Assembly (NCBI GenBank): GCA_900319645.1
Contig: ONPG01000007.1
Coordinates: 1-64,000, forward strand
Length of the DNA stretch: 64,000 nucleotides
Reading direction: 5' to 3'
From: an uncultured Bacteroidales bacterium
GTDB taxonomy: Bacteria > Bacteroidota > Bacteroidia > Bacteroidales > Paludibacteraceae
The notes under the pieces were generated by a model, which saw nothing but the letters and a program-made list of their open reading frames with translations, was not told the origin of the DNA and ran no database searches. The position numbers and the translations under genes are program-made. Positions 1 through 64,000 of the stretch are shown here, piece by piece (positions within the stretch are counted from its first letter, which is position 1; every line of letters begins with the position of its first letter).

Positions 1-103
1 GATTTGTATTAATTTTGCACCGTTTTTTGCCCTCTCTATAGGTCGGATATATCGCATAATCTTAATAATCGTATATTTTGCAAAATGGACTTGGCAAAAC
101 ACA
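1..103 (+). promoter_or_regulatory. Promoter -7 box and conserved leader, copy A
   Basis: A TAnnTTTG box lies at 10-17; its -33 partner would fall outside the window. It is followed by TGCAC and a T-rich stretch, then by the block CGTATATTTTGCAAA (about 70-84) and a GGCAAAACA motif near 95-103. The same ordered elements recur at 3750-3866 and 12898-13012. In copies A and C the leader ends about 35-45 nt before a giant secreted-protein gene. This suggests a shared promoter and 5' leader; the regulatory meaning is inferred. Confidence 0.6.
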
Positions 104-137
104 ATAACCCGAATAATCATTAAATTCAATAAAAGGT

Positions 138-3100
138 ATGAAAAAGATTACACATTTTTCAAAACAATTAATTGCCCTCGTCGCCTTGGTGACAATGGGA
201 ACTAATCTCTTTGCGCAGCTGCCGTACAATACGACTATGACGCAGAGCCATTATAACAACAATAAGGTTGTAGTGGGTAATGATGGCGCTTCCAATTCCC
301 AAAACAAATGGGATAATGGTGTTTTTCTGTCTGCAAGAGCCTCTTGGCTTGCAGGGACTGAGTGGAATTGGGATGACAAGTACGTGATAATAGCTTTGTC
401 TCAGACGAGCATTCCTTACCAACTGACTTTTACTTATAAGTGTTCCAGTACAATCGCCACCAATCCGGACTGGTATGTGGCTGAGAGTGCAGACAATAAG
501 AACTGGACTACGATATGGTCGGCTGTTACTCCTACATCTTCTACTGTATCGGTATCTACCGACACCTATAATGCAGGACCGATAGATCTTTCCAAATCGA
601 CCAAGTATATCAAATTGTGCTATAGTGGTAACTATGGCGGTACGTTTGGTAGTATCAAGGTTACCGATCAGGCGTACGTGAACGATCCGACTGTTGACGA
701 TACGAAAATCACTTCACTGGATTTCGGTACTGCCGCAATCAGTTCCGGAAAAGTAGAGAAAACGTTTGACGTAGAGTGGTGTAACGTTGATGAGTTAAGC
801 GTAACCTGCGACAATACGAATTTCTTCACCGTTACTCCTGCTTCGTTTGGCGGCAAAGTGAAATACGGCACGCAGACCATTACCGTGGCTTATGACCGCA
901 ACAAAGAGGTGGGTACGCACAACGGCACTATCACCCTCACCAACGGTTCGGTCACCAAGACTGTTGCTGTTTCCGGTACTACCACCAAACGCAGCCAGGC
1001 TATCCACTGGAACGCAGATCTCACAGCGACCAATTTTACATTGAACGCCGGCGATAACCTTACCGGAGCAGAGATTGCTACCGCGGATAACGAGGATGCA
1101 GAGGTTACTTATACCACTTCTGACGCAAATGTGGTGGCAGTATCGCCGGATGGCAAGACGCTCTATGCCATAGATAACGGTACGGCGGTTATCACCGTTA
1201 CGGCTACAGGAAATGATATCTACGACGAAGTGGTAGATAGCAAAGAGTTTACTGTTACCTCAAAGAGCAAACAGACCATCACTTGGGAACAAAACCTCAT
1301 GGGACTGAAGACTACGCAGGCAGGTTCAACAATCGCGCTGGAGGCTTCCGCTACCAGCGAAGGTGTTATTACGTACGCCATCGAAGGTGGCAGCGCAGAG
1401 TGTATCACACTGGGCGGAGAGAACAACGCCACGCTGACAATCACCGGGGCGGTCGGAGAGGCATATATTATTGCTACCCAAGAGGGTGGTTTGATTGGCG
1501 AGGAAGAGTGGATCTCCGCTACTTACCGCAAACACGTGAAAGTACGTGACCCGAATGCCGCTTGTGATGAATATGCGTTGGCGGACAAGAGTTTCTCCTT
1601 CGCGCAGGGACACAAATCCTCTTTCGCTGTGCAGGAATACAAACTCGAAGGCAAACCGACTACGCTGACTTTCTCTGCAAAAGCAGGTGGTAAACAGTAT
1701 CTTTGGTCACAGCGCGAACCGATGTATATTGACCAGTATGCCAACTTCGGTTCCGGTCTGGAGTGGAAACAGGTTACATCAGTCACATTGGATGAGAATA
1801 ATAAGAATTATGGTCCTTATAAGTTGGAAGAGTCTGCTACCAAGATTCGTTTCCGCACAGGTGACTACTCCAAACAGGACGTATCGAATATCACTATACC
1901 CCGCAAGGTAGAGTTCGCTGTGAGTGAAAGTGCTATTACCGAGAATGCCGAGCGTAACGTACGCTGGTCGAAGACGATTTCTGTTACCCGCTCCGGTATT
2001 GATGTGGTGGATATCACCGTGGTAAGCGACAACACGGAGAATCCGTTCGAGGTAAGCAAGACATCTATCGGAACCGACTGCTCGGACTTTGGTACGGAGA
2101 CCTTCGAGGTATCGGTTACCCCGCGCGAGAAAGGTGTTACTTACACAGGCCAGATCACTATTAGCGACGGCAAGGCCAATCCTCATACGCATGTTATCGA
2201 TCTGAGTGTGACAGCTGTTGCGTTCAATCAGTCTATCTTTGGCTTTGAGTTGCCGGAGACGGCTGTAGCAACTGACGTGATTCCTGCTTTTGAGGCTACC
2301 GCGTCCAGCGGATTGGAGGTGACCTATTCGACCTCGGATGAGACAGTGGCAACGATTGTGAACGGCAATCAACTCAAGATACTCAAGGCCGGAACGGTTG
2401 AGGTAACGGCTTATCAGGCAGGTAACGACCGCTACAACGAGGTTTCCGAGACCAAGACTATCGTCATCAGTCTCGCTCCGGTGGAGATCACCGAACTGCC
2501 TGTGGCTGCCGACCTCTTGTTCGGTCAGACTCTCGAAGAGTCCGTGCTTACCGGCGGTAAAGCCTCGCAACCGGGTAAGTTCGCATGGGCAAACCCCGAG
2601 ACACAGCCTGCTACCGGAACCAACGCTTATCCTGTTGTCTTCACTCCGTATAACGACGCTGTGTACGCTGCTGCTAACGCAGAGGTGAATATCTATGTGG
2701 GCAAGGCTTCGCAGACGATTGTTTGGAACGAACAGCTCTTCCCGGTAACCCGTCTGGAGACCACGGAGTACTCCGCTTATTCGACCTCCGGTCTGGAAAT
2801 CACCTATACCACTTCCGACAGCACTATAGCTTATATGGAAGGCAACGTGCTCTACGCCCTTAGTGCCGGAACGGTTACTATCACTGCTACCCAAGCCGGT
2901 GACGACAGCTATCTGGCAGCCGAACCGGTAGCACGCGAAGTGGAGATCATTGACATTGTGCGTATTACCCCCTTGGTAACCGCTCCTACCGCTACAGCTA
3001 TCACCTACGGCGAGACGGTGGCTGCTTCGCAGATCATGGGCGGCAAAGCTACGCTGGATGATGAGCAGGAGACTGAGGTCGCCGGTTCGTTCCAATGGGC

Positions 3101-3602
3101 GGACAGCACACGTCTCTTGAATGCGGGTGTGCAGGATGTGCAGATTGTCTTCGTGCCCGAAGATCTCACTTATTACAACACCGTGCATTTCGAGATTGAG
3201 TTGCAGGTTAACCAAGCTGCACAGGAGATTATCTGGGTAACCGAGGTGGATACCTTGCTCGTAGGCGAATACAAGGAGATTGAGGTGTCGGCTACCAGCG
3301 GACTGTACGTTACGCTCGAGAGTTCGGACAGCGAAATAGTGGAAGTGCTGGATCACACACTCCACGGACTTACCGAAGGTGAAGTAACCATTGTGGCCAA
3401 ACAGGAGGGCGACAACAACTATATTGCCGCCGAGCAGGTCAGCAAAGCCGTTGTGGTTCGTCCTGAGATTCCGGAGGATGCTACTGCTCTTGACGATACA
3501 CAAGGCACAGCGGTACAAAGTGTCAAAGTCTTCCGCAACGGGGCTATCTATGTCCTCCGCGGCAACCAGCTGTACACCGTTCAAGGTCAACGTGCCAACT
3601 AA
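138..3602 (+). CDS. Secreted Ig-like repeat surface protein (1154 aa)
   Basis: This is a predicted exported protein. Residues 1-26 form a signal peptide (MKKITHFSKQ start, hydrophobic core, cleavage near LFAQ). An N-terminal beta-sandwich of about 200 residues has the features of a carbohydrate- or anchor-type domain (AESADNKNWT...TKYIKLCYSGN). A BACON/ASH-like domain containing EWCNVDELSV follows. From about residue 282 (TTKRSQAIHWN) come several Big_2-like Ig domains, with MBG-type modules near residues 783 and 941. The last 28 residues form the short tail shared in this locus (KVFRNG...YTVQGQRAN). The same domain order appears in the 2398- and 2199-aa neighbours, so these are paralogues. 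No catalytic motif is visible. A role as an adhesin or surface layer component is inferred. The start is well placed after an A-rich region. Confidence 0.85.
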   Translation: MKKITHFSKQLIALVALVTMGTNLFAQLPYNTTMTQSHYNNNKVVVGNDGASNSQNKWDNGVFLSARASWLAGTEWNWDDKYVIIALSQTSIPYQLTFTYKCSSTIATNPDWYVAESADNKNWTTIWSAVTPTSSTVSVSTDTYNAGPIDLSKSTKYIKLCYSGNYGGTFGSIKVTDQAYVNDPTVDDTKITSLDFGTAAISSGKVEKTFDVEWCNVDELSVTCDNTNFFTVTPASFGGKVKYGTQTITVAYDRNKEVGTHNGTITLTNGSVTKTVAVSGTTTKRSQAIHWNADLTATNFTLNAGDNLTGAEIATADNEDAEVTYTTSDANVVAVSPDGKTLYAIDNGTAVITVTATGNDIYDEVVDSKEFTVTSKSKQTITWEQNLMGLKTTQAGSTIALEASATSEGVITYAIEGGSAECITLGGENNATLTITGAVGEAYIIATQEGGLIGEEEWISATYRKHVKVRDPNAACDEYALADKSFSFAQGHKSSFAVQEYKLEGKPTTLTFSAKAGGKQYLWSQREPMYIDQYANFGSGLEWKQVTSVTLDENNKNYGPYKLEESATKIRFRTGDYSKQDVSNITIPRKVEFAVSESAITENAERNVRWSKTISVTRSGIDVVDITVVSDNTENPFEVSKTSIGTDCSDFGTETFEVSVTPREKGVTYTGQITISDGKANPHTHVIDLSVTAVAFNQSIFGFELPETAVATDVIPAFEATASSGLEVTYSTSDETVATIVNGNQLKILKAGTVEVTAYQAGNDRYNEVSETKTIVISLAPVEITELPVAADLLFGQTLEESVLTGGKASQPGKFAWANPETQPATGTNAYPVVFTPYNDAVYAAANAEVNIYVGKASQTIVWNEQLFPVTRLETTEYSAYSTSGLEITYTTSDSTIAYMEGNVLYALSAGTVTITATQAGDDSYLAAEPVAREVEIIDIVRITPLVTAPTATAITYGETVAASQIMGGKATLDDEQETEVAGSFQWADSTRLLNAGVQDVQIVFVPEDLTYYNTVHFEIELQVNQAAQEIIWVTEVDTLLVGEYKEIEVSATSGLYVTLESSDSEIVEVLDHTLHGLTEGEVTIVAKQEGDNNYIAAEQVSKAVVVRPEIPEDATALDDTQGTAVQSVKVFRNGAIYVLRGNQLYTVQGQRAN

Positions 3603-3644
3603 TTCGGCACAGCCCAATTAACCATCGTAAACGTCAATGGTTCT

Positions 3645-3680
3645 AACAGAGAAATCGTCCAAACGGGCGATTTTTCTGTT
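3645..3680 (+). terminator. Stem-loop terminator after the 1154-aa gene
   Basis: AACAGAGAAATCG pairs with CGATTTTTCTGTT, giving a stem of about 13 bp with one G-T pair. It lies 43 nt after the stop codon. The right arm itself carries the T-run. Confidence 0.65.
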
Positions 3681-3749
3681 ATCGTAGGATGCCGTTTATT
3701 AATAATCGGCTACACGCTATTATTATTCGTGCGCGCGAAGACGATAAAA

Positions 3750-3866
3750 TTTGCACAAATCAAAGATTTGTATTAATTTTGTGCACGTTTTTGCGGCTCA
3801 AATGATGCAAATATATCGAAATGTCTTAAAAAATCGTATATTTTGCAAAGTCGAGTTGGCAAAACA
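3750..3866 (+). promoter_or_regulatory. Promoter and conserved leader, copy B (apparently orphaned)
   Basis: TTTG at 3750-3753, a 20-nt spacer and TAATTTTG at 3774-3781 make a full Bacteroidetes promoter. GTGCAC and the conserved leader block CGTATATTTTGCAAA (about 3835-3849) with GGCAAAACA follow. In copies A and C a giant gene starts 35-45 nt after the block. Here no such gene follows; the next start (4008) is about 140 nt away and belongs to an ORF6N gene. Confidence 0.6.
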
Positions 3867-3901
3867 GCATGATACGTCCCTAAATACGGATATTATCAAA
3901 A

Positions 3902-3927
3902 TTTGAATCATTTTTGACCATTTTGGA
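3902..3927 (+). repeat. 26-bp direct repeat, left copy
   Basis: The 26 bases from TTTGAATC to TTTTGGA are identical to those at 4615-4640. The two copies bracket the ORF6N gene at a distance of 713 bp. Confidence 0.85.
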
Positions 3928-3974
3928 TCTTTTTTGACGAAAACTCATATTCCGCATGGCTTAGTTTGATTTGT

Positions 3975-3982
3975 TAAATTTG
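3975..3982 (+). promoter_or_regulatory. Possible -7 box of the ORF6N gene
   Basis: TAAATTTG matches TAnnTTTG and lies 26 nt before the start codon. No good -33 box is seen at the usual distance, so the call is weak. Confidence 0.35.
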
Positions 3983-4007
3983 TGGACGATAAAGATAGAA
4001 GGATTAT

Positions 4008-4598
4008 ATGAAAACGGATAATAAAGGAATACAAAAGAAACAGGCAGAAGTTGTCAATCCGATTTCTGTCGAAGAAGTGCGTGACAGAATTATTATATTG
4101 CGTGATCAGCCTGTTCTGTTGGATAGCGATGTAGCCGAACTATACGGTGTACAAACGAAAGAAATAAATCAGGCGGTAAAAAACAACCCCAAGAAATTTC
4201 CGTACGGGTATATCATGGTTGTGGATGAATATGAAAAAGCCGAACTGGTCAAAAATTTTGACCGGTTCAATGGCTTGAAACATAGCACCGTACAACCCAA
4301 AGCTTTTACAGAGCGGGGACTATATATGATGGCTACGATTCTGAAAAGCGAACAGGCTATAGCAACCACTATTGCCATTGTAGATACTTTTGCGGCAGTT
4401 AAGGAGTTGGCTCGTACCATAAAAGCACTTAACGAGTTGCCGGAGAAAGAGGAGCAAAAGACATTGCTTAAACGTAGTGGTGAGTTGATGGGAGAGATTA
4501 TCGGTAGTGATATGGCAACCTCGGAGACTGAAACTGAATTAGAATTGAATTTCGCTGTGCTGAAAGTAAAGCATACAATAAAGCGAACCAAGAAATAA
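4008..4598 (+). CDS. ORF6N-domain DNA-binding protein (196 aa)
   Basis: Residues about 20-115 match the ORF6N domain common in Bacteroidetes genomes and phages. Recognisable signatures are VEEVRDRIIILRDQPVLLDSDVA shortened to its core (RDRIIILRD), LYGVQTKEINQAVKNN, a FPYGYIM variant of the usual RFP.dF.F motif, and FTERGLYMMATIL. The C-terminal third is helical and charged. Such proteins are often linked to phages or mobile DNA; regulation of DNA or genes is presumed and the target is unknown. The gene is alone between two giant surface-protein genes, flanked by an exact 26-bp direct repeat, which fits a cassette that was inserted or duplicated. Confidence 0.88.
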   Translation: MKTDNKGIQKKQAEVVNPISVEEVRDRIIILRDQPVLLDSDVAELYGVQTKEINQAVKNNPKKFPYGYIMVVDEYEKAELVKNFDRFNGLKHSTVQPKAFTERGLYMMATILKSEQAIATTIAIVDTFAAVKELARTIKALNELPEKEEQKTLLKRSGELMGEIIGSDMATSETETELELNFAVLKVKHTIKRTKK

Positions 4599-4614
4599 AT
4601 AAGAAAAATAAATT

Positions 4615-4640
4615 TTTGAATCATTTTTGACCATTTTGGA
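4615..4640 (+). repeat. 26-bp direct repeat, right copy
   Basis: Identical to 3902-3927. This copy also carries the TTTG (4635-4638) that serves as the -33 box of the next gene's promoter. Confidence 0.85.
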
Positions 4641-4663
4641 CAAATAACAATCAGTTACATTTG
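4635..4663 (+). promoter_or_regulatory. Promoter of the 2398-aa gene
   Basis: TTTG at 4635-4638, a 17-nt spacer and TACATTTG at 4656-4663 lie 61 nt before the start codon. The -33 part lies inside the 26-bp repeat. Confidence 0.6.
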
Positions 4664-4724
4664 TTTAATCTGCGGATCAAAAGAAATAAACTCTAAATAG
4701 AAATAATATAAATACAAAAAAGAT

Positions 4725-7700
4725 ATGGAAACTTTTACAAAATTCAAAAAACAATTGTTTATTTTCATTGGGCTCATGGGAATGAACACAAATGTATGGG
4801 CAGGAGCGGGTGATATCAAATTTACTGCTACAGTTTATTCACAGCCAGCTAATGGCGGATACGTGACAGTAAAAAATTCCACGGGTAGTTATTCCTATAC
4901 AACCACATCGGAATCATCGTCACAAACAAAAACGTCAAGTTATAGTTGGGGGTATAAAGAAACATCCGCAACATTTTATTATTATGCAAATGCCAAAACC
5001 GGTTATTCTTTCAAGGGGTGGTCAACCTCCTCATCTGCGACATCAGGAGATACCTCTAATCCAATGACCAAGACGTACACGGGAAAAGGAAACCTATTAG
5101 GCAATGCGACCTCCAACGCTCCTGCATATTATGCTATTTTCACGGCCAATAAATATACTGTTACGTTTGATCCGAATGGAGATGAGGTCAGCGCTGGTAG
5201 TGTAACTCCTACAAGCAAAGAAGTTACCTTTGCTTCGGCTTATGGCACCCTGCCGACACCTACACGCCGTTTCTATGATTTCGTAGGATGGTTTACAGAA
5301 GCGGAAGGTGGTACGAAAGTAGAATCGGGAACTACCGTCACCACTGCCGGACATCATAAACTCTATGCACATTGGACGTTGCATCCGGAAGATCAGGCCA
5401 TCAGTTGGGGTGAAGGAATGCAGTTCAATATGGCAAAGGGTACGCTTCAACCGATTGTCGTTTCTTCCACTTCGGGTCTGACGGAATTTAGTTATGAGTC
5501 GGACAACGAGGCGGTGATTGCTATTGAAGGCGAGTATCTGAAAGCAATCGCACCGGGTACTGCTAAAATTACCGTAAGTCAGGCAGGTAACACCTATTTC
5601 AATCCGGCGGTATTGGAGACAAACTTCTCCGTGTGGTTCAAAGAGACCCCCGTTTTCGCAGAGAACGGATTCGTTGAGGGGGGAAACGACTTAAAAGTAA
5701 ATGATGTCGTTTCCATCAATCTAACCAATGTCAGCGATGGATTGAACGGAGATTTTACGGTTACAGCTACTACGGATGATGTAATGGGCGTTGTTCGTGA
5801 TGGTAATGTGCTGACTTTCACTGCTTTGCACGCTGGTAGCACGACCATTACCGTATCGCAGTCGGAGAACGAAGACATCTTCGCTGCCAGCAAGACCTAT
5901 ACCTTCAATGTAACTCGTTATCAGCCGGAGTTCTCGCTTGATAAGACAGCCTTGGAACTGGAGCAAACGGCTACGCTTTCGCTTAACCATGTGGACGGCG
6001 TGAATATCTCGTTCGCGCCGGAAGGTATTGTTTCTTATGATGGTAGCACGGGTATCATTACCACAGTTGCTCCCGGCACAACAACAATGACCGTTTCGCA
6101 AGCACAGACTAACAGCATTGAAGCGCGCGAAGAAACCTACGAGATCGTAGTCAGCAAGAAAACGCCTTCTTTGACCGTCATGATGAACGGCTCGGCACGC
6201 AGCAGTTTGTCGGTAGGACGTGGAGCTTCAGTCACTATCGCCTTTGAAAAAGTGTCAGATGCTGATGTTGTAGTTACTAATGTTAGCGGATCCCAATATG
6301 CGTCATATGTAGATGGTGTAATGGCTGCCGGTGCAGAAGGTACTGCTGTTTATCGCGCTACATTGGCAGAAACAGATACTTATCAAGCCATATCTGTGGA
6401 TTTCACTCTTACAGTAACTGCCAACAACAATCACTTGCCTATATCCATTACATCCGAATCTACGTTCAACAACCTCAAATCCGGTTCGAGCGGAGACTAC
6501 TCATGGAAGGGTAACGAAGGTTTTTGCGTAGGAGGTTATAACGGATGGCTTGAAGGAGTTGCCAATTGGGATGACAAGTACGTGACATTCAAATTTGAAG
6601 GTGTACCTAATGAACTTTCTTTCGAGTCGAAGTTTATCTATCGTGATAACGGCTTGAATAAAATGACTGCAACTAAAGTAGGCGGTTCTACGGTAGAAGG
6701 ACAATTGTATTTCCTCTATGTCGATGAGAGTGCGGATGGTAAAACATGGTCTGCCGTTTGGAATGATCAGGAGTTGGATAAAGACAATTGGAAAAATTGG
6801 ACGAAACAGTTGAAGAAAACGACACGTTATATCCGTTTCCACTTACACGCAAACTATGGTGCATTGTATCGCAATATCAAAGTAACGGAGCTTTCCTATG
6901 TGGAAGATCCGGAGCCTGCAAGCATTGATTTTGGCTCAGCTGTAATCAACTCGGGCGAAGTAAGCAAGACAGCAATGATCAACTGGTGTAATGTTTCGCC
7001 ACTGACTGTCACCAGCAGCAACCCGCGTTTCACAGTTACGCCGGCGCAGTTTGGTAACTTTGATCAATTCGCTACACAAACACTGACTATCAGTTATACC
7101 CACACGAACGAAGCTGGTGCACAGGAGGGAGATATCACTATTGCTAATGACAAATATTCCAAAACCATTCAAGTTTCAGCCACTACCACCAAACGTCCGC
7201 AGACTATTACCTGGAATGCAGACTTGGCATCTACCGGTTTTGCCATGAACATTGAGGAGCAGTATCCTAACGAGATATTGATTCCTGTTATTGCTACCGT
7301 TACCAACGGTGAGCGAATTACATTTACTTCCGATAACGAAGAGGTGATTGAGGTGATTGCTGATACTGCCCTCTTGGCAAAAGCCATCGGTATCGCAAAT
7401 ATTACGGCTTACCAAGCTGGCGATAATGAGTATGAGGAAGTTAGCAGCACAAAACAGTTTACAGTAACCGATCTCCGCAAGCAGTCAATCACATGGGATC
7501 AAAACCTCTATGGCCTGCTCACTACAAGCGGTTCGATTGAACTGACTGCTACTGCTACCAGCGGCGGAGAGATTACTTATACCTCTGCCAATACAAACAT
7601 CGTAAAAATTGAGGGTAACGTGCTGACAGTAGTGGGTGAAGGAGAAACCTATATCACTGCTACTCAAGCTGGCTACATTGATGAAAACGAAGTAGAATGG

Positions 7701-10700
7701 CTTGCTGTATCGCAGAACAATTACGTCATTGTCCGCAACCCGAAATCGCAATGTAACCAAATGGCATTGTCACAAGGCTCATTGACGCTCAAAAACAACA
7801 ATCGTGTATTTGATCTGTCGGGTATTCCTGCAACCCTCACTTTCACTGCTAAGCATGGAACAAAGAATGGTCTGTGGGGAACAGCTCCGAGTTATGCTCC
7901 GTTGCAGGTAGAGCAATTTGCTTGCATCAACAACCTCTGGGATTGGTATGAGGTTTACAACAAAGTTGTAGGCACAAGCGACACACAGTCCGGCAATATT
8001 GCTTTGGATGAGTCTGCAACCAAAGTGCGCTTCTCTACTATTGAGTCAGGAACAGATCACACCATCAGCAACATCCAAGTTTCACGCAAGAAATTCATGC
8101 GTGCCGACATCACGGAGGTGGATCAAGAGGCTGAGACCAACACCGCTTGGCAGAAAACGATTACCGTTTCTCACTCCAATATTGACATGATGTCTATCTC
8201 TACGCAGAATGGCCTGCTCACACTCAGCCAGACTACGTTGGGCGAAGGTTGTGGCGATTTCGGCGACGACGCGTTTACCGTTTCGTTTACGCCGAAGATG
8301 AAGAACCAGGAGTTCAAAGATACTATTGTTATCACGGATGGCAAGGAACAGCCTTCTACTATCGAGATACCCGTGCGCCTTGTTACCAAGGGTCTGAACC
8401 AGTCGATCAATGATTTTGACCTGCCGGCTGAGGCTTTGGCTACGGATGAGATTGCTGTGGCAACCACCGCTTCCAGCGGACTGGAAGTGACCTTCCTGAG
8501 CTCGGATAGCGCAGTCGCTTACGTAGAGGAAGGTCGTTTGGTGATTGTCAGCGCCGGAATCGTTACTATTACTGCCACCCAAGAGGGTGACGCGAAGTAC
8601 GATGCCGCGCTGCCGATTGCGAAAACCATCGTGATTACGAAAGTGCCTACCACTATCACTACTGCTCCTACCGCCGCTACTATCGTCTATGGTCAGTCGC
8701 TGGAGGCTTCCGCCCTGTCGGACGGCGAGGGTAGTGTAGACGGTACGTTCGCTTGGGAGACGCCGCAGGCTGTACCTGCTGCCGGTACACCGAGCTATAA
8801 CGTGGTCTTCACTCCGACCCAAAGCGGAATCTACGCCACCAGCACGACACTTGTCAGTCTGCGTGTAGAGAAAGCTACGCCGGTGGTAACCGCTTGGCCG
8901 ACAGCTACGGATATCACAATCGCCCAGAGTGTAGGCGATGCCGAACTGCAGAACGGCGAGGCGAATGTAGAGGGTTCGTTCGCATGGAAGAACCCGACCG
9001 AGAACCGTCTGAAACCCGGTACATATGAGCGTACGGTTGTCTTTACGCCGGCTGATGCTAACTACAACACTGTGGAAAGCACTGTGAACGTGACGGTTAT
9101 CAATGTATTGGCCCGCATCGTCGAGTTGCCGACTATTGTTAGCAAGAACCTTGTATATGGCGTCAAGTTGGCTGAGGTAGCTATGCAAGGCGGTAGCGCC
9201 AACGTAGAAGGTGCATTCTCTTGGAAAGATTCTACGACCTTGCTCCTCTCCGGCACCAAAGCTTATGAAGCACTCTTTACGCCGGCGGATCTGGAACTCT
9301 ATTCGCCAGTAAATGTGGAGATCGAGGTGACGGTGGCTAAAGCTGCTCCTGTCGTTACCACATTGCCTGTTGCCGGCGGTTTGGTTTACGGTCAGTTGCT
9401 GAAAGAGTCGCAGTTGACGGATTACGAGGTTTCTGTGCCGGGTGCGTATGTATGGCAGAACGGAGAAGAACTGTTGAACGCCGGAGAGTATCAGCGTGCA
9501 ATCGTCTTCTTGCCGACAGACACCAACTATAGTACTGTTCCCGCAGAGCTTACCGTGACGGTAGCGAAAGCCAATGCTTCGGCTGTGGCTCCTGTGGCTG
9601 TAGAGGAATTGGTTTACAACGGCGAGGCACAGACACTCATCGCAGCCGGATCGGCTCAGGGCGGCGAACTGCAATACTCGCTCGACGGCGAGAACTGGAG
9701 CACCGAGCTGCCGCAGGCTGTTAACGCAGGCGCGTACGCGATATATTATAAGGTAGTCGCTGACGACAACCATAACGACTATACGGCTGAGGCTCCGGTG
9801 GCAGTTGAGATAGCTAAAGCCAGCGCTTCTGTAACGGCTCCTATGGCTGTAGAGAACCTTGTTTACACCGGCGAGGCACAGACGCTGATCACAGCCGGTG
9901 AGGCTCAAGGCGGCGAACTGCAATACTCGCTCGACGGTGAGAGCTGGAGCACTGAACTGCCGACAGCTATTGAGGGTGGCAAATATACAGTCTCCTACCG
10001 CGTAGCGGGCGATGCTAACCACGACAGCATTGATGTTGCAAGTCTTGCTGTCACGATCGACTACACCATCGCTTATGAACTGGCTGGAGGAATCGTAGAG
10101 ACCGAGAACCCGACGCACTACAATGCCGAGACGGAGACCTTCACGCTCAACAACCCGACCAAAGAGCACTACGCTTTTGCAGGCTGGACGGGTAGCAACG
10201 GCGAGGAACCGCAGACAGAAGTCACGATTGAGCAAGGCGCAACAGGTAACCGCACTTATACTGCCAACTGGACAATCAATAAATACCAGATCACCTGGCT
10301 CAACGCAGACAGCAGTCTGATAGACGAAACCGAGGTCGAGTATGGCGCAATGCCTGAGCACGCAGATGCAGAGAAAGCCGCTACGGCTCAATACACCTAC
10401 ACCTTCAAGGGCTGGACTCCGGCGCTGGCAGAGGTAACGGGCGTAGCTACCTACAAGGCTGAGTTCGACAGCACGGTGAATGTCTATAACGTCATCTTCC
10501 AAAACGCGGACGGCTCCGAGCTGCAAAAGACCCAACTGGCTTACGGCGAGACTCCAGTTTACGAGGGAGAGGAACCGACTAAAGCCGCTGACGCGCAATA
10601 TACGTACACCTTCAAGGGCTGGGACAACGAGATCGTTGCCGTAACCGGCGAGGCAATCTACACGGCTACCTTCAGTAGCACAGTGAACAAGTACACCATC

Positions 10701-11921
10701 ACTTTCAAGAATGGTGAAGCTGTACTCCAGAGTTCTGAGGTAGAGTATGGCGCAACTCCTGTATACACCGGCGAGACTCCTATTAAGGCTGCTGATGCAC
10801 AGAACACTTATGCTTTTGCAGGATGGGATGCAGAGATTGTAGCTGTAACCGGCAATGCGACCTACACGGCTACCTTCAATAGCACGGTGAACAAATACAC
10901 CATCACATGGCTCAATGCAGACGAGAGTCTGATTGAGACAACGGAGGTAGAGTACGGCGCAATGCCTGCTCACGCAGATGCAGAGAAAGCCGCTACGGCT
11001 CAATACACCTACACCTTCAAGGGCTGGACTCCGGCACTGGCAGAGGTAACAGGCGTGGCTACCTACAAGGCTGAGTTCGATAGCACGGTGAATGTCTATA
11101 ACGTCATCTTCCTGAACGCGGACGGCACCGAGCTGCAAAAGACCCAACTGGCTTACGGCGAGACTCCTGTTTACGAGGGTGAGGAACCGACCAAGGCCGC
11201 TGACGCGCAATACACGTACACCTTCAAGGGCTGGGACAACGAGATCGTTGCCGTAACCGGCGAAGCGACCTACACGGCTGAGTACGACAGTACGCTGAAC
11301 AAGTACCTGATCACCTTCATGAACGGTGAGGACGTACTCCAGAGCAGCGAGGTGGAATATGGCGCAATGCCTGAGTACACCGGCGAGGCTCCGACCAAAG
11401 AGGCTACGGCTCAATTCTCTTACACCTTCAAGAGTTGGACTCCGGCTCTGGCAGAGGTAACCGGCGAAGCTACTTACACGGCAGAGTTTGACAGCCTTGC
11501 GGTTGTTCCCGAGAAGCAATTCCAGATGATTGTTTGGGATCAAGAGCTCAGTACTATCGAAGTTGGGGATGCTACGCTGCAACTGAACGCAGAAGCAGGC
11601 TCGTGGCTCGATGTTTACTACACCAGTTCGGATAGCACCATCGCTTATGTGAACGAACAAAACTACGTTGTGGCGCTGAAGGCCGGCGAGGTAACTATCA
11701 CCGCTCACCAGGACGGTAATGAGACCTATCTGGCTGCTGAACCGGTAAGCAAGACGCTGACTGTAACGAACAACGGGCAGCAAGGTGGCGGTCACGACGC
11801 AACGGCAGTTGATGACGCACAAGGAAACAGCGTACAGTGTACCAAAGTTCTCCGCGGCAACCAAGTGCTGATTATCCGTGATGGCAAGACCTACAACCTC
11901 CGCGGTCAACGGGTTAATTGA
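4725..11921 (+). CDS. Giant secreted protein with Ig-like, MBG and InlB repeats (2398 aa)
   Basis: A signal peptide covers residues 1-28 (cleavage near VWAGAG). Residues about 144-219 form one InlB/Flg_new-type repeat (YTVTFDPNG...YDFVGWFTEAEGG...LYAHWT). Big_2-like Ig domains and a segment homologous to the 1154- and 2199-aa proteins follow; the shared marker TTKRPQTITWN is near residue 820. MBG modules occupy about 1306-1612 and two YDG-like modules (LVYNGEAQTLI, LVYTGEAQTLI) about 1616-1774. A run of InlB-type repeats (TFKGW, AFAGW) covers about 1775-2265, then a final Big_2 domain. It ends with the shared tail (KVLRGNQVLIIRDGKTYNLRG core). No enzyme motif is seen. It is probably an exported adhesin or surface fibre; the function is inferred. 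Parts are duplicated at DNA level. Confidence 0.87.
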   Translation: METFTKFKKQLFIFIGLMGMNTNVWAGAGDIKFTATVYSQPANGGYVTVKNSTGSYSYTTTSESSSQTKTSSYSWGYKETSATFYYYANAKTGYSFKGWSTSSSATSGDTSNPMTKTYTGKGNLLGNATSNAPAYYAIFTANKYTVTFDPNGDEVSAGSVTPTSKEVTFASAYGTLPTPTRRFYDFVGWFTEAEGGTKVESGTTVTTAGHHKLYAHWTLHPEDQAISWGEGMQFNMAKGTLQPIVVSSTSGLTEFSYESDNEAVIAIEGEYLKAIAPGTAKITVSQAGNTYFNPAVLETNFSVWFKETPVFAENGFVEGGNDLKVNDVVSINLTNVSDGLNGDFTVTATTDDVMGVVRDGNVLTFTALHAGSTTITVSQSENEDIFAASKTYTFNVTRYQPEFSLDKTALELEQTATLSLNHVDGVNISFAPEGIVSYDGSTGIITTVAPGTTTMTVSQAQTNSIEAREETYEIVVSKKTPSLTVMMNGSARSSLSVGRGASVTIAFEKVSDADVVVTNVSGSQYASYVDGVMAAGAEGTAVYRATLAETDTYQAISVDFTLTVTANNNHLPISITSESTFNNLKSGSSGDYSWKGNEGFCVGGYNGWLEGVANWDDKYVTFKFEGVPNELSFESKFIYRDNGLNKMTATKVGGSTVEGQLYFLYVDESADGKTWSAVWNDQELDKDNWKNWTKQLKKTTRYIRFHLHANYGALYRNIKVTELSYVEDPEPASIDFGSAVINSGEVSKTAMINWCNVSPLTVTSSNPRFTVTPAQFGNFDQFATQTLTISYTHTNEAGAQEGDITIANDKYSKTIQVSATTTKRPQTITWNADLASTGFAMNIEEQYPNEILIPVIATVTNGERITFTSDNEEVIEVIADTALLAKAIGIANITAYQAGDNEYEEVSSTKQFTVTDLRKQSITWDQNLYGLLTTSGSIELTATATSGGEITYTSANTNIVKIEGNVLTVVGEGETYITATQAGYIDENEVEWLAVSQNNYVIVRNPKSQCNQMALSQGSLTLKNNNRVFDLSGIPATLTFTAKHGTKNGLWGTAPSYAPLQVEQFACINNLWDWYEVYNKVVGTSDTQSGNIALDESATKVRFSTIESGTDHTISNIQVSRKKFMRADITEVDQEAETNTAWQKTITVSHSNIDMMSISTQNGLLTLSQTTLGEGCGDFGDDAFTVSFTPKMKNQEFKDTIVITDGKEQPSTIEIPVRLVTKGLNQSINDFDLPAEALATDEIAVATTASSGLEVTFLSSDSAVAYVEEGRLVIVSAGIVTITATQEGDAKYDAALPIAKTIVITKVPTTITTAPTAATIVYGQSLEASALSDGEGSVDGTFAWETPQAVPAAGTPSYNVVFTPTQSGIYATSTTLVSLRVEKATPVVTAWPTATDITIAQSVGDAELQNGEANVEGSFAWKNPTENRLKPGTYERTVVFTPADANYNTVESTVNVTVINVLARIVELPTIVSKNLVYGVKLAEVAMQGGSANVEGAFSWKDSTTLLLSGTKAYEALFTPADLELYSPVNVEIEVTVAKAAPVVTTLPVAGGLVYGQLLKESQLTDYEVSVPGAYVWQNGEELLNAGEYQRAIVFLPTDTNYSTVPAELTVTVAKANASAVAPVAVEELVYNGEAQTLIAAGSAQGGELQYSLDGENWSTELPQAVNAGAYAIYYKVVADDNHNDYTAEAPVAVEIAKASASVTAPMAVENLVYTGEAQTLITAGEAQGGELQYSLDGESWSTELPTAIEGGKYTVSYRVAGDANHDSIDVASLAVTIDYTIAYELAGGIVETENPTHYNAETETFTLNNPTKEHYAFAGWTGSNGEEPQTEVTIEQGATGNRTYTANWTINKYQITWLNADSSLIDETEVEYGAMPEHADAEKAATAQYTYTFKGWTPALAEVTGVATYKAEFDSTVNVYNVIFQNADGSELQKTQLAYGETPVYEGEEPTKAADAQYTYTFKGWDNEIVAVTGEAIYTATFSSTVNKYTITFKNGEAVLQSSEVEYGATPVYTGETPIKAADAQNTYAFAGWDAEIVAVTGNATYTATFNSTVNKYTITWLNADESLIETTEVEYGAMPAHADAEKAATAQYTYTFKGWTPALAEVTGVATYKAEFDSTVNVYNVIFLNADGTELQKTQLAYGETPVYEGEEPTKAADAQYTYTFKGWDNEIVAVTGEATYTAEYDSTLNKYLITFMNGEDVLQSSEVEYGAMPEYTGEAPTKEATAQFSYTFKSWTPALAEVTGEATYTAEFDSLAVVPEKQFQMIVWDQELSTIEVGDATLQLNAEAGSWLDVYYTSSDSTIAYVNEQNYVVALKAGEVTITAHQDGNETYLAAEPVSKTLTVTNNGQQGGGHDATAVDDAQGNSVQCTKVLRGNQVLIIRDGKTYNLRGQRVN
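10281..11296 (+). repeat. Intragenic duplication, 612-bp offset
   Basis: About 404 bp at 10281-10684 recurs at 10893-11296 with only scattered substitutions (for example the stretches around GCAGATGCAGAGAAAGCCGC). The 612-nt offset is a multiple of three, so each event adds or removes 204 residues (three InlB-type repeats) without breaking the frame. Confidence 0.8.
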
Positions 11922-11952
11922 AATGAGATACTAAAATAGAAAGGAGTAAAAG

Positions 11953-11981
11953 GAGCGAAAATTTGTGTTTTCGCTCTTTTT
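11953..11981 (+). terminator. Rho-independent terminator
   Basis: GAGCGAAAA (11953-11961) pairs perfectly with TTTTCGCTC (11968-11976) around a 6-nt loop, followed by TTTTT. It lies 31 nt after the 2398-aa gene. Confidence 0.85.
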
Positions 11982-11982
11982 A

Positions 11983-12014
11983 TTTGCATAATTCAAAAAA
12001 ATATACTACCTTTG
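11983..12014 (+). promoter_or_regulatory. Promoter of the MNT/HEPN pair
   Basis: TTTG at 11983-11986, a 20-nt spacer and TACCTTTG at 12007-12014 match the Bacteroidetes consensus. It sits directly behind the terminator and about 30 nt before the first start codon. Confidence 0.7.
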
Positions 12015-12042
12015 CAGCAGATTTTGAAAATGGAGATGAGTA

Positions 12043-12357
12043 ATGCCCAGTGCAGAAGTCCAAAATATGATTCCAAAGATCCAGCGTTTCTTCCAAACGC
12101 AACCCATTGTGCGAGCATATTTGTTTGGCTCGTGCTCGCGTGGCGAAGAGACGGGGCATAGTGATGTGGATATTTTGGTAGATGTTGATAAAACAGCCCA
12201 TGTGGGTTTGTTCAAGTATGTAGCGATGAAGATGGCATTACAAGATATATTGCAGCGTGAGGTAGATTTGGTGGAAACCAATGAATTACTACCTTTTGCA
12301 CAGGAATCCGCCCATAGAGACAAAATCTTGATATATGAGAGAGAGCACGCGAGATAA
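12043..12357 (+). CDS. mntA: MNT-type nucleotidyltransferase antitoxin (104 aa)
   Basis: The minimal nucleotidyltransferase fold is shown by FGSCSRGEETGHSDVDILVD (about residues 27-46): the GS motif followed by DxD, which binds metal and nucleotide. Characterised MntA proteins AMPylate and so neutralise a HEPN RNase partner; that role is transferred from the family. GGAGATGAG just upstream serves as ribosome binding site. The 3' end overlaps the next gene by 23 bp, the usual arrangement for such pairs. It is inserted between two giant surface-protein genes. Confidence 0.9.
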   Translation: MPSAEVQNMIPKIQRFFQTQPIVRAYLFGSCSRGEETGHSDVDILVDVDKTAHVGLFKYVAMKMALQDILQREVDLVETNELLPFAQESAHRDKILIYEREHAR

Positions 12358-12697
12358 AGACCGTTTGGGGCATATTTTGACCGCAATACAAGTGATAGAG
12401 GATGGATTGACACGGTATTCCAAAGATGAATTGCTCAATAATCCTCTGTTATACTACGGACTTGTAAAACAAATAGAGATAATCGGAGAAGCCGCCAATA
12501 TGCTAACACATGAATTCAGGAATGCGCATGGCGAAGTAGAATGGCGTCCGATAGTAAACATGCGTCACATATTAGTTCATGACTATATTCATATAAGTAA
12601 AGAAATGCTTTGGGAAACGTTGACTCATGATATCCCAGAGTTCAAACTATGGATAGAGAAGTATTATTTTGAGCAAAAGGAGTTATACAACGAGTAA
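12335..12697 (+). CDS. hepT: HEPN (DUF86/HepT-like) toxin (120 aa)
   Basis: An all-helical HEPN protein. It has the RNase signature RHILVHDY (Rx4H, near residues 82-89) and the conserved GEAANML helix before it. HepT-type toxins cleave RNA and are inactivated by AMPylation of the tyrosine near the RxxxxH motif, which is present here. It is translationally coupled to the MNT gene through a 23-bp overlap and shares its promoter. The length is normal for the family. Confidence 0.9.
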   Translation: MRESTRDKDRLGHILTAIQVIEDGLTRYSKDELLNNPLLYYGLVKQIEIIGEAANMLTHEFRNAHGEVEWRPIVNMRHILVHDYIHISKEMLWETLTHDIPEFKLWIEKYYFEQKELYNE

Positions 12698-12719
12698 AAG
12701 TATTGCTCAGCGTTTTTGA

Positions 12720-12749
12720 GAGGGTGTGCCATTAGTTTGGCGCACCCTC
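12720..12749 (+). terminator. Strong hairpin after the HEPN gene
   Basis: GAGGGTGTGCC pairs with GGCGCACCCTC (11 bp, one T-G) around ATTAGTTT, 22 nt after the stop codon. There is no long T-run, so intrinsic termination is likely but not certain. The bases from 12750 to about 12840 that follow are purine-rich (GAGAGGGTGGAAGAGGG type) and non-coding. Confidence 0.55.
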
Positions 12750-12897
12750 GTTGTGTTTGCTGTGAACCGAGAGGTCTGTAATGTGGACGGAAGTGGCTAC
12801 GAGAGGGTGGAAGAGGGTGGAGAGAAGGTGGAGAGAGGAAAAAAAGTGTCATTATTTTATCATTTTATTATACGTATTTAGGAAAAACACGAAATGA

Positions 12898-13012
12898 TTT
12901 GTTTATTCGGAGAATAAATCTTAACTTTGTGCACTTTTTCAGGCTTGAAATTGTGAATTATACGTATAAAATCTTAATAATCGTATATTTTGCAAAGTCG
13001 AGTTTACAAAAT
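12898..13012 (+). promoter_or_regulatory. Promoter and conserved leader, copy C
   Basis: TTTG at 12898-12901, a 20-nt spacer and TAACTTTG at 12922-12929 form the promoter. GTGCAC follows, and the leader block CGTATATTTTGCAAAGTCGAG lies at about 12982-13002. It is nearly identical to copy B in the block and leads to the 2199-aa gene at 13055. Confidence 0.7.
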
Positions 13013-13054
13013 GAACTAAAATAGAATAGTAACACACAAAAAGAATAATAAGGT

Positions 13055-16000
13055 ATGAAAATGATGAATTTGAAAAGTATATTCAGTTGGTTGTACGGTA
13101 CAACTATTGACCGAGCGATGAAAACCTCTGTCTATCGTCCCGTATCCGTCCCGTATGTCGCTCGTATTTCGCTCGTGAGCCTTTTCTTGCTTGTTTTAGG
13201 TGGATGGAGTACCCTGGCGTGGGGAGCTTCTGCAACTTGGAAAGGAACAGTCTCTGTCGCAAGTGGTAAAGGAACTGCTAAAGTGGAGATTTATAATGAT
13301 AGTGACAAAAAAACTGAGCAAAGTCAGTCTTCGTCAAATTCATCCTCTAAGACTGCTACATATAGTGAGTCGACATCTATTTCCCACTGGTATATTCGCG
13401 ATCACCATTTTATATTTACAGCAACAGCTTCTACGGGATATCATTTTACGACATGGAAGGGTAGTGTTACGTCTACTAATAATCCTTACAACACAGGCAA
13501 AGGCAATAGTTCTTCTACAATGAGTTTGCAGGCATATTTTGAAGCCAATTCCTATACCGTCACCTTCGATGAAAATGGTGGAAGTGTTGGAACGAATAGT
13601 AAGTCTGTAACTTATGACGCTACTTACGGAACATTGCCGACGCCGACACGTGCCGGTTATACGTTTAATGGCTGGTTTACTGAGACTTCTGGAGGCACGG
13701 AGGTTACATCATCTACAACTGTTAAGATAACATCTGGTCAAACATTGCATGCGCATTGGACTGCAAATACTTATACGGTAGCGTTTAATGGAAATGGCAA
13801 CACGGGAGGTAGCATGAGTAATCAGCCATTTACGTATGATGCTACTCAAAACCTTACTGCCAATGGCTATAGCCGTGTATATACTGTAACCTATAATGCT
13901 GCGGGGGGCGAGTGCGCAGAAACATCCGCTGATGCTACATATAGCTTTGCCGGTTGGGAAGATAGAGGAAGTATCATTTATAATAACAAGACTTATACTT
14001 ATAGTGAGTTTGATGCTCCGTACTATGCGAATACTTATGGTGATTTGATGAATGCTTTTGGCTATAACAAATATAGCCTTATTAGCCACTATGTTAATAA
14101 TGGTAAAAGCGAAGGGCGTTCTTGCAAAGGTGATAATCCGGGAATTTATCCGAATGGCGCATCCGTGAAGAATCTTAGTACAGAAGCGAGTGCAACAGTA
14201 AATCTCTATGCCAAATGGAATAGTGCATCGGTTACGTTGCCGAACGTAACGTTGGCAAATCATGTGATGGAAGGCTGGTATATCGGTGAGACCAAAATTG
14301 GTGAACCGGGTGACACTTATACTCCGACCGCTAATGTAACACTTCGTGCTAACCTGACGGAGAAGTTTGATCCTGAGTTCGGCGGAAGTGATCACGCAAT
14401 GAAAGTAGGGGATGTATTGGAGAACGCATTCACATTCAACCACACGGATAATCCTACGGTACATATCTCGGACGAAACAGTTATCTCGTATAGCAACAAT
14501 ACTGTAACGGCACTCAAAGAAGGTACAGCCACACTCTATTTCACCCAAGCAGGTACTTCTTCGCTGAATGCCGGAGAGTCTGACCATTGGACTTTCGCAG
14601 TTACGCGCATAGACAATACATTGGCTCTGACCACCACCTCTGCAACCAAGTATGTGGATGAGGAGATTACGGACGTAATCACCGGAAAGAATAGTAACGC
14701 CACCGTGGAGACCAGCAGTACGGACGCAACGATTGCTTATTATGATGTAGCGAATAACAAAATTGTTATTCCTAATAGCGCATCCAAATCGTTTACTTCG
14801 ACTACCGTGACTATCAAGATCTGGCAGGCTCAGAACGTGCAATACACTGCTTCCGGCGAGAAAACAATTACCCTGACGGTAAACAAATATATGCCCACAT
14901 TCTCGTTGAGTGATAACGAATTGGTTATCGACGAGACTGCGACACTGAGTTTGACTCATGTAGATGGAGCAGAGGTGGGGATTGCTCCTGCCGGTATGAT
15001 TAGTTATGCCGCAGGTACAGTAACTGCACTTGCTGCCGGTGAGACAACAATAACTGTTACTCAACCGGAAACACGCACGATTGCTTACAAACAGCAGGAA
15101 TTTGCCGTGACGGTAAGCAAGAAAACACCGGCTTTGAGTGTGCAACTTGGAGGGCAAACCCGAACCAGTATGACGTTCGGCTATGGCGCAACTGCTGCGT
15201 TTGGCTATACCGGCAAGGTGTCGGATGCAACAGTTGTTGTTGAGCAGACGGATGGTTCTGCCTATGTTACCTATGCAGATAATCGTTTCACAAGTTACTA
15301 TGCAGCAGGTACAGCACACTTCAAAGCCGTTCTGCCAGAAACAGATACCTACAAACGCGGAGAATATCCTTTTAGTATAACGGTCAATAAACCGGATGAC
15401 TATTTGCCTATTTCAGGCAAATCCTATACGATTGGTTCTGGCAGCGCAACAGATTGGACGCACCATTATGAAACTCTTTCGTTCAATGGAGTGCCAGACA
15501 AATTGTCATTTTATTTTGCGTATGATTTCACACCCTTTGAAGTTTTTGGTTATGATTTAGGGACACCAACTTTGTCATGTCCTGATATTTTTGTATTGAA
15601 TAGCGTAAAAGGAGCTGCGAGAGGAGAAGGCAATGTCTATCTGCTTTATATTGAAGAGAGTGCAGATGGAAACAATTGGACTAAGATTTGGGATGATTCC
15701 AATCCATCCAAAAGTTCGGTCTATTCAGGTGATATTCAATTGACAAAAACAACGCGTTATATTCGTTTCCATCACTCGTCCAACTTTAGGAACACTTATA
15801 GCAATATTTCCATAACGGAACTCAAATATGTAGAAGATCCGTCATCTACGTCCATAGATTTAGGTAGTGCTACGATTAACTCCGGTGAAGTAATTGTGAC
15901 TCCCGCTCCGTACATCAATTGGTGTAACATAGCTCCGCTAACAGTAACATGTGACAACCCACGATTTACGGTATCCCCATCCTCATTCGGTAGTTACTTG

Positions 16001-19000
16001 TCTTCAGGAACACAAGAATTAACAATATGTTTTGCCCACTCAAATGAGGTCGGAACTTACGAGGGCGAAATTACAATCTCTAATGGCGTAGATAAATACA
16101 CAAAAACTATTCATGTCACCGCGGAAACCACCAAGTATCCGCAAGAGATTATTTGGAAACCGGAATTAGCCGCTACCGGCTTTGCTATGAATGTGGATGA
16201 GCAATATCCGGAGACCAGTGACTATGTAGCCACAGTAGCGAGAGGTGCGCGTGTAACCTTCACTTCTGCAGATCCAAGTATTATTGAGGTAATAGCAGAT
16301 ACGGCACTATTGGCAAAATCTGTTGGTACGGTGGAAATTACTGCCCATCAGGCTGGTGATGAGGAGTACCAAGCAGTTTCCAATACACAGACCTTTGTCG
16401 TAACCAACCTTGAGAAGCAGACAATTTCTTGGAATCAGAACCTTCTGATGCTTCTGACTACAAGCGACCCCGTAACGCTGACCGCAACATCTTCCAGTGG
16501 AGGTGCAATATCCTATGAATCGAATAATAATAGTGTGGTAACGGTGGAAGGCAATGTGTTGACGGTACGTGGCGAAGGTTCTGCTACTATTACAGCTACG
16601 CAAGCAGGAGGAGAAATCGGAGGAACAAACTATCTGTCTATTTCTCAAAGTAAAAATGTGATTGTCCGTAATCCTAATAAGCCGTGTGAAGGTGTTGCCT
16701 TGTCGGAGTACTCGCTTGATTTGAGTAAAAGTTCGCAAGGATTTGATTTGATAGGAATTCCCAATTCGACATTGACATTCTATGCATATCACGATGAGAA
16801 AAAAGGTGTGTGGGGAACAAGCGTTGCTTATTCCGAGTTGATAGTAGAGCAGTATGCGCGTATTGACAACAATTGGGGGTGGTATGAGGTGTTCAAACAA
16901 ATAGTGAGTCTTGACAATACTTCCTATAGTACAAATCAGATTGATGAGTCAGCAACGAAACTCCTCTTCCGAACCAACGAACCTGCAACTCATCATATTA
17001 CATCCATCCAAATTGCCAACAAGAAATACATGCGTGCCAATGTGGCAACTGTGGATGAAAATGCAGTTGTGAACACCACATGGAGCAAAACGATTACAGT
17101 CAGCCACTCGGATATAGATGTGATGACGATTTCTACCAAACAAGGACTTCTGAACTTGAGCCAGACTACTCTGGGAGAGGGTTGCGGCGACTATGGTGAT
17201 GATGCATTTACGGTGTCGTTTACTCCGCTCGTCAAACACACAGAGTACAAGGATACTATTGTGATCACTGATAGCAAGGCACAGCCGACTACCATCGAGA
17301 TACCTGTTCGTCTATACTCAACTGGATTGAACCAATCGATTTTAGGATTTGAGTTACCGACTACGTGTGTCGCTACAGTAGATACTATCAATTTCAGTGC
17401 TACCGCTTCCAGCGAACTGCCTATCGCTTATCTCAGCTCGGATGAGACCGTCGCAACTATAGTCAATGGTAACCATCTGCAGATTCTCAAAGCGGGCACG
17501 GTAAGCATCACTGCCCGTCAAGAAGGAGACAGCAAGTATGAGTTGGCAGAGCAAACCAAATCGATCGTGATTACCAAAGCGCCGCAGGCGATAAGTTGGG
17601 ACGCTGCGAATAGCAACAATATTTATACAACCCAGACGGTTACCCTCTCGGCTTCGGCTCAGGTACCTGTGATTTTCTCGCTGGACGGAGAGTCCACAAC
17701 CGGTTCGATAAATATTGTCGATGGCGACACAATACTCTCGTTTGCCGGTGCCGGAACTGCCAAAATCAATGCCACTACGGCGGAAGATAACATTTACGCC
17801 ACCACCTCTTTGTCCAAGACTTGGAACGTAGCGCTTGTACCGACCTCCGTTACGGTCAATCCGACTATCAGTCCAGTGGTGGTGAATACAGATCCTGCGG
17901 AATTGGATATCCGCGGCGGAGAGGTGAGAAACACGCTTACCAACGAAGTGCTGAGCGGTACGTTCCGCGCAGAGACCGTTGATCTGAGTTCCGAGGGAGA
18001 GAAAACCGCCACCTTGCGCTTTACGCCAACCGAGTCCGCTCTGTATGCAACTGCAACCTGCAATGTGCCGGTGACTGTCGTCAGCGGCAGACCGGAGGTG
18101 GTGATAACAGACCCCGAGGCGGATCTGTCCCAACTGGATGCCACCACCGAGGTGACTGTTTCTACGAATATCACGATTGACGAGCCGATTGAGGTCTATA
18201 GCCTTGAGATTGCGGATAACACCACCGTCACGATTGCTGCTACAGGAGGATTGAATCTGGGCGTGGGCGGTTTGAGCAAGGGCGAGAACGCAAAACTGGT
18301 GATGGAGGCAGTGACCGAAGGCGCGAATAAGGGTGAGACGGGTTATATCCGTGTCTCGCCGGACTACGAGGGCGAGATGCCGCAGGCGGAGATTGAGATG
18401 TTCTCCGTGGGCTATTACAACCGCGCTACGGGTGACGCCAAGTGGCAGTACGTGGGTGTGCCGGTGAATATGGACGGTGCCCTTGCCAAAACGGTGTTTA
18501 CCGGTAGTTATATCTACAGCTGGAGCGAGACGACTGGTTCGTGGGTGAACAACCGTGCTTCGCTGGTAATGGCGCCGTTCACGGGTTACGCCACTACCCA
18601 GACCACGAATGCCTCCGGCGTCAAACTGACCTATAGCGGTGCGCTGATAGACGGTCGTGATCCGATTGTGGTTCCGCTGACCTATACCTCCACCTCTGAC
18701 GAGCCGGGATGCAATGTGCTGGCGAACAGTTTTGCTGCGCCGATAGATATCTCGCGTTTGCAGGCTTCCGATTTCTCGGAGGGCGTAACGGCAACTATCT
18801 ATCTGTTCAATACCGGTTCGGATGAGGATATCGCCAGCCGCAACCAGAAGAATGTAGATGTGTCGGCTCCGGGTCAGTATATAGGCGTAGCGCCCGGTTC
18901 CGCAGTGAGGATGCACAGTGAATTCAGCTACCCGATTGTTATTCCTTCGATGCAGGGCTTCTATGTCCAGACCGACCGAGCCGGTACGCTGACTTTGGAT

Positions 19001-19654
19001 TACGAGCGTCTGGTTTGGAACGCCGACTATTCGCAGCACGGCAATGCACCGTTGCGCAAGGCGGCGAAGGACAGTGGCGAAGAGGAGCAGACCGAGGCTC
19101 TGCAAGTGACTATCCAAGCTGTCAACGGAGCGGATAACCTCTTTATGCTCGGCTCGGACGAGTATGTGCCGGAGTATGAGAACGGCTTCGATGCACGCAA
19201 GAAAATGAGTGACGACACCTCGCTGCCGAGTATCTTTGCCGTAGAGGGAAGTGACCATTTGTCGATTGACGCCACCTCCAGTCTGGAGGGAACGCATATC
19301 GGCGTACGCACCGGTTCGGAGACGATGTACACCCTTGTGTTCAGCCACCTGCGCAGCGGAGACGAGCTGATCCTGCGTGACACCGAGGAGGAGACGACGG
19401 TAGAGATAGCCGAGGGAGCGGAATATACGTTCTTCGCAGCTCCGAACACCCTGTTCACAAGCCGCTTTATCATCGAGCGCAGCAATGCGTCGGAGAAACC
19501 GTCCATTACGACGGCAGTTGACCAGACGCAAGCAGAGTCGGGCGTTACAGAGGTTTATAATATCGAGGGTAAGCGTCTTGGCGAGAGTGTGCCCGACGCA
19601 GCAGGAGTATATATCATCCGCCACGGCAAAAAAGTGATCAAAGTGGTACGATAA
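13055..19654 (+). CDS. Giant secreted Ig-like/InlB-repeat protein (2199 aa)
   Basis: The N-terminus is unusually long for a signal peptide: about 36 residues precede the hydrophobic core ([12 protein letters not shown]) and the likely cleavage at LAWGA. An internal Met at residue 22 is an alternative start. InlB-type repeats follow at about 166-236 and, with an insertion, 237-387. Then come Big_2-like domains and a segment homologous to the other two giants ([11 protein letters not shown] near 1025). A C-terminal module of about 450 residues is absent from them. The end differs from the short shared tail: [11 protein letters not shown]...[14 protein letters not shown] resembles a type A C-terminal sorting domain of the type IX secretion system. 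A cell-surface structural or adhesive role is inferred; no catalytic motif is seen. Confidence 0.85.
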
Positions 19655-19673
19655 GCGATAGTGAAGTAGTAAA

Positions 19674-20411
19674 ATGAATCGTCATAGTTTTATATTAGTC
19701 TGTTTGTTGCTGGTGGCAGTAGGATCGTGGATCCACTCGGGTGTTCAATATCTGCTGCCGAAGGAAGATCGTAACAGCCTTACGTTTGTCCACTCCACTC
19801 CCGGTGCTACCGTTGCGACGGCATCTACGTGGTCGATGCCTGCTGTTCAGCCCATTACCACCTATCGCCGTACGCACCGTCATTACTATGCAGCTCCGGC
19901 GGTGAGCGAGTCCTTGCCCACATTGGCTATGCAGTCCACCTCCGGGCAGGGGATGCGTCTCTATACCACTTCCTCTGCTGCGGTATCTGTAGCCGGAGCG
20001 TGCGGATCGTCCTACGGCGGCGCTATCGCGCAGAACACTTCTTCGTCCTCCAGAGGCATCCACTATAGCAGCGGCTCTGTCTCCTTGCCTAATGTGCAGG
20101 TGATCACCACCTCCGCTTCGGCGGTGAACGGAGGCGTCACCGCCTCCGAGACCCTTGCACGGATAGCTGCGCCCCGCCGCAACTCGCCCGGAACGCCGGG
20201 GGTGCCGGATTGCGGACAGTGTGTCGATGCGAACGGAGATGGCGTTTGCGACCGTTGCGGGTGTGACCTGTTAGATGGCTGCACTTGTGCAGCAGAAAAC
20301 GGCTATTGCTGGTGTCCGTTGGAGACGGATATATCCGCAGTGCTGTTCCTCGCCCTGCTCTCCGCTATCTATATCTACAAAAAGCACCGCCACGCGGTGC
20401 TTTTGTTCTAA
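19674..20411 (+). CDS. Cys-rich protein with C-terminal motif-TM-basic anchor (245 aa)
   Basis: The family is not recognised. Residues 6-25 are a hydrophobic export signal. The middle is Ser/Thr/Ala-rich. Residues about 182-216 hold ten cysteines, with DANGDGVCDRCGC resembling a small metal- or disulphide-stabilised module. The end reads CPLETD, then a transmembrane stretch (AVLFLALLSAIYIY), then KKHRH. That three-part order (motif, membrane segment, basic cluster) is what exosortase- or sortase-type substrates carry. It starts 19 nt after the 2199-aa gene and is probably co-transcribed with it, so it may be a co-exported accessory or anchored partner. The function is inferred. Confidence 0.7.
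   Translation: MNRHSFILVCLLLVAVGSWIHSGVQYLLPKEDRNSLTFVHSTPGATVATASTWSMPAVQPITTYRRTHRHYYAAPAVSESLPTLAMQSTSGQGMRLYTTSSAAVSVAGACGSSYGGAIAQNTSSSSRGIHYSSGSVSLPNVQVITTSASAVNGGVTASETLARIAAPRRNSPGTPGVPDCGQCVDANGDGVCDRCGCDLLDGCTCAAENGYCWCPLETDISAVLFLALLSAIYIYKKHRHAVLLF
20380..20404 (+). terminator. Terminator overlapping the 3' end of the Cys-rich gene
   Basis: AAAAGCACCGC and GCGGTGCTTTT form a perfect 11-bp stem with a 3-nt loop. The stem ends 5 nt before the stop codon TAA (20409-20411), so the hairpin also encodes the final residues KKHRHAVL. Positions 20412-20510 contain no gene. Confidence 0.8.
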
Positions 20412-20510
20412 TTGTACTATTCTTAAGTCGTCCAAAGGACATGGTCCCGTGATGGTCCTGTCCTAATCCGTATATTCACGGCTGTTGACCGGGTCGCGCG
20501 GACGGGACGC

Positions 20511-21560
20511 TTATTGCAGGTGTTTCGCCCAGCGGCGGAGATAGGCGAGCCACTCTTCGGCAGTGGTAGCCACCGGGTGTTTCTCCTTGGTGGCTCCGAC
20601 CGTTGTCAGGTAGAAATGGGCGTGGCTCATTTGTGATGTGTGATGGGTATCGGGTGATTGTAAATGGAGCAGACAGAGGTTATTCTGCTTGTCGTGGACG
20701 AGTTCACCGGCGTAGGCTTTGGGGATGAAGACGGCAAGTCCGACCGTCTCTTTGGCGAACTTGGCAGAGTCGTTCACCGGCCAGTCGGTACCCCAGGAGG
20801 CGAGCAGAACGCCGTTGGGAAGAATAATCGTGGTGGTGTCTTTTCCTCCTTTTGCAGGGATAGTTTGTACGCCGGTGCAGAGACCTTCGACAGGCTCGGA
20901 GAGGGTGACGTCGCACCGCATATCCCTGTGTCCGGCTCGGAGGGTATATTGGACGGAGAGGTCAATGGGGGAGGATTCTTTTGTGATCTCGTGGTCACGT
21001 GATCTCGTGATTTCGACTGGAAGGACGAGGCCTTTGACGGCGACCTCGATAGTGGCACTATTCTTCGTTTGTTTAACAATGCGCTGAGAGCGCTCCGCTA
21101 CGTTCTCGAAATGTACCATCTTTTTGCCGTTCCAGTACTTGACCGAACCTACGCCTACGGTGCCGCTCACGCGGAGGATGTCGTCGCCGTATCCCGCTGC
21201 CAACAGACTGTCGTTGGGGTACCAGTAGCTCCGGGCAAGTTCCAGTTGCGGCGTGCGTTTGCAATAGGGGTCAATAGTCTGTTTCTTGTCAAAATAGATG
21301 CGGTACGCCATCTGTTCGGACTCTACCGCCACGCCGTGGTGGTGAAGCGAATGATAGACATCCTCCTTCTCGTCCGTAGAATGCCATTCGGTAACGGGGT
21401 AGCAGTGGCGCATCTTCTTGCCCTCATAGAGAACGGCGTAACCCTCTCTGGTCGAATCGGCGGGAGTGCCGATTCGCCAGAAAGAGGTGGCTACCCGCGG
21501 GGCGCAGCCCGCAAGCAAGAAACCGATTACCGATATTCCGATATTTCGATAAATCGACAT
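20511..21560 (-). CDS. DUF4861-like lipoprotein, pectin-associated (349 aa)
   Basis: The lipobox LLAGC at residues 15-19 marks an SPII lipoprotein. The rest is beta-rich, with features I associate with DUF4861 proteins: YHSLHHHGVAVESEQMAYRIYF, shortened here to HHHGVAVES, and YGDDILRVSGTVGVGSVKYW as YGDDILRVSG. Such proteins are usually found near pectinases in Bacteroidetes, and their biochemical role is not settled to my knowledge. It lies 13 nt downstream of a GH28 gene on the same strand, so a role in homogalacturonan or rhamnogalacturonan use is inferred. The family call rests on recognition only. Confidence 0.65.
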   Translation of the reverse strand: MSIYRNIGISVIGFLLAGCAPRVATSFWRIGTPADSTREGYAVLYEGKKMRHCYPVTEWHSTDEKEDVYHSLHHHGVAVESEQMAYRIYFDKKQTIDPYCKRTPQLELARSYWYPNDSLLAAGYGDDILRVSGTVGVGSVKYWNGKKMVHFENVAERSQRIVKQTKNSATIEVAVKGLVLPVEITRSRDHEITKESSPIDLSVQYTLRAGHRDMRCDVTLSEPVEGLCTGVQTIPAKGGKDTTTIILPNGVLLASWGTDWPVNDSAKFAKETVGLAVFIPKAYAGELVHDKQNNLCLLHLQSPDTHHTSQMSHAHFYLTTVGATKEKHPVATTAEEWLAYLRRWAKHLQ

Positions 21561-21573
21561 AACGAAAGAATTG

Positions 21574-23118
21574 TCAGTTTATCTTGACGTTCTCGACGGT
21601 GGGAGCCAGGGTGAAGGCTTCGCCCTTCTCCGCGTGAATCTTCACATTGTCAATCACAAGACCATTCGTCTGACGGAAGAGAGCACCTTCGGTGGCAGTC
21701 ATCTCGATATTACGCAGGGTGACGTTCTGGATCTTCATCTCCGGCAGACCGTTGAAATAGATAGCACGTTTGATGTTCAGTCCGCGTACATCCTCAATGA
21801 CGATATTGCGGAAAGCCGGTGTCTCTTCGCTGACCGCCGGAGCGGCTGCGTTCATGCGTGCTGCCAGTTCCTCCTCGCTCTCCTCGCCGGCTCCTTTGCC
21901 GCCGTAGAAGAGGTCAAACAAGAGACCCTCGTTGGGGATATTCGCCATGTTGACCCCCTTGATATAGATATTCTCTACTACGCCGCCGCGTCCGCGGGTG
22001 GATTTGAAACGCAGACCTACGTCCGTGCCGATATAGAGGTTGTTGCGCACCTCGACATTCTTGATACCACCGGACATCTCCGAGCCGCAAACGAAACCGC
22101 CGTGGCCGTGATAAACGGTGCAGTCATCCACTACCACGTTCTCCGTCGGGATACCACGGTCGCGACCGGGTTTGTCTTTGCCGGATTTCATACAGATAGC
22201 GTCATCGCCCACGTCGAACGAGCAACGGCTGATCACCACGTTCTTGCAGGACTCCACATCCACGCCATCGCCGTTCTGGCTGTACCACGGGTTGCGGACA
22301 TTGAGGTCACGCAGCACGAGGTTCTCGCAGCACATCGGGTGGAGGTTCCACGCCGGTGAGTTCTCGAAAGTCACTCCCTCTAACAGGATATTCTTGCACC
22401 CTACGAAATGGAGCAGAACCGGGCGGAGGAACGATTTGACTTGCAGCCAGAGGCTGTCGTCGGTGATGACGGGCACGTTCTGGTCCACGCAATAGCTTTG
22501 TGCAATCACCGAACCTTGGTCGGGATACCAGATATCATTGACCACAATACCGCCTTTCTCCTTCAGGTGTTTCTTCCACTGCGTGGGAGCCACTTTGGAT
22601 TTCTTGAGCGGACGCCACCAGTCGCCGTTGCCGTTGAACGAACCGTAACCGGTGATAGCGATGTTCTCTGCGTTGAGCGCATTGAGCGGACTGGTGCAGC
22701 GCTTGGTGGGGATACCCTCGAACCACTCGTCGAAGATCTCATAGAGATCGAGGTCGTGGCTGAAGACGATGAGACTGTTCTTCTCCGTGTAGAGACGTAC
22801 GTTGGATTTGAGGGTGATAGGTCCCGTGGTGTAGATACCGGTGGGGATCACTACGGTGCCTCCGCCAGCGGCGGTACACTCGTCAATAGCGCCCTGGATT
22901 GCCCGGGTAGCCAATGCTACACCCGTGGGGTCAGCTCCGTAATCGAGGACGTTGTAGGTGCGATCCGGGAAGGTCGGCAGAGCGACCTTCGGCATCTTGA
23001 ACGATGCCGACCGGGTCAGCGCATCCACGTCACGCTGGGTCGTGTTTTGAAACTCAGGCGCTGTGCAGCAAGCGCCCATGACGGCTGCGGTAAGCAGCAA
23101 GGAAATTAGTTTTGTCAT
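21574..23118 (-). CDS. GH28 polygalacturonase-family lipoprotein (514 aa)
   Basis: An N-terminal export signal has a cysteine pair at residues 17-18 (VMGACC), consistent with lipidation. The parallel beta-helix of glycoside hydrolase family 28 is clear. It starts at YNVLDYGADPTG (residues 55-66). The catalytic set is NGDGVD (282-287), GDD (304-306), GHG (338-340) and RFK (370-372). GH28 enzymes hydrolyse alpha-galacturonosyl linkages in pectin. The lipid anchor suggests an outer-membrane or periplasmic location. It is paired with the DUF4861-like gene; a CE8 esterase lies 18 kb away on the same strand. Exo or endo mode cannot be decided from sequence. Confidence 0.93.
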   Translation of the reverse strand: MTKLISLLLTAAVMGACCTAPEFQNTTQRDVDALTRSASFKMPKVALPTFPDRTYNVLDYGADPTGVALATRAIQGAIDECTAAGGGTVVIPTGIYTTGPITLKSNVRLYTEKNSLIVFSHDLDLYEIFDEWFEGIPTKRCTSPLNALNAENIAITGYGSFNGNGDWWRPLKKSKVAPTQWKKHLKEKGGIVVNDIWYPDQGSVIAQSYCVDQNVPVITDDSLWLQVKSFLRPVLLHFVGCKNILLEGVTFENSPAWNLHPMCCENLVLRDLNVRNPWYSQNGDGVDVESCKNVVISRCSFDVGDDAICMKSGKDKPGRDRGIPTENVVVDDCTVYHGHGGFVCGSEMSGGIKNVEVRNNLYIGTDVGLRFKSTRGRGGVVENIYIKGVNMANIPNEGLLFDLFYGGKGAGEESEEELAARMNAAAPAVSEETPAFRNIVIEDVRGLNIKRAIYFNGLPEMKIQNVTLRNIEMTATEGALFRQTNGLVIDNVKIHAEKGEAFTLAPTVENVKIN

Positions 23119-23148
23119 GATATTATTTGTTAAAATTAAAAATTAAAA

Positions 23149-23895
23149 TTACACATTATAAATGTACTCCGGATAGGTAATTTTCACCAGCGATAGACCT
23201 TCAGCGGGCGCCGAGTGGCCGGCCCGGCAGCGGTCGTGCGCCGCGATGACTTCTGCAAACCCGTCAAGGGTCATTCTGCCTTTTCCCACCTCAAAAAGCG
23301 TGCCCACCACGGCGCGGACCATGTTTCTCAAAAAACGGTTGGCAGTGATGGAGAACACTGCGGTGTACTCGTCCGTACGTGTCCATTGCGCTTCGCTCAC
23401 GTCGCAGATCATCGTTTTGGCGTCTGTGTGCACGCGGCAAAAAGACGAGAAATCCTGACGGCCGAGAAGCAGTTGGGCGGCAGCGTTCATAGCATCGAAG
23501 TCCAGTCCCTCCGCCACGCGTGCGTGCGTAGAGACAAGGAAAGGGTTCTTGCGGGTGGTGATACGGTAGTGGTACGTACGCGAGAGGGCGTCAAAACGCG
23601 CATGAGCCTCCGGCGTGACAGGCCGTATCCCGTCTATGGCGATAGACGGCGGCAGCAGGTTGTTGAGCCGTGCTGCCAGGTTCTTCGGCAATGTCAGTTC
23701 GCTGTCGAAATGCGCTACCATGTGCTCGGCGTGGACTCCGGCATCTGTCCGGCCGGCAAACACCAGCGAGACCGGTTCGCGAAGGATGGTGGAGAAGGCT
23801 TGCTCCATTTCCTGCTGAACCGTCACACCATTCGGTTGCGATTGCGAACCGTGGTAACCGGTGCCGTCATATGCAAAGCTGACAAAATAACGCAT
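23149..23895 (-). CDS. truA: tRNA pseudouridine(38-40) synthase TruA
   Basis: The protein isomerises uridines 38-40 in the tRNA anticodon arm. The catalytic aspartate is in GRTDAGVHA (D51), and the N-terminus FVSFAYDGTGYHGSQ is typical. At 248 aa the length is normal. It begins 1 nt after the stop codon of the flippase gene, so the two are probably co-transcribed. A short AT-rich repeat (AATTAAAAATTAAAATTA) fills the 30-nt gap to the GH28 gene. Confidence 0.95.
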   Translation of the reverse strand: MRYFVSFAYDGTGYHGSQSQPNGVTVQQEMEQAFSTILREPVSLVFAGRTDAGVHAEHMVAHFDSELTLPKNLAARLNNLLPPSIAIDGIRPVTPEAHARFDALSRTYHYRITTRKNPFLVSTHARVAEGLDFDAMNAAAQLLLGRQDFSSFCRVHTDAKTMICDVSEAQWTRTDEYTAVFSITANRFLRNMVRAVVGTLFEVGKGRMTLDGFAEVIAAHDRCRAGHSAPAEGLSLVKITYPEYIYNV

Positions 23896-23896
23896 C

Positions 23897-25384
23897 TTAA
23901 TTCTTCCATTTTGATTTCAAGACCTCATTGATCTCAGGTGATAATTCTGCTTTGTAAGCAATCAGTACGCCGGATCCGAGGAGCACGGCGGAGCGTAGTA
24001 TGCTGTCTATCCACAGGTTGAGTGCCGGCAGCCAGGTCTGCCAGATCCGGTTGAGCACGAAAATAGCTGCCAGCAAGCCCAAGATGCACCACCAGCGGTA
24101 GTCGGTCACGTGAATCTTGCCGACCACTAAAACCGTGAGAATAATCAGCAGGTAATACAGCCCGTAGGAGAGCAGATTGCTCAGGGCGGCGCCGTCTATG
24201 CCGTAGAGCGGAATCAGGTAGTTGTTGAGCAGAATAGCGCAAACGGTCATCAGCAGCGACCAAAGGAGGCTGAATACATAAAACCGCGAGTAGTTGAGTG
24301 CCGTAAGGCAGATAGTGAATGTAGCCAGGATCAGTTGGCTGACACCCAGAATAAGCACCACATTACGTGCCGAAGCGTAGGTGGCGCCATTCGGTAGAAT
24401 GTGGTAAATAAGGTCGATATTGAGCCATATAGCCAGCAGGATGAATCCACCTACCAGAAGCAGATTCCGTGATACCTGACGTATCAGCCGCGAACACTCA
24501 TCCCGGTTCTGGTTCTTGATTGCGTGTGCCAGTTGCGGCGAGGCAATGGCAGTGAGCGAGCGGTAAGGTACGCTGACCATCACGGCCATATAGGTGGCGA
24601 TAGCGAAGATGCCGGTGGAGTCCAGACCCATCTTGGCGGTGACGAAGAACGAGGAGAGGGTAGGTGCCAGCGTCGTCGTGACGGCTGAGACAATCAGAAA
24701 ACCCGTATAGACCAGATAGCGTCTTACCAACGGCTTGTTGCTCCTCAGGTATGCCCAGTCGGGACGTAAACGAACCGGATGAAGGTGGAAGAAATAGCAC
24801 AGGTTGATCAGTGCCGCTATCGCGTAGTTGCAGCACAAACCGATCACAAACCCGTCCAGGGAGAGAATACGGAAGGCGTAGAGCAGATACAGAACCAGCA
24901 ATCCGATACGTACCATCAGTTCGCGTACGCCGCGGGGCAGAACGATGTGCATCAGTACGTTGCAGGTGTTCTCGCAGATGCTCTGGTAGAGCATAAAGAA
25001 CGCCAGCGGCAGCACGGCATAGTAGTAATCCACAAAGAGCGGGGATTTCTCGCCAAACCAAGAGCTCAGCGGCGCGTAGCAAGCCCAATAGACAAACGCA
25101 AAAACAATAAATCCCACCAGGGGCACCACCATCGCCCAGAAGAAGAAACCGTGGTCTTCGTCTCCGTCCTTGAAATACGGATAGAAACGTATGATACTGC
25201 TGTTGGTGCCCAGTTGGGCAAGTCCGATAAACAGCGTCGCGGCATCCACAAGCACCCGCGCCAACCCGATTTCCTCGGATGTGAGGAAACGGGTCAGCAC
25301 AAAGAACGTGGTGACAAAGCCTACGGCGATGCCCAGATAGGTAACTATCGTACCACGTATCGATTGTTTGGCGATGGTGCCCAT
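23897..25384 (-). CDS. Wzx-like polysaccharide flippase (about 495 aa)
   Basis: A multi-spanning membrane protein of the MATE/oligosaccharidyl-lipid flippase superfamily with about 12-14 hydrophobic helices. It begins MGTIAKQSIRGTIVTYLGIAVG. The open frame extends 20 codons upstream to 25444, but that stretch is encoded by the repeat TTTACGA/TCGATAT (25390-25440), so the inner Met is preferred. It would flip lipid-linked sugar units across the inner membrane. A second flippase lies at 28033-29481, although no glycosyltransferase cluster is nearby. Confidence 0.85.
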   Translation of the reverse strand: MGTIAKQSIRGTIVTYLGIAVGFVTTFFVLTRFLTSEEIGLARVLVDAATLFIGLAQLGTNSSIIRFYPYFKDGDEDHGFFFWAMVVPLVGFIVFAFVYWACYAPLSSWFGEKSPLFVDYYYAVLPLAFFMLYQSICENTCNVLMHIVLPRGVRELMVRIGLLVLYLLYAFRILSLDGFVIGLCCNYAIAALINLCYFFHLHPVRLRPDWAYLRSNKPLVRRYLVYTGFLIVSAVTTTLAPTLSSFFVTAKMGLDSTGIFAIATYMAVMVSVPYRSLTAIASPQLAHAIKNQNRDECSRLIRQVSRNLLLVGGFILLAIWLNIDLIYHILPNGATYASARNVVLILGVSQLILATFTICLTALNYSRFYVFSLLWSLLMTVCAILLNNYLIPLYGIDGAALSNLLSYGLYYLLIILTVLVVGKIHVTDYRWWCILGLLAAIFVLNRIWQTWLPALNLWIDSILRSAVLLGSGVLIAYKAELSPEINEVLKSKWKN

Positions 25385-25389
25385 CGAAA

Positions 25390-25440
25390 GATTTACGATT
25401 TGACGATTTCTCGATATTTCGATAAATCGATATTTCGAGG
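25390..25440. repeat. Short-unit tandem repeat (7/8-nt) at a gene junction
   Basis: GATTTACGATTTGACGATTT runs into TCGATATTTCGATAAATCGA. The second type recurs at 21531-21558 at the start of the DUF4861-like gene. Confidence 0.7.
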
Positions 25441-25444
25441 TCAA

Positions 25445-26689
25445 TTACTTGATCTCCAGCAGTTCAACGGTGAAGATAAGCGTAGCGTACGGAGGAATCT
25501 GCTGACCTGCGCCACGCTCACCGTAACCGAGTTGGTAAGGGATATACAGTTTGTATTTCGAGCCGACAGGCATCAACTGCAGACCTTCGGTCCAACCCTT
25601 GATCACGCCGTTGAGCGGGAACTCAATGGGTTCGCCACGCTGGTAGCTGCTGTCGAAGACGGTACCGTCGATGAGCGTGCCCTCGTAGTGTACTTTGACA
25701 GTCTGCTCTGCGGTCGGACGTTTGCCCTTGCCCTGTTTGAGCACTTCGTACTGCAATCCGCTCTCGGTCACTTTGACACCGTCGCGGAGGGCGTTCTCCT
25801 CCAGGAATTTCTCTCCCTCGGCTTTGGTGTCACCATATTTGAGGTTGGAGATCACGGAGTCCACATACTGGCCGGCTACCTGCATATCCATTTGCTCGGT
25901 GTAGTTGTACAGACCGTTGATGAAGCCTTGTTTGATCAGGTCGTAGTTGGTCTCCAAACCGGAGATACCGAGCAGACCTACCGGCTCCTGCTCGCGGATA
26001 GCCTTACCTACGTTCTTACCCATCGATACCACTTGCGGGTTGCGGGTATTGAGTTTCAGACCGGCATTGATAGCGTCGATAAACTCGCCTACGGTCTCCA
26101 TCGCGGAGTCGTTCGCGAAGAGATAGGTGCGCATCTGCGAACCGTTGAGCATACCAAAGGCGTAGTTGAGCGAGTCGTTGTAGCTGGTGATAGCCACGCT
26201 CTTGGCGCTCTTCGGACATTTGGCGGTAATAGCCTTGGCTGCTTCGCCCTCTGCCGGAGCCTGATAAGCCTGCATAAAGAAAGCCTGAGCGGCTTCGGGA
26301 GACATAACGGTCGTGTCTTCGTACAAACCGTTCACCAGTGCCTGGAAGAAAATCTTCTCGTTCAACTGCCAAGCTTTGTTCTCTGCCAAACCGTTTTTCT
26401 CCATAGCTTTGACCGACTGACCGAACTGGCGTCCGGAGGATACGATCTCGCTTACTTGCTCCTCTTTGCCCGTGTAGGACTCCTCGAGAGCGTCAATAAA
26501 CTCGGTTACGGCTGCATCGCTGCTGTCGTTGCGCAGGTAATACATTTTGATCTGAAGACCATTGAGCAGACCGATTGCGTAGTTAACCGAGTCGGTCTGG
26601 TTGGTCAGCACTACATTGTGTGCCTTGTAGCTGTTGCCGCAGGAAACCATAGCCATCGCGGCAAGCAAAAGAATACTTAGTTTTCTCAT
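25445..26689 (-). CDS. FKBP-type peptidyl-prolyl isomerase lipoprotein (414 aa)
   Basis: The start [17 protein letters not shown] gives an SPII signal with Cys at residue 17. The frame is open further upstream, but those codons overlap repeat DNA and the next gene. Residues about 20-300 contain two FKBP_N-like helical dimerisation regions (each with NYA.GLLNG or NYAFGMLNG motifs). The C-terminal domain of about 105 residues is a complete FKBP domain ([48 protein letters not shown]). It should act as a PPIase and chaperone in the periplasm. Its FKBP domain is closely related, also in DNA, to the next gene, indicating tandem duplication. Confidence 0.9.
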
Positions 26690-26706
26690 TGTTGTTGTTT
26701 TGTTAT

Positions 26707-26745
26707 TTACTGGATTTCTGGAATTCTGGATTTCTGGAATTCTGG
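26707..26745. repeat. 8-nt tandem repeat between the two FKBP genes
   Basis: CTGGATTT and CTGGAATT alternate about four times. Confidence 0.8.
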
Positions 26746-27330
26746 TTATTCGATGCCCAGCAGCTCGACGGTGAAGATAAGTGCTGCGTAGGGCGGAATC
26801 GATTGTCCTGCGCCACGCTCGCCGTAAGCCAGCTGGTAGGGGATAAAGAATTTGTATTTCGAGCCGATAGACATGAGTTGCAGACCTTCTGTCCAACCCT
26901 TGATCACTCCGTTGAGCGGGAAAGTGATCGACTCGCCGCGACGGTAGCTGCTGTCGAAGACGGTTCCGTCGATAAGGGTGCCTTCGTAGTGTACGCGTAC
27001 GGTGTCCGTTGCTTTGGGTTTCTGACCCAGCGAAGGCTCCAATACCTCGTACTGCAATCCGCTGGCGGTCACTTTGACACCTTCGCGTTTCGCGTTCTCG
27101 GCAAGGAATTTCTCGCCCTCTGCCTTGGCCGCGCCGGCTACTTTCTGTTCCAGTTCCTGGAAGAAAGTGTTCAATACCTGCTGCGCCTCCTGATAGCTGA
27201 TCTTGGGTTGCTGTTTGGTAAGTACGTCCTCAATGCCCTGTGCGAGATCCTGGTAGTTGAGGCTCTCTACACCGCTTCCCATGAGGTTCTGGCCCATCGA
27301 AAGGCCTAATGCATAACTGATTTTGTCCAT
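26746..27330 (-). CDS. FKBP-type peptidyl-prolyl isomerase, cytoplasmic (194 aa)
   Basis: An FklB/Mip-like protein: N-terminal helical FKBP_N domain ([16 protein letters not shown] start) and C-terminal FKBP domain from about residue 88 ([35 protein letters not shown]). There is no signal peptide, so it should fold proteins in the cytoplasm, in contrast to its lipoprotein neighbour. The domain is near-identical to that neighbour over about 100 residues. Confidence 0.93.
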
Positions 27331-27364
27331 AAAAAGATTTACAATTTTATCATTTACAATTTGT

Positions 27365-27991
27365 TCATTTGTTGCTGTTTAGTATCGCCGCGTAGCGGGA
27401 GATATATTTGCCGAGGATATCAAACTCGATGTTGACAATAGTGCCTGCCTCGATATATTTGAAATTGGTCTCCTCGTGGGTATAAGGTATAATACAAACG
27501 GAAACAAAGCCTTTGTCTCCCTGCACGTCGGGTTCGCAGGCGGTCAGGCTGACGCCGTTGATGCAGACCGACCCTTTGTCCACGCAGAAATAGCCGCGGC
27601 TGACCATCTCTTGGTTGGATTCGTACTCAAAACGGTAGTACCAACTGCCGTCGGTCTCCTTGGCTTCGATGCACCGGGCCATCTGATCGACGTGTCCCTG
27701 CACGATATGTCCGTCTAGCCGTCCGCCCATGAGCATCGAACGCTCTACGTTCACCCAGTCGCCTTCGCGCAGCAGATCCAGGTTGGTCAGACGAAGCGTC
27801 TCCTGCATCGCCGTTACGGTATAGAGGTCGCCTTCGATCTTCACTACCGTCAGACACACACCGTTGTGAGCAATCGACTGGTCGATACTCAGCGGCTCGC
27901 CGAACGGATTGCGGAGCGTGAAATGTTTATTGGTCTGCTCAGTCTCAATCTTTACGACCTGAGCCATCGTTTCTACAATTCCTGAAAACAT
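27365..27991 (-). CDS. ribE: Riboflavin synthase alpha subunit
   Basis: Two tandem lumazine-binding domains are visible: MFSGIVETMAQV with NGVCLTVV, and HIVQGHVDQMA with CINGVSLT. The enzyme dismutates two 6,7-dimethyl-8-ribityllumazine molecules to riboflavin. At 208 aa the length is normal. No FMN riboswitch is visible upstream; 27992-28032 is mostly short-repeat DNA. Confidence 0.95.
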   Translation of the reverse strand: MFSGIVETMAQVVKIETEQTNKHFTLRNPFGEPLSIDQSIAHNGVCLTVVKIEGDLYTVTAMQETLRLTNLDLLREGDWVNVERSMLMGGRLDGHIVQGHVDQMARCIEAKETDGSWYYRFEYESNQEMVSRGYFCVDKGSVCINGVSLTACEPDVQGDKGFVSVCIIPYTHEETNFKYIEAGTIVNIEFDILGKYISRYAAILNSNK

Positions 27992-28000
27992 AAAACTATT

Positions 28001-28043
28001 TACGATTTAACTATTTACGATGTACGATTTATTTACGATTTGA
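28001..28043. repeat. 7-nt type tandem repeat (TTTACGA variants)
   Basis: ACTATTTACGATTTAACTAT and similar units fill the ribE/flippase junction and run a few codons into the 3' end of the flippase gene. Confidence 0.75.
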
Positions 28044-29481
28044 AGTACTTGCCTACCACCGGCAGTCCGCTAAGCGGGAAGTCACGGCGGGTCAAGACTA
28101 CAATAAATATACCGATTAGTATAGTGCCTATGCCCATAAGTACCCATATATTCTGTACATAATACAGCCGGAGAGCATAATAGACAGCCAGCAGCCCGAG
28201 GGTGAGTGCCGTATAGCCGCCGATACTCTTGAGGTCGTACGGTATAGGCGCTTTCTTCTGACCGATGAAATACGAGAGCAGCATAATGACGAAATAGCAC
28301 ACTAAACTGCTTCCGCAACTCGCCCAATAACCTATCCTCGGCACGCCTACAATCTGCAGAACCAGCGTGATTACCAGACCGATAAGCGAGAAATAGGCAC
28401 CCCATTTGGTCTCGTCCGTCAGTTTGTACCAGAACGAGAGGTTGAAATAAATGCCTTGGAACACGTAGGTCCACAGCACAATCGGCACGATCTTCAGTCC
28501 CTCCCAATAGGCGCTTGAGATGATGTAGCGGAAGATATCCAGGTAGAAAATCACGCCTAACAGGATGAGGTACGAGAAAATGATATAGTACTTCATCGCG
28601 TCTGCGTAGGCCTCTACCGACTGGCGGTCTTTGTGCTTGGCGAACACGAACGGCTCGTAGGCGTAGCGGAAGGCTTGGGTGAACATCATCATTACCATCG
28701 CCACCTTGAAGCACGCTCCGTATATACCTAATTGCGCCTGCGCGTCTGCGCCTGCATATAAATAAGGGAATAGAATACGGTCGAGCGTCTGATTCATAAT
28801 TCCTGCCACACCCAGAACCAGTAGCGGAAGAGAGTATCGTAACATAACATGGAGCGTCTCCCACGAGAATCTCCCGCCTTTTGGCATCGTCATCGGCAGC
28901 AGGCATATGGTCTGAATACCCGTGGCAAGGATATTACTCAGGAACACATAGAACACGTCGTTCTTGCCTAACACCACCAGAAACAGGATGTTGAATCCGA
29001 TATTGAGGACGACAAAAAGCAGCTTGAGTGCCGCAAAAACCATTGATCGTTTCTGATATCGCAGGTAAGCGAAAGGAATACAGGCGAACGCATCCACAGC
29101 TACCGTGGCGAACATCATCGCGATAAACTCCGAGTGGTCCGCATAGCCCAACAGGTTGGCTATCGGCTGGCGGAACAGAACGACCAGCACGGCAAACAGG
29201 GTGCTCGTCGTCAACAGGGTCAGAAAGGCGGTCTTATAGACGCTCTTCGGATCGTAGTCCTCGCGGTTGGCGAAACGGAAAAAACCTGTCTCCATCCCGT
29301 AGGTGAGTATCACCAGCAGCAGGGCGGTCCAGGCATAGATATTGGTGACAATACCATAATCTGCCGTGCGCGCAAGAGCGTACGTGTATAGCGGCACAAG
29401 CAGATAGTTGAGAAACTTGCCTATTATCGAACTCAACCCGTAGATGGCGGTGTCCTTCGCCAAGGATTTCATCTCAGACAT
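28033..29481 (-). CDS. Polysaccharide flippase (Wzx/MATE superfamily, 482 aa)
   Basis: The protein has about 14 hydrophobic segments and starts MSEMKSLAKDTAIYGLSSIIGKF (core: YGLSSIIGKFLNYLLVPLYT), the typical N-terminus of Bacteroidetes flippases. It presumably moves an undecaprenyl-linked glycan to the periplasmic face. It is distinct in sequence from the 23897-25384 flippase. Confidence 0.88.
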   Translation of the reverse strand: MSEMKSLAKDTAIYGLSSIIGKFLNYLLVPLYTYALARTADYGIVTNIYAWTALLLVILTYGMETGFFRFANREDYDPKSVYKTAFLTLLTTSTLFAVLVVLFRQPIANLLGYADHSEFIAMMFATVAVDAFACIPFAYLRYQKRSMVFAALKLLFVVLNIGFNILFLVVLGKNDVFYVFLSNILATGIQTICLLPMTMPKGGRFSWETLHVMLRYSLPLLVLGVAGIMNQTLDRILFPYLYAGADAQAQLGIYGACFKVAMVMMMFTQAFRYAYEPFVFAKHKDRQSVEAYADAMKYYIIFSYLILLGVIFYLDIFRYIISSAYWEGLKIVPIVLWTYVFQGIYFNLSFWYKLTDETKWGAYFSLIGLVITLVLQIVGVPRIGYWASCGSSLVCYFVIMLLSYFIGQKKAPIPYDLKSIGGYTALTLGLLAVYYALRLYYVQNIWVLMGIGTILIGIFIVVLTRRDFPLSGLPVVGKYFKS

Positions 29482-29513
29482 TTTCGCATTTCCTTATTTT
29501 TATATTTATTCAT

Positions 29514-30179
29514 TTATTCTTTTCCTGCTACGCAGATGACGATTTCGCCTTTCGGAGTTTTCTCCGTGAAATGGGCGATCAGTTCGGCGAGTGTTCCGCG
29601 TACGGTCTCTTCGTGTACCTTGCTGATCTCGCGTGTCACGGACGCTTTGCGTTCTCCGCCGCACACCAGAGCCAACTGCTCCAAGGTCTTCACCAGCCGG
29701 AAGGGCGACTCATAGACGATAAACGTCTCGTCCAGTTCCGCCAGGTATTGCAGACGCGTCTGCCTGCCTTTTTTCTGGGGCAGGAATCCCTCGAAATAGA
29801 AGTGGTTGTTAGGCAACCCGCTATCTACTAATGCCGGCACAAAAGCCGTGGCACCCGGCAGGGTCTGAATCTCCACCTCTGCCTCGGCTGCTGCACGAAC
29901 AAGGAAAAATCCCGGATCGCTGATGGCCGGAGTGCCGGCATCGGAAATCAAAGCGATGTTCGCACCCGCCTTCAGGCGTTCCACAATGTCCGACGAGGTC
30001 TCATGCTCGTTGAATTTGTGGTGGCTCTTGAGGGGCGTGTGAATATCGAAATGCTGGAGGAGAATACCGCTCGTGCGTGTGTCCTCCGCCAAAATCAGAT
30101 CCACCGACTTCAATACCTCGATGGCGCGGAACGTCATATCTTGCAGATTACCAACCGGTGTGGGTACGATGTAGAGCAT
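29514..30179 (-). CDS. rsmI: 16S rRNA 2'-O-methyltransferase RsmI
   Basis: A tetrapyrrole-methylase fold protein. PTPVGNLQDMTFRA (residues 5-18), LILAEDTRTSG and ISDAGTPAISDPG are diagnostic. It methylates the 2'-O of C1402 in 16S rRNA using S-adenosylmethionine. At 221 aa it matches the shorter Bacteroidetes forms. Confidence 0.95.
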   Translation of the reverse strand: MLYIVPTPVGNLQDMTFRAIEVLKSVDLILAEDTRTSGILLQHFDIHTPLKSHHKFNEHETSSDIVERLKAGANIALISDAGTPAISDPGFFLVRAAAEAEVEIQTLPGATAFVPALVDSGLPNNHFYFEGFLPQKKGRQTRLQYLAELDETFIVYESPFRLVKTLEQLALVCGGERKASVTREISKVHEETVRGTLAELIAHFTEKTPKGEIVICVAGKE

Positions 30180-30182
30180 CTT

Positions 30183-30222
30183 GTAAATTTACGATTTGAC
30201 GATTTACGATTTGATGATTTAT
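30183..30222. repeat. 7/8-nt tandem repeat (TTTACGA/TTTGACGA)
   Basis: Units TTTACGA and TTTGACGA alternate between rsmI and the coiled-coil gene. Confidence 0.75.
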
Positions 30223-30929
30223 CCAAAACGTCTGTGCAACGTGACGATGAACTGCTGGTAGGTCTTGCTCTCGGTGTCCCATTGGAAATGCGAGTTGATG
30301 TAGTCCATCGCCTCGTCGAACGAGCCCAAACGGTTCAGTTCATCCAGCGTACGTTGCATTTTCTCGGCATTCTGTGAGAACAACTCACGCTGATAGAGGA
30401 ATCGGTCACCCAGCGAGATGGCCAAACGGATGTCATCCACCGCCTTGCCGTAGAGTGCTGCTTTCGGCGAAGCCGGCTCTTCCTTTTGGGGAACGGTTGT
30501 TTCCGTAGTGTCCGTTACTTCCGCTGTTTCCTCAGTCTGTTCGGAGACCTCGGCGGACTCAGTTTCTGATTCCGGTTCTACAGCCTCTTCCTGTTCTTCC
30601 GTTTCTGCTTCCGGCTCGGTAACCGGTTCTGCCTCTTGCTCCGCCTCTTCTACTTCCGTTTCAGTCTCAGGCTCCGGCTCGGCAACAGGAGCGGCTACGA
30701 CCACCGGTTTCTCCACAACTACCTCTTTGATGACCTCTACGGGTTTCTCCACTTCCACGATTTTCTCTACCACTTTCTCCACCACCTGAGGTTCCGGAGC
30801 AGGACGGTTTTGCAGTTCGGTCAGTTGTGCCTGCAATCCGGTGATAAGTGCCTCTTGCTCGGCTATGCGAGTCTCCGAGGCAGCCAAACGTGCCTCCAGA
30901 GACTCAAAATATTTGATTACTTCTTCCAT
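30219..30929 (-). CDS. Coiled-coil and acidic-linker protein of unknown function (236 aa)
   Basis: Three parts are visible. Residues 1-42 form a coiled coil (EEVIKYFESLEARLAASETR). Residues about 45-150 form a low-complexity linker, first Val/Lys/Glu repeats (VEKVVEKIVEVEKPVE) and then Glu/Thr/Pro-rich. Residues about 155-236 form a conserved-looking helical domain (DDIRLAISLGDRFLYQRELF, FDEAMDYINSHFQW). I recognise the last domain from hypothetical Bacteroidales proteins, where it lies after a variable linker. No function can be stated. Confidence 0.75.
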   Translation of the reverse strand: MEEVIKYFESLEARLAASETRIAEQEALITGLQAQLTELQNRPAPEPQVVEKVVEKIVEVEKPVEVIKEVVVEKPVVVAAPVAEPEPETETEVEEAEQEAEPVTEPEAETEEQEEAVEPESETESAEVSEQTEETAEVTDTTETTVPQKEEPASPKAALYGKAVDDIRLAISLGDRFLYQRELFSQNAEKMQRTLDELNRLGSFDEAMDYINSHFQWDTESKTYQQFIVTLHRRFG

Positions 30930-30934
30930 GAAGA

Positions 30935-30977
30935 ATTGTCAATTATCAATTATTAATTATCAATTATCAATTATCAA
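30935..30977. repeat. 7-nt tandem repeat (ATTATCA)
   Basis: Five to six units of ATTATCA or ATTATTA lie between the coiled-coil gene and the transporter gene. Confidence 0.9.
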
Positions 30978-32504
30978 TTACTTCGTTGCGTCCTCCAGTT
31001 TCTTCATCATCGAGAACATGAAGATTGCGGCAATCAGGCAGACAGCCACGAATACGCTCCAAACGATCCACAAAGGTATATCGCCCCAGAGCGATCCGCC
31101 GATACGTACCAGATAATTGCCGATGGCAGTAGCTACGAACCAACCGCCCATCATCATTCCCTTGTATTTGGGAGGTGCCACTTTGCTGACGAATGAGATA
31201 CCCATCGGGCTGAGCAGCAACTCGCCGAAAGTAAGGATCAGATAGGTGTAAATCAGCACATTCGCATTCACGAAAGTCGGATCTCCGCTGACGCGTGCCA
31301 ACTCCTGCGCACTCGGAGTGAGCAGGTTGAGCGAGCAAACGGCCATCAGCACGTACGCCGCTGCGGCTACCACCATTCCGTAGGCAATCTTACGCGGAGC
31401 GGAAGGCTCTTTGCCTTTCTTGGCAAGCGAACCGAAGATAGCCATACTGATAGGCGTCAGAGCTACTACGTAGAACGGGTTGAACTGCTGGAAAATAGGA
31501 GCTGCGATATTGATCTCGTCCGGGTGGCTGAAGAATTTGTATGCCAGCACAGCCAGCGATGCCACGCCGATACAACTCCAAACGGTTTTGCTTTTCTTGG
31601 TTCCCTCGCCGAACACACCAAAGGCGGCATACACGAGAATAGCTACTGCTACCAGGTTGATGATGTCGAACGCCATCGTCTGTGCTCCCGTTACAACCGG
31701 ATCGACAAACTCATTGGCGAAGAAAGTGAGTGTCAGACCGTTCTGGTGGAACGCCATCCAGAAGAAGATCACTACGGCAAACACCAGACAGAGTGCCACA
31801 ATACGTTTCTTGGTCTGCTCCGGCGACAACTCCTCAACCGGCTCGGTCGCACCTTTCGCAGCCTGCTTGACGCTGTTCTCCACGTGCTTGAACCACGGGC
31901 GGCAAGCGTAGTAAATAACAATACTCAATACCAGCGAAGCGCAGGCTACCATAAACGCGAAGTGATAACTGTCGTTCACGCTCACGCCCATCGACTCCTG
32001 TGCCCAAGCCATGATCTTCACAGCAGCGGTCGGAGCGAACATAGCGCCGATATTGATTGCCATATAGAACAGCGAGAAAGCGGCATCGCGGCGGTCGGCG
32101 TATTTCGGATCGTCGTACAAGTTACCCACCATCACTTGCAGGTTGCCCTTGAACAGACCCGTTCCGAAACTGATCAGCAGCAATGCCAGCAACATAACGC
32201 CCATCGCCACACCATTGCCTCCTAAAGGAATAGCCAGGCCTATATAGCCGAGGAACATAATAATGATTCCGATGGTTACGCATTTGCCGTAACCGATTTT
32301 GTCGGCAATAATTCCACCTACCAACGGCAGAAAATACACACAAGCCAGAAATCCGGCGTAGATACGGCTGGCGGCATCAGCCGACAGACCAAAATTAGCG
32401 CGCAGGAACAACGCGAAGACGGCAAGCATCGTGTAGTAACCGAATCGCTCACCTGTGTTGGCCAAAGCCAACGCAAACAGTCCTTTGGGTTGATTTGAAA
32501 ACAT
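30978..32504 (-). CDS. POT/PTR2-family proton-dependent peptide transporter (508 aa)
   Basis: About 12-14 hydrophobic segments. The N-terminal signature is ANTGERFGYYTMLAVFALFL, a variant of the POT ExxERFxYY motif in which the first Glu is replaced (NTGER); such variants may differ in proton coupling. It imports di- and tripeptides. A short-repeat junction (ATTATCA units) lies on each side of the gene. Confidence 0.92.
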   Translation of the reverse strand: MFSNQPKGLFALALANTGERFGYYTMLAVFALFLRANFGLSADAASRIYAGFLACVYFLPLVGGIIADKIGYGKCVTIGIIIMFLGYIGLAIPLGGNGVAMGVMLLALLLISFGTGLFKGNLQVMVGNLYDDPKYADRRDAAFSLFYMAINIGAMFAPTAAVKIMAWAQESMGVSVNDSYHFAFMVACASLVLSIVIYYACRPWFKHVENSVKQAAKGATEPVEELSPEQTKKRIVALCLVFAVVIFFWMAFHQNGLTLTFFANEFVDPVVTGAQTMAFDIINLVAVAILVYAAFGVFGEGTKKSKTVWSCIGVASLAVLAYKFFSHPDEINIAAPIFQQFNPFYVVALTPISMAIFGSLAKKGKEPSAPRKIAYGMVVAAAAYVLMAVCSLNLLTPSAQELARVSGDPTFVNANVLIYTYLILTFGELLLSPMGISFVSKVAPPKYKGMMMGGWFVATAIGNYLVRIGGSLWGDIPLWIVWSVFVAVCLIAAIFMFSMMKKLEDATK

Positions 32505-32517
32505 AGTTTTTTTGTAT

Positions 32518-32605
32518 TTACAATTATTAAATTATCAATTATCAAGATTTTCGCTTGTCGAAAATAATCGTGCCCGTAAGGGCTAAGAATTGTCAATTAT
32601 CAATT
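32518..32605. repeat. 7-nt repeats (ATTATCA) flanking an unrelated 40-nt core
   Basis: ATTATCA-type units occur at about 32519-32545 and again at 32588-32605. Between them is a non-repeated stretch with a TTTTCGCTTGTCGAAAAT palindrome. No gene is present. Confidence 0.7.
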
Positions 32606-33636
32606 ACTTCACACCAGTGATGTCTGTCCTCGGCTCGGCCGAACTGGATATCTCTCAGCGAGTGGTACAAGTCGGTCAGAATGGGTCCCGGTTCGTCGCT
32701 CAGGTGGTAGATTTTGTTTTTCTCAGGGTCAATCACCTTGCTGATAGGCGATATCACACACGCCGTGCCGCATGCAGCGGCTTCCTGCATCTGATCCAAC
32801 TCCTCCAGCGCGATATGCCGTCTCGTTACTTTGTAGCCTTTGTCCTTCGCCAGCGTCATCAGACTGTCGTTCGTGATACTCGGCAGGATTGCACTACTCC
32901 TCGGCGTCAGATACTCAATCTGGTCTTTCGACTTTTGACTTTCGACTTTCGACTTTATCCCAATAAAATTCGCTGCGCTACACTCGTCAATATATCGATG
33001 ATATTTGGCATCGAGGAACAGACAGTCCATGCCTTGCGCATGTGCCGGTTCGGTCGCACGGAACGACGATGCGTAGTTACCGCCCACTTTGAACTGACCC
33101 GTTCCGTAAGGCGCCGCACGATCCACATGCCTGTTCACCACAAACGTCGTGCAATGAAACTTCCCCGGGTAGTACGGACCGATAGGCGATGGGATCACTA
33201 TAAACTCAAAATCCCTTCCCGGACCGACACCCAAACGCGGCGTTGTGCCGATCAGCAGCGGTCGGAAATACAGCGTTGCGTCTGTGCCGTAAGGCGGCAG
33301 AAAATCCATGTTTTTCTCCAGTGCCAGCCGGATGGCCTTTCCGAATAACTCTTCCGGAACGGGTTGCATATACAAGCCTTCCGCACTTCGTGCCATTCGT
33401 TTGGCGTTCTCCCTCCAACGGAAAATACGTATCTTGCCGTCCACACCACGGAAGGCTTTCAAGCCCTCGAAAGCCTCTTGTCCGTATTGCAGACAGGTGG
33501 CGGACACGTGCAAATGCAGGTATTTGTCCGCCGTGGCGTAGGGTTCTTCCCATGCGCCGTTGTGATATGCCGCCCGGACGATGTAGTCCGGCTCGGTATA
33601 ATGAAATCCTAAATTACTCCAATTGATATCTTTCAT
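32593..33636 (-). CDS. ilvE: Branched-chain amino-acid aminotransferase
   Basis: A fold-type IV PLP enzyme that interconverts Leu/Ile/Val and their 2-oxo acids. The PLP lysine is K183 in FKVGGNYASS. YIDECSAANFIGI (about 215-227) and SSAILPSITNDSL (247-259) complete the active site. Residues about 228-238 (KSKVESQKSKD) replace the short beta-turn usually found between FIGIK and YLTP; they are encoded by a 32-nt tandem repeat. The start codon overlaps the WbqC-like stop by 4 nt, indicating translational coupling. Confidence 0.95.
   Translation of the reverse strand: MKDINWSNLGFHYTEPDYIVRAAYHNGAWEEPYATADKYLHLHVSATCLQYGQEAFEGLKAFRGVDGKIRIFRWRENAKRMARSAEGLYMQPVPEELFGKAIRLALEKNMDFLPPYGTDATLYFRPLLIGTTPRLGVGPGRDFEFIVIPSPIGPYYPGKFHCTTFVVNRHVDRAAPYGTGQFKVGGNYASSFRATEPAHAQGMDCLFLDAKYHRYIDECSAANFIGIKSKVESQKSKDQIEYLTPRSSAILPSITNDSLMTLAKDKGYKVTRRHIALEELDQMQEAAACGTACVISPISKVIDPEKNKIYHLSDEPGPILTDLYHSLRDIQFGRAEDRHHWCEVIDN
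32925..32956. repeat. 32-nt repeat (GACTTTC units) inside ilvE
   Basis: Four GACTTTY units with 7-nt period. The 32 bases are identical to 34770-34801 inside lepB, and both are read in the same frame as KSKVESQKSK. Confidence 0.92.
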
Positions 33637-34172
33637 TGCAAATGGTCGGTTGTTTCCGGCCCATATTCAAACAATTCGTCTAATATACTGTGTCCGTCTC
33701 CGAAGAAACGATTCAACTCTTCTCCTCTCCAGTCCGTCGTGCAGCGGTAGGCGTATTCTCCTCCTTTGAGCGAAGGGCGGGTGTTCCGCAGCAAAGCCAT
33801 AATCGTCTCGTGCAGCTCGCTGTTCAAGTCCCAGAGAAAGCGGTATTCTTTCTCGTAGAACGGTTTGAAGAACTCCTCGTAGTAGTCGAAATACGGTGTG
33901 TTCTTATAGGCCGATACCAGCGAGATCCAGTGTTGGTGTTGCCAGCGGGTCTGATAGCTGATCTCGATATCCCGTGTCAACTGCTTGTGCTCCACTTTCT
34001 TTACCGGTATCGTCAGTCTCACCAATTCGCCATTAGTGTCGTGAATGAGTGCACGGTTGCGGCAGGTCTGTTTCTCAAACGATTCCAGTCCTTCTATCTC
34101 CATCTTCTCCGGAGCGGTCAGGTACGCCTTGTACCACTCCTTTGGTGCCATATATGCGACAGGTAATACCAA
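33633..34172 (-). CDS. WbqC-like family protein (179 aa)
   Basis: The features RNRALIHDTNGELVRLTIPV (core RNRALI...LTIPV), WQHQHWISLVSAYKNTPYF and FLWDLNSELHETIM match WbqC-like proteins, often found with lepB in Bacteroidetes. Some family members have been linked to surface-polysaccharide synthesis; the reaction here is unknown. The start lies 16 nt after the lepB stop, and the end overlaps ilvE by 4 nt. Confidence 0.8.
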   Translation of the reverse strand: MVLPVAYMAPKEWYKAYLTAPEKMEIEGLESFEKQTCRNRALIHDTNGELVRLTIPVKKVEHKQLTRDIEISYQTRWQHQHWISLVSAYKNTPYFDYYEEFFKPFYEKEYRFLWDLNSELHETIMALLRNTRPSLKGGEYAYRCTTDWRGEELNRFFGDGHSILDELFEYGPETTDHLQ

Positions 34173-34188
34173 TTCTTACTCTGTATCT

Positions 34189-35568
34189 TTATCTTTTCGC
34201 ACCGTTTCCTATTCTGTTCCAGCGGATGGAGTGGGTGTCTTTGTCCACGCTGAGCCAGATGAATACCGGCCGTCCGACGATGTGGTCCTCCGGCACGAAG
34301 CCCCAGTATCGACTGTCGGCGGAGTTATGGCGGTTGTCGCCCTGCATCCAGTAGTAATCCATCGCGAACTCATATTCCTCGCCTATTCGCATCGGTTTGA
34401 ACTCATACGCGTCCGCTATACGTTTATAAATCCAGAAGTTCTCCTCCGTGATCATCAGCTTATCGCCTTTCTTCGGGATGTAGATCGGTCCGTAGTTGTC
34501 ACGTGTCCAGTTGTTGTGCCCCAAGGGATAAACGCTTCCGCCCAAAGCGTCCTCTTCCACTTCGATGGCGCGTACGTGCGAGTTCTTCGAAAGCTCTGCA
34601 CGCATCTCTTCCGTCAGCGGGAAATGCCACATGTCGCTTCTCACCTGCTTGCGGTCGGCTATGCTGATGCCGAGTTTCTCCAAGTACTTGGCGCTGAAGA
34701 TATGTCCGTCTGTCAGTACAAAATAGTTGAGTTGCAGCCCCTCTCTCTCCGGCTCACGCTGCCAGTCGGCTTTCGACTTTTGACTTTCGACTTTCGACTT
34801 TGTATAAACGACATTGTCGATGATACGCAGGCTGTCTCCCGGTGTGCCCACGCAGCGTTTTACGTAGTTCTCACGCCTATCGACAGGACGGACGGTCAGG
34901 TTCTGCAAGTCACGTGGGTTGATGCCGTAATACCGCAGCACCCCGTAACCTTGTGTCTCGGCAATGTGCCTGAGCGAGTAATAGTCGGGGTTCTCATGAC
35001 CGATGACCACTGTGTCGCCGGCAGGGAAATTGAACACTACGATATCCTCTTTCTTCGGGCTGGTCCATCCTTTGAGACGCTTGTAGTCCCAATGCGGTTT
35101 GTCCAGATAACTCTTGCCGCCGCCCAGCCATTCCGGGAAGGTGTGTTGTACGAGCGGCATGGAGAGCGGTGTCTGCGGCACGCGTGCACCGTAAGCCATC
35201 TTGCTCACGTACAGGAAATCGCCCACGCGAAGCGTCTTCTCCAGACTCGAACTCGGGATCTGGTAGTTCTGGAAGATATACAGGTTGATGAAATACACGG
35301 CTACCAGCGCAAAAACAATCGCGTCTAACCAACTAAACAAGGTATAAAGGAACGCATTTGTCTCCTTATACTTCTTCCACCACCCGTAGTTGATATACTT
35401 GGTGGTGAACATATCCACTACGAGTGGCAGCAGTACTAACCACCCTAAACTCTTCCAGTCGCCCCAGGCAACCCATATCACGAACGCCACATACAATGCG
35501 CTCCAGATACCTGCGCGGATCCATTCGCCGCGACTCGTCTCTTTGATTCTATCTTGAAAACTTTTCAT
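34189..35568 (-). CDS. lepB: Signal peptidase I
   Basis: An inner-membrane serine protease that removes Sec signal peptides. Two to three N-terminal helices (residues about 20-52 and 75-100) precede the catalytic serine in IPSSSLEKTL (S108). The catalytic lysine is in YVKRCVGTPGD (K237), and box E is GDNRHNSADSRYWG. At 459 aa it is of the long Bacteroidetes type. Residues about 257-267 (KSKVESQKSKA) are encoded by the same 32-nt repeat as in ilvE and lie just after the GTPGD box. Confidence 0.95.
   Translation of the reverse strand: MKSFQDRIKETSRGEWIRAGIWSALYVAFVIWVAWGDWKSLGWLVLLPLVVDMFTTKYINYGWWKKYKETNAFLYTLFSWLDAIVFALVAVYFINLYIFQNYQIPSSSLEKTLRVGDFLYVSKMAYGARVPQTPLSMPLVQHTFPEWLGGGKSYLDKPHWDYKRLKGWTSPKKEDIVVFNFPAGDTVVIGHENPDYYSLRHIAETQGYGVLRYYGINPRDLQNLTVRPVDRRENYVKRCVGTPGDSLRIIDNVVYTKSKVESQKSKADWQREPEREGLQLNYFVLTDGHIFSAKYLEKLGISIADRKQVRSDMWHFPLTEEMRAELSKNSHVRAIEVEEDALGGSVYPLGHNNWTRDNYGPIYIPKKGDKLMITEENFWIYKRIADAYEFKPMRIGEEYEFAMDYYWMQGDNRHNSADSRYWGFVPEDHIVGRPVFIWLSVDKDTHSIRWNRIGNGAKR
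34770..34801. repeat. 32-nt repeat (GACTTTC units) inside lepB
   Basis: Base-for-base identical to 32925-32956 in ilvE, 1.8 kb away, and in frame. Confidence 0.92.
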
Positions 35569-35885
35569 GTGTCTTTATATAAAAATTTGCATTGTCATTT
35601 TTGACAGTTTTGACACTTTCTTGCAAAAAGTCAATAAATCCTTATTTTTTAATTTGCTTACTGACATTTTGATATCTTCAGCCTTTGTATAACTATCAAA
35701 AAGATAGAAACTGTCAAAACTGTCAAAACTGTCATGTCATTTTTTTATTATTAGCTCTCCTCTTTTTTCATTTCTGTTGCATATTTGCAGCAGTTTTTTC
35801 GAACATACCGTTCGAAAATCAAACGTTAGTGGTTCTTGTATATTCTTAGTCATTCTTAATGTTTGTCGTTGGTATTACCTATCTA
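35569..35885. other. Non-coding gap upstream of lepB, with repeats and an inverted repeat
   Basis: No gene is seen in 317 bp. It holds TTTTTGACAGTTTTGACA (about 35599-35616) and the complementary-type array ACTGTCAAA x3 (about 35709-35735), which can pair. A perfect inverted repeat, TTTTCGAAC-5 nt-GTTCGAAAA, lies at 35796-35818. Without a T-run on either side, this looks more like an operator than a terminator. Confidence 0.6.
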
Positions 35886-36659
35886 TTAACGGGTCAAACT
35901 CTCTGCCGCTAATACTGCTCCTAATGCAAATCCTCTGCGTCCCTTAGCCACATGTGTAATAATAATCGTATCTTCCTCGCTGTCCCACGTCACCGTGTGT
36001 GTGCCCGGCACTTCGCCCTCGCGGATACTTTCAATCGGAATCACTTCTCCCTCCCTTGCGGGGAGGGTCGGGGAGAGGTTTTGAATCTGCTCCGCTAACG
36101 TTTTGGCGGTCCCACTGGGTTTGTCGAGCTTGTGTATATGGTGTATCTCCGTGATCGAAGGCGAATAATGGTCGCCGGCCTTTGCCTTCAGTTCCTGCGC
36201 TAAAAAGCGGTTGAGATCAAAGAACACATTCACGCCCACCGAGTAGTTGCTGCTCCAAACAAGCATGACCTTTCCCTTCTCATCGCGCACAATCCATTTG
36301 TTGCTTTCCTCCCTTCCTTTTAGGGAAGGGTCGGGGTTAGGCTTGTTTATTCCGGTTGTTCCGCAGACCACCGGCACGCCTTGTGCCCAAGCTTTGCGCA
36401 CATTCTCCTCCGCCGTTTGAGGCGTCGTGAACTCAATCGCCACATCCGCGCTCCGGAAAGCCTCACTCTCAAAACCTTCCTCCGGAGAATAATATCTTAC
36501 AGGCGAAGCCGGTCCTACAGCGTTAGCGGTCTTACAGTCGCTTTGCGACGATCCTACAGCACAGCGGTCTATCACGCAAGTGATCTCGTGTCCTCTGCTC
36601 AGGGCCACTTCCTCAATCATGTGACCCATTTTTCCGTATCCGATAATTGCTATTTTCAT
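35886..36659 (-). CDS. dapB: 4-hydroxy-tetrahydrodipicolinate reductase
   Basis: The enzyme makes tetrahydrodipicolinate in the diaminopimelate/lysine pathway. The nucleotide-binding loop IIGYGKMGHMIE is at residues 4-15. EIHHIHKLDKPSGTAKTLAE carries the catalytic His and Lys. Three stretches look like in-frame insertions encoded by repeat-type DNA: residues about 33-51 (VGSSQSDCKTANAVGPAS), 105-118 (PNPDPSLKGREES) and 193-206 (LSPTLPAREGEV). All lie between recognisable blocks, and the core motifs are intact. Confidence 0.93.
   Translation of the reverse strand: MKIAIIGYGKMGHMIEEVALSRGHEITCVIDRCAVGSSQSDCKTANAVGPASPVRYYSPEEGFESEAFRSADVAIEFTTPQTAEENVRKAWAQGVPVVCGTTGINKPNPDPSLKGREESNKWIVRDEKGKVMLVWSSNYSVGVNVFFDLNRFLAQELKAKAGDHYSPSITEIHHIHKLDKPSGTAKTLAEQIQNLSPTLPAREGEVIPIESIREGEVPGTHTVTWDSEEDTIIITHVAKGRRGFALGAVLAAESLTR
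36044..36082. repeat. GC-rich palindromic element inside dapB (first)
   Basis: CTCCCTTGCGGGGAGGG followed by TCGGGGAGAGG. It belongs to the same type as 36307-36345, 48587-48620 and 58947-58991: a short stem followed by a G-rich run. Confidence 0.75.
36307..36345. repeat. GC-rich palindromic element inside dapB (second)
   Basis: CTCCCTTCCTTTTAGGGAAG forms a stem and is followed by GGTCGGGGTTAGG. It encodes PNPDPSLKGREE in frame. Confidence 0.75.
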
Positions 36660-36725
36660 CTTTCAGTTTTCAGTTTTCAATTTTTCTCGCGTGCGTGCGT
36701 CGCGCACACAAGGCAAAATCGGCTG

Positions 36726-36764
36726 CAAAGTTACAAAAAAATCCTGACATATACAAGTATATGT
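36726..36764 (-). promoter_or_regulatory. dapB promoter with palindrome at the -33 box
   Basis: On the minus strand: CTTG (36754-36757), a 20-nt spacer with a T-tract, and TAACTTTG (36726-36733), about 65 nt before dapB. The -33 box sits at the centre of the perfect palindrome ACATATAC-AA-GTATATGT (36747-36764). The bases GGCTGCAAAGTTAC are shared with 58303-58316. Confidence 0.7.
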
Positions 36765-37360
36765 ACAAAAAAGATTTCCGAAAGCCACTTTTTCCCCTAA
36801 ATGTGTCAATTTTTCTACATTTTGTAGGTCTATAAAAAATAAGAGCGCGCCAATTATTTTTGACACGCCTATAAATTGGTTACGCAAGAAGGATACGCGA
36901 ATGTCCCGATATTAAGATTTTGAGTCTGTCAAGCCACTTTCTCATCCTCGGGTAAATCAGCATATCTCGTGCTACTCTTGCGCCACTCTTAAGCCTTTCC
37001 CGAAAATGTCCGATTATTTAGATTAGTTATTTTCTTTCTTGGTAATTATGCGGGATACTATCCCGCTCCCAAACCGCCTCGCTTCACGCCTTCACAGATT
37101 CACATATAAATGTATCTTCAACATATAGGTTGACTTTTTACCTATTTTCAAAACTTCTATTAACCCTCTACCTACGACCAGCAAGCGGGTACTCAACGAG
37201 CACCCGCCTGATTTCTTTGTTCTTGGTACTTTATCACTTGGTACTTGATTCCTTAGTCACTTGGTTTATGCCTTTTATCCGCGGAAGATGAGGAGGAGAC
37301 TTAACTGCAATTTAGTGCAAATTTGCACCCAAAATACGGATAAATATTTGCGTAATTCAA
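36765..37360. other. Non-coding gap between dapB promoter and LRR gene
   Basis: No convincing gene or tRNA is seen. It contains the small palindrome GCGGGATACTATCCCGC (37049-37065), related to one at 58522-58538. It also holds a degenerate copy (37183-37208, AGCGGGTACTCAACGAGC) of the LRR terminator region and 7-nt CTTGGTA-type repeats at about 37222-37266. Confidence 0.6.
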
Positions 37361-37395
37361 AATCAAGCGGGCACTCAACGAGCGCTCGCTTGATT
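37361..37395 (-). terminator. Terminator of the LRR gene
   Basis: On the minus strand AATCAAGCG pairs with CGCTTGATT and is followed by TTTTGAA, about 20 nt after the stop codon. Confidence 0.75.
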
Positions 37396-37415
37396 CCTTC
37401 GTACTTGGTTCTTGG

Positions 37416-39230
37416 TCACTTCACTTTTTGCCCTGTGATGGTATAGGTCTTGTCGTCCGTGAGGATATAGACATTGCCGTTCTTGATCAGTTTGGAACAT
37501 TTTACTTTGTCACTTAGTACCTTCTCCACGCCTTGCGGAGCATCTACGCCCACGATATTCGTAAACTCTTTCCAACCCTCGGCAGCCTGATACAGGCTTA
37601 CCGACTCCTTCAGCACATTGAGCACACAGGTGGATTTATCAACATTATAAAACACATCGCTATCAATCGCCTGCGGCGTAGTGGCATAGTTCGTCACAGA
37701 GGTCAAACCGCTGCAACCATAGAAAGCCCAATCTCCAATGCTGGTGACGCTATTGCCAATCGTCACAGAGGTCAAACCGGTGCATTCACGGAATACCTCA
37801 CATCCAATCCATGTAACGCTATTTGGGATCGTCACAGAGGTCAAACCGGTGCATTCACGGAATGCCTCACCTTCAATCCATGTAACGCTATTTGGGATCG
37901 TCACAGAGGTCAAACCCCTGCAATCTTGGAAAGCACCGTATCCAATGCTGGTGACGCTGTTGGGAATCGTAGTTTTTTGACAACCGAGAATTAGAGTATT
38001 AGTGAAAGTCTTGATAATGGCATTGCAATTGTTACGACTATCATATACCTTGTTCCATGCTTCTACAGACAATGAGGTCAAACCGCTGCAACCAGCGAAA
38101 GCATAAACTTCAATGCTGGTAACGCTATTGGGAATAGTCACAGAGGTCAAACTGCTGCAGTTTTGGAAAGCATAGTTTCTAATGCTGGTGACGCTATTGG
38201 GAATCGTCACAGAGGTCAAACCGCTGCAATCTTGGAAAGCATAATTTCCAATGCTGGTGACATCATTTGGAATTATTAAATCGGTTACCAACGTCTCATT
38301 GAGATACAGATTATGTGCGTAGCATAGTGGATTGGTAGAATTATTTTCAAAATTGATTGCACACCAAGCAGTAAGATCGGATATATGCACAGAGGTCAAC
38401 CCGCTGCAATTAGCGAAAGCACGATTTCCAATGCTGGTGACGCTATTACCAATCGTCACAGAGGCCAAACCGGTGCAATCAGAGAAAGCCCACCATCCAA
38501 TGCTGGTGACGCTATTGGGAATCGTCACAGAGGTCAAACCGCTGCAACCAGAGAAAGCCTGATCTTCAATGCTGGTGACGCTATTGCCAATCGTCACAGA
38601 GGTCAAACCGCTGCAACCTTCGAAAGCCTCATCTCCAATGCTGGTGACGCTATTCGGAATCGTCACAGAGGTCAAACCGCTGCAATAATAGAAAGTATTA
38701 TGTTCAATGCTGGTGACGCTATTCGGAATCGTCAGAGAGGTCAAACTGCTGCAACCCTCGAAAGCACTGTTTCCAATGCTGGTGACGCTATTTGGGATCG
38801 TCACAGAGGTCAAACCGCTGCAACCTTGGAAAGCACAATATTCAATGCTGGTGACGCTATTGGGAATCGTCACAGAGGTCAAACCTCTGCAATATTGGAA
38901 AGCACAGTTTCCAATGCTGGTGACACTATTGGGAATTTCTACAGAGGTCAAATTGCTGCAATGGGAGAAAGCATCATCTCCAATGCGGGTGACGGTGTAC
39001 GTTTGGGCATTATAGGTCACTGAGGAGGGAATAATAGCTGTTTCTATGTTCCAACTCCTATTATAGTCCCCTCCGTCAGAACGACTTTGATATGTAACTT
39101 CTGCTGTTTTGGTTGATGTATTTAAGTTGTAATACAAATCACCGATTTGAACACGTTTGATAATCTCAGCAGATACATTTCCTATGCTTACTACTATGGC
39201 AAACAATAGAGTAAAAATTTTTGTTTTCAT
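37416..39230 (-). CDS. BspA-like leucine-rich repeat surface protein (604 aa)
   Basis: A signal peptide covers residues 1-21 (VVSIGNVSA). About 15 TpLRR/LRR_5 repeats of 23 residues follow (LTSVTIPNSVTSIGNxAFxxC), interrupted twice by longer non-repeat blocks. At DNA level the repeats have a 69-bp period and are nearly identical, so unequal recombination is likely. The protein ends in the short tail shared with the giant proteins and M6 proteases (KLIKNGNVYILTDDKTYTI and GQKVK). BspA-type proteins bind host matrix or other bacteria; that function is inferred. It lies 8 nt after a small gene and is probably co-transcribed with it. Confidence 0.92.
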   Translation of the reverse strand: MKTKIFTLLFAIVVSIGNVSAEIIKRVQIGDLYYNLNTSTKTAEVTYQSRSDGGDYNRSWNIETAIIPSSVTYNAQTYTVTRIGDDAFSHCSNLTSVEIPNSVTSIGNCAFQYCRGLTSVTIPNSVTSIEYCAFQGCSGLTSVTIPNSVTSIGNSAFEGCSSLTSLTIPNSVTSIEHNTFYYCSGLTSVTIPNSVTSIGDEAFEGCSGLTSVTIGNSVTSIEDQAFSGCSGLTSVTIPNSVTSIGWWAFSDCTGLASVTIGNSVTSIGNRAFANCSGLTSVHISDLTAWCAINFENNSTNPLCYAHNLYLNETLVTDLIIPNDVTSIGNYAFQDCSGLTSVTIPNSVTSIRNYAFQNCSSLTSVTIPNSVTSIEVYAFAGCSGLTSLSVEAWNKVYDSRNNCNAIIKTFTNTLILGCQKTTIPNSVTSIGYGAFQDCRGLTSVTIPNSVTWIEGEAFRECTGLTSVTIPNSVTWIGCEVFRECTGLTSVTIGNSVTSIGDWAFYGCSGLTSVTNYATTPQAIDSDVFYNVDKSTCVLNVLKESVSLYQAAEGWKEFTNIVGVDAPQGVEKVLSDKVKCSKLIKNGNVYILTDDKTYTITGQKVK

Positions 39231-39238
39231 TATTGAAA

Positions 39239-39478
39239 TTATTTAATTGTTATTCGATTACTAGGAATTGTTAATACTTTATGCGTTTCTGGATCTTCAA
39301 CTAAACCCACAGGCACTATTTCTGGTTGACCATTTTCTCCGATTCGGGTCTCTTTTGACCATCCTAGAAGAATACCTTCATGTTCTGCTTTTTGTTCTTT
39401 CCACTCGTCTTCTGTGTTATCAGACCAACCTGCATCATAGTGAGGTTCCAAAGTGTAAATTACTTTTCTTTCTTCCAT
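39239..39478 (-). CDS. Small protein of unknown function (79 aa)
   Basis: The family is not recognised. It is acidic, soluble and has no signal peptide: MEERKVIYTLEPHYDAGW start, then WKEQKAEHEGILLGWS and a C-terminal VPVGLVEDPETHKV. It ends 8 nt before the LRR gene and is the first gene after a promoter 385 nt upstream, so it is the leading gene of a two-gene unit. The compact composition and tight spacing support a real gene; the role is unknown. Confidence 0.6.
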   Translation of the reverse strand: MEERKVIYTLEPHYDAGWSDNTEDEWKEQKAEHEGILLGWSKETRIGENGQPEIVPVGLVEDPETHKVLTIPSNRITIK

Positions 39479-39862
39479 AATCTTCTACCCTTAATTCGTG
39501 TCGGGCGCAACTTTTAAATGGTTGATATTGAGGTTAATTGCGTACGAATACAAAGAAAGCGCGAACATTATTCACGCTCATTCTCTATCACGAGGTTCTA
39601 GCAAAACCCTTCTGCAAGAATAAACAATAACGTCCACGCCCGATATATACAACCCTCCCGCCCTGTGAAGGGCGCGAACGGATAATACATATCCACGAGA
39701 ACGTTCATTGCATCTTGTTTTGGGCAGTAAAATTTGCTAGATTTCGTGATACCAAAACAAGCGTCAATAAACGCCTTTTATGTAAATGTGATGCTCTGTT
39801 GAGGAGGATGAGCGGCAGGCATCAACACCCGCCCACAGTCCCCAGCGAGAACATTACGGGTG
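39479..39862. other. Long untranslated leader of the small gene/LRR unit
   Basis: No gene is supported in 384 bp. A 10-bp inverted repeat, CTTGTTTTGG (39714-39723) and CCAAAACAAG (39752-39761), could form a stem with a 28-nt loop. The promoter at 39863-39894 reads leftward through all of it, so it is probably a long 5' leader. Confidence 0.5.
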
Positions 39863-39912
39863 CAAAGATACACAAAAAAAATGACACTTGCAAATAAAAG
39901 TGCCATTTTTTT
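39863..39912 (-). promoter_or_regulatory. Promoter merged with the TA-operon terminator
   Basis: On the minus strand: TTTG (39891-39894), a 20-nt spacer and TATCTTTG (39863-39870). The -33 box lies in the loop of a hairpin formed by the ATGGCACT/AGTGTCAT type arms at about 39880-39912. With its T-run, the hairpin would also end transcription of the upstream toxin-antitoxin genes. Confidence 0.65.
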
Positions 39913-40005
39913 TTGTATTTTGCAATTTTTTCTTCTTTTATGTTACCGCTTTTTTACGCTGTCGGTGCCAGCGCTCCGGGTTTAACGTCCGGGAGTGACG
40001 AGAGG

Positions 40006-40326
40006 TTATTTCATTCTTTGAAGAATATCCTTTAGGAATACCTCCGATATGTTTTCATAATCCGCTTTGTCGTAAATGTAAAGCAACTGCAATTCATCTT
40101 CTACAATTTTGGCACGGATGATTACTCGAGCGCCACCGCTTCTGCCACGTCTTTTGGACGTGATAGCCATCCGAATCTTGCGTGCGCCATCAGTGAGTTC
40201 CACACCTTGGTTAGGATTATTCAGTAACGACAACAATAAACGCTCAAAATCTGCCTCTAACGAACGATGGCGTTTTTTCAAGCGTTTGTAGGCTGCTTTA
40301 AAATCATCAGACACTCTTACTCTCAT
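40006..40326 (-). CDS. RelE/ParE-superfamily toxin (106 aa)
   Basis: Small, basic and compact: MRVRVSDDFKAAYKRLKKRH start, PNQGVELTDGARKIRMAI, then SGGARVIIRAKIVEDELQLL and IYDKADYENIS. This order matches RelE/HigB-type ribosome-dependent mRNases. The tyrosine-containing LLYIYDKADY segment is typical. It overlaps the upstream antitoxin by 4 nt. The assignment to RelE rather than ParE is uncertain. Confidence 0.85.
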   Translation of the reverse strand: MRVRVSDDFKAAYKRLKKRHRSLEADFERLLLSLLNNPNQGVELTDGARKIRMAITSKRRGRSGGARVIIRAKIVEDELQLLYIYDKADYENISEVFLKDILQRMK

Positions 40327-40508
40327 AGTGCGCGAAGAGTTTCTATCGCTTCATCTACACTCATGCTGGGAGCAGATTCCACTTGCTTCATACTCCGTTT
40401 GATTGTCAGAGCTAAGCGGTATGCTTTGTCTAACTCCTGCAATCGAGCCCATCTGCGATTACTAAGACGCACAGTTGTCGTAGTTGCTGTTTGTTCCAAT
40501 ACACACAT
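40323..40508 (-). CDS. Cognate antitoxin (61 aa)
   Basis: A short helical protein (RLSNRRWARLQELDKAYRLA and a C-terminal APSMSVDEAIETLRAL) that precedes the RelE-like gene with a 4-nt overlap (ATGA). An N-terminal strand with VRLSNRRW may be DNA-binding, as in ribbon-helix-helix antitoxins. The antitoxin role rests mainly on position and size. Confidence 0.75.
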   Translation of the reverse strand: MCVLEQTATTTTVRLSNRRWARLQELDKAYRLALTIKRSMKQVESAPSMSVDEAIETLRAL

Positions 40509-40537
40509 AACTTACCTGTATTAATGATTTTGCGCTG

Positions 40538-40585
40538 CAAAGTTACACAAAAAAAATGACACTCGCAAATAAAAGTGTCATTTTT
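40538..40585 (-). promoter_or_regulatory. Promoter of the toxin-antitoxin pair, merged with a terminator
   Basis: On the minus strand: TTTG (40566-40569), a 20-nt spacer and TAACTTTG (40538-40545), 30 nt before the antitoxin start. The -33 box lies in the loop of a perfect 12-bp hairpin (AAAAATGACACT at 40552-40563, AGTGTCATTTTT at 40574-40585). That hairpin also looks like the terminator of the upstream CE8 gene. Confidence 0.75.
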
Positions 40586-40782
40586 ATAAAATTTTGCCAC
40601 AATCGGAGGGGGAAGATTGGGGAAGGAGGCTTACGGTCCTTAAGATCCTCAAGGTCTTTAAGGACTTTAAAGTCCAGAAATGTCACCGCTTTTTTTACGC
40701 TGTCGGAGGTCAGCGGTGGTATATTAGGCCGGAGTGCCTATTTCGTTATGGGCTGTTTTGTTGGGGAGTCCTTATGGTTCTG

Positions 40783-41991
40783 TCATCGCCAGTGTTTGGG
40801 GTGGATTTTGGTGCCATCCGGCAGAACGGGTTTGCTGAGCACCTTCACCCATTCAGGACGTCCGGCAGAGTGGTCTTGCGAGCGGAACTCATAGCTGTTC
40901 GGACACGGGTTCGCCGGGTTGAAACCCTCTTTGTTTTTGACCAAACCTGTGCTCCATCCTTCGGGTTGGAGAATGCCTTCCTCCCAGGTGGTATAAGCCC
41001 AAACGGTCTCTCCCCACCAACGCCACGGACGGGCGAGATAGACCATTAACGACTGATTGCTGACGGTTGCTTGTTCTTTGCAGGCCGGATTAGCCAACTC
41101 GTCTTCGTTCGCCAGACGGATGTGGCATTTATAGAAGAGCAATCCCCTGTTTCCCTCTTTTGTAGTGAGGTCGGGGCTGGGATTGGCTCTGCCCGCCGCA
41201 ATATAGCATTTATCTCCTTTCTCGTTGTTGATATTCGCCACTATCGTAGCGCGATCAACTGCCATCCTCATAGCTCCGAAGATGAAATCCACTCCGCCTT
41301 GCAAAATTCCTCCCTGCCAATAGATAGACGCTCCTTCGTCGCCATAGAGCACGTCCTGTCGGCCCGTAGCACGACAGTTCTTGAGCCGTGCGTTTGTAGC
41401 CGTCTCGGTAAAAGAGATAGCCGCTGCCCGCTCGCGGAAACGTTTGAGTTGCACCTCTGTCGAACCAAGCTCTTTCGGACGCACGGGCATCATTTTCTTG
41501 GGGCGCTCTTTCTCGGTCCACGGCATATCCGATTGACTGATATCCACCAGACTGTCAGCTGCTTCGAGGTCGCAGACGTAGAGGTTGAAAGAGTTCTCAA
41601 AGATGATATTCTCTGCATAGAAATCCGGCGCCGTAACCAATACCGACGCGTTCCATCTTCGCTCACGGCTGCCGCCGTAATTGACACGGTTTCCCATACT
41701 CCTGTACTGGTAACCGTGTCCGTAATACCAAGTGATCCGCACAGCGTTCTCGTCGCACTCTACACCGTTGTTCTTCAACGCAATAGAAGGCTTTCTGCTG
41801 GCATTTTTGAGACGCAGCCCCGGCACGTCAATGGTCAGTTCCTCGCGGTACGTACCCGGTTCGATGAGGATAGTGGTGTGTTCGCCACGTTGTGCATAGA
41901 CGGCACGCGCGGTCTCCAATGCCGCATTCAGACTCTCACCTGCTTGTACATGAAGTACTAGGGAAAATATAGTAGCGATGAGCATATTCAT
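40783..41991 (-). CDS. CE8 pectin methylesterase (402 aa)
   Basis: A signal peptide of about 17 residues precedes the parallel beta-helix of pectinesterases. The catalytic and binding motifs are GRQDVLYG (QD pair), GGVDFIFG (catalytic Asp) and YLARPW. It de-esterifies methyl-galacturonate in pectin and so prepares substrate for the GH28 enzyme. The export signal suggests periplasmic action. The window has no SusC/SusD pair, so this is not a classical utilisation locus. Confidence 0.92.
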   Translation of the reverse strand: MNMLIATIFSLVLHVQAGESLNAALETARAVYAQRGEHTTILIEPGTYREELTIDVPGLRLKNASRKPSIALKNNGVECDENAVRITWYYGHGYQYRSMGNRVNYGGSRERRWNASVLVTAPDFYAENIIFENSFNLYVCDLEAADSLVDISQSDMPWTEKERPKKMMPVRPKELGSTEVQLKRFRERAAAISFTETATNARLKNCRATGRQDVLYGDEGASIYWQGGILQGGVDFIFGAMRMAVDRATIVANINNEKGDKCYIAAGRANPSPDLTTKEGNRGLLFYKCHIRLANEDELANPACKEQATVSNQSLMVYLARPWRWWGETVWAYTTWEEGILQPEGWSTGLVKNKEGFNPANPCPNSYEFRSQDHSAGRPEWVKVLSKPVLPDGTKIHPKHWR

Positions 41992-42004
41992 TATTAACTA
42001 TTCA

Positions 42005-43747
42005 TTATTCGTTAATTATCATTTCGCATTTTTTGCAATCGAAATGAAGTGCCAGCACTTTGCCGGTACGGAGACGCAGATACCGTGGCTCCTTGTCTTT
42101 GGGATAAGGATTCACCTTGCGGCAGTGTCCTGCTTCATGGAGAATGCAATATTTGCACTCCATGAGAGGTCGCTTTGCTGACAGACCGCTTTGCTGAGAG
42201 ACCGTTTTACTGACAGACCGTCCTTCGGACTGACAGACCGCTTCGCTGAGAGACACAAGCGGCTTTGAGTCCGCAGGACGATCTTTTGTCTTTTGACTTT
42301 CTACTGTTGCTCGTCTCCATTCGTTCAGTACACTAATAGGTATAAAATAGTTATTGGTCTCTATGCGGATAGTGCGCGCCACGTATGGTGTGTCGCCTAA
42401 TTTGCTCAGTTGGGTGCGAATCGTCTGCCGGGCTTTCTCGGCATCGCGAGCCGGCTCTTTGGCAAAACCTTCTCCCACGTTTCCCACAACGGGAGCGAGC
42501 TTCGGATCAACAGGTGTATAACTTAGTTCAAAACCCTCCTCCGTCTCGCGGAACAGGATATCTACGGGAATACGCCGCTCGGAGTGCAGATTCTTCACAA
42601 ACTCTGTGTCAAGATTTCGGTATAACGGCATATTATTATATCGGGAAAACGTCAAGACTTTGTTGATCTTGATTCGGCTTCCCTCCACTCCGTTGACGGA
42701 GAAACCCTCGCTGCCGAGTGTCAGTCCGTCGCCGTTGTGCAGCACGACGCCTTGTTTCAGTCGCACACGTAGTGTATTGCCTTGTGCCTCAACCACTTCG
42801 CCTACATGTTCTCCGGTCGATTTCGGAGTCTCCCAGTTAGCCATGTGCGGCGTGCGGCCGTGGAGGAAATAATCGATTCCTCCGCGGTGGAAAGTCTTCT
42901 CCGGATCCGGAACAAACGAGCGGGTAATAACGGATTCCCGGTGACAGAAACCGGAAAGTTTCTCCCGATAGTAAGCGGTTATATTCGTCACATAATCAGC
43001 ATCTTTTAATCGACCTTCGATCTTAAAGGTTGTCACGCCGGCGTCTATCAGTTCTTTTAGATATTGGCTACGGTCCAGATCTTGCAGCGACAGCAGGTAG
43101 CGCTGGTGGATAGGCTCGCCGTGGTCGTCCAAAACTTCATTCATGGACTCGTCCAAGAGGTCGTACGCCATCCGGCAATACTGCGCACAAGCACCTCTGT
43201 TCGCACTTCGCCCCGACAACACCTCGCTGATATAGCAACGTCCCGAATAGCTCACACACAAAGCGCCGTGAACAAAAGCCTCCAACTCGATATCCGGAAC
43301 CGCCTTGTGAATAGCCCGTATCTCGTCTATTCCCAATTCGCGCGCCAACACCACGCGCTTGAATCCCAAGTCCCTCAGATAAGCCACCTGTTCGGGTGTG
43401 CGGTTGTCGCATTGGGTCGAAGCGTGCAGACGGATAGGCGGCAAATCAAAGTCCAACAAGTGCAGATCCTGGATGATCAATGCATCTACTCCTATCTTGT
43501 ATAACGCGTGCGCGAGCGCAACTGCTTCGGGATACTCGTCCTCGTGCAGCAAGGTGTTGAGCGTCACAAGCACCTGCACACCATACGTGTGGGCATAACG
43601 AACCACCTCTGCCAAATCCTCCAGGCTGTTGCCCGCTGCCTGACGCGCACCAAAAGCCGGCGGACCGATATAAATAGCATCAGCTCCGGCCTGTATTGCC
43701 GCTTTGGCTACCTCTTTGTTTTTCGCCGGAGATAATAATGAAAGCAT
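42005..43747 (-). CDS. U32 family peptidase / tRNA-rRNA hydroxylase family protein (580 aa)
   Basis: The N-terminal TIM-barrel LSLLSPAKNKEVAKAAIQAG and GADAIYIGPPAFGAR matches family U32. The conserved Cys cluster is CVSYSGRCYISEVL...CAQYCRM (about residues 165-195). Members such as TrhP and RlhA act in RNA hydroxylation; peptidase activity is shown for others. The C-terminus has CKYCILHEAGHC and CKKCE, possibly metal-binding. Residues about 482-528 are encoded by two kinds of repeat DNA (VESQKTKD and SVSKTVSQQSGLSAKR) and look inserted. Confidence 0.88.
   Translation of the reverse strand: MLSLLSPAKNKEVAKAAIQAGADAIYIGPPAFGARQAAGNSLEDLAEVVRYAHTYGVQVLVTLNTLLHEDEYPEAVALAHALYKIGVDALIIQDLHLLDFDLPPIRLHASTQCDNRTPEQVAYLRDLGFKRVVLARELGIDEIRAIHKAVPDIELEAFVHGALCVSYSGRCYISEVLSGRSANRGACAQYCRMAYDLLDESMNEVLDDHGEPIHQRYLLSLQDLDRSQYLKELIDAGVTTFKIEGRLKDADYVTNITAYYREKLSGFCHRESVITRSFVPDPEKTFHRGGIDYFLHGRTPHMANWETPKSTGEHVGEVVEAQGNTLRVRLKQGVVLHNGDGLTLGSEGFSVNGVEGSRIKINKVLTFSRYNNMPLYRNLDTEFVKNLHSERRIPVDILFRETEEGFELSYTPVDPKLAPVVGNVGEGFAKEPARDAEKARQTIRTQLSKLGDTPYVARTIRIETNNYFIPISVLNEWRRATVESQKTKDRPADSKPLVSLSEAVCQSEGRSVSKTVSQQSGLSAKRPLMECKYCILHEAGHCRKVNPYPKDKEPRYLRLRTGKVLALHFDCKKCEMIINE
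42165..42304. repeat. In-frame repeats inside the U32 gene
   Basis: 42165-42254 holds five degenerate units of GACAGACCGCTTYGCT (16-20 nt). 42283-42304 holds TTTTGAC-type 7-nt units. The first contains AGCGAAGCGGTCT (minus strand), also found at 62650-62710 and 63470-63510. Confidence 0.8.
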
Positions 43748-43785
43748 AACTCTTTAACGTTTCAATAAGATTGAAACCATTTTAA

Positions 43786-44343
43786 CTATTTAACGGCGCG
43801 AAGCGCCTCAGACATCCGGTACATAACGATGCCGGCAGTCACGGAGACGTTCATCGAGTGCTTGGTTCCGTACTGTGGAATCTCAATACATCCGTCGCAC
43901 CTATCCACGACTTCCTGCTGCACGCCGAAAACCTCATGTCCGAATACCACAGCGATCTTTGTCCTTAGTCCTTTGTCCCTTTGTACTTTCCGGGCTGCAT
44001 CCTCGAGGGTCACGGAGTCGTGCGCTTGCTCCACGGCATAGACCTGATATCCCTGCTCTTGAAGGGCATTGACCGCCTCGATGGTGTCCTTGTAATAACT
44101 CCACCCGACGCTCTCCTCGGCGCCTAAGGCGGTTTTGTGAATCTCCTGATTAGGTGGGCAGCAGCAGATACCGCATAGCACGACGCGCTCGATACGCATT
44201 GCGTCGGCTGTGCGGAAGACAGCCCCGATGTTATGTTGGCTACGCACATTGTCCAACACGACCGTCAGCGGTAGTTTGTCGGCTTCGCGATATGCCTCTA
44301 CGGACAATCGTCCCATCTCTTGTGTCGTCAGTTTCTTGCTCAT
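43786..44343 (-). CDS. SpoU/TrmH-family RNA 2'-O-methyltransferase (185 aa)
   Basis: A SPOUT-fold methyltransferase. Motif 1 is LDNVRSQHNIGAVFRTADA (residues 30-48), motif 2 is VVFGHEVFGV (132-141) and motif 3 is IPQYGTKHSMNVSVTAGIV with the core KHSMNVSVTAG. The substrate RNA cannot be told from sequence. Residues 119-128 (KVQRDKGLRT) are encoded by a 7-nt repeat and lie just before motif 2. The start overlaps the rimM stop by 4 nt. Confidence 0.9.
   Translation of the reverse strand: MSKKLTTQEMGRLSVEAYREADKLPLTVVLDNVRSQHNIGAVFRTADAMRIERVVLCGICCCPPNQEIHKTALGAEESVGWSYYKDTIEAVNALQEQGYQVYAVEQAHDSVTLEDAARKVQRDKGLRTKIAVVFGHEVFGVQQEVVDRCDGCIEIPQYGTKHSMNVSVTAGIVMYRMSEALRAVK
43957..43990. repeat. 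7-nt repeat (CTTTGTC units) inside the SpoU gene
   Basis: CTTTGTCCTTAGTCCTTTGT followed by CCCTTTGTACTTTC. The same unit type occurs in rsgA at 61588-61667. Confidence 0.85.
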
Positions 44344-44729
44344 AGTGCAAAAGGAAGTCGCACACGCAGTATCTGCGCGTCTTCGTCTATTTTCGTGATA
44401 AAATCTTCATGAAGCGGCAACATCCGCCCGTTTGTTAGCGTGGCAAGGGTATTGATAGTGGACTCGTCCACGGTCTCGATGATACCTATCTCTTGACCCT
44501 CATCCACAACCGTGTATCCCACCAGGTCCTGCCATGTGAGCAGACCCTCCTCTTCGTCATTCACATCGCTGCGCAAAACAAAACCCTCTTCGCCAATAAG
44601 GTCGGAGATATTCTCCGAACGAAACGGAACCAACAGTCCGTCGCGCAAAACGAACACAAATGGCGGCAGATCCTTGTAATGTGTACGGCGGATAATACCG
44701 ATAGATATAACGTCTTGTAGTGTAATCAT
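44340..44729 (-). CDS. rimM: RimM-like ribosome maturation factor, short form (129 aa)
   Basis: The C-terminal half matches the RimM PRC-barrel: LVGYTVVDEGQEIGIIETVD, then LPLHEDFITKID and ILRVRLP. The N-terminal half (MITLQDVISIGIIRRTHYK, FVLRDGLLVPFRSENI) resembles the RimM barrel but lacks the usual HGLKGEV stretch, and the total is about 40 residues below the family norm. The frame is open 66 codons further upstream, but the gene there is on the same strand in another frame. The chosen start gives a 4-nt overlap with the preceding gene. Confidence 0.7.
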   Translation of the reverse strand: MITLQDVISIGIIRRTHYKDLPPFVFVLRDGLLVPFRSENISDLIGEEGFVLRSDVNDEEEGLLTWQDLVGYTVVDEGQEIGIIETVDESTINTLATLTNGRMLPLHEDFITKIDEDAQILRVRLPFAL

Positions 44730-45226
44730 CTCTTTTGGGAAATAACCAGTTTGCCCGTTTCTTTGCCGTTGACGCTTAGAGGACGCAGTGTCTCGTGGGC
44801 TATCCCGCGTTGGGGAGCTGCTGTTCCTGAACTGATGTCGTATTCTTCGCCGCACTCGGGACAAACGCCGTATAAGCCGTCGATGAGACAAGGTCTGCAC
44901 AGACTTTTCTGAGCGCAGTGGGGACAAGCCAGATCAAAAGCGCAGTAGTCTTTCAGCATGTTGACATACACAATTACCCCTCCGTAACCGCAACGGTCGG
45001 TTGCCAGCAACGGCTGAACGAGTTTGTCTTTGTGGAAATACCCCTGAGGCGTAACAATCACGTAGTCGCCTATTATCTCACGCTGGAAATGCACAAAATC
45101 GCCCATACGGGTGTCAATCACCACGTGTACGGGGTAAGCCGGCACGCTGTTTTGGAACGTACTATTCTCGCAGCCCGCCATCAGCATCGCCCCCAGTAAT
45201 AATCCTATAAACTTAAATCCTTTCAA
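44726..45226 (-). CDS. Rieske-like lipoprotein with two CxxC pairs (166 aa)
   Basis: The lipobox LMAGC ends at residue 19. The C-terminal half carries CPHCAQKSLCRPC and CPECGEEYDISSGTA, with the overall layout of a Rieske domain. The second ligand pair (CPxH in true Rieske proteins) is replaced by CPEC, so a [2Fe-2S] Rieske centre is doubtful and a zinc-ribbon or modified centre is possible. Related lipoproteins are known in Bacteroidales without assigned function. The signal peptide MKGFKFIGLLLGAML is almost the same as that of the DUF4292 protein. Confidence 0.75.
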   Translation of the reverse strand: MKGFKFIGLLLGAMLMAGCENSTFQNSVPAYPVHVVIDTRMGDFVHFQREIIGDYVIVTPQGYFHKDKLVQPLLATDRCGYGGVIVYVNMLKDYCAFDLACPHCAQKSLCRPCLIDGLYGVCPECGEEYDISSGTAAPQRGIAHETLRPLSVNGKETGKLVISQKR

Positions 45227-45255
45227 TTTTCAACTTTCAGTTTTCAGTTTTGAAT

Positions 45256-45831
45256 TTAGTCTCCAATAACGCTGCTGATGTGTACCGTATATATCAAGGT
45301 GGAGTAGGGCGGAATATATCCGGAGGTGCCTTCCGTTCCGTAGCCCTCGGCGTTGTATTCGTCTTTGGCTGCATACTTCTGTGCGTCGTAACCCCAGTTG
45401 CAAGGGATATACAACTCAATATCGCCGTTGTTGTGTATCAGGTGGCAACCTTTGGTGAAACCCGGGATACAATTGGCAAGGTTGAGTGACACATCGCTGC
45501 CTGCGTCCACTTGGTAACCGTTAATCAGTTTGACGGTGTAGTCGCAAACAATCGTACTCGTCGGGTTGGGGCGAGCGTCGTTGGGTGTCGGGTCGGCAAT
45601 AATCTTGTATTGCAGACCTTCTTTCTCCTTGACGCCTTCTTTCTTCTTGTTCTGCTCCAGCCAGATCTCGTTTTGCACTTTCCAGTCCACCCATTTGTTC
45701 TGTTTGCAGGATGGAATAAGGAATAAGTAACAAGGAATCAGGACTAATATGATTAGCCGGATCCATTGAGTCTTTACTCTTTGCTCTTTAAGCGGCTCTG
45801 CCGCGGTCTTGATTCTCATTTTGCTATCCAT
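45256..45831 (-). CDS. FKBP-type isomerase-like lipoprotein (191 aa)
   Basis: A lipobox (LIPSC) lies near residue 42, after a long basic N-terminus (MDSKMRIKTAAEPLKEQRV) that is encoded partly by repeat-type DNA (TCTTTACTCTTT, GCGGCTCTGCCGC). The C-terminal FKBP fold is divergent: LQYKIIADPTP, YTVKLINGYQVDAGS, FTKGCHLIHNNGDIELYIP, GYIPPYSTLIYTVHI. Several usual substrate-pocket residues (GTxFDSS, GW.EGL) are not conserved, so PPIase activity is uncertain. The 5' end overlaps the EnvC-like gene by 16 nt; Met5 is an alternative start. Confidence 0.75.
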   Translation of the reverse strand: MDSKMRIKTAAEPLKEQRVKTQWIRLIILVLIPCYLFLIPSCKQNKWVDWKVQNEIWLEQNKKKEGVKEKEGLQYKIIADPTPNDARPNPTSTIVCDYTVKLINGYQVDAGSDVSLNLANCIPGFTKGCHLIHNNGDIELYIPCNWGYDAQKYAAKDEYNAEGYGTEGTSGYIPPYSTLIYTVHISSVIGD

Positions 45832-46991
45832 AATTCAGGGTTGAGAATATCTCTGTCTTTGTATATTTGGAAATAAAGTTCTGTTTTCTGGTCGTCTTCG
45901 GCATCGGTATAGATTGTGCCGATCGTCTGTTTGGTCTCCACTTTGTCGCCTTGCTTGACGCTGAGTTTGCTCAGGTTGGAATAAACGGTCCGGTAGTTAC
46001 CGTGTTGGATAATCACAGCGTACGTGCCTGCCACCAGGAAACAACTGGTCACTTCGCCTTTGTAAACGGCGCGTGCTTTGCTGCCTGCTGTCGTTTGCAG
46101 ATACACACCCTTGTTGTCTATTGTCACGTGCTGATAGACAGGATGTTGCTGCTTGCCGAAATGCCCGCTTATCATTCCTTTCTCTATAGGCCACGGCAAT
46201 CGCCCTTTGTTGGCCTCGAATCCGCCGGCTACCAACTGCTGCTCTTTGGTCAGCGTCGTCTTGGTGGCTGCCTGTTTGCGAACCATATCGTCGATTTTCT
46301 TGTTCAGCTCGTTCACTTTCTTTTGCTTCTGCTGAATCTGCTTGTTCAGGTCTTTCTCCTTGCTCTTCAGCTGATTGAGCATCGTTTTCTGCTTGCGTTC
46401 GTCACGTTGCAGGTTGTCCTGCTCGCGTTTGCGCGAACTGAGCGCCGCCTGTTTGTCACTCTTGTTGGCTTGTAGCAACTCGTTCTGCAGGTCTATATCC
46501 GCTTGTGTGTTCTCGATGCGTGCCACTTGCTGCTGACGGAAATGGGCAAACTCCTGCAGATAGCGTGCTCGGCGTGCCAACTGCTGAAAACTGTCGCTGC
46601 TGAGCAGGAACAGCAACGGAGATTGCTGCATTCGTGCATAATGCGTCTGTCTGGCCATCTCCGCGTAGTCGTTCTTGTATCGCTCCAATACGTGTTGGAG
46701 TGAATCACGGCGACCGTTCAACCGACGCATCTCCCGGTTCAAGGCCGTGATCTCGCGGTCAAGTGTGTTGATGAGTTTGCGCTGGCTCTTGATATTCTGA
46801 CCGATAAGCTGCAGTTTGTTCATCGTTGCACTCTCGTCACGTTTGGTCTGCTTGAGCATTTTGTTGGTCTGCTCTATCTCTTCCTGCAGTTTTTTCTGTT
46901 GTTTCTGCAGGTCCTTGATATCATCAGCAGCCAGAACGGGAACGCAAAGCATAACCGCTAACAATAATCCTATAACTTTCAATCTGTTCAT
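45816..46991 (-). CDS. EnvC-like coiled-coil protein with degenerate LytM domain (391 aa)
   Basis: A signal peptide (residues 1-22, ending LAA) is followed by about 230 residues of coiled coil (KQQKKLQEEIEQTNKMLKQT). A C-terminal LytM/M23 domain runs from about residue 270 (KGMISGHFGKQQHP, IIQHGNYRTVYSNL). The zinc ligands are not intact: the HxxxD motif after GHFG and the final HxH (here ELYFQI) are missing. It should therefore be non-catalytic and activate a cell-wall amidase, as EnvC does. It follows the DUF4292 and TPR genes, a conserved Bacteroidales order. Confidence 0.87.
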   Translation of the reverse strand: MNRLKVIGLLLAVMLCVPVLAADDIKDLQKQQKKLQEEIEQTNKMLKQTKRDESATMNKLQLIGQNIKSQRKLINTLDREITALNREMRRLNGRRDSLQHVLERYKNDYAEMARQTHYARMQQSPLLFLLSSDSFQQLARRARYLQEFAHFRQQQVARIENTQADIDLQNELLQANKSDKQAALSSRKREQDNLQRDERKQKTMLNQLKSKEKDLNKQIQQKQKKVNELNKKIDDMVRKQAATKTTLTKEQQLVAGGFEANKGRLPWPIEKGMISGHFGKQQHPVYQHVTIDNKGVYLQTTAGSKARAVYKGEVTSCFLVAGTYAVIIQHGNYRTVYSNLSKLSVKQGDKVETKQTIGTIYTDAEDDQKTELYFQIYKDRDILNPELWIAK

Positions 46992-47016
46992 CTTTCAGTT
47001 TTCCACTTTCAGTTTC

Positions 47017-47598
47017 CTACAGCCATTTGCTGATATCAATCTTTGTGTACCGGGATTTCGGCAGTTGCGCGATACGAAGCGGCACATCTGTCTGGCGTTC
47101 CGGATAAGTGATGGTCAACTCGTATAGGTCATCGCCGTACGCGTATGTCAGCCGGGCTTTTTCGCTGCCTGTCGGCAGTTCGGCGGAGCAAATTTGTTGC
47201 AGGGTCTCCCAGCTGAGCGAAGGACTCAACTTGCGGTTGAGTGCATCGTAACTCGCGGAAGCGTATTGACCCTGTATCTTGTCAAAACCGGTTACTTCCT
47301 CCGGCGTAGCCTCCAGACGCATCATCTCAATGCCGAAGAGCGGCATCACACTGATCACCAGCAATGAATCGCGTACCACCTGCAGCGTCGCATTAGCTGC
47401 GATTCGGTTGTCCGGGGTCTGCACAACAATACGTGCACCTTGTATCAGACAGGTGTGCCACGTGGGAACAACCTTTTCCTCAACGACCGTTTGTGTTGCT
47501 TTTTTCTTCACGCCGCAACCCGCTATCAGCACGGCTGCTAACAATAATCCTATAAACTTAAATCCTTTCACTTTCACCTTTCCCCTTTCCGTTTTCAT
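47017..47598 (-). CDS. DUF4292 lipoprotein (193 aa)
   Basis: The lipobox VLIAGC lies near residue 28 and beta-rich sequence follows (IVVQTPDNRIAANATLQVV, LLVISVMPLFGIEMMRLEAT). It matches DUF4292 proteins, which resemble lipoprotein carriers or outer-membrane assembly proteins; the exact role is not known. The first nine residues (MKTERGKVK) come from a 7-nt repeat region, so translation may start at the GTG before KGFKFIG. It overlaps the TPR gene by 4 nt. Confidence 0.83.
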   Translation of the reverse strand: MKTERGKVKVKGFKFIGLLLAAVLIAGCGVKKKATQTVVEEKVVPTWHTCLIQGARIVVQTPDNRIAANATLQVVRDSLLVISVMPLFGIEMMRLEATPEEVTGFDKIQGQYASASYDALNRKLSPSLSWETLQQICSAELPTGSEKARLTYAYGDDLYELTITYPERQTDVPLRIAQLPKSRYTKIDISKWL

Positions 47599-48578
47599 CT
47601 TTCATTTTTCACCTTCTTCAGGTGTGCTTCTATCTCCGCTCGGGCTGCTTCGGTGGTGTTCCTCAGGGCTTTCTCCAGATAGAACAACGCCAGTTGGTCT
47701 TGACCTTGCAGGTGCATGATCCACCCGTAGGTGTCCAGATAAACAGGGTTCTCCGGCTCCTCGCGGATGGTTATCTGGCTCAACTGCTCTGCCTTGCGCA
47801 AGTCTCCCTTGTGCGTGGCAAGCAGGTAGGCGTAGTTATTCATTACCATCAGATTGCCCGGGTCGATTCTCAGCACACGCTCGTACATCTCGTACAACTC
47901 CTTGGCGCGTGTGCCTGTCCTTTCCATGAGCTCAATACGGTAGAGCAGAAACTGCACATTCGTCGGCTCGTTTTCCAGCCATTTATCTACTTCCGCAATC
48001 GCTTTCTTCGGTTTGCCCCATACGGCATAAGTGCTGGTCCGGTTATAAGCACTATAGACGTCGTAACCGCGGATAGCATCTATCTCGTCCTGTATAGCCA
48101 GGGCTTTCTTGCATTGTGCATTTGCTACATACAGCCGCCTCAGTTGTTCTAACAGTTCCTCGTTCTTGGGGTTCACTTGGTGGGCTTTCTCCAACACACG
48201 CAGGGCTTCCGCTCTTCCTTCGGCCGTTTTCTGAGCCATGAGTACGGCAAAATAGCGATACCACTGGTCGTACGGATCGTTTCTGAATGCTCGCTCAAAA
48301 GCATCAAAAGCCCGTTTGCTGTCGCCTAACGCATCGTACATAACTCCTAACAATCCCTGGGTCTCGCCGTCCTGAGGGTTGAGTTGTTCGCAGAATCTCA
48401 GCAACACCATCGCCTCGGGATAGCGCTCCTCGCGGATGGCTTGCTTGGCAGCGTACCAATAATAGGTAAACTGCTGCTGTCGCTCTACGCTCAGCGTGCT
48501 TTTCTCGCTCTGCTTCGGTGCTCCCCACAAAGGGAGAGTGGCTAATGCTATTAATATAATACCAATATATTTCTTCAT
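47595..48578 (-). CDS. Exported tetratricopeptide-repeat protein (327 aa)
   Basis: A signal peptide of about 19 residues (ALATLPLWG) precedes about seven to eight TPR units. Examples are YPEAMVLLRFCEQLNPQDGE, LGDSKRAFDAFERAFRNDPY, AEALRVLEKAHQVNPKNEEL and LALFYLEKALRN. TPR scaffolds bind partner proteins. The order dut, TPR, DUF4292, EnvC is conserved in Bacteroidales and points to an envelope role. The stop overlaps the DUF4292 start by 4 nt. Confidence 0.88.
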   Translation of the reverse strand: MKKYIGIILIALATLPLWGAPKQSEKSTLSVERQQQFTYYWYAAKQAIREERYPEAMVLLRFCEQLNPQDGETQGLLGVMYDALGDSKRAFDAFERAFRNDPYDQWYRYFAVLMAQKTAEGRAEALRVLEKAHQVNPKNEELLEQLRRLYVANAQCKKALAIQDEIDAIRGYDVYSAYNRTSTYAVWGKPKKAIAEVDKWLENEPTNVQFLLYRIELMERTGTRAKELYEMYERVLRIDPGNLMVMNNYAYLLATHKGDLRKAEQLSQITIREEPENPVYLDTYGWIMHLQGQDQLALFYLEKALRNTTEAARAEIEAHLKKVKNER

Positions 48579-48586
48579 TCTTTTCT

Positions 48587-48620
48587 CCTCTCTTCACCCC
48601 TTGTGGGGGAGGTCGGGTGG
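48587..48620. repeat. GC-rich palindromic element between TPR gene and dut
   Basis: CACCCCTTGTGGGGGAGG followed by TCGGGTGGGGG. It is of the same type as the elements inside dapB and tsaD, here in an intergenic position. Confidence 0.7.
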
Positions 48621-48623
48621 GGG

Positions 48624-49058
48624 TTATTTCCTGCCTGAGTGTCCGAAACCGCCGGCTCCGCGTTCTGTTTCGCTCAGTTCGCTCACTTCCACCACTTCGG
48701 GTGTCTCGTGTCTGGCGATGACCATTTGGCAGATGCGCTCACCCGGTTCTATCGTCTGCGGCTCCCCGCTGAGGTTGATGAGTATAACACCCACTTCGCC
48801 GCGGTAGTCCGCATCAATAGTGCCCGGTGTGTTCAGTACGGTCAGGCCGCGTTTCAATGCCAGACCGCTCCGCGGACGTATTTGCGCTTCGTAGCCGGCT
48901 GGCAGTTCGATAAACAATCCCGTTGGGATAAGTCTGCGCTCCATAGCTTGCAGCGTAACCGGCTCGCTCAGGTTGCAGCGGATATCCATTCCTGCTGCTT
49001 GCTCGCTCTCATACCGCGGTAGCGGATTCGTACTCTTATTAATAATTTTCAATTCCAT
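48624..49058 (-). CDS. dut: dUTP diphosphatase
   Basis: The five dUTPase motifs are present: [40 protein letters not shown] and [11 protein letters not shown]. The trimeric enzyme hydrolyses dUTP to dUMP and keeps uracil out of DNA. It is 144 aa, the normal length. Confidence 0.96.
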
Positions 49059-49172
49059 AATATTGGTGTTGCGTTAATCGTGTCGCATATGTCTATATCT
49101 TATTGATATATAGTTATTTATGAAGATGTTTGTATTTTTCGATTTGATTTGAAATGTTTTTTATGTTTATTT

Positions 49173-49294
49173 CTTTGAGTGCTTTTACTCGTTAGAGTTG
49201 TACAAATTGGTAGTAAAAACTGTCTGGAAGCTTGCTTACAAGCAGGTTTTAGTGGCAATTTGTACAAGGAGCAACGCTCCTAAAGCACTCAAAG
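49173..49294. other. Nested inverted repeats in the dut/lipid-kinase gap
   Basis: The gap 49059-49354 has no gene but holds an ordered structure. Outer arms are CTTTGAGTGCTTTTA (49173-49187) and TAAAGCACTCAAAG (49281-49294). Middle arms are TTGTACAAATTG (49198-49209) and CAATTTGTACAA (49256-49267). The inner hairpin is GCTTG-CTTA-CAAGC (49230-49243), and GGAGC-AAC-GCTCC (49268-49280) is a side hairpin. It could be a structured RNA or a small non-autonomous mobile element. Confidence 0.65.
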
Positions 49295-49354
49295 GGTTTT
49301 ATCTGTTTTTGTCTAAAATTAACGCATCACTACTAATTCCATAATTATCAAATA

Positions 49355-50248
49355 TCAAAACCTTTTCTCCACAAGCACCCTCAGCCCGTCTTCCACCATG
49401 CGAATATGAATATCTTTCTCCATCTCCACGGGGTCTCCGTCAATGTGGAAAGGTGCCACGCTCTCGCGTTCCAGCGTCACTTCCCGTGCACGAAGCGTGT
49501 CCATGAAATGGCTGCTGTCGATGCTGCCCGCGAACAGCCTGAGTGCCAGACTTGCGCTGCCTAAGATGGCGTGGCTCGACATCAGCATGATATCCATTTG
49601 TCCGTCCTGTACACTCGCTTTGGGTGCTATGCGCGCTTCGTATCCCCACTGGTTCGCGTTTGCAAACGTGATCAGAAACGCTTTGTGCGTCACGTCCAAA
49701 CCGTCGCCTACGATGCGGTAGTTCTGCGGAGTGTAGTTGATCACGTCTTTGAGGATATTCTCCAGATAAGTGATAAACCCGCGTTTGCTGCTTCCTGCGA
49801 AATGGTCTGCTATCACCGCATCAAATCCTGTGCCACACGTGCTGACGAACAGATGTCCGTTCGCCAAACCGTAGTCCACACTGATGGGTTCCGAGTGATT
49901 GAGCATCTCGATTGCTTTCTGCGGTCTTACTGGGATATTCAGGTGTCGCGCAAAACCGTTGCCGCTTCCCATCGGAATAATTCCCAAAGCGGTCGGTGTG
50001 TCTCTCAGCCCTCGTGCCACCTCGTTCACTGTCCCGTCGCCGCCTACCGCTACCACGGCGTCAAAGCCCATATGGGCATATTGACGCGCCATTTCGGTAG
50101 CGTGGCCTGCATATTCGGTGAAGGCGATATTGGGCAACCATTGTTTGCTGTCCAGTGTCTGCATGATCAACTTGGGCAACTTGCGCTTGGTTGCTTGTGT
50201 CTCCTTCCCGCCGGAGATAGGGTTGATGATAAATGCGATATTCTTCAT
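49355..50248 (-). CDS. Diacylglycerol/lipid kinase family protein (YegS-like)
   Basis: MKNIAFIINPISGGKET at the start, VAVGGDGTVNEVARG and IIPMGSGNGFARHLNIP are the hallmark motifs of the DAGK catalytic domain. FHIDGDPV near the end is also typical. It would phosphorylate a lipid with ATP. Three extra codons (MII) are open upstream but belong to the ATTATCA repeat; Met4 is preferred. Confidence 0.93.
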   Translation of the reverse strand: MKNIAFIINPISGGKETQATKRKLPKLIMQTLDSKQWLPNIAFTEYAGHATEMARQYAHMGFDAVVAVGGDGTVNEVARGLRDTPTALGIIPMGSGNGFARHLNIPVRPQKAIEMLNHSEPISVDYGLANGHLFVSTCGTGFDAVIADHFAGSSKRGFITYLENILKDVINYTPQNYRIVGDGLDVTHKAFLITFANANQWGYEARIAPKASVQDGQMDIMLMSSHAILGSASLALRLFAGSIDSSHFMDTLRAREVTLERESVAPFHIDGDPVEMEKDIHIRMVEDGLRVLVEKRF

Positions 50249-50281
50249 AATTATCAATTCTCAATTGTCAATTATCAATTA
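50249..50281. repeat. 7-nt tandem repeat (ATTATCA)
   Basis: About four to five units of the ATTATCA / AATTGTC type fill the junction between the lipid kinase and the M6 protease; the last bases include the protease stop codon. Confidence 0.85.
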
Positions 50282-53200
50282 ACCCTCGTTCCCGTGAGTG
50301 TATATACTGCTTCGCCGCGAACAATCACTATTTGTCCGTTGCGGATGGCTTTCTTCGCCGCAGGCTCCGAGCCTACTTTTTCTGTGGAGGTGCCCGTTCC
50401 TTGACAATCGGTTGTCGTGGTGTAGAAGGTCACAATGCTCTTGCCGTTACCCTCTGCCAACACGCTGATCGATGCAATATAGGCGCGCTTGGTGGTGGTC
50501 TCAATAGTGATCGTGTTGGTCTCTACGGCGTTCTCGGCCTCAAAAGTAATGTCGCTATCCGGTGCCTGGCTTCCCAGCGATGTCTCGCCGGCTGTAACCT
50601 CCAGCTTGCCGGTGTCGGAGCCGTATTGAGAAGCGTTGATCTTCACAGCGGTTACTTTCGCGGTAGAGGCTAATGTCAGGGTGAGACTGCCGGTAGCTTT
50701 ACTGCTGCCTAATTTGGCTCCGGCTACACCGGCATATACTTTCGTGCCTTCGTACGAAGCAATACCATTTTCGCTTGCAACAATGTCTGTTCTTATGTTG
50801 CTCGATTCGCTGTTTTTGTCCTGATCGGCTGTCTTGAAGGTCACAGATGCCACTTCGCTCTCGCCTCCGCCTTCTACTTCCTGGCTGTAGCTATAAACGG
50901 CGTAGTAGTCCTGATCTTGACTTACCGTGAAATCGTTCACCCAGCTCTTGGCTTCCCGATTGTCCTCTGCCAATTCTGCTGTCCACCAGCCTGCAAAGCT
51001 GTATTTGTCGCACGGAGCGGTCATCGATTCGGGCTTCTCAGCGCTCTCGCCTTCGTATAACTCCTGCGTGCTGAGGGTCTCGCCGTTGTTGATGAAGCGC
51101 ACGGTGTATTTCTCTTTCACCTCGAAGACTACGTTAATCGTGCTGACGCCTTCGCTCTTCTTGGCGTAAGTCACGGTCTTGGCTGTCTGGTCAATAACTG
51201 CGCCTGCTACGCCTGTCTGCGTGATCTCTTTGAATTGGTAACCCTCAGCCGGAGTAGCTGTGACGGTCACGGTTACTGCGCCACCGCAAGTACTCAACTC
51301 GCCGAAATAATCCAAACTGAACGAGCCGTGGCTTGTCGTGCCTTTGTTTACGGTCACAGCACTTGTGCACGGTTCGCAACTCGGCGAAGTGGTGTAATAA
51401 GTCGTGCTGCCCGTTCCGCCTGCCGACCATGTGAACGTAATGGCATCCAGATACATAGCGCCGCTGTTCGAACAAACGCCCACATAGCTGTAGTCGCCAT
51501 CAATCACCAATTCTGTGCTTGTACCGCAAACAATCGTGCCGAGCAATTCGTCGGAAGCATCGCCATACAAGTCTGTTGCGCTAGAATAAGCACTATTCTT
51601 GCCATATACATTCAATGTACGTCCACTTGCGGTGTTGCTATTCCAACTAACGGTCACTTTCGTTACCATTCCGCCGGAAGTGGTGGTTACAATGCCTGAG
51701 TTGTTATTATTTGAACGCAGTTGAATAGCATTGTTGCCGCCTGCGCTGTTACCTGCATAAACGGCATCTGAACTTACCGATTTACCGCTCCAGTTTCCAT
51801 AGCTTGTTCCTGTGACACCTGTCGTTGCGCGTGTTAATTGGTCCTCTACCGAAGTACTGCCGCCTTCGCCTTCTTCTGCATACGAATAGGCTGCATAGTA
51901 ATCCTGATTTTGGGTTGCGGTAAAGTTCGTTACGAAACTCGGCTTCTCGGTCACGTCGTCTGCCAATACTGTGCTCAGCCATCCGGCGAAGGTGTAACCC
52001 TCGCAAGCCGAAGGAGTTGCCGGAACATTCGGTTGCTGACCTTGTTTCACGCTCTGAGCTGTGCCTACCAACGCGCCGTTGTTATAGAAACGGATAGTGT
52101 AAGTCGGCAGAGCGGTGATAGTGATCTCGTAAGTTGCGGTCTTGCCTTCGTAAGTAACCGTCACGGTCTGCTGACCGATAGTACTCATATCCGGCGTCGA
52201 AACGCTGGTCGGAACAACGGTCTTGCTGTCACAGCCGTCATAATTAGCGGTAACAACTAATCCCTCATACGTAAACGCTTCGCCTTCCGTGAATGCTTTC
52301 TTTACATTCGTCGTGTTCAGCGTAATATTCGTCAACTCACCCACACACGGCGGAGTGCAACTCGTCGTGTAGTCGCTGTAACTTACTCCGCCGCCTGTTG
52401 TGAGGCTAATCGAATTGACATAAATAGAGTTGGTAGTACAATTCACCACGATAGACGCACTTCCCGTTACGCTTGCAAACTCAAACTCCAAATCGCGCAA
52501 AGAAGTTCCTCCTGTGTTGGTCACGTCTTGCGACACTTTGGTCGAGCCGATAGTGACATCTATACTTCCTGCGCCGTTCTTGGAGTTGGTACAGTAGTTA
52601 ACCACAGCCTTCGTTACTCCGCTGAACGATTTGCTGGTTGACGCGCCTGCGCCCGTGGCACCTGTGGTCACCTGTACGCCTTGGTTAGCGGTATATTGGT
52701 TGCCGTCTTTTGTGCCCTTCCATGTGCCGGTGCTTTCTGCCCAACTCTTGTTGGTAAAGGTGTATGTGTTGACTTCACTTCCGCCGCCTTCGCCTTGCGT
52801 TGCAAACACAGCATAGAATGTCGTTTGGCTGGCTGCGTCGCCTGTCTGAACGAATGCCGGAGCCACGCTTGCGTGTTCATAATTGGCGGTCTTTGTCCAT
52901 CCTACAAACACTTTCCCGTCGCATCCTTCCGGCTCATTCTCCGGCAGGACAACCGATCCGGCAGTAATAGTTTGTGCAAACTGCACGCCGTTTGCCATCC
53001 ACGTCAGCGTCACTTGCGCTTTGCCTTCCGCCATAATCGCTACATCGTCCGTCACTTTCTCAATGCGGAACTCGTTCGTGCCGGCGTTATACGTAAATCC
53101 TTCGCCATAAACCAGCTCATTGTTCGTTCCCATCTCCACGGTCCAGCAACTCGGATCTGCCAGCGTGTAACCTGCTGCAGGAGTAATCGTCAGACTCAAA

Positions 53201-54822
53201 GCGGTATTGTATGCCACTACGCCGTCTGCCGGATAAGTACAATGCTCGCCTAACAACTCATAACTGCACTCAGTCTTTTGCTGACCGCCGTTGTATTTGA
53301 ACGTGATATTGCTTCCGCTCTTGGTGATCTCGGTTAACGCGTGACCGCTTATCGGCGTATAACTGCGCACGCTGCTTCCATACGGATACGTATCTCCTGC
53401 TGCGCCGTAGTCACTTGTCTTGCCGTCTGCCGGCACAATCGTGTATTTGGGACTGCCTGCCGTGTTGTTGGGCTCGTTGTTGGTCCAAGCCGACGAATTG
53501 AAATTGATTTTCCAAACTAACATGCCGCTTGTTGGAATAAATGCATCCCAGCCTTGCTTTTGGCGGTTCTCGATATAATAGTTTACACCTGCTGTTGTAG
53601 CGGTCTGCAGTTTGTTGGCAGAGTTGATCTGGTAGCTCTGATAACCCGTTGTGCCGTTGGGTAACAAGGTGATATTCTTTCCCTCTGTAGCCAGATTTAC
53701 AGGAGTAACCCAGCCGAAGAATTGTTTCTGCCACGGGTCGTAGTTAGGAGGGCAGTGGCCGTCGCCGTTATAACTGCCGGCATCCATAATGTTCCATGCG
53801 CCCGGAGTAACGCCGTTCTTGTAGTTCGTTCCGTATTTTGTGTCGTACAGATCCGGCAGACCCATTACGTGGCCGAACTCATGACACAGCGTACCTATTC
53901 CGCCGAGGCTCGATCCGCTCAACTCGCTGGACATGGCATAGTTGTCCAGTTTCTTGCCGTCTATTGTGCATTGTGCCTTCGTGTATGTGCAATAACCATA
54001 AGAAATAGCACTTTGTACCGACCAGTTATGAGGCCAGATGGTAGTGGCTGCGCCGCCGTCTGCCTGACCTTTGCCCGCGTAGATAACATACACGAAATCC
54101 ACGTAACCGTCGCTGTCCGAATCGTAATCGGCAAAGTTCAAACCGCTATACTGCTGGTTTGCCAATATACATGCCTCTGCCACGGCATCGGTTGCGTGTT
54201 GGTCGTCGCCTTCGTCCTCTTCCGGATCACCCGTGTCTTTGTCTGTTCCGTAATATGCTACATTTCTGCTCAACGTCACAGGACCATACACATCAAACTG
54301 CGGACGGTAACTGCCGTTCGATTGATCCGCAAAATACTGTGCTGCAGAGCCGTAGTTCTTGCTACTGTATTTGTTGACCGTGCAGTTCGTCGAGTTGCAT
54401 AACTCGTCAAACACAGCCTGCGTGTGGCTGCTTTGCATAGCGTCATCTTTGAAATTGACTAAAATAACCACGCCTTTTGGAGCTAAGTTCGGCTCTGTGC
54501 CTACTTCCTGCGGCGCGCGACGTGCACTCTTGCGAGCTTTGACTGCGGCATGGCGGGCCTTGGCCACCTCGGCGCTCGGCACTTCGCCTGCTTCCACCCA
54601 CCAGCCTTCGGCATTCTGCTTCACACGCTTGCCCTCGCGGTTGATGCTGTAGTGGTAAAACTCATCACCTACGTGACGGATCTCAATCGTACTGCCGTCC
54701 GGTTGTTCCATCTTCAGCCATCCCGGATAAGCCGGAACTGCCAGTACATTACTTGTCGCTAAACTGATACATACCATCAGAGCGAACATTCCTTTCCATA
54801 AAGAAATAATTCCTTGTTTCAT
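50275..54822 (-). CDS. Secreted M6-family metalloprotease, multidomain (1515 aa)
   Basis: The signal peptide is at residues 1-26 (start MKQGIISLWKG, cleavage near VLAVPAYPGW). A frame open 28 codons further upstream is repeat DNA (WTMDNGQWT) and is not used here. The M6 catalytic domain covers about 90-510 with zinc motif HEFGHVMGLPD (near 312) and YDSDSDGYVDFVYVIYAG. Next come an InlB-like module (TLTWMANGVQFAQTI), jelly-roll-like modules with repeated YCTNSKNGAGSID-type segments, and a Big_3-like domain. Further InlB-like units (FAGWLSTVLADD, FAGWWTAELAED) and the shared terminal tail (KAIRNGQIVIVRGEAVYTL, GTRVN) follow. It is an exported endopeptidase; the substrates are unknown. Confidence 0.92.
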   Translation of the reverse strand: MKQGIISLWKGMFALMVCISLATSNVLAVPAYPGWLKMEQPDGSTIEIRHVGDEFYHYSINREGKRVKQNAEGWWVEAGEVPSAEVAKARHAAVKARKSARRAPQEVGTEPNLAPKGVVILVNFKDDAMQSSHTQAVFDELCNSTNCTVNKYSSKNYGSAAQYFADQSNGSYRPQFDVYGPVTLSRNVAYYGTDKDTGDPEEDEGDDQHATDAVAEACILANQQYSGLNFADYDSDSDGYVDFVYVIYAGKGQADGGAATTIWPHNWSVQSAISYGYCTYTKAQCTIDGKKLDNYAMSSELSGSSLGGIGTLCHEFGHVMGLPDLYDTKYGTNYKNGVTPGAWNIMDAGSYNGDGHCPPNYDPWQKQFFGWVTPVNLATEGKNITLLPNGTTGYQSYQINSANKLQTATTAGVNYYIENRQKQGWDAFIPTSGMLVWKINFNSSAWTNNEPNNTAGSPKYTIVPADGKTSDYGAAGDTYPYGSSVRSYTPISGHALTEITKSGSNITFKYNGGQQKTECSYELLGEHCTYPADGVVAYNTALSLTITPAAGYTLADPSCWTVEMGTNNELVYGEGFTYNAGTNEFRIEKVTDDVAIMAEGKAQVTLTWMANGVQFAQTITAGSVVLPENEPEGCDGKVFVGWTKTANYEHASVAPAFVQTGDAASQTTFYAVFATQGEGGGSEVNTYTFTNKSWAESTGTWKGTKDGNQYTANQGVQVTTGATGAGASTSKSFSGVTKAVVNYCTNSKNGAGSIDVTIGSTKVSQDVTNTGGTSLRDLEFEFASVTGSASIVVNCTTNSIYVNSISLTTGGGVSYSDYTTSCTPPCVGELTNITLNTTNVKKAFTEGEAFTYEGLVVTANYDGCDSKTVVPTSVSTPDMSTIGQQTVTVTYEGKTATYEITITALPTYTIRFYNNGALVGTAQSVKQGQQPNVPATPSACEGYTFAGWLSTVLADDVTEKPSFVTNFTATQNQDYYAAYSYAEEGEGGSTSVEDQLTRATTGVTGTSYGNWSGKSVSSDAVYAGNSAGGNNAIQLRSNNNNSGIVTTTSGGMVTKVTVSWNSNTASGRTLNVYGKNSAYSSATDLYGDASDELLGTIVCGTSTELVIDGDYSYVGVCSNSGAMYLDAITFTWSAGGTGSTTYYTTSPSCEPCTSAVTVNKGTTSHGSFSLDYFGELSTCGGAVTVTVTATPAEGYQFKEITQTGVAGAVIDQTAKTVTYAKKSEGVSTINVVFEVKEKYTVRFINNGETLSTQELYEGESAEKPESMTAPCDKYSFAGWWTAELAEDNREAKSWVNDFTVSQDQDYYAVYSYSQEVEGGGESEVASVTFKTADQDKNSESSNIRTDIVASENGIASYEGTKVYAGVAGAKLGSSKATGSLTLTLASTAKVTAVKINASQYGSDTGKLEVTAGETSLGSQAPDSDITFEAENAVETNTITIETTTKRAYIASISVLAEGNGKSIVTFYTTTTDCQGTGTSTEKVGSEPAAKKAIRNGQIVIVRGEAVYTLTGTRVN

Positions 54823-54836
54823 TATTTTTATTTTGG

Positions 54837-54925
54837 TTGTTTGGTTATTTGTCCATTGTCCATTGTCCATTGTCCATCGTCCATCGTACTTTCTCCCCTT
54901 GTACATTGTACATCGTCCCCTTGTA
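54837..54925. repeat. 7-nt repeat (GTCCATT) array, partly coding
   Basis: GTCCATT or GTCCATC occurs about five times, then GTAC-CTTGT type units. The minus-strand reading gives WTMDNGQWTMDK, which extends the second M6 protease. Confidence 0.9.
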
Positions 54926-57900
54926 CCTTATATACAATACTCCGTTCTTAATGAACTTCGTACCTCGTACTTCGTCCCCTTCTACTTTCTCTACGCTTGT
55001 TCCGAGTTGCTCGCATTCCGGCATCGTGGTGTAATAGGTGATTTGCTCTGCCTCCACGCCGCAAACGATGCTCACGGAGTGTATATAAATCGAATTGGTT
55101 GCGCAGTTTACCACTATCGAAACTTTTCCCGACGCGTGGTCAAAATCACAACTCAGGTCGCGCAAACTGGTACCTCCTGTTTTCGTAACGGCCAATGTCT
55201 TCTCGCTCTCGCCGACGCGGAAAACAATCTCTCCTGCGCCTTTGCTGGCGTTCGTGCAGTAGTTGACTACTACCCTCCTTACATCGCTCATCTCCGTCTT
55301 GGTAACAGTTCCTGCGCCGCTCGAACCGGTGGCTACTTGCACGCCTTGGTTGTCCTTCACGTACTGACCGCCGTCTTTCACGCTTTGCCAAGTGCCGCTC
55401 GGCTCTGTCCATTTGGCGTCACTAAACACATATTCCGTCTCTTGCGGTTCCGGATCTTCGCCTGTTGTGGGCAGGCTATAGACCGCGAAATAATCCTGTG
55501 CTTGTGTTACCGTGAAGTCGCTTACCCATTCGTGTGCCGTGGTGTTGTCCTGTGCTAACGGAGCGGTCCACCAGCCTGCGAAAGTGTATTGGTCGCAACC
55601 CTCCGGAGCCTCCGGCACTTCGGCGATATCGCCTTCCTGTAACTGCTGGTTGCTGATCTCCTCTTCTCCGTCGAAGAATCGGATGGTTACCGGTTCTATC
55701 GAGCATCTGTAGTCGTAATCGCCGTACAGCGTTTCATTGAAAAGCATCATCGAACCGATATAGGCGCGTTGGGTCGCTTGAATAGTGATGCTTTCTATTT
55801 CCATCGGTTCTTCAGTCCGGAAATAGATATAATTCATCTCTTCACTCAGCGTCTCTGTGGTTCCGAAGGCTGTGCCGCCGTTCACGCTGAGGCTGATAGA
55901 CGAAGCGTCGTTTCCGTACTTGCAGGCTTCAATCTTTATCTCGCTTGTCCGGACGGTCTTCTCCAGAGTTATCGTCATATTTCCGTTCGCTTTGCTACTA
56001 CCTAACTTGGCGCCGTTCTTCCCTGCGAACACTTTCGTTCCGCTATACGAAGCAATATTGGTTGCACTCTCCACAATAGAGCCGATCTTCTCGCTCACAT
56101 CGCTGCCATCGGCTTCGGCGGTCGCAAACTGTACTCTTGCCCATTCAGCGTAATCGCCTTTCTTTGTGCCATATACGGCATAGAAAACGCAGGTGTCACC
56201 CACCGTTTCATAGTTATTCACCAACTCAGGCGCTTGCGTCTCGCTCCGGTAATGTTCTTCCGGAGTCCAGCCTATAAACGCTCGCCCTTCACATGCCTTG
56301 ACGAGGTATGGCGCGTTAATCCAGTCGTTTATCGCTAATGTCCGGGCACATACCGTATCCTCGGCTATCCACGTCAGTTCCTTCCATGCGTGTGCAATAA
56401 TCACAATATGGTCTTTTACCGCAGGGATATTCATCAGATGGCTCTCCTCGTCGTACGTAAATCCTGTGCCATACACCAACTTCTCTTTGCCCATATACAC
56501 TTCCCAGCACGATGCGTCGGCCAGCGAATAACCTGTTTCCGGCACAAACGTCATATTCAGGTTGTAATCGAGACTGGTTATATTGGCTTCCGGCGCACTA
56601 CAATGGATCCCGCTGGCTTCATAAACGAAGAGATATTGTTCCGTGCCCCCGTTGTACTTAAATCCCACACGGCCTCCCGCTTCGTAGATGTCTGTGATGG
56701 CGCAGCCCGCAAAAGGTGTGAACTCCGTCACAGGGTTCCTTGTCCCGGGGAACGCATCCGAAGAGGTCCCGTATCCGCTTGTTTTCCCGTCTGCCGGAAC
56801 AATCGTGCATCGTGGAGCACCTGTCGTGTTGTTCACCTCGTTGTATTCCCACGTGGTTTGGTCGAATTGCACTTTCCAAACAATCATTCCGTGACCTGGC
56901 AGATAACTGTCCCAACCTTCTTTCTGACGGTTCTCGATATAATAAACGGTTCCTGGATCCGAATAGGCTACCAAACTGTTCCCGCCGCTTATCTGGTATC
57001 CATTTCCGTATCCGATACCCATCCGGCCGTTCGCTTGCTCGTTCTTGCCTAAGAACCTCGGCGTCGCCCAACCTAAATAGTACTTGTCAAAAATACTGTA
57101 GTTAGGAGGTGTATTCCCGTTGTTGTTATAACTGCCATAATCCATAGCCGACCATTCCCCGGGCGTAATACCATTCTTAGAGTTCTCCCCATACTGGGTG
57201 TCATAGTAATCCGGCAAACCCAATACGTGACCGAACTCATGACACGGCGTGCCTATTCCCGAACGGTCTCCGTTCCCTTGCAACTCCGCCGAGCAGACAT
57301 AGTTATTAATCGTCTTCCCGTCGAAAGTTGGCAGGTTGTCTATTCCCAAATACCATTTGTTGGCGTAATAACCCGAGGTCCCGTGTGTAAAACCGTAATC
57401 CAATTGGGAATACAACCGTCCGTTGTGCGGCCAGATAGTGGCACTACTACCTCCTGCTGCCTGACCTTTACCCGCAAAAAGCAGATACACAATATCTACA
57501 TAACCGTCATTGTTGGCGTCATACAAACTGAAATCGCAACCCGCTGCCTCGGCTGCATCTACCGCATCGGTCACAAGATCAGCTGTGTACATATCGTGAT
57601 ATACTTCATCGTCTTTGGTCCCTTCTTCGCCGTAATAGGCGACATCGTGCGGCAAGGTGAACGGACCATATACATCAAATATCGGCAAATACTGACCATT
57701 GGATTGCGCGTCAAAATAATCTGCTACGCTTCCTGTCGCGCCGTTGTAGTCATAACCCGGTTGGTTGAACGATTTCCAAAAATCATATTTCCCGTTCTCC
57801 GCTTGAAACCGCACATCCTGGTATTCCACTAACAGCACTAACACTCTCTCCGGCTGAATCGGATTACCGGGGCCCATCGGCATATACATCCGTCCGTTTG

Positions 57901-58273
57901 CTCCATTCCCTTTTGCTCCATTCGTGTTGTTCCGCCCGTTTTGTCCGTGTCTCATCTGAACGTGTGCGTTTCTGCGGGCGCGTATTTCTTCCGTACTTGG
58001 AGTCGTTTGGTCTGTTACCACAAAACGTCCGTCTTTTTGTTCTTCGGCTATTCGTCCGTCTTTGGTCACCCAATAGGAGTACACCTCATCGCCCATTTGG
58101 CGCAAGAGTATTTCCTCGCCGCTCTGATACTCTCCGTAGCTGCTTTCCGCTCCGCTCTTATCCTCTCCGTAGTAGCCTGCGAGTATTTTGGTTTGCCATC
58201 CCGGGTAAGCTGGTACTCCCCAAGCGTTTATGCCCAATATAAGAGCGATGCCTGTCAATAATATCTTTTTCAT
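54845..58273 (-). CDS. Secreted M6-family metalloprotease, second copy (1142 aa)
   Basis: The signal peptide MKKILLTGIALILGINAWG is followed by VPAYPGW, as in the neighbour. The catalytic domain has zinc motif HEFGHVLGLPDYYDT (near residue 344) and YDANNDGYVDIVYLLFAG. A short Asn/Gly-rich stretch (GRNNTNGAKGNGANG) precedes the catalytic domain. C-terminal modules resemble those of the 1515-aa protein. The shared tail (KFIKNGVLYIRYKGTMYNV, GEKV) is not terminal: 12 repeat-encoded residues (RWTMDNGQWTMDK core) follow, whereas all other copies stop right after this point. Tandem duplication with the neighbour is evident. Confidence 0.92.
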   Translation of the reverse strand: MKKILLTGIALILGINAWGVPAYPGWQTKILAGYYGEDKSGAESSYGEYQSGEEILLRQMGDEVYSYWVTKDGRIAEEQKDGRFVVTDQTTPSTEEIRARRNAHVQMRHGQNGRNNTNGAKGNGANGRMYMPMGPGNPIQPERVLVLLVEYQDVRFQAENGKYDFWKSFNQPGYDYNGATGSVADYFDAQSNGQYLPIFDVYGPFTLPHDVAYYGEEGTKDDEVYHDMYTADLVTDAVDAAEAAGCDFSLYDANNDGYVDIVYLLFAGKGQAAGGSSATIWPHNGRLYSQLDYGFTHGTSGYYANKWYLGIDNLPTFDGKTINNYVCSAELQGNGDRSGIGTPCHEFGHVLGLPDYYDTQYGENSKNGITPGEWSAMDYGSYNNNGNTPPNYSIFDKYYLGWATPRFLGKNEQANGRMGIGYGNGYQISGGNSLVAYSDPGTVYYIENRQKEGWDSYLPGHGMIVWKVQFDQTTWEYNEVNNTTGAPRCTIVPADGKTSGYGTSSDAFPGTRNPVTEFTPFAGCAITDIYEAGGRVGFKYNGGTEQYLFVYEASGIHCSAPEANITSLDYNLNMTFVPETGYSLADASCWEVYMGKEKLVYGTGFTYDEESHLMNIPAVKDHIVIIAHAWKELTWIAEDTVCARTLAINDWINAPYLVKACEGRAFIGWTPEEHYRSETQAPELVNNYETVGDTCVFYAVYGTKKGDYAEWARVQFATAEADGSDVSEKIGSIVESATNIASYSGTKVFAGKNGAKLGSSKANGNMTITLEKTVRTSEIKIEACKYGNDASSISLSVNGGTAFGTTETLSEEMNYIYFRTEEPMEIESITIQATQRAYIGSMMLFNETLYGDYDYRCSIEPVTIRFFDGEEEISNQQLQEGDIAEVPEAPEGCDQYTFAGWWTAPLAQDNTTAHEWVSDFTVTQAQDYFAVYSLPTTGEDPEPQETEYVFSDAKWTEPSGTWQSVKDGGQYVKDNQGVQVATGSSGAGTVTKTEMSDVRRVVVNYCTNASKGAGEIVFRVGESEKTLAVTKTGGTSLRDLSCDFDHASGKVSIVVNCATNSIYIHSVSIVCGVEAEQITYYTTMPECEQLGTSVEKVEGDEVRGTKFIKNGVLYIRYKGTMYNVQGEKVRWTMDNGQWTMDK

Positions 58274-58307
58274 CTGCCAAATATAATCTTTCCTGCAAAT
58301 TTGGCTG

Positions 58308-58346
58308 CAAAGTTACAAAAAAAAATCGACATACACAAATGTGTAT
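58308..58346 (-). promoter_or_regulatory. Promoter of the M6 protease, palindrome at the -33 box
   Basis: On the minus strand: TTTG (58336-58339), a 20-nt spacer with a T-tract and TAACTTTG (58308-58315), 35 nt before the start codon. The -33 box is central in the palindrome CATACAC-AAAT-GTGTATG. Confidence 0.75.
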
Positions 58347-58379
58347 GCTACTTTTCTCAATTTTCTTTCATTTTTCGTT

Positions 58380-58500
58380 ACATTCCTGTCCTCCGTTCCC
58401 TCCCGTTTCCCCTCCCTTTCCCTTCCCATCCCTCCCTCCGTTCCTTTCCGTTTCCTCCTTTCCTGTCCCTCCCTTCCTGTCCCTCCCTCCCGTTGTAGGC
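58380..58500. other. Pyrimidine-rich tract
   Basis: About 120 bp are almost only C and T on the plus strand, with CCTGTCCCTCCCTTCC-type units repeated. No gene is present. Such tracts can form triplex or slipped DNA; the function is unknown. Confidence 0.7.
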
Positions 58501-58531
58501 TGGCCTCTGTCTATATATTAAGCGGGATGCG

Positions 58532-58590
58532 ATCCCGCTTCCCTCCCTATGCAATCCCGCTTCCCTCCCTATGCAATCCCGCTTCCCTCC
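58532..58590. repeat. 22-bp tandem repeat, about 2.7 units
   Basis: The unit ATCCCGCTTCCCTCC plus CTATGCA occurs at 58532-58553 and 58554-58575, with a partial third to 58590. The first unit forms a palindrome with GCGGGAT at 58522-58528. Confidence 0.85.
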
Positions 58591-58710
58591 GCTCCTCCTA
58601 ATTGTCTTTAATTGTCTTTAATTGTTGACCTCAAAAAATTCGCCCAATTCGCTTAATTCGCCGTTTGTTCCTTTTATGCCCCCCCAACCAACCCCAATTC
58701 GTTGGTTAAA

Positions 58711-58754
58711 ATAGCGTGATTATAGCGTGATTATAGCGTTATTATAGCGTGATT
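58711..58754. repeat. 11-bp tandem repeat, four units
   Basis: ATAGCGTGATT is repeated four times with one substitution (GTTATT in unit 3), upstream of the tsaD promoter. It may be iterated operator sites or simple slippage DNA. Confidence 0.85.
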
Positions 58755-58854
58755 AGCGGCTCGCTAAGGGCTCACAATCCCTCTTCCAAGCCCCTTTTTT
58801 AGCCCTTTTTCCATATAGCTTCCACTCCGTTTCCGACTGATTTTTTCACTTTTT

Positions 58855-58886
58855 CTTGCATATCTCAAAAAAAAGCAGTAATTTTG
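58855..58886 (+). promoter_or_regulatory. tsaD promoter
   Basis: CTTG (58855-58858), a 20-nt spacer and TAATTTTG (58879-58886), 21 nt before the chosen start codon. Confidence 0.7.
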
Positions 58887-58907
58887 CACCCGCAAATCAA
58901 AAAAACA

Positions 58908-60065
58908 ATGATTAATACTCAATCAACCATATCCTCAGACTCGCAACATCCTTCCTCCCTCCCTGCGGGGGAGGGCTGGGGTGGGGCTTGCATCCTCGCC
59001 ATCGAATCCTCGTGCGACGACACTTCTGCCGCCGTCATCATTGATGGTGTTCTCCGCAGTAACGTCATCGCCTCGCAGAAAGTGCATGAGGAGTTCGGAG
59101 GCGTAGTGCCCGAACTCGCCAGCCGTGCACACCAGCAGAATATCCTTCCCGTGGTGGACACCGCGCTCAAAAGGGCGGGCATCACAGCACAAGACCTCTC
59201 CGCCATCGCGTTCACACGCGGTCCCGGACTGCTCGGCTCACTCCTCGTCGGCACTTCTTTCGCAAAAGGCTTGGCTCTCTCGCTCCATATCCCTCTTATC
59301 GACGTCAACCATCTGCAGGGGCATGTCCTTGCCCATTTCGTCGAACCCTCTGAGGAACTCAAAGCCGCCACGCCCTCTTTGCAGCCTTTCGCAGGACAAC
59401 AACTCGCCCATCCCTCTTTCCCCTTCCTCTGTCTGCTCGTCTCAGGTGGTAACAGCCAGATTGTCCTTGTCAAGGCATACAACGACATGCAGATCATCGG
59501 ACAGACCATCGACGATGCCGCGGGCGAAGCCTTCGACAAATGTGCGAAAGTCCTCGGTCTCCCGTATCCCGGTGGACCCTGGATTGACAAACTGGCGAAA
59601 CTCGGCGATCCGACCAAATATCCCTTCGCCAAACCCAATATCCCCGGCTACGATTACTCTTTCTCCGGACTCAAGACCTCTTTCCTCTATACCCTTCGCG
59701 ACATGCTCCGCGAACATCATCTCGAGACCATTGACCAACTGGCGGAAGTCGTTCCCAACCTCCGTGAAGACATGTGTGCTTCCCTTCAAGCAACTGTTGT
59801 GGATATACTCATGCGCAAACTCCGCAAAGCAGCCAAAGACCTGAATATCAACCAAGTCGCCGTGGCAGGAGGTGTCTCCGCCAATAGTGCCCTTCGTCAG
59901 GCGTTTATCGACTACGGCAAACGCTATCACGCCGAGGTCTTTATCCCGCCTTTCTCCTTCACGACGGACAATGCCGCGATGGTATGCCAGACGGGTTACT
60001 TCAAGTACCTCGACCACGATTTCTGTGCAATAGATGAAGTCCCCTTCGCCAAAACCACCATCTGA
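58908..60065 (+). CDS. tsaD: tRNA threonylcarbamoyltransferase TsaD, N-terminally extended
   Basis: The protein transfers the threonylcarbamoyl group to A37 of tRNA. Core motifs are ILAIESSCDDTSAAV, TRGPGLLGSLLVG, VNHLQGHVLAHF (metal-binding His pair), LLVSGGNSQI and AVAGGVSANSALR. Family members normally start 3-5 residues before ILGIESSCDDT; here about 28 extra residues precede it (INTQSTISSDSQHPSSL, PAGEGWGGA), encoded by a GC-rich repeat element. A frame opening at a TTG (58884) falls inside the -7 box and cannot be the start. Confidence 0.94.
   Translation: MINTQSTISSDSQHPSSLPAGEGWGGACILAIESSCDDTSAAVIIDGVLRSNVIASQKVHEEFGGVVPELASRAHQQNILPVVDTALKRAGITAQDLSAIAFTRGPGLLGSLLVGTSFAKGLALSLHIPLIDVNHLQGHVLAHFVEPSEELKAATPSLQPFAGQQLAHPSFPFLCLLVSGGNSQIVLVKAYNDMQIIGQTIDDAAGEAFDKCAKVLGLPYPGGPWIDKLAKLGDPTKYPFAKPNIPGYDYSFSGLKTSFLYTLRDMLREHHLETIDQLAEVVPNLREDMCASLQATVVDILMRKLRKAAKDLNINQVAVAGGVSANSALRQAFIDYGKRYHAEVFIPPFSFTTDNAAMVCQTGYFKYLDHDFCAIDEVPFAKTTI
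58947..58991. repeat. GC-rich palindromic element at the 5' end of tsaD
   Basis: CCTCCCTCCCTGCGGGGGAG continues into GGCTGGGGTGGGG. It has the same layout as the elements inside dapB and is in frame. Confidence 0.75.
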
Positions 60066-60070
60066 AAATT

Positions 60071-60709
60071 GTGAATGTCAAATCCTACAAAGAAGCCCTG
60101 CGTCCATACCGGGATGTGATCATCTTTATGCTGACGCTTTTCGCCGTGAACTACTTCTGGAAGTTCACCGTCTCCGGCGATGAGTTCGACGAGCAGGTCA
60201 CCTGGTTCGGACTTGATATCACAGCTCCCTTTGAGTTCATGGCACGCCATGTCGCCTCGGCGGTCTATTGGCTTGTCTCGCTCTTCCGGGACGACGTCAC
60301 ACTCATTAGCGACCACACCATCCGTTTCCCCAACGGAGTTGGCACAACCATCGTTTGGGGCTGTTCCGGCCTCAAGCAGATGTTCATCTGGACGTTCCTC
60401 ATACTCACCATCTGTGACGTCCGCAAAGCCGACAAGGCTAAATCGCCAATTACCGATCACCAATTACCGATCACTAATCCTAAATCTTCCCTCCTTCTCC
60501 ACAAACTCTGGTTCATACCGCTCGGATGGATCTGTTGCTATGCCTTTAACATCCTGCGTATTTTCCTGATAACCATACTGATAGAGGACTATCCCACGTG
60601 GTTTAATTTCCTCCACGATTACCTCTTCAAGTACGCTTTCTACGGCATGCTTTTCCTGCTTTGGGTCGTATTTATAGAAAAAATCCGCCCCTCGCAAGAG
60701 ACGGATTGA
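60071..60709 (+). CDS. Exosortase/archaeosortase-family membrane protein (212 aa)
   Basis: A polytopic membrane protein of about six helices. The three residues typical of exosortases are visible: Cys in WGCSGLKQM (C98), Arg in FNILRIFLI (R163) and His in NFLHDYLFKYAFYG (H182). These transpeptidase-like enzymes cleave C-terminal motif-TM-basic signals. The start is GTG, 5 nt after tsaD, so the genes are probably co-transcribed. Residues about 125-139 (SPITDHQLPITNPKS), between two membrane segments, are encoded by a 7-nt repeat. A candidate substrate in the window is the 245-aa Cys-rich protein. Confidence 0.82.
   Translation: MNVKSYKEALRPYRDVIIFMLTLFAVNYFWKFTVSGDEFDEQVTWFGLDITAPFEFMARHVASAVYWLVSLFRDDVTLISDHTIRFPNGVGTTIVWGCSGLKQMFIWTFLILTICDVRKADKAKSPITDHQLPITNPKSSLLLHKLWFIPLGWICCYAFNILRIFLITILIEDYPTWFNFLHDYLFKYAFYGMLFLLWVVFIEKIRPSQETD
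60446..60480. repeat. 7-nt repeat (CCAATTA/CCGATCA) inside the exosortase-like gene
   Basis: CCAATTACCGATCA occurs twice, then CTAATCC. It is in frame and encodes the PITDHQLPITN segment. Confidence 0.9.
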
Positions 60710-60790
60710 TATCCTTTATTACGCCAAATCACTATTGTCCCAATAGTATCTATCCTCACTTCCTTTAGTGGATGGAGGACAGCCTCGGCG

Positions 60791-61813
60791 TTACCTGTAC
60801 TTCGTTTCTGTACAATCGCCTAAGATCGACAGGTACGATTCGTACCGGCTGATAGCTATCTCGTCGTGCTCCACGGCATCAATAACCGCGCAGCCCGGCT
60901 CGTTGGTGTGTGTGCAGTTTCCGAAACGGCACTCGCTGCTTTTCCGGAAGATCTCACGGAAGAAATGACCCACTTCTTCTTTTTCAAAATCAATCGTCCC
61001 GAATCCCTTGATTCCCGGCGTGTCAATCAGCCAGCCATGAATACCGTCCTTTGTACTTGGTACTTGGTCACTTAGTCCCTTGTACTCGTACATTTCCGAG
61101 AAAGTGGTGGTGTGCATACCTTTGTCGTGTGCGTCGGAAATCTTTCCCGTCCGTGTCATCTCTTTGCCGAACAAAGCGTTCAGTAATGTGGACTTGCCGA
61201 CGCCCGAGTTGCCGGATAGCAAGGTCACTTTTCCTTCTAACAAACCCGGTAATTCGGACACCTCTATGTCTCCGGATATGGCAGACATCGCTAATGTCTG
61301 ATAACCAATACTTTCGTATAATTGGCGCAACTCTTCCAACTTTGCCAACTCGTCCTCCGTGAGCAGATCGGTCTTGTTGAAAATCAGTACTGCCGGTACG
61401 CGATAAGCCTCGCAGGTCGCTAAGAATCGGTCAATAAACGTAGTGCTTGTCTGCGGATGATTGACCGTGACAATCAAAGCCACCTGGTCGATGTTTGCTG
61501 CCAGGATATGGCTCTCTTTGCTCAGGTTGGTGGACTTGCGGATGATATAGTTCCGCCGCTCTTCCACATCCGTAATCCAATAAACACCATTGTCCTTTGT
61601 CCATTGTCCTTTGTCCTTTGTCCATCGTCCATCGTCCTTTGTCCCTTGTCCTTGGTCACTTAGTACCTTCACAAAGTCTCCAACGGCCACAGGATTAGTA
61701 CTACGAATACCCCGGATGCGGAAATTGCCTTTTACATGGCATTCCACATCCTGCCCGTCGTCCAGCCGGACGACGTAGCTGCTACCCGTTGACTTAATGA
61801 CGAGACCTCTCAA
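60791..61813 (-). CDS. rsgA: Small ribosomal subunit biogenesis GTPase RsgA
   Basis: The circularly permuted GTPase is shown by NKTD (G4), GNSGVGKST (G1, near residues 201-209) and DTPGIKGFG (G3). An N-terminal OB domain and a C-terminal zinc finger (C295, C300, H302, C308) complete it. It helps mature the 30S subunit. Two repeat-encoded inserts lie in loops: residues about 51-76 in the OB domain (QGTKDDGRWTKDKGQWTKD core) and about 244-256 before G3 (YKGLSDQVPSTKDG). All motifs are intact, so it is probably functional. Confidence 0.95.
   Translation of the reverse strand: MRGLVIKSTGSSYVVRLDDGQDVECHVKGNFRIRGIRSTNPVAVGDFVKVLSDQGQGTKDDGRWTKDKGQWTKDNGVYWITDVEERRNYIIRKSTNLSKESHILAANIDQVALIVTVNHPQTSTTFIDRFLATCEAYRVPAVLIFNKTDLLTEDELAKLEELRQLYESIGYQTLAMSAISGDIEVSELPGLLEGKVTLLSGNSGVGKSTLLNALFGKEMTRTGKISDAHDKGMHTTTFSEMYEYKGLSDQVPSTKDGIHGWLIDTPGIKGFGTIDFEKEEVGHFFREIFRKSSECRFGNCTHTNEPGCAVIDAVEHDEIAISRYESYLSILGDCTETKYR
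61046..61090. repeat. 7-nt repeat (GTACTTG) inside rsgA, near G3
   Basis: GTCCTTTGTACTTGGTACTT and GGTCACTTAGTCCCTTGTAC, in frame. Confidence 0.85.
61588..61667. repeat. 7-nt repeat (TTGTCCT/TTGTCCA) inside rsgA OB domain
   Basis: About eleven 7-nt units (GTCCTTT, GTCCATT, GTCCATC and variants) over 80 bp, in frame. Confidence 0.92.
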
Positions 61814-61822
61814 TATAGTGAC

Positions 61823-62005
61823 GATCGATTATTATTTACGATTTGACGATTTACGATTTACGATTGATTGACGATTTACCGCTTCGCGGGATTGACGATT
61901 TATGCGAACAATCGAACAATTATTTCAATGGAACAATAACTCGTACCTCGTCAATCGTCCAATCGTCAATAGATTCGTACCTCGTCAATCGTCCAATCGT
62001 CAATC
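61823..62005. repeat. Repeat-filled gap between rsgA and frr
   Basis: TTTACGA and TTGACGA units (61831-61895) are followed by two copies of a longer unit containing CGTACCTCGTCAATCGTCCA (about 61942-62005). No gene is present. Confidence 0.85.
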
Positions 62006-62569
62006 TTATACTGTCATAATCTCTTTCTCCTTGGCGGCGTAGAGAGCTTCCACCTTGGCGATGTACTTGTCGTGTACTTTCTGGATGTCCTCTTCGGCGT
62101 CTTTCTCCACGTCCTCGCTCAGACCGTTCTTGACGAGTTTCTTGAACTCCTCAATCGCGTCACGGCGGGCGTTACGGATCGACATCTTGGCATTCTCCGT
62201 CTCTGCCTTACATTGTTTGCAGAGCTCACGACGACGTTCCTCGGTCAGCGGCGGCAGAATCAAACGGATCGTCTCGCCGTTGTTGGAGGGAGCCAGACCG
62301 ATGTTCGAGTTGATGATGGCGCGCTCTATCTCGCTGATGAGTTTCTTCTCCCACGGTGTGATGGCAATTGTGCGGGCGTCTGGAGTGGTTACCGTGGCGC
62401 AACTGCTCAACGGCGACATCGTCCCGTAGTAGTCAATCTTGATCGGATCCAAGATACGAGGGTTGGCTTTGCCGGCACGTATATGTTGGAGCGTGTCGTC
62501 CAGGTGTGCTACGGCATTCTGCATCTGCTCTTCGGCTGCAGTTTCATACAATTCTAATTCGTCGTTCAT
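62006..62569 (-). CDS. frr: Ribosome recycling factor
   Basis: The three-helix-bundle factor that splits post-termination ribosomes with EF-G. Motifs include [20 protein letters not shown] (core IRAGKANP), [25 protein letters not shown] and [15 protein letters not shown]-type [13 protein letters not shown]. It has 187 aa, the normal length. It lies downstream of pyrH, a common order. Confidence 0.96.
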
Positions 62570-62589
62570 AATATTTTTTGGATTAAGGA

Positions 62590-62707
62590 TTGCAAGCTTT
62601 GCTTGCTAAAGGAATAAGGAATAAAGACTAAAATGTTTAGTATAGTCGTAGCCGTTATGTCTTTACTCTTTCAGCGAAGCGGTCTTTACTCTTTTAGCGA
62701 AGCGGTC
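62590..62707. repeat. Palindrome and TCTTTACTC/AGCGAAGCGGTCT repeats between frr and pyrH
   Basis: GCAAGC-TTT-GCTTGC (62593-62607) is followed by two copies of TCTTTACTCTTTYAGCGAAG with CGGTCT. The same block recurs at 63430-63510 upstream of pyrH. Confidence 0.85.
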
Positions 62708-62709
62708 TA

Positions 62710-63414
62710 TTAAGGTTTGACCAGCGTTCCTATCTGCTCTCCGTTAATGACTTTTTCCAGGTTGCCTGCCTTGTCCATGTTGAACACATAGATCGGCATA
62801 CCGTTCTCTTTGCACATAACGGTTGCGGTCTGGTCCATCACTTTCAGTCCGCGGCTGATCACCTCGTCGTAAGTGATCTCCGTGAACTTGGTGGCTGTCG
62901 GGTCTTTCTCCGGGTCAGCGGTATAGATGCCGTCCACACGGGTTCCTTTGAGCATCACATCGGCTTTGATCTCCAGCGCACGCAGACTCGAACCGGTATC
63001 TGTCGTGAAATAAGGAGCACCTGTTCCGCCGGCAAGGATCACCACATTGCCTTTCTCCAACAACCGTTGGGCTTTCGCCGGGCTGTAGAAATCGCCTATC
63101 GGTTCCATACGGATGGATGTCAGTACGCGTACCTGCTGGCCGATACTTTCCAATGCCGATGCCAATGCCAGGGCATTGATCACCGTCGCCAGCATACCCA
63201 TCTGGTCACCTTTGACGCGGTCGAAACCTTTCTGTGCACCCGACAAACCGCGGAAGATGTTTCCGCCGCCGATGACGATACCTATCTGCACACCTTTCTC
63301 TGCGATAGCTTTGATCTGCTCGGCGTATTCCGCCAAATGTGCTGTATCTATTCCCTGCTTGTTGGCTCCTGCCAAACTCTCGCCGGATAATTTCAATAAA
63401 ATGCGTTTGAACAT
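62710..63414 (-). CDS. pyrH: UMP kinase
   Basis: An amino-acid-kinase-fold enzyme: RILLKLSGESLAG at the start, IVIGGGNIFRGLSG, and GTGAPYFTTDTGSSLRA for nucleotide binding. It phosphorylates UMP to UDP. At 234 aa it is of normal length. Confidence 0.96.
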   Translation of the reverse strand: MFKRILLKLSGESLAGANKQGIDTAHLAEYAEQIKAIAEKGVQIGIVIGGGNIFRGLSGAQKGFDRVKGDQMGMLATVINALALASALESIGQQVRVLTSIRMEPIGDFYSPAKAQRLLEKGNVVILAGGTGAPYFTTDTGSSLRALEIKADVMLKGTRVDGIYTADPEKDPTATKFTEITYDEVISRGLKVMDQTATVMCKENGMPIYVFNMDKAGNLEKVINGEQIGTLVKP

Positions 63415-63429
63415 AATGTTTTTATTGGA

Positions 63430-63510
63430 TTAAGGACCGCAAGCTATGCTTGCTAAAATGTCTTTACTCTTTCAGCGAAGCGGTCTTTACTCTTTTAGCG
63501 TAGCGGTCTA
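63430..63510. repeat. Second copy of the AGCGAAGCGGTCT repeat block
   Basis: GCAAGC-TAT-GCTTGC palindrome and two TCTTTACTCTTTYAGCG units, as at 62590-62707. Confidence 0.85.
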
Positions 63511-64000
63511 TTTGTACCAACTCGCGTACATGGCGTAGTTGTTGGCGATGGTTTTGTTTATCTCCTCTATCTGCGCAGGGTCGGCTTTTTTGATAAACTT
63601 AGCCGGCACACCGCCCCAGACTTCGTGCGGACCTATCTGCGTACCTTTGAGTACCAGCGCGCCTGCCGCTACGATGGCGCCTTCGCCCACATGTGCGCCA
63701 TCCAACAGGGTAGAGCCCATGCCGATAAGCGCGTAGTCGTCCACATCGGCGCCGTGGATCGTCACGTTGTGTCCCACCGACACATAATTACCCAGTGTGA
63801 TGGTCGATTTTTTGTAGAGCGTGTGCAGCACGGCGCCATCCTGGATGTTACAATGTTTGCCGATGGTGATCGTGTTCACATCGCCGCGCAACACGGCGTT
63901 GAACCACAGACTTGTGCCTTCGCCCACCGTCACATCGCCGACGACCGTGGCGTTCTCCGCCATAAACACGTCGTCAGCAATGCGTGGTACTAACAATTCA
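63508..64000 (-). CDS. Gamma-carbonic-anhydrase-like hexapeptide protein, 5' end outside the window
   Basis: A left-handed beta-helix protein: VFMAENATVVGDVTVGEGTS, SLWFNAVLRGDVNTITIG, the metal-binding His set in HTLYKKS, VSVGHNVTIHGADVDD, and a C-terminal ANNYAMYASWYK. Members bind zinc or iron and are often called YrdA/PaaY-like. In the window only a TTG could serve as start (63996), and the frame stays open to the edge. About ten residues usually precede this point, so the gene is probably cut off. Confidence 0.9.
   Translation of the reverse strand, partial: ELLVPRIADDVFMAENATVVGDVTVGEGTSLWFNAVLRGDVNTITIGKHCNIQDGAVLHTLYKKSTITLGNYVSVGHNVTIHGADVDDYALIGMGSTLLDGAHVGEGAIVAAGALVLKGTQIGPHEVWGGVPAKFIKKADPAQIEEINKTIANNYAMYASWYK

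Follow-up and report, generated by a model that had tools for sequence, protein, structure and literature searches.

Heptamer arrays lie in frame at loops of conserved Bacteroidales enzymes and turn over between sister species

How do short tandem arrays of a 7-nt unit come to lie, in frame, inside conserved enzyme genes? The question is raised by positions 1 to 64,000 of contig ONPG01000007.1 (GCA_900319645.1, an uncultured Bacteroidales bacterium of the Paludibacteraceae), the whole stretch of DNA analysed here and hereafter called the window. A first-pass annotation had described heptamer arrays in frame inside at least six of its genes and had read them as insertion into core enzymes. Genes, open frames and peptides all agree with that description (Table 1), which confirms the observation of in-frame heptamers in conserved genes; the interpretation is partly supported.

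With our own period-7 score (+1 match, −2 mismatch; TRF run alongside), the window holds eight arrays at a score of at least 14 and 11 at a score of at least 11, an excess far above chance: 20 order-2 shuffles of the window yielded none at either threshold, and the same scan of 50 kb of E. coli found none. The strongest in-gene arrays are those of ilvE (score 19), lepB (20) and the rsgA N-loop (34, at 61590-61651). Those of the exosortase-like gene (TRF period 14, score 60), the SpoU methyltransferase (TRF period 7, score 43) and the rsgA C-loop (TRF 34, own score 10) are weaker, and the U32 heptamers are marginal (TRF 31, 2.7 copies, own score 9); neither the rsgA C-loop nor the U32 array would convince on its own. 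In-frame arrays were also found in additional conserved genes elsewhere in this genome, among them those for a GH149 phosphorylase, PPi-phosphofructokinase and a TrmN-like methyltransferase. An Rfam scan of the window returned no match.

Table 1. Repeat arrays of the window, with positions, strand and basis of assignment.
Feature	Position	Strand	Basis
ilvE (GTCGAAA)n array, in frame, SKVESQKSK, turn after ...NFIGIK	32925..32956	-	scan, homologue alignment
lepB array, in frame	34766..34801	-	scan, homologue alignment
U32 peptidase linker, weak heptamer stretch, VESQKTK	42282..42304	-	
U32 peptidase linker, 16-nt repeat array, CGCTTTGCTGACAGAC type	42171..42254	-	
SpoU methyltransferase array, in frame, KVQRDKGLRTK	43957..43990	-	
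Exosortase-like gene array, in frame, CCAATTACCGATCA, PITDHQLPITN	60442..60480	+	
rsgA C-loop short array, between model strands 240-244 and 260-264	61046..61090	-	
rsgA N-loop long array, GGACAAA/GGACGAT units, between model strands 47-52 and 78-83	61587..61667	-	
Gene-junction array, AATTATC units; stop codon of upstream gene inside array	30934..30980	-	
Gene-edge array, TTTTCAG units	36654..36684	-	
Gene-junction array, TTTTCAG/TTTTCAA units	45221..45251	-	
Array over overlap of two genes, CTTTCAC/TTTTCAT units	47571..47611	-	
Gene-junction array, AATTATC units	50249..50281	-	
C-terminal array in gene 54845-58273, TTGTCCA units	54849..54918	-	
Intergenic array upstream of rsgA, ATTTACG units	61834..61865	.	

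In a 464-kb sample of the same genome, period 7 (54 arrays) exceeds all other periods from 4 to 24, period 8 being next with 24, and it also dominates in relatives. Forty of the 54 lie between genes or at their edges, in sequence of which about 17% is non-coding, and 11 lie well inside genes, counts that are approximate because the gene calls were home-made. An excess of the 7-nt unit over chance and over other periods, combined with an excess in non-coding DNA, characterises heptanucleotide simple sequence repeats, and both are found here. In each of four data sets, array length has its mode at about four units (~31 nt; 178 of 433 arrays overall). A modulo-7 bias of length gave P = 0.055 at a looser and P = 0.007 at a stricter threshold, and we do not build on it. 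In-gene and intergenic arrays do not differ in degeneracy, with a mean self-match of 0.908 in both (n = 78 and 122).

Most of the nearest named relatives are Paludibacteraceae MAGs from the ruminant stomach. Both flanks of the insert align with homologues in ilvE, lepB, rsgA, SpoU and the exosortase-like gene. A further alignment, A1, comprises 35 of 38 sequences, with L064, L122 and L127 left out. The inserts are gaps for ilvE, lepB, rsgA and the exosortase-like gene in the order-level homologues fetched (6, 10, about 12 and 2 rows, respectively; for ilvE, 15 order-level genomes matched and six rows, L045-L050, were aligned). This pattern was not supported for SpoU, whose relatives have linkers of similar length at the array site, and for U32, where heptamers are a minor part of a 171-nt repeat-rich linker that is variable in length anyway. 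Both RsgA inserts are placed between strands in the structural model, in agreement with the claim that the inserted peptides lie in loops, and the RsgA structure 1u0l has a gap at the C-loop insert. The IlvE turn is naturally variable, since the best solved homologue, 4dqn, has a gap at the array site and the second-best, 7lv7, a non-repeat loop of about the length found in the window. Non-repeat homologues of equal length, which the first-pass annotation had named as evidence against insertion, thus exist for IlvE, and four outgroups carry such sequence at a WaaA-like site; for 15 of the 53 arrays that homologues span, equal length is the commonest class among those homologues.

Where the window has an array, genus relatives often have something else inserted: different heptamers, palindromes of the CCCTCCC type, 15-16-mers, or a stretch in which no repeat is evident. 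At least three classes of repeat occupy these loops, and to treat heptamers as the inserted class was too narrow; among the longer IlvE turns within the genus, 8 of 13 lack an evident repeat. Of 80 RsgA loci fetched, the C-loop could be read in 71 (nine C-loops and seven N-loops were unreadable), and 12 of the 71 have a heptamer array there. These 12 orthologous loops carry 10 different units, so dispersal of a single family is rejected as the sole explanation. At the WaaA-like position, the arrays of four species agree in length and phase and are built from different units (AAAATTA, AAGGTGA, AAGGCGA and CGGGTTA), as in concerted slippage. The encoded peptides differ with the unit, and housekeeping enzymes are among those encoded by the host genes (rsgA, lepB, hisS and the waaA-like gene).

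Turnover between sister species is fast. In 47 site comparisons, the array was absent in 29 partners, replaced by another unit in 14 and present with the same unit in four; these comparisons (six pairs, three with a common species; duplicates removed heuristically) are not independent, because four of the pairs come from only two species clusters. Among the 29 array-free partners, nine are shorter by 34-40 nt, and five are equal in length, which is overwriting or lost periodicity rather than insertion. One empty junction (L128) retains a single AAAATTA unit, possibly a seed. Because the same sites differ between species, insertion or replacement is recurrent, and on this ground the proposed insertion process in core enzymes is upheld in the form of recurrent insertion or replacement. 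The 21-nt (three-unit) period suggested for in-frame arrays finds some support in an exact 21-nt difference in 5 of 47 sister comparisons, but all five are in rsgA loops.

Units are shared preferentially within genomes. Identical-unit pairs make up 131 of 1912 (6.9%) within genomes versus 301 of 28448 (1.1%) between them, in a statistic that leaves out ten distant loci and is not controlled for composition; some named loci sample one genome twice (L107 and L162, with identical RsgA loops), a duplication whose sole possible effect is to inflate the between-genome value. With the window's own genome removed, the counts are 33 of 485 versus 173 of 18026, and 200 label permutations reached at most 3.8%. 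The ilvE array and the lepB array (34770-34801) are an identical 32 bp, which, on the sequences, suggests copying; as proof of copying this identity was rejected, being not rare by a rough hand estimate from family variant frequencies. The AAAGTCG family gives 31 three-unit matches in the window's own genome versus three for a reversed control. It was found in 2 of 198 order genomes, the own one included, in a sample without other genus members, and as single arrays in the samples of five genus relatives. Many unit families coexist per genome; the own sample has 22 distinct units, none of which is TAACTGA or a rotation of it, and none contains GGG or CCC.

We consider it probable that slippage or template switching inserts the arrays again and again, and that selection retains those which keep the frame and fall in tolerant loops. 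Replication or repair errors would repeatedly generate short tandem arrays, most often of about four copies of a 7-nt unit, through polymerase slippage and microhomology-primed template switching, onto the array itself or onto arrays elsewhere in the genome. At gene junctions, array birth would often gain about 35 nt in one step, and later slippage could rewrite the unit across the whole array. Selection would purge copies that shift the frame, introduce stops or fall in structured parts, so that in-gene survivors would be stop-free, frame-preserving and located at hairpin turns and linkers, and presumably neutral. On this reading the arrays are neither a functional module nor a classic transposon. 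Mismatch repair generally misses 7-nt loops, and its loss was rejected as a cause, MutS being present in 24 of 25 genus genomes. Plain slippage predicts a steady fall with length, in contrast to the peak at four units in four data sets, and slippage from local seeds alone leaves the abundance of AAAGTCG in the window's own genome unexplained.

A function for the arrays is unlikely. Between genes they could act as linkers or regulators (stop/start-codon context, mRNA stability, translation coupling) and within genes as phase-variable switches; of the oriented arrays close to the 3' end of a gene, 23 of 28 in the own sample and 21 of 23 in relatives have their purine-rich side on the coding strand (two and seven unoriented arrays set aside), and translational regulation has been proposed for TAACTGA repeats (MacGregor 2015, PMC4679880). 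However, unit, length and presence shift even among sister species, and in housekeeping enzymes slippage by one unit would break the frame.

Slightly less credible still is a dedicated enzyme that writes fixed-size arrays of about 31 nt from a genome-specific template, as telomerase does at broken eukaryotic chromosome ends. The four-unit preference in all data sets, the gain of 34-40 nt rather than single units at nine sister sites and the within-genome sharing of units all fit such an enzyme, whereas the many unit families per genome do not. Nor do the candidate agents: reverse transcriptase (RVT_1) was found in 5 of 25 genus genomes, several of them incomplete, and not in the own genome (84% complete). 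A search for Y1_Tnp, the family of the RAYT transposase that mobilises REP elements, gave weak matches in 6 of 16 genus genomes including the own one; five of these passed the cut-off, the best with E 2.9e-8, and several of the genomes are incomplete. A reverse transcriptase or strong Y1 transposase as agent is unsupported by the genus-genome searches. We give the same low credence to the idea of a process that measures its product, perhaps run by a polymerase or integrase devoted to it, and inserts arrays of about 31-35 nt (four units and a few nt) at once, copying resident units. If true, it would mean that new loops are seeded in essential enzymes across rumen Bacteroidales, and it would explain why bacterial repeats, as has long been noted, tend to 7 nt and four units.

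It is quite improbable that mobile palindromic elements of the REP/RPE type insert in frame and leave heptamers as a by-product. CCCTCCC/GGGAGGG palindromes and 15-16-mers do occupy the same loops, GACCGCTNCGCT occurs 13 times in 464 kb versus 0.67 expected, and a related hairpin sequence adjoins some AAAGTCG arrays; yet the heptamer arrays lack inverted repeats and fixed ends, and most are isolated. An artefact of MAG assembly or binning is very improbable: the compared genomes are mostly MAGs and repeats can confuse short-read assembly, but a single read is longer than an array of about 31 nt, the same loops are hit in MAGs of different project accessions, and the frames stay open.

The arrays, read here as probable products of slippage or template switching, have known relatives. 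Heptanucleotide long simple sequence repeats of prokaryotes (Mrazek et al. 2007, cited in PMC4679880 and PMC4692102) are likewise tandem 7-nt units and over-represented, with slippage proposed as their origin; as cited there, they differ from the present case, with its many in-frame arrays in core enzymes and orthologous loops re-occupied by other units. TAACTGA direct repeats of Beggiatoaceae, Cyanobacteria and five Bacteroidetes including Paludibacter (MacGregor 2015, PMC4679880) are heptamers mostly in two to six copies, mainly at gene junctions with some in ORFs. As described there, that system has one unit, related heptamers are rare and ORF copies lie mostly at protein ends, unlike the many units, none of them TAACTGA, inserted in internal loops here. 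GGGNATC repeats of Xanthomonas and Nostoc (Rehm et al. 2015, PMC4692102) share the clear four-unit preference and the position adjoining ORF ends; in that account four units are tied to the G-quadruplex, whereas here they are preferred without GGG or CCC in the own-sample units. Rickettsia palindromic elements (Ogata 2000, 2002, cited in PMC10969869 and PMC3733652) also place repeated DNA in frame within diverse unrelated genes (metabolic ones in Rickettsia), but are described as about 150 bp long with a conserved peptide, in contrast to tandem arrays of about 31 nt with varying peptides. Cyanobacterial STRR heptamers (Mazel 1990, cited in PMC2670836) are 7-bp tandem repeats of another phylum, cited for promoter and intergenic positions; the earlier remark that heptamers are known in cyanobacteria holds, but the cited literature names other carriers and they are not special to that group. 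A 2025 survey (PMC12699852) gives 3-bp units as commonest in prokaryotes, short runs of which our score threshold does not see, and describes Bacteroidota as repeat-dense in genomes and coding regions. Among the open-licence papers listed by our searches, we recognised none that describes heptamer arrays lying in frame within enzymes of Bacteroidota. Taken separately, heptamer repeats are already known, and so are repeats inserted in frame.

In summary, a common and little-explained class of bacterial repeat enters proteins at the same loops many times. Repeat-coded loops are to be expected in gene prediction and alignment in such genomes, and a four-unit preference without GGG runs questions the G-quadruplex explanation of similar repeats. 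Rumen Bacteroidales offer a natural system in which to study the origin of new loops in essential enzymes and the bias of bacterial repeats to 7 nt.

The period-7 arrays (tandem runs of 7-nt units) claimed for the window by the first-pass annotation are real: 11 reach a self-comparison score (+1 per match, −2 per mismatch) of at least 11 and 8 a score of at least 14, whereas 20 order-2 shuffles gave no array reaching either score, and every site named there was also found by TRF, with uneven strength. By RsgA comparison, the nearest named relatives of the source genome (2.64 Mb, 48 contigs) are MAGs of Paludibacteraceae and Bacteroidales, the majority from ruminant stomach. The array-bearing proteins are a class IV aminotransferase (IlvE), signal peptidase I (LepB), a U32 peptidase, a SpoU methylase, an exosortase-like protein (under the Pfam cut-off, over that of NCBIfam exo_archaeo) and RsgA; ilvE and lepB share an identical 32-bp array. 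Across 464 kb of this genome (window plus 400 kb), 54 arrays score at least 13: 25 lie between genes, 15 at gene edges and 11 deep within genes, and 3 are genic but close to an end. Other in-frame cases occur in PPi-phosphofructokinase (SKVESQKSK again), a GH149 phosphorylase and, with matches under the curated cut-offs, a TrmN-like methyltransferase and a PnuC-like protein. Further repeats and neighbouring features are tabulated.

Additional repeats and gene features (window positions unless a locus is named)
Position	Feature	Detail
4725-11921; 13055-19654	Two very large proteins	Listeria-Bacteroides repeat domains; ~207-bp tandem repeat within the first
37416-39230	BspA-type leucine-rich repeat protein	69-bp tandem repeats
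42005-43747	U32 peptidase	C-terminal cysteine-rich module fused in frame; apparently a short overlapping ORF in genus loci L222-L225 and L230
50275-54906; 54845-58273	Adjacent proteins with M6 (immune inhibitor A type) peptidase domains	Heptamer array at the overlap
58398-58755	Intergenic CCTCCC-rich, 22-bp and 11-bp tandem repeats	Type resembles palindromic inserts in relatives' loops
42236, 62673, 62696, 63474, 63497; loci L281, L282, L290, L292, L294, L296, L298	Second dispersed family GACCGCTNCGCT	13 copies in 464 kb vs 0.67 expected; 3 within called genes
L296, ~17309-18710 (genome G000, contig C2)	CRISPR-like array	Exact 35-nt repeat core in 18 copies; of the first eight gaps, seven measure 76 nt and one 152 nt

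Comparison with homologues (29 relatives' loci aligned from 41 genomes searched for IlvE, 27 from 30 for LepB) points to insertion at the IlvE, LepB, RsgA and exosortase-like sites. Three residues stand in place of the IlvE array in the 6 aligned order-level rows (15 order-level genomes matched), the LepB insert is absent from all ten aligned order-level rows and the exosortase-like insert from both (n = 2), and order-level RsgA rows lack the insert at the N-loop and C-loop, one carrying four additional residues at the N-loop. The solved structures 4dqn (IlvE homologue) and 1u0l (RsgA, C-loop) likewise have gaps. The earlier claim that the arrays are insertions is supported in these cases. Against it, the IlvE structure 7lv7 has a non-repeat loop of a length similar to the window's, and for SpoU the case for insertion is weaker because the linkers of relatives are similar in length. 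In U32, the linker is short in five genus members (L222-L225, L230), which code the last module in another frame; in the window this module is joined in frame through a 171-nt repeat-rich linker.

The same loops carry different inserts among relatives. The IlvE turn has three residues in ten of 23 genus rows and more in 13. Among these 13, L029 has a heptamer array from the family seen in the window, L022 and L023 have palindromic sequence resembling CCCTCCC/GGGAGGG, L024 and L037 have 15-16-mers, and in eight a repeat is not evident. The LepB turn bears an insert in 7/17 genus rows: heptamers (L132, L133, L141), a heptamer-like stretch (L136), a palindrome (L134) or no evident repeat (L138, L139). 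SKVES-type or GGACAAA-type heptamers or 16-mers appear in three genus rows (L162, L164, L163) at the N-loop of RsgA. The C-loop holds a heptamer array in 12 of 71 readable loci (80 named RsgA loci), with 10 distinct consensus units, and spans at least 11 residues in 12/22 Paludibacteraceae-group, 20/41 Prevotellaceae/Bacteroidaceae-group and 0/8 distant rows. In an AlphaFold2 structure prediction for RsgA (mean pLDDT 79.4), strands 47-52 and 78-83 flank the N insert and strands 240-244 and 260-264 the C insert; both inserts fall in lower-confidence stretches, as would be expected of flexible hairpin tips.

Turnover between species is frequent. In six related-species pairs (86-92% identity; three pairs share species), the partner at 47 array sites had no array in 29, another unit in 14 and the same unit in 4. 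Of the 29 array-free partners, nine were shorter by 34-40 nt and four by exactly 21 nt, whilst five matched in length; a 21-nt difference also occurred at one of the 14 other-unit sites, and all five exactly 21-nt differences lie in rsgA loops. Two sister species have equal-length arrays of unlike units in a methyltransferase loop, and arrays were gained or lost among genus members at the junction downstream of ilvE. Of 61 gene-interior arrays (score at least 11) in the rsgA neighbourhoods and window, 40 fall in 423 kb of coding DNA from 22 Paludibacteraceae-group loci plus the window and 21 in 812 kb from the 58 remaining loci. Homologues from other species span 53 (41 genes, several being rsgA); two are too close to an end and six are spanned by none, among them the window's ilvE and lepB arrays, whose orthologues lie outside that locus set. 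The commonest homologue class was at least 3 residues shorter at 37 of the 53, equal in length at 15 and longer at one. At a WaaA-like site, four species carry in-phase, equal-length arrays whose units change in concert, and ordinary sequence as long as the array stands there in four outgroups; such equal-length cases show that an array can also overwrite existing sequence, or else that earlier insertions were trimmed. Density per 100 kb ranges from 0 to 40 across small genus samples (16-80 kb each), and is 15.6 in Paludibacteraceae-group loci, 7.5 in Prevotella-group loci and 4.5 in ten distant loci, where one Flavobacterium supplies 5/7 arrays; 50 kb of E. coli contained none.

The array units group around TGANAAT (5.1 bits over 178 arrays vs a shuffled mean of 3.7 and maximum of 4.06 in 30 controls), and identical-unit pairs are commoner within genomes (131/1912, 6.9%) than between genomes (301/28448). 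Arrays close to the 3' ends of genes usually have the purine-rich strand as their coding strand (23/28 oriented arrays in the own sample and 21/23 in relatives). The AAAGTCG family gives 31 three-unit matches in the source genome vs 3 for a reversed control; it occurs in 2/198 order genomes, the source genome included (no other genus member is among the 198), and as single arrays in samples of five genus relatives.

The arrays also have a preferred length of about four units, found in 178/433 after removal of duplicate sequences and modal in every set (own 33/99, genus 55/135, Paludibacteraceae group 47/106, Prevotella group 43/93; the genus and Paludibacteraceae sets are partly the same species). 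Intergenic lengths are commonest at 30-32 nt, with a lesser maximum at 37-39 nt, and genic lengths at 30-33 nt. For periods 6 and 9 counts fall with length, as for period 8 apart from a slight bump at 34-37 nt, also about four units.

We propose that arrays whose position, frame, turnover, unit sharing, period and preferred size are directly observed would have originated by slippage and template switching, with selection for frame; gain may occur in one step, and the arrays may be neutral. MutS was found in 24/25 genus genomes. Simple slippage does not account for the preferred size, which is the best reason for retaining the less likely alternative that a dedicated enzyme writes arrays of fixed size. 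As a consistent companion, neither a reverse transcriptase (found in 5/25 genus genomes, not in the source genome) nor a strong Y1 transposase was found in genus genomes. Rehm et al. (PMC4692102) describe four units for G-rich heptamers and link this number to G-quadruplexes; as a general cause of the four-unit preference these are ruled out, since GGG and CCC are missing from all 22 own-sample units.

Heptamer excess in bacteria (PMC4679880, PMC4692102), TAACTGA repeats, with two sets in Paludibacter propionicigenes (MacGregor 2015, PMC4679880), cyanobacterial STRR heptamers (PMC2670836), REPs within genes, and in-frame Rickettsia elements (PMC10969869, PMC3733652) are already in print. We recognised no prior report of repeated heptamer insertion in internal enzyme loops in open-licence literature listings. 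MacGregor describes coding-sequence insertion as seemingly successful primarily at the protein periphery (PMC4679880). In contrast to the TAACTGA repeats and the other published cases, the present arrays repeatedly hit internal loops of conserved enzymes.
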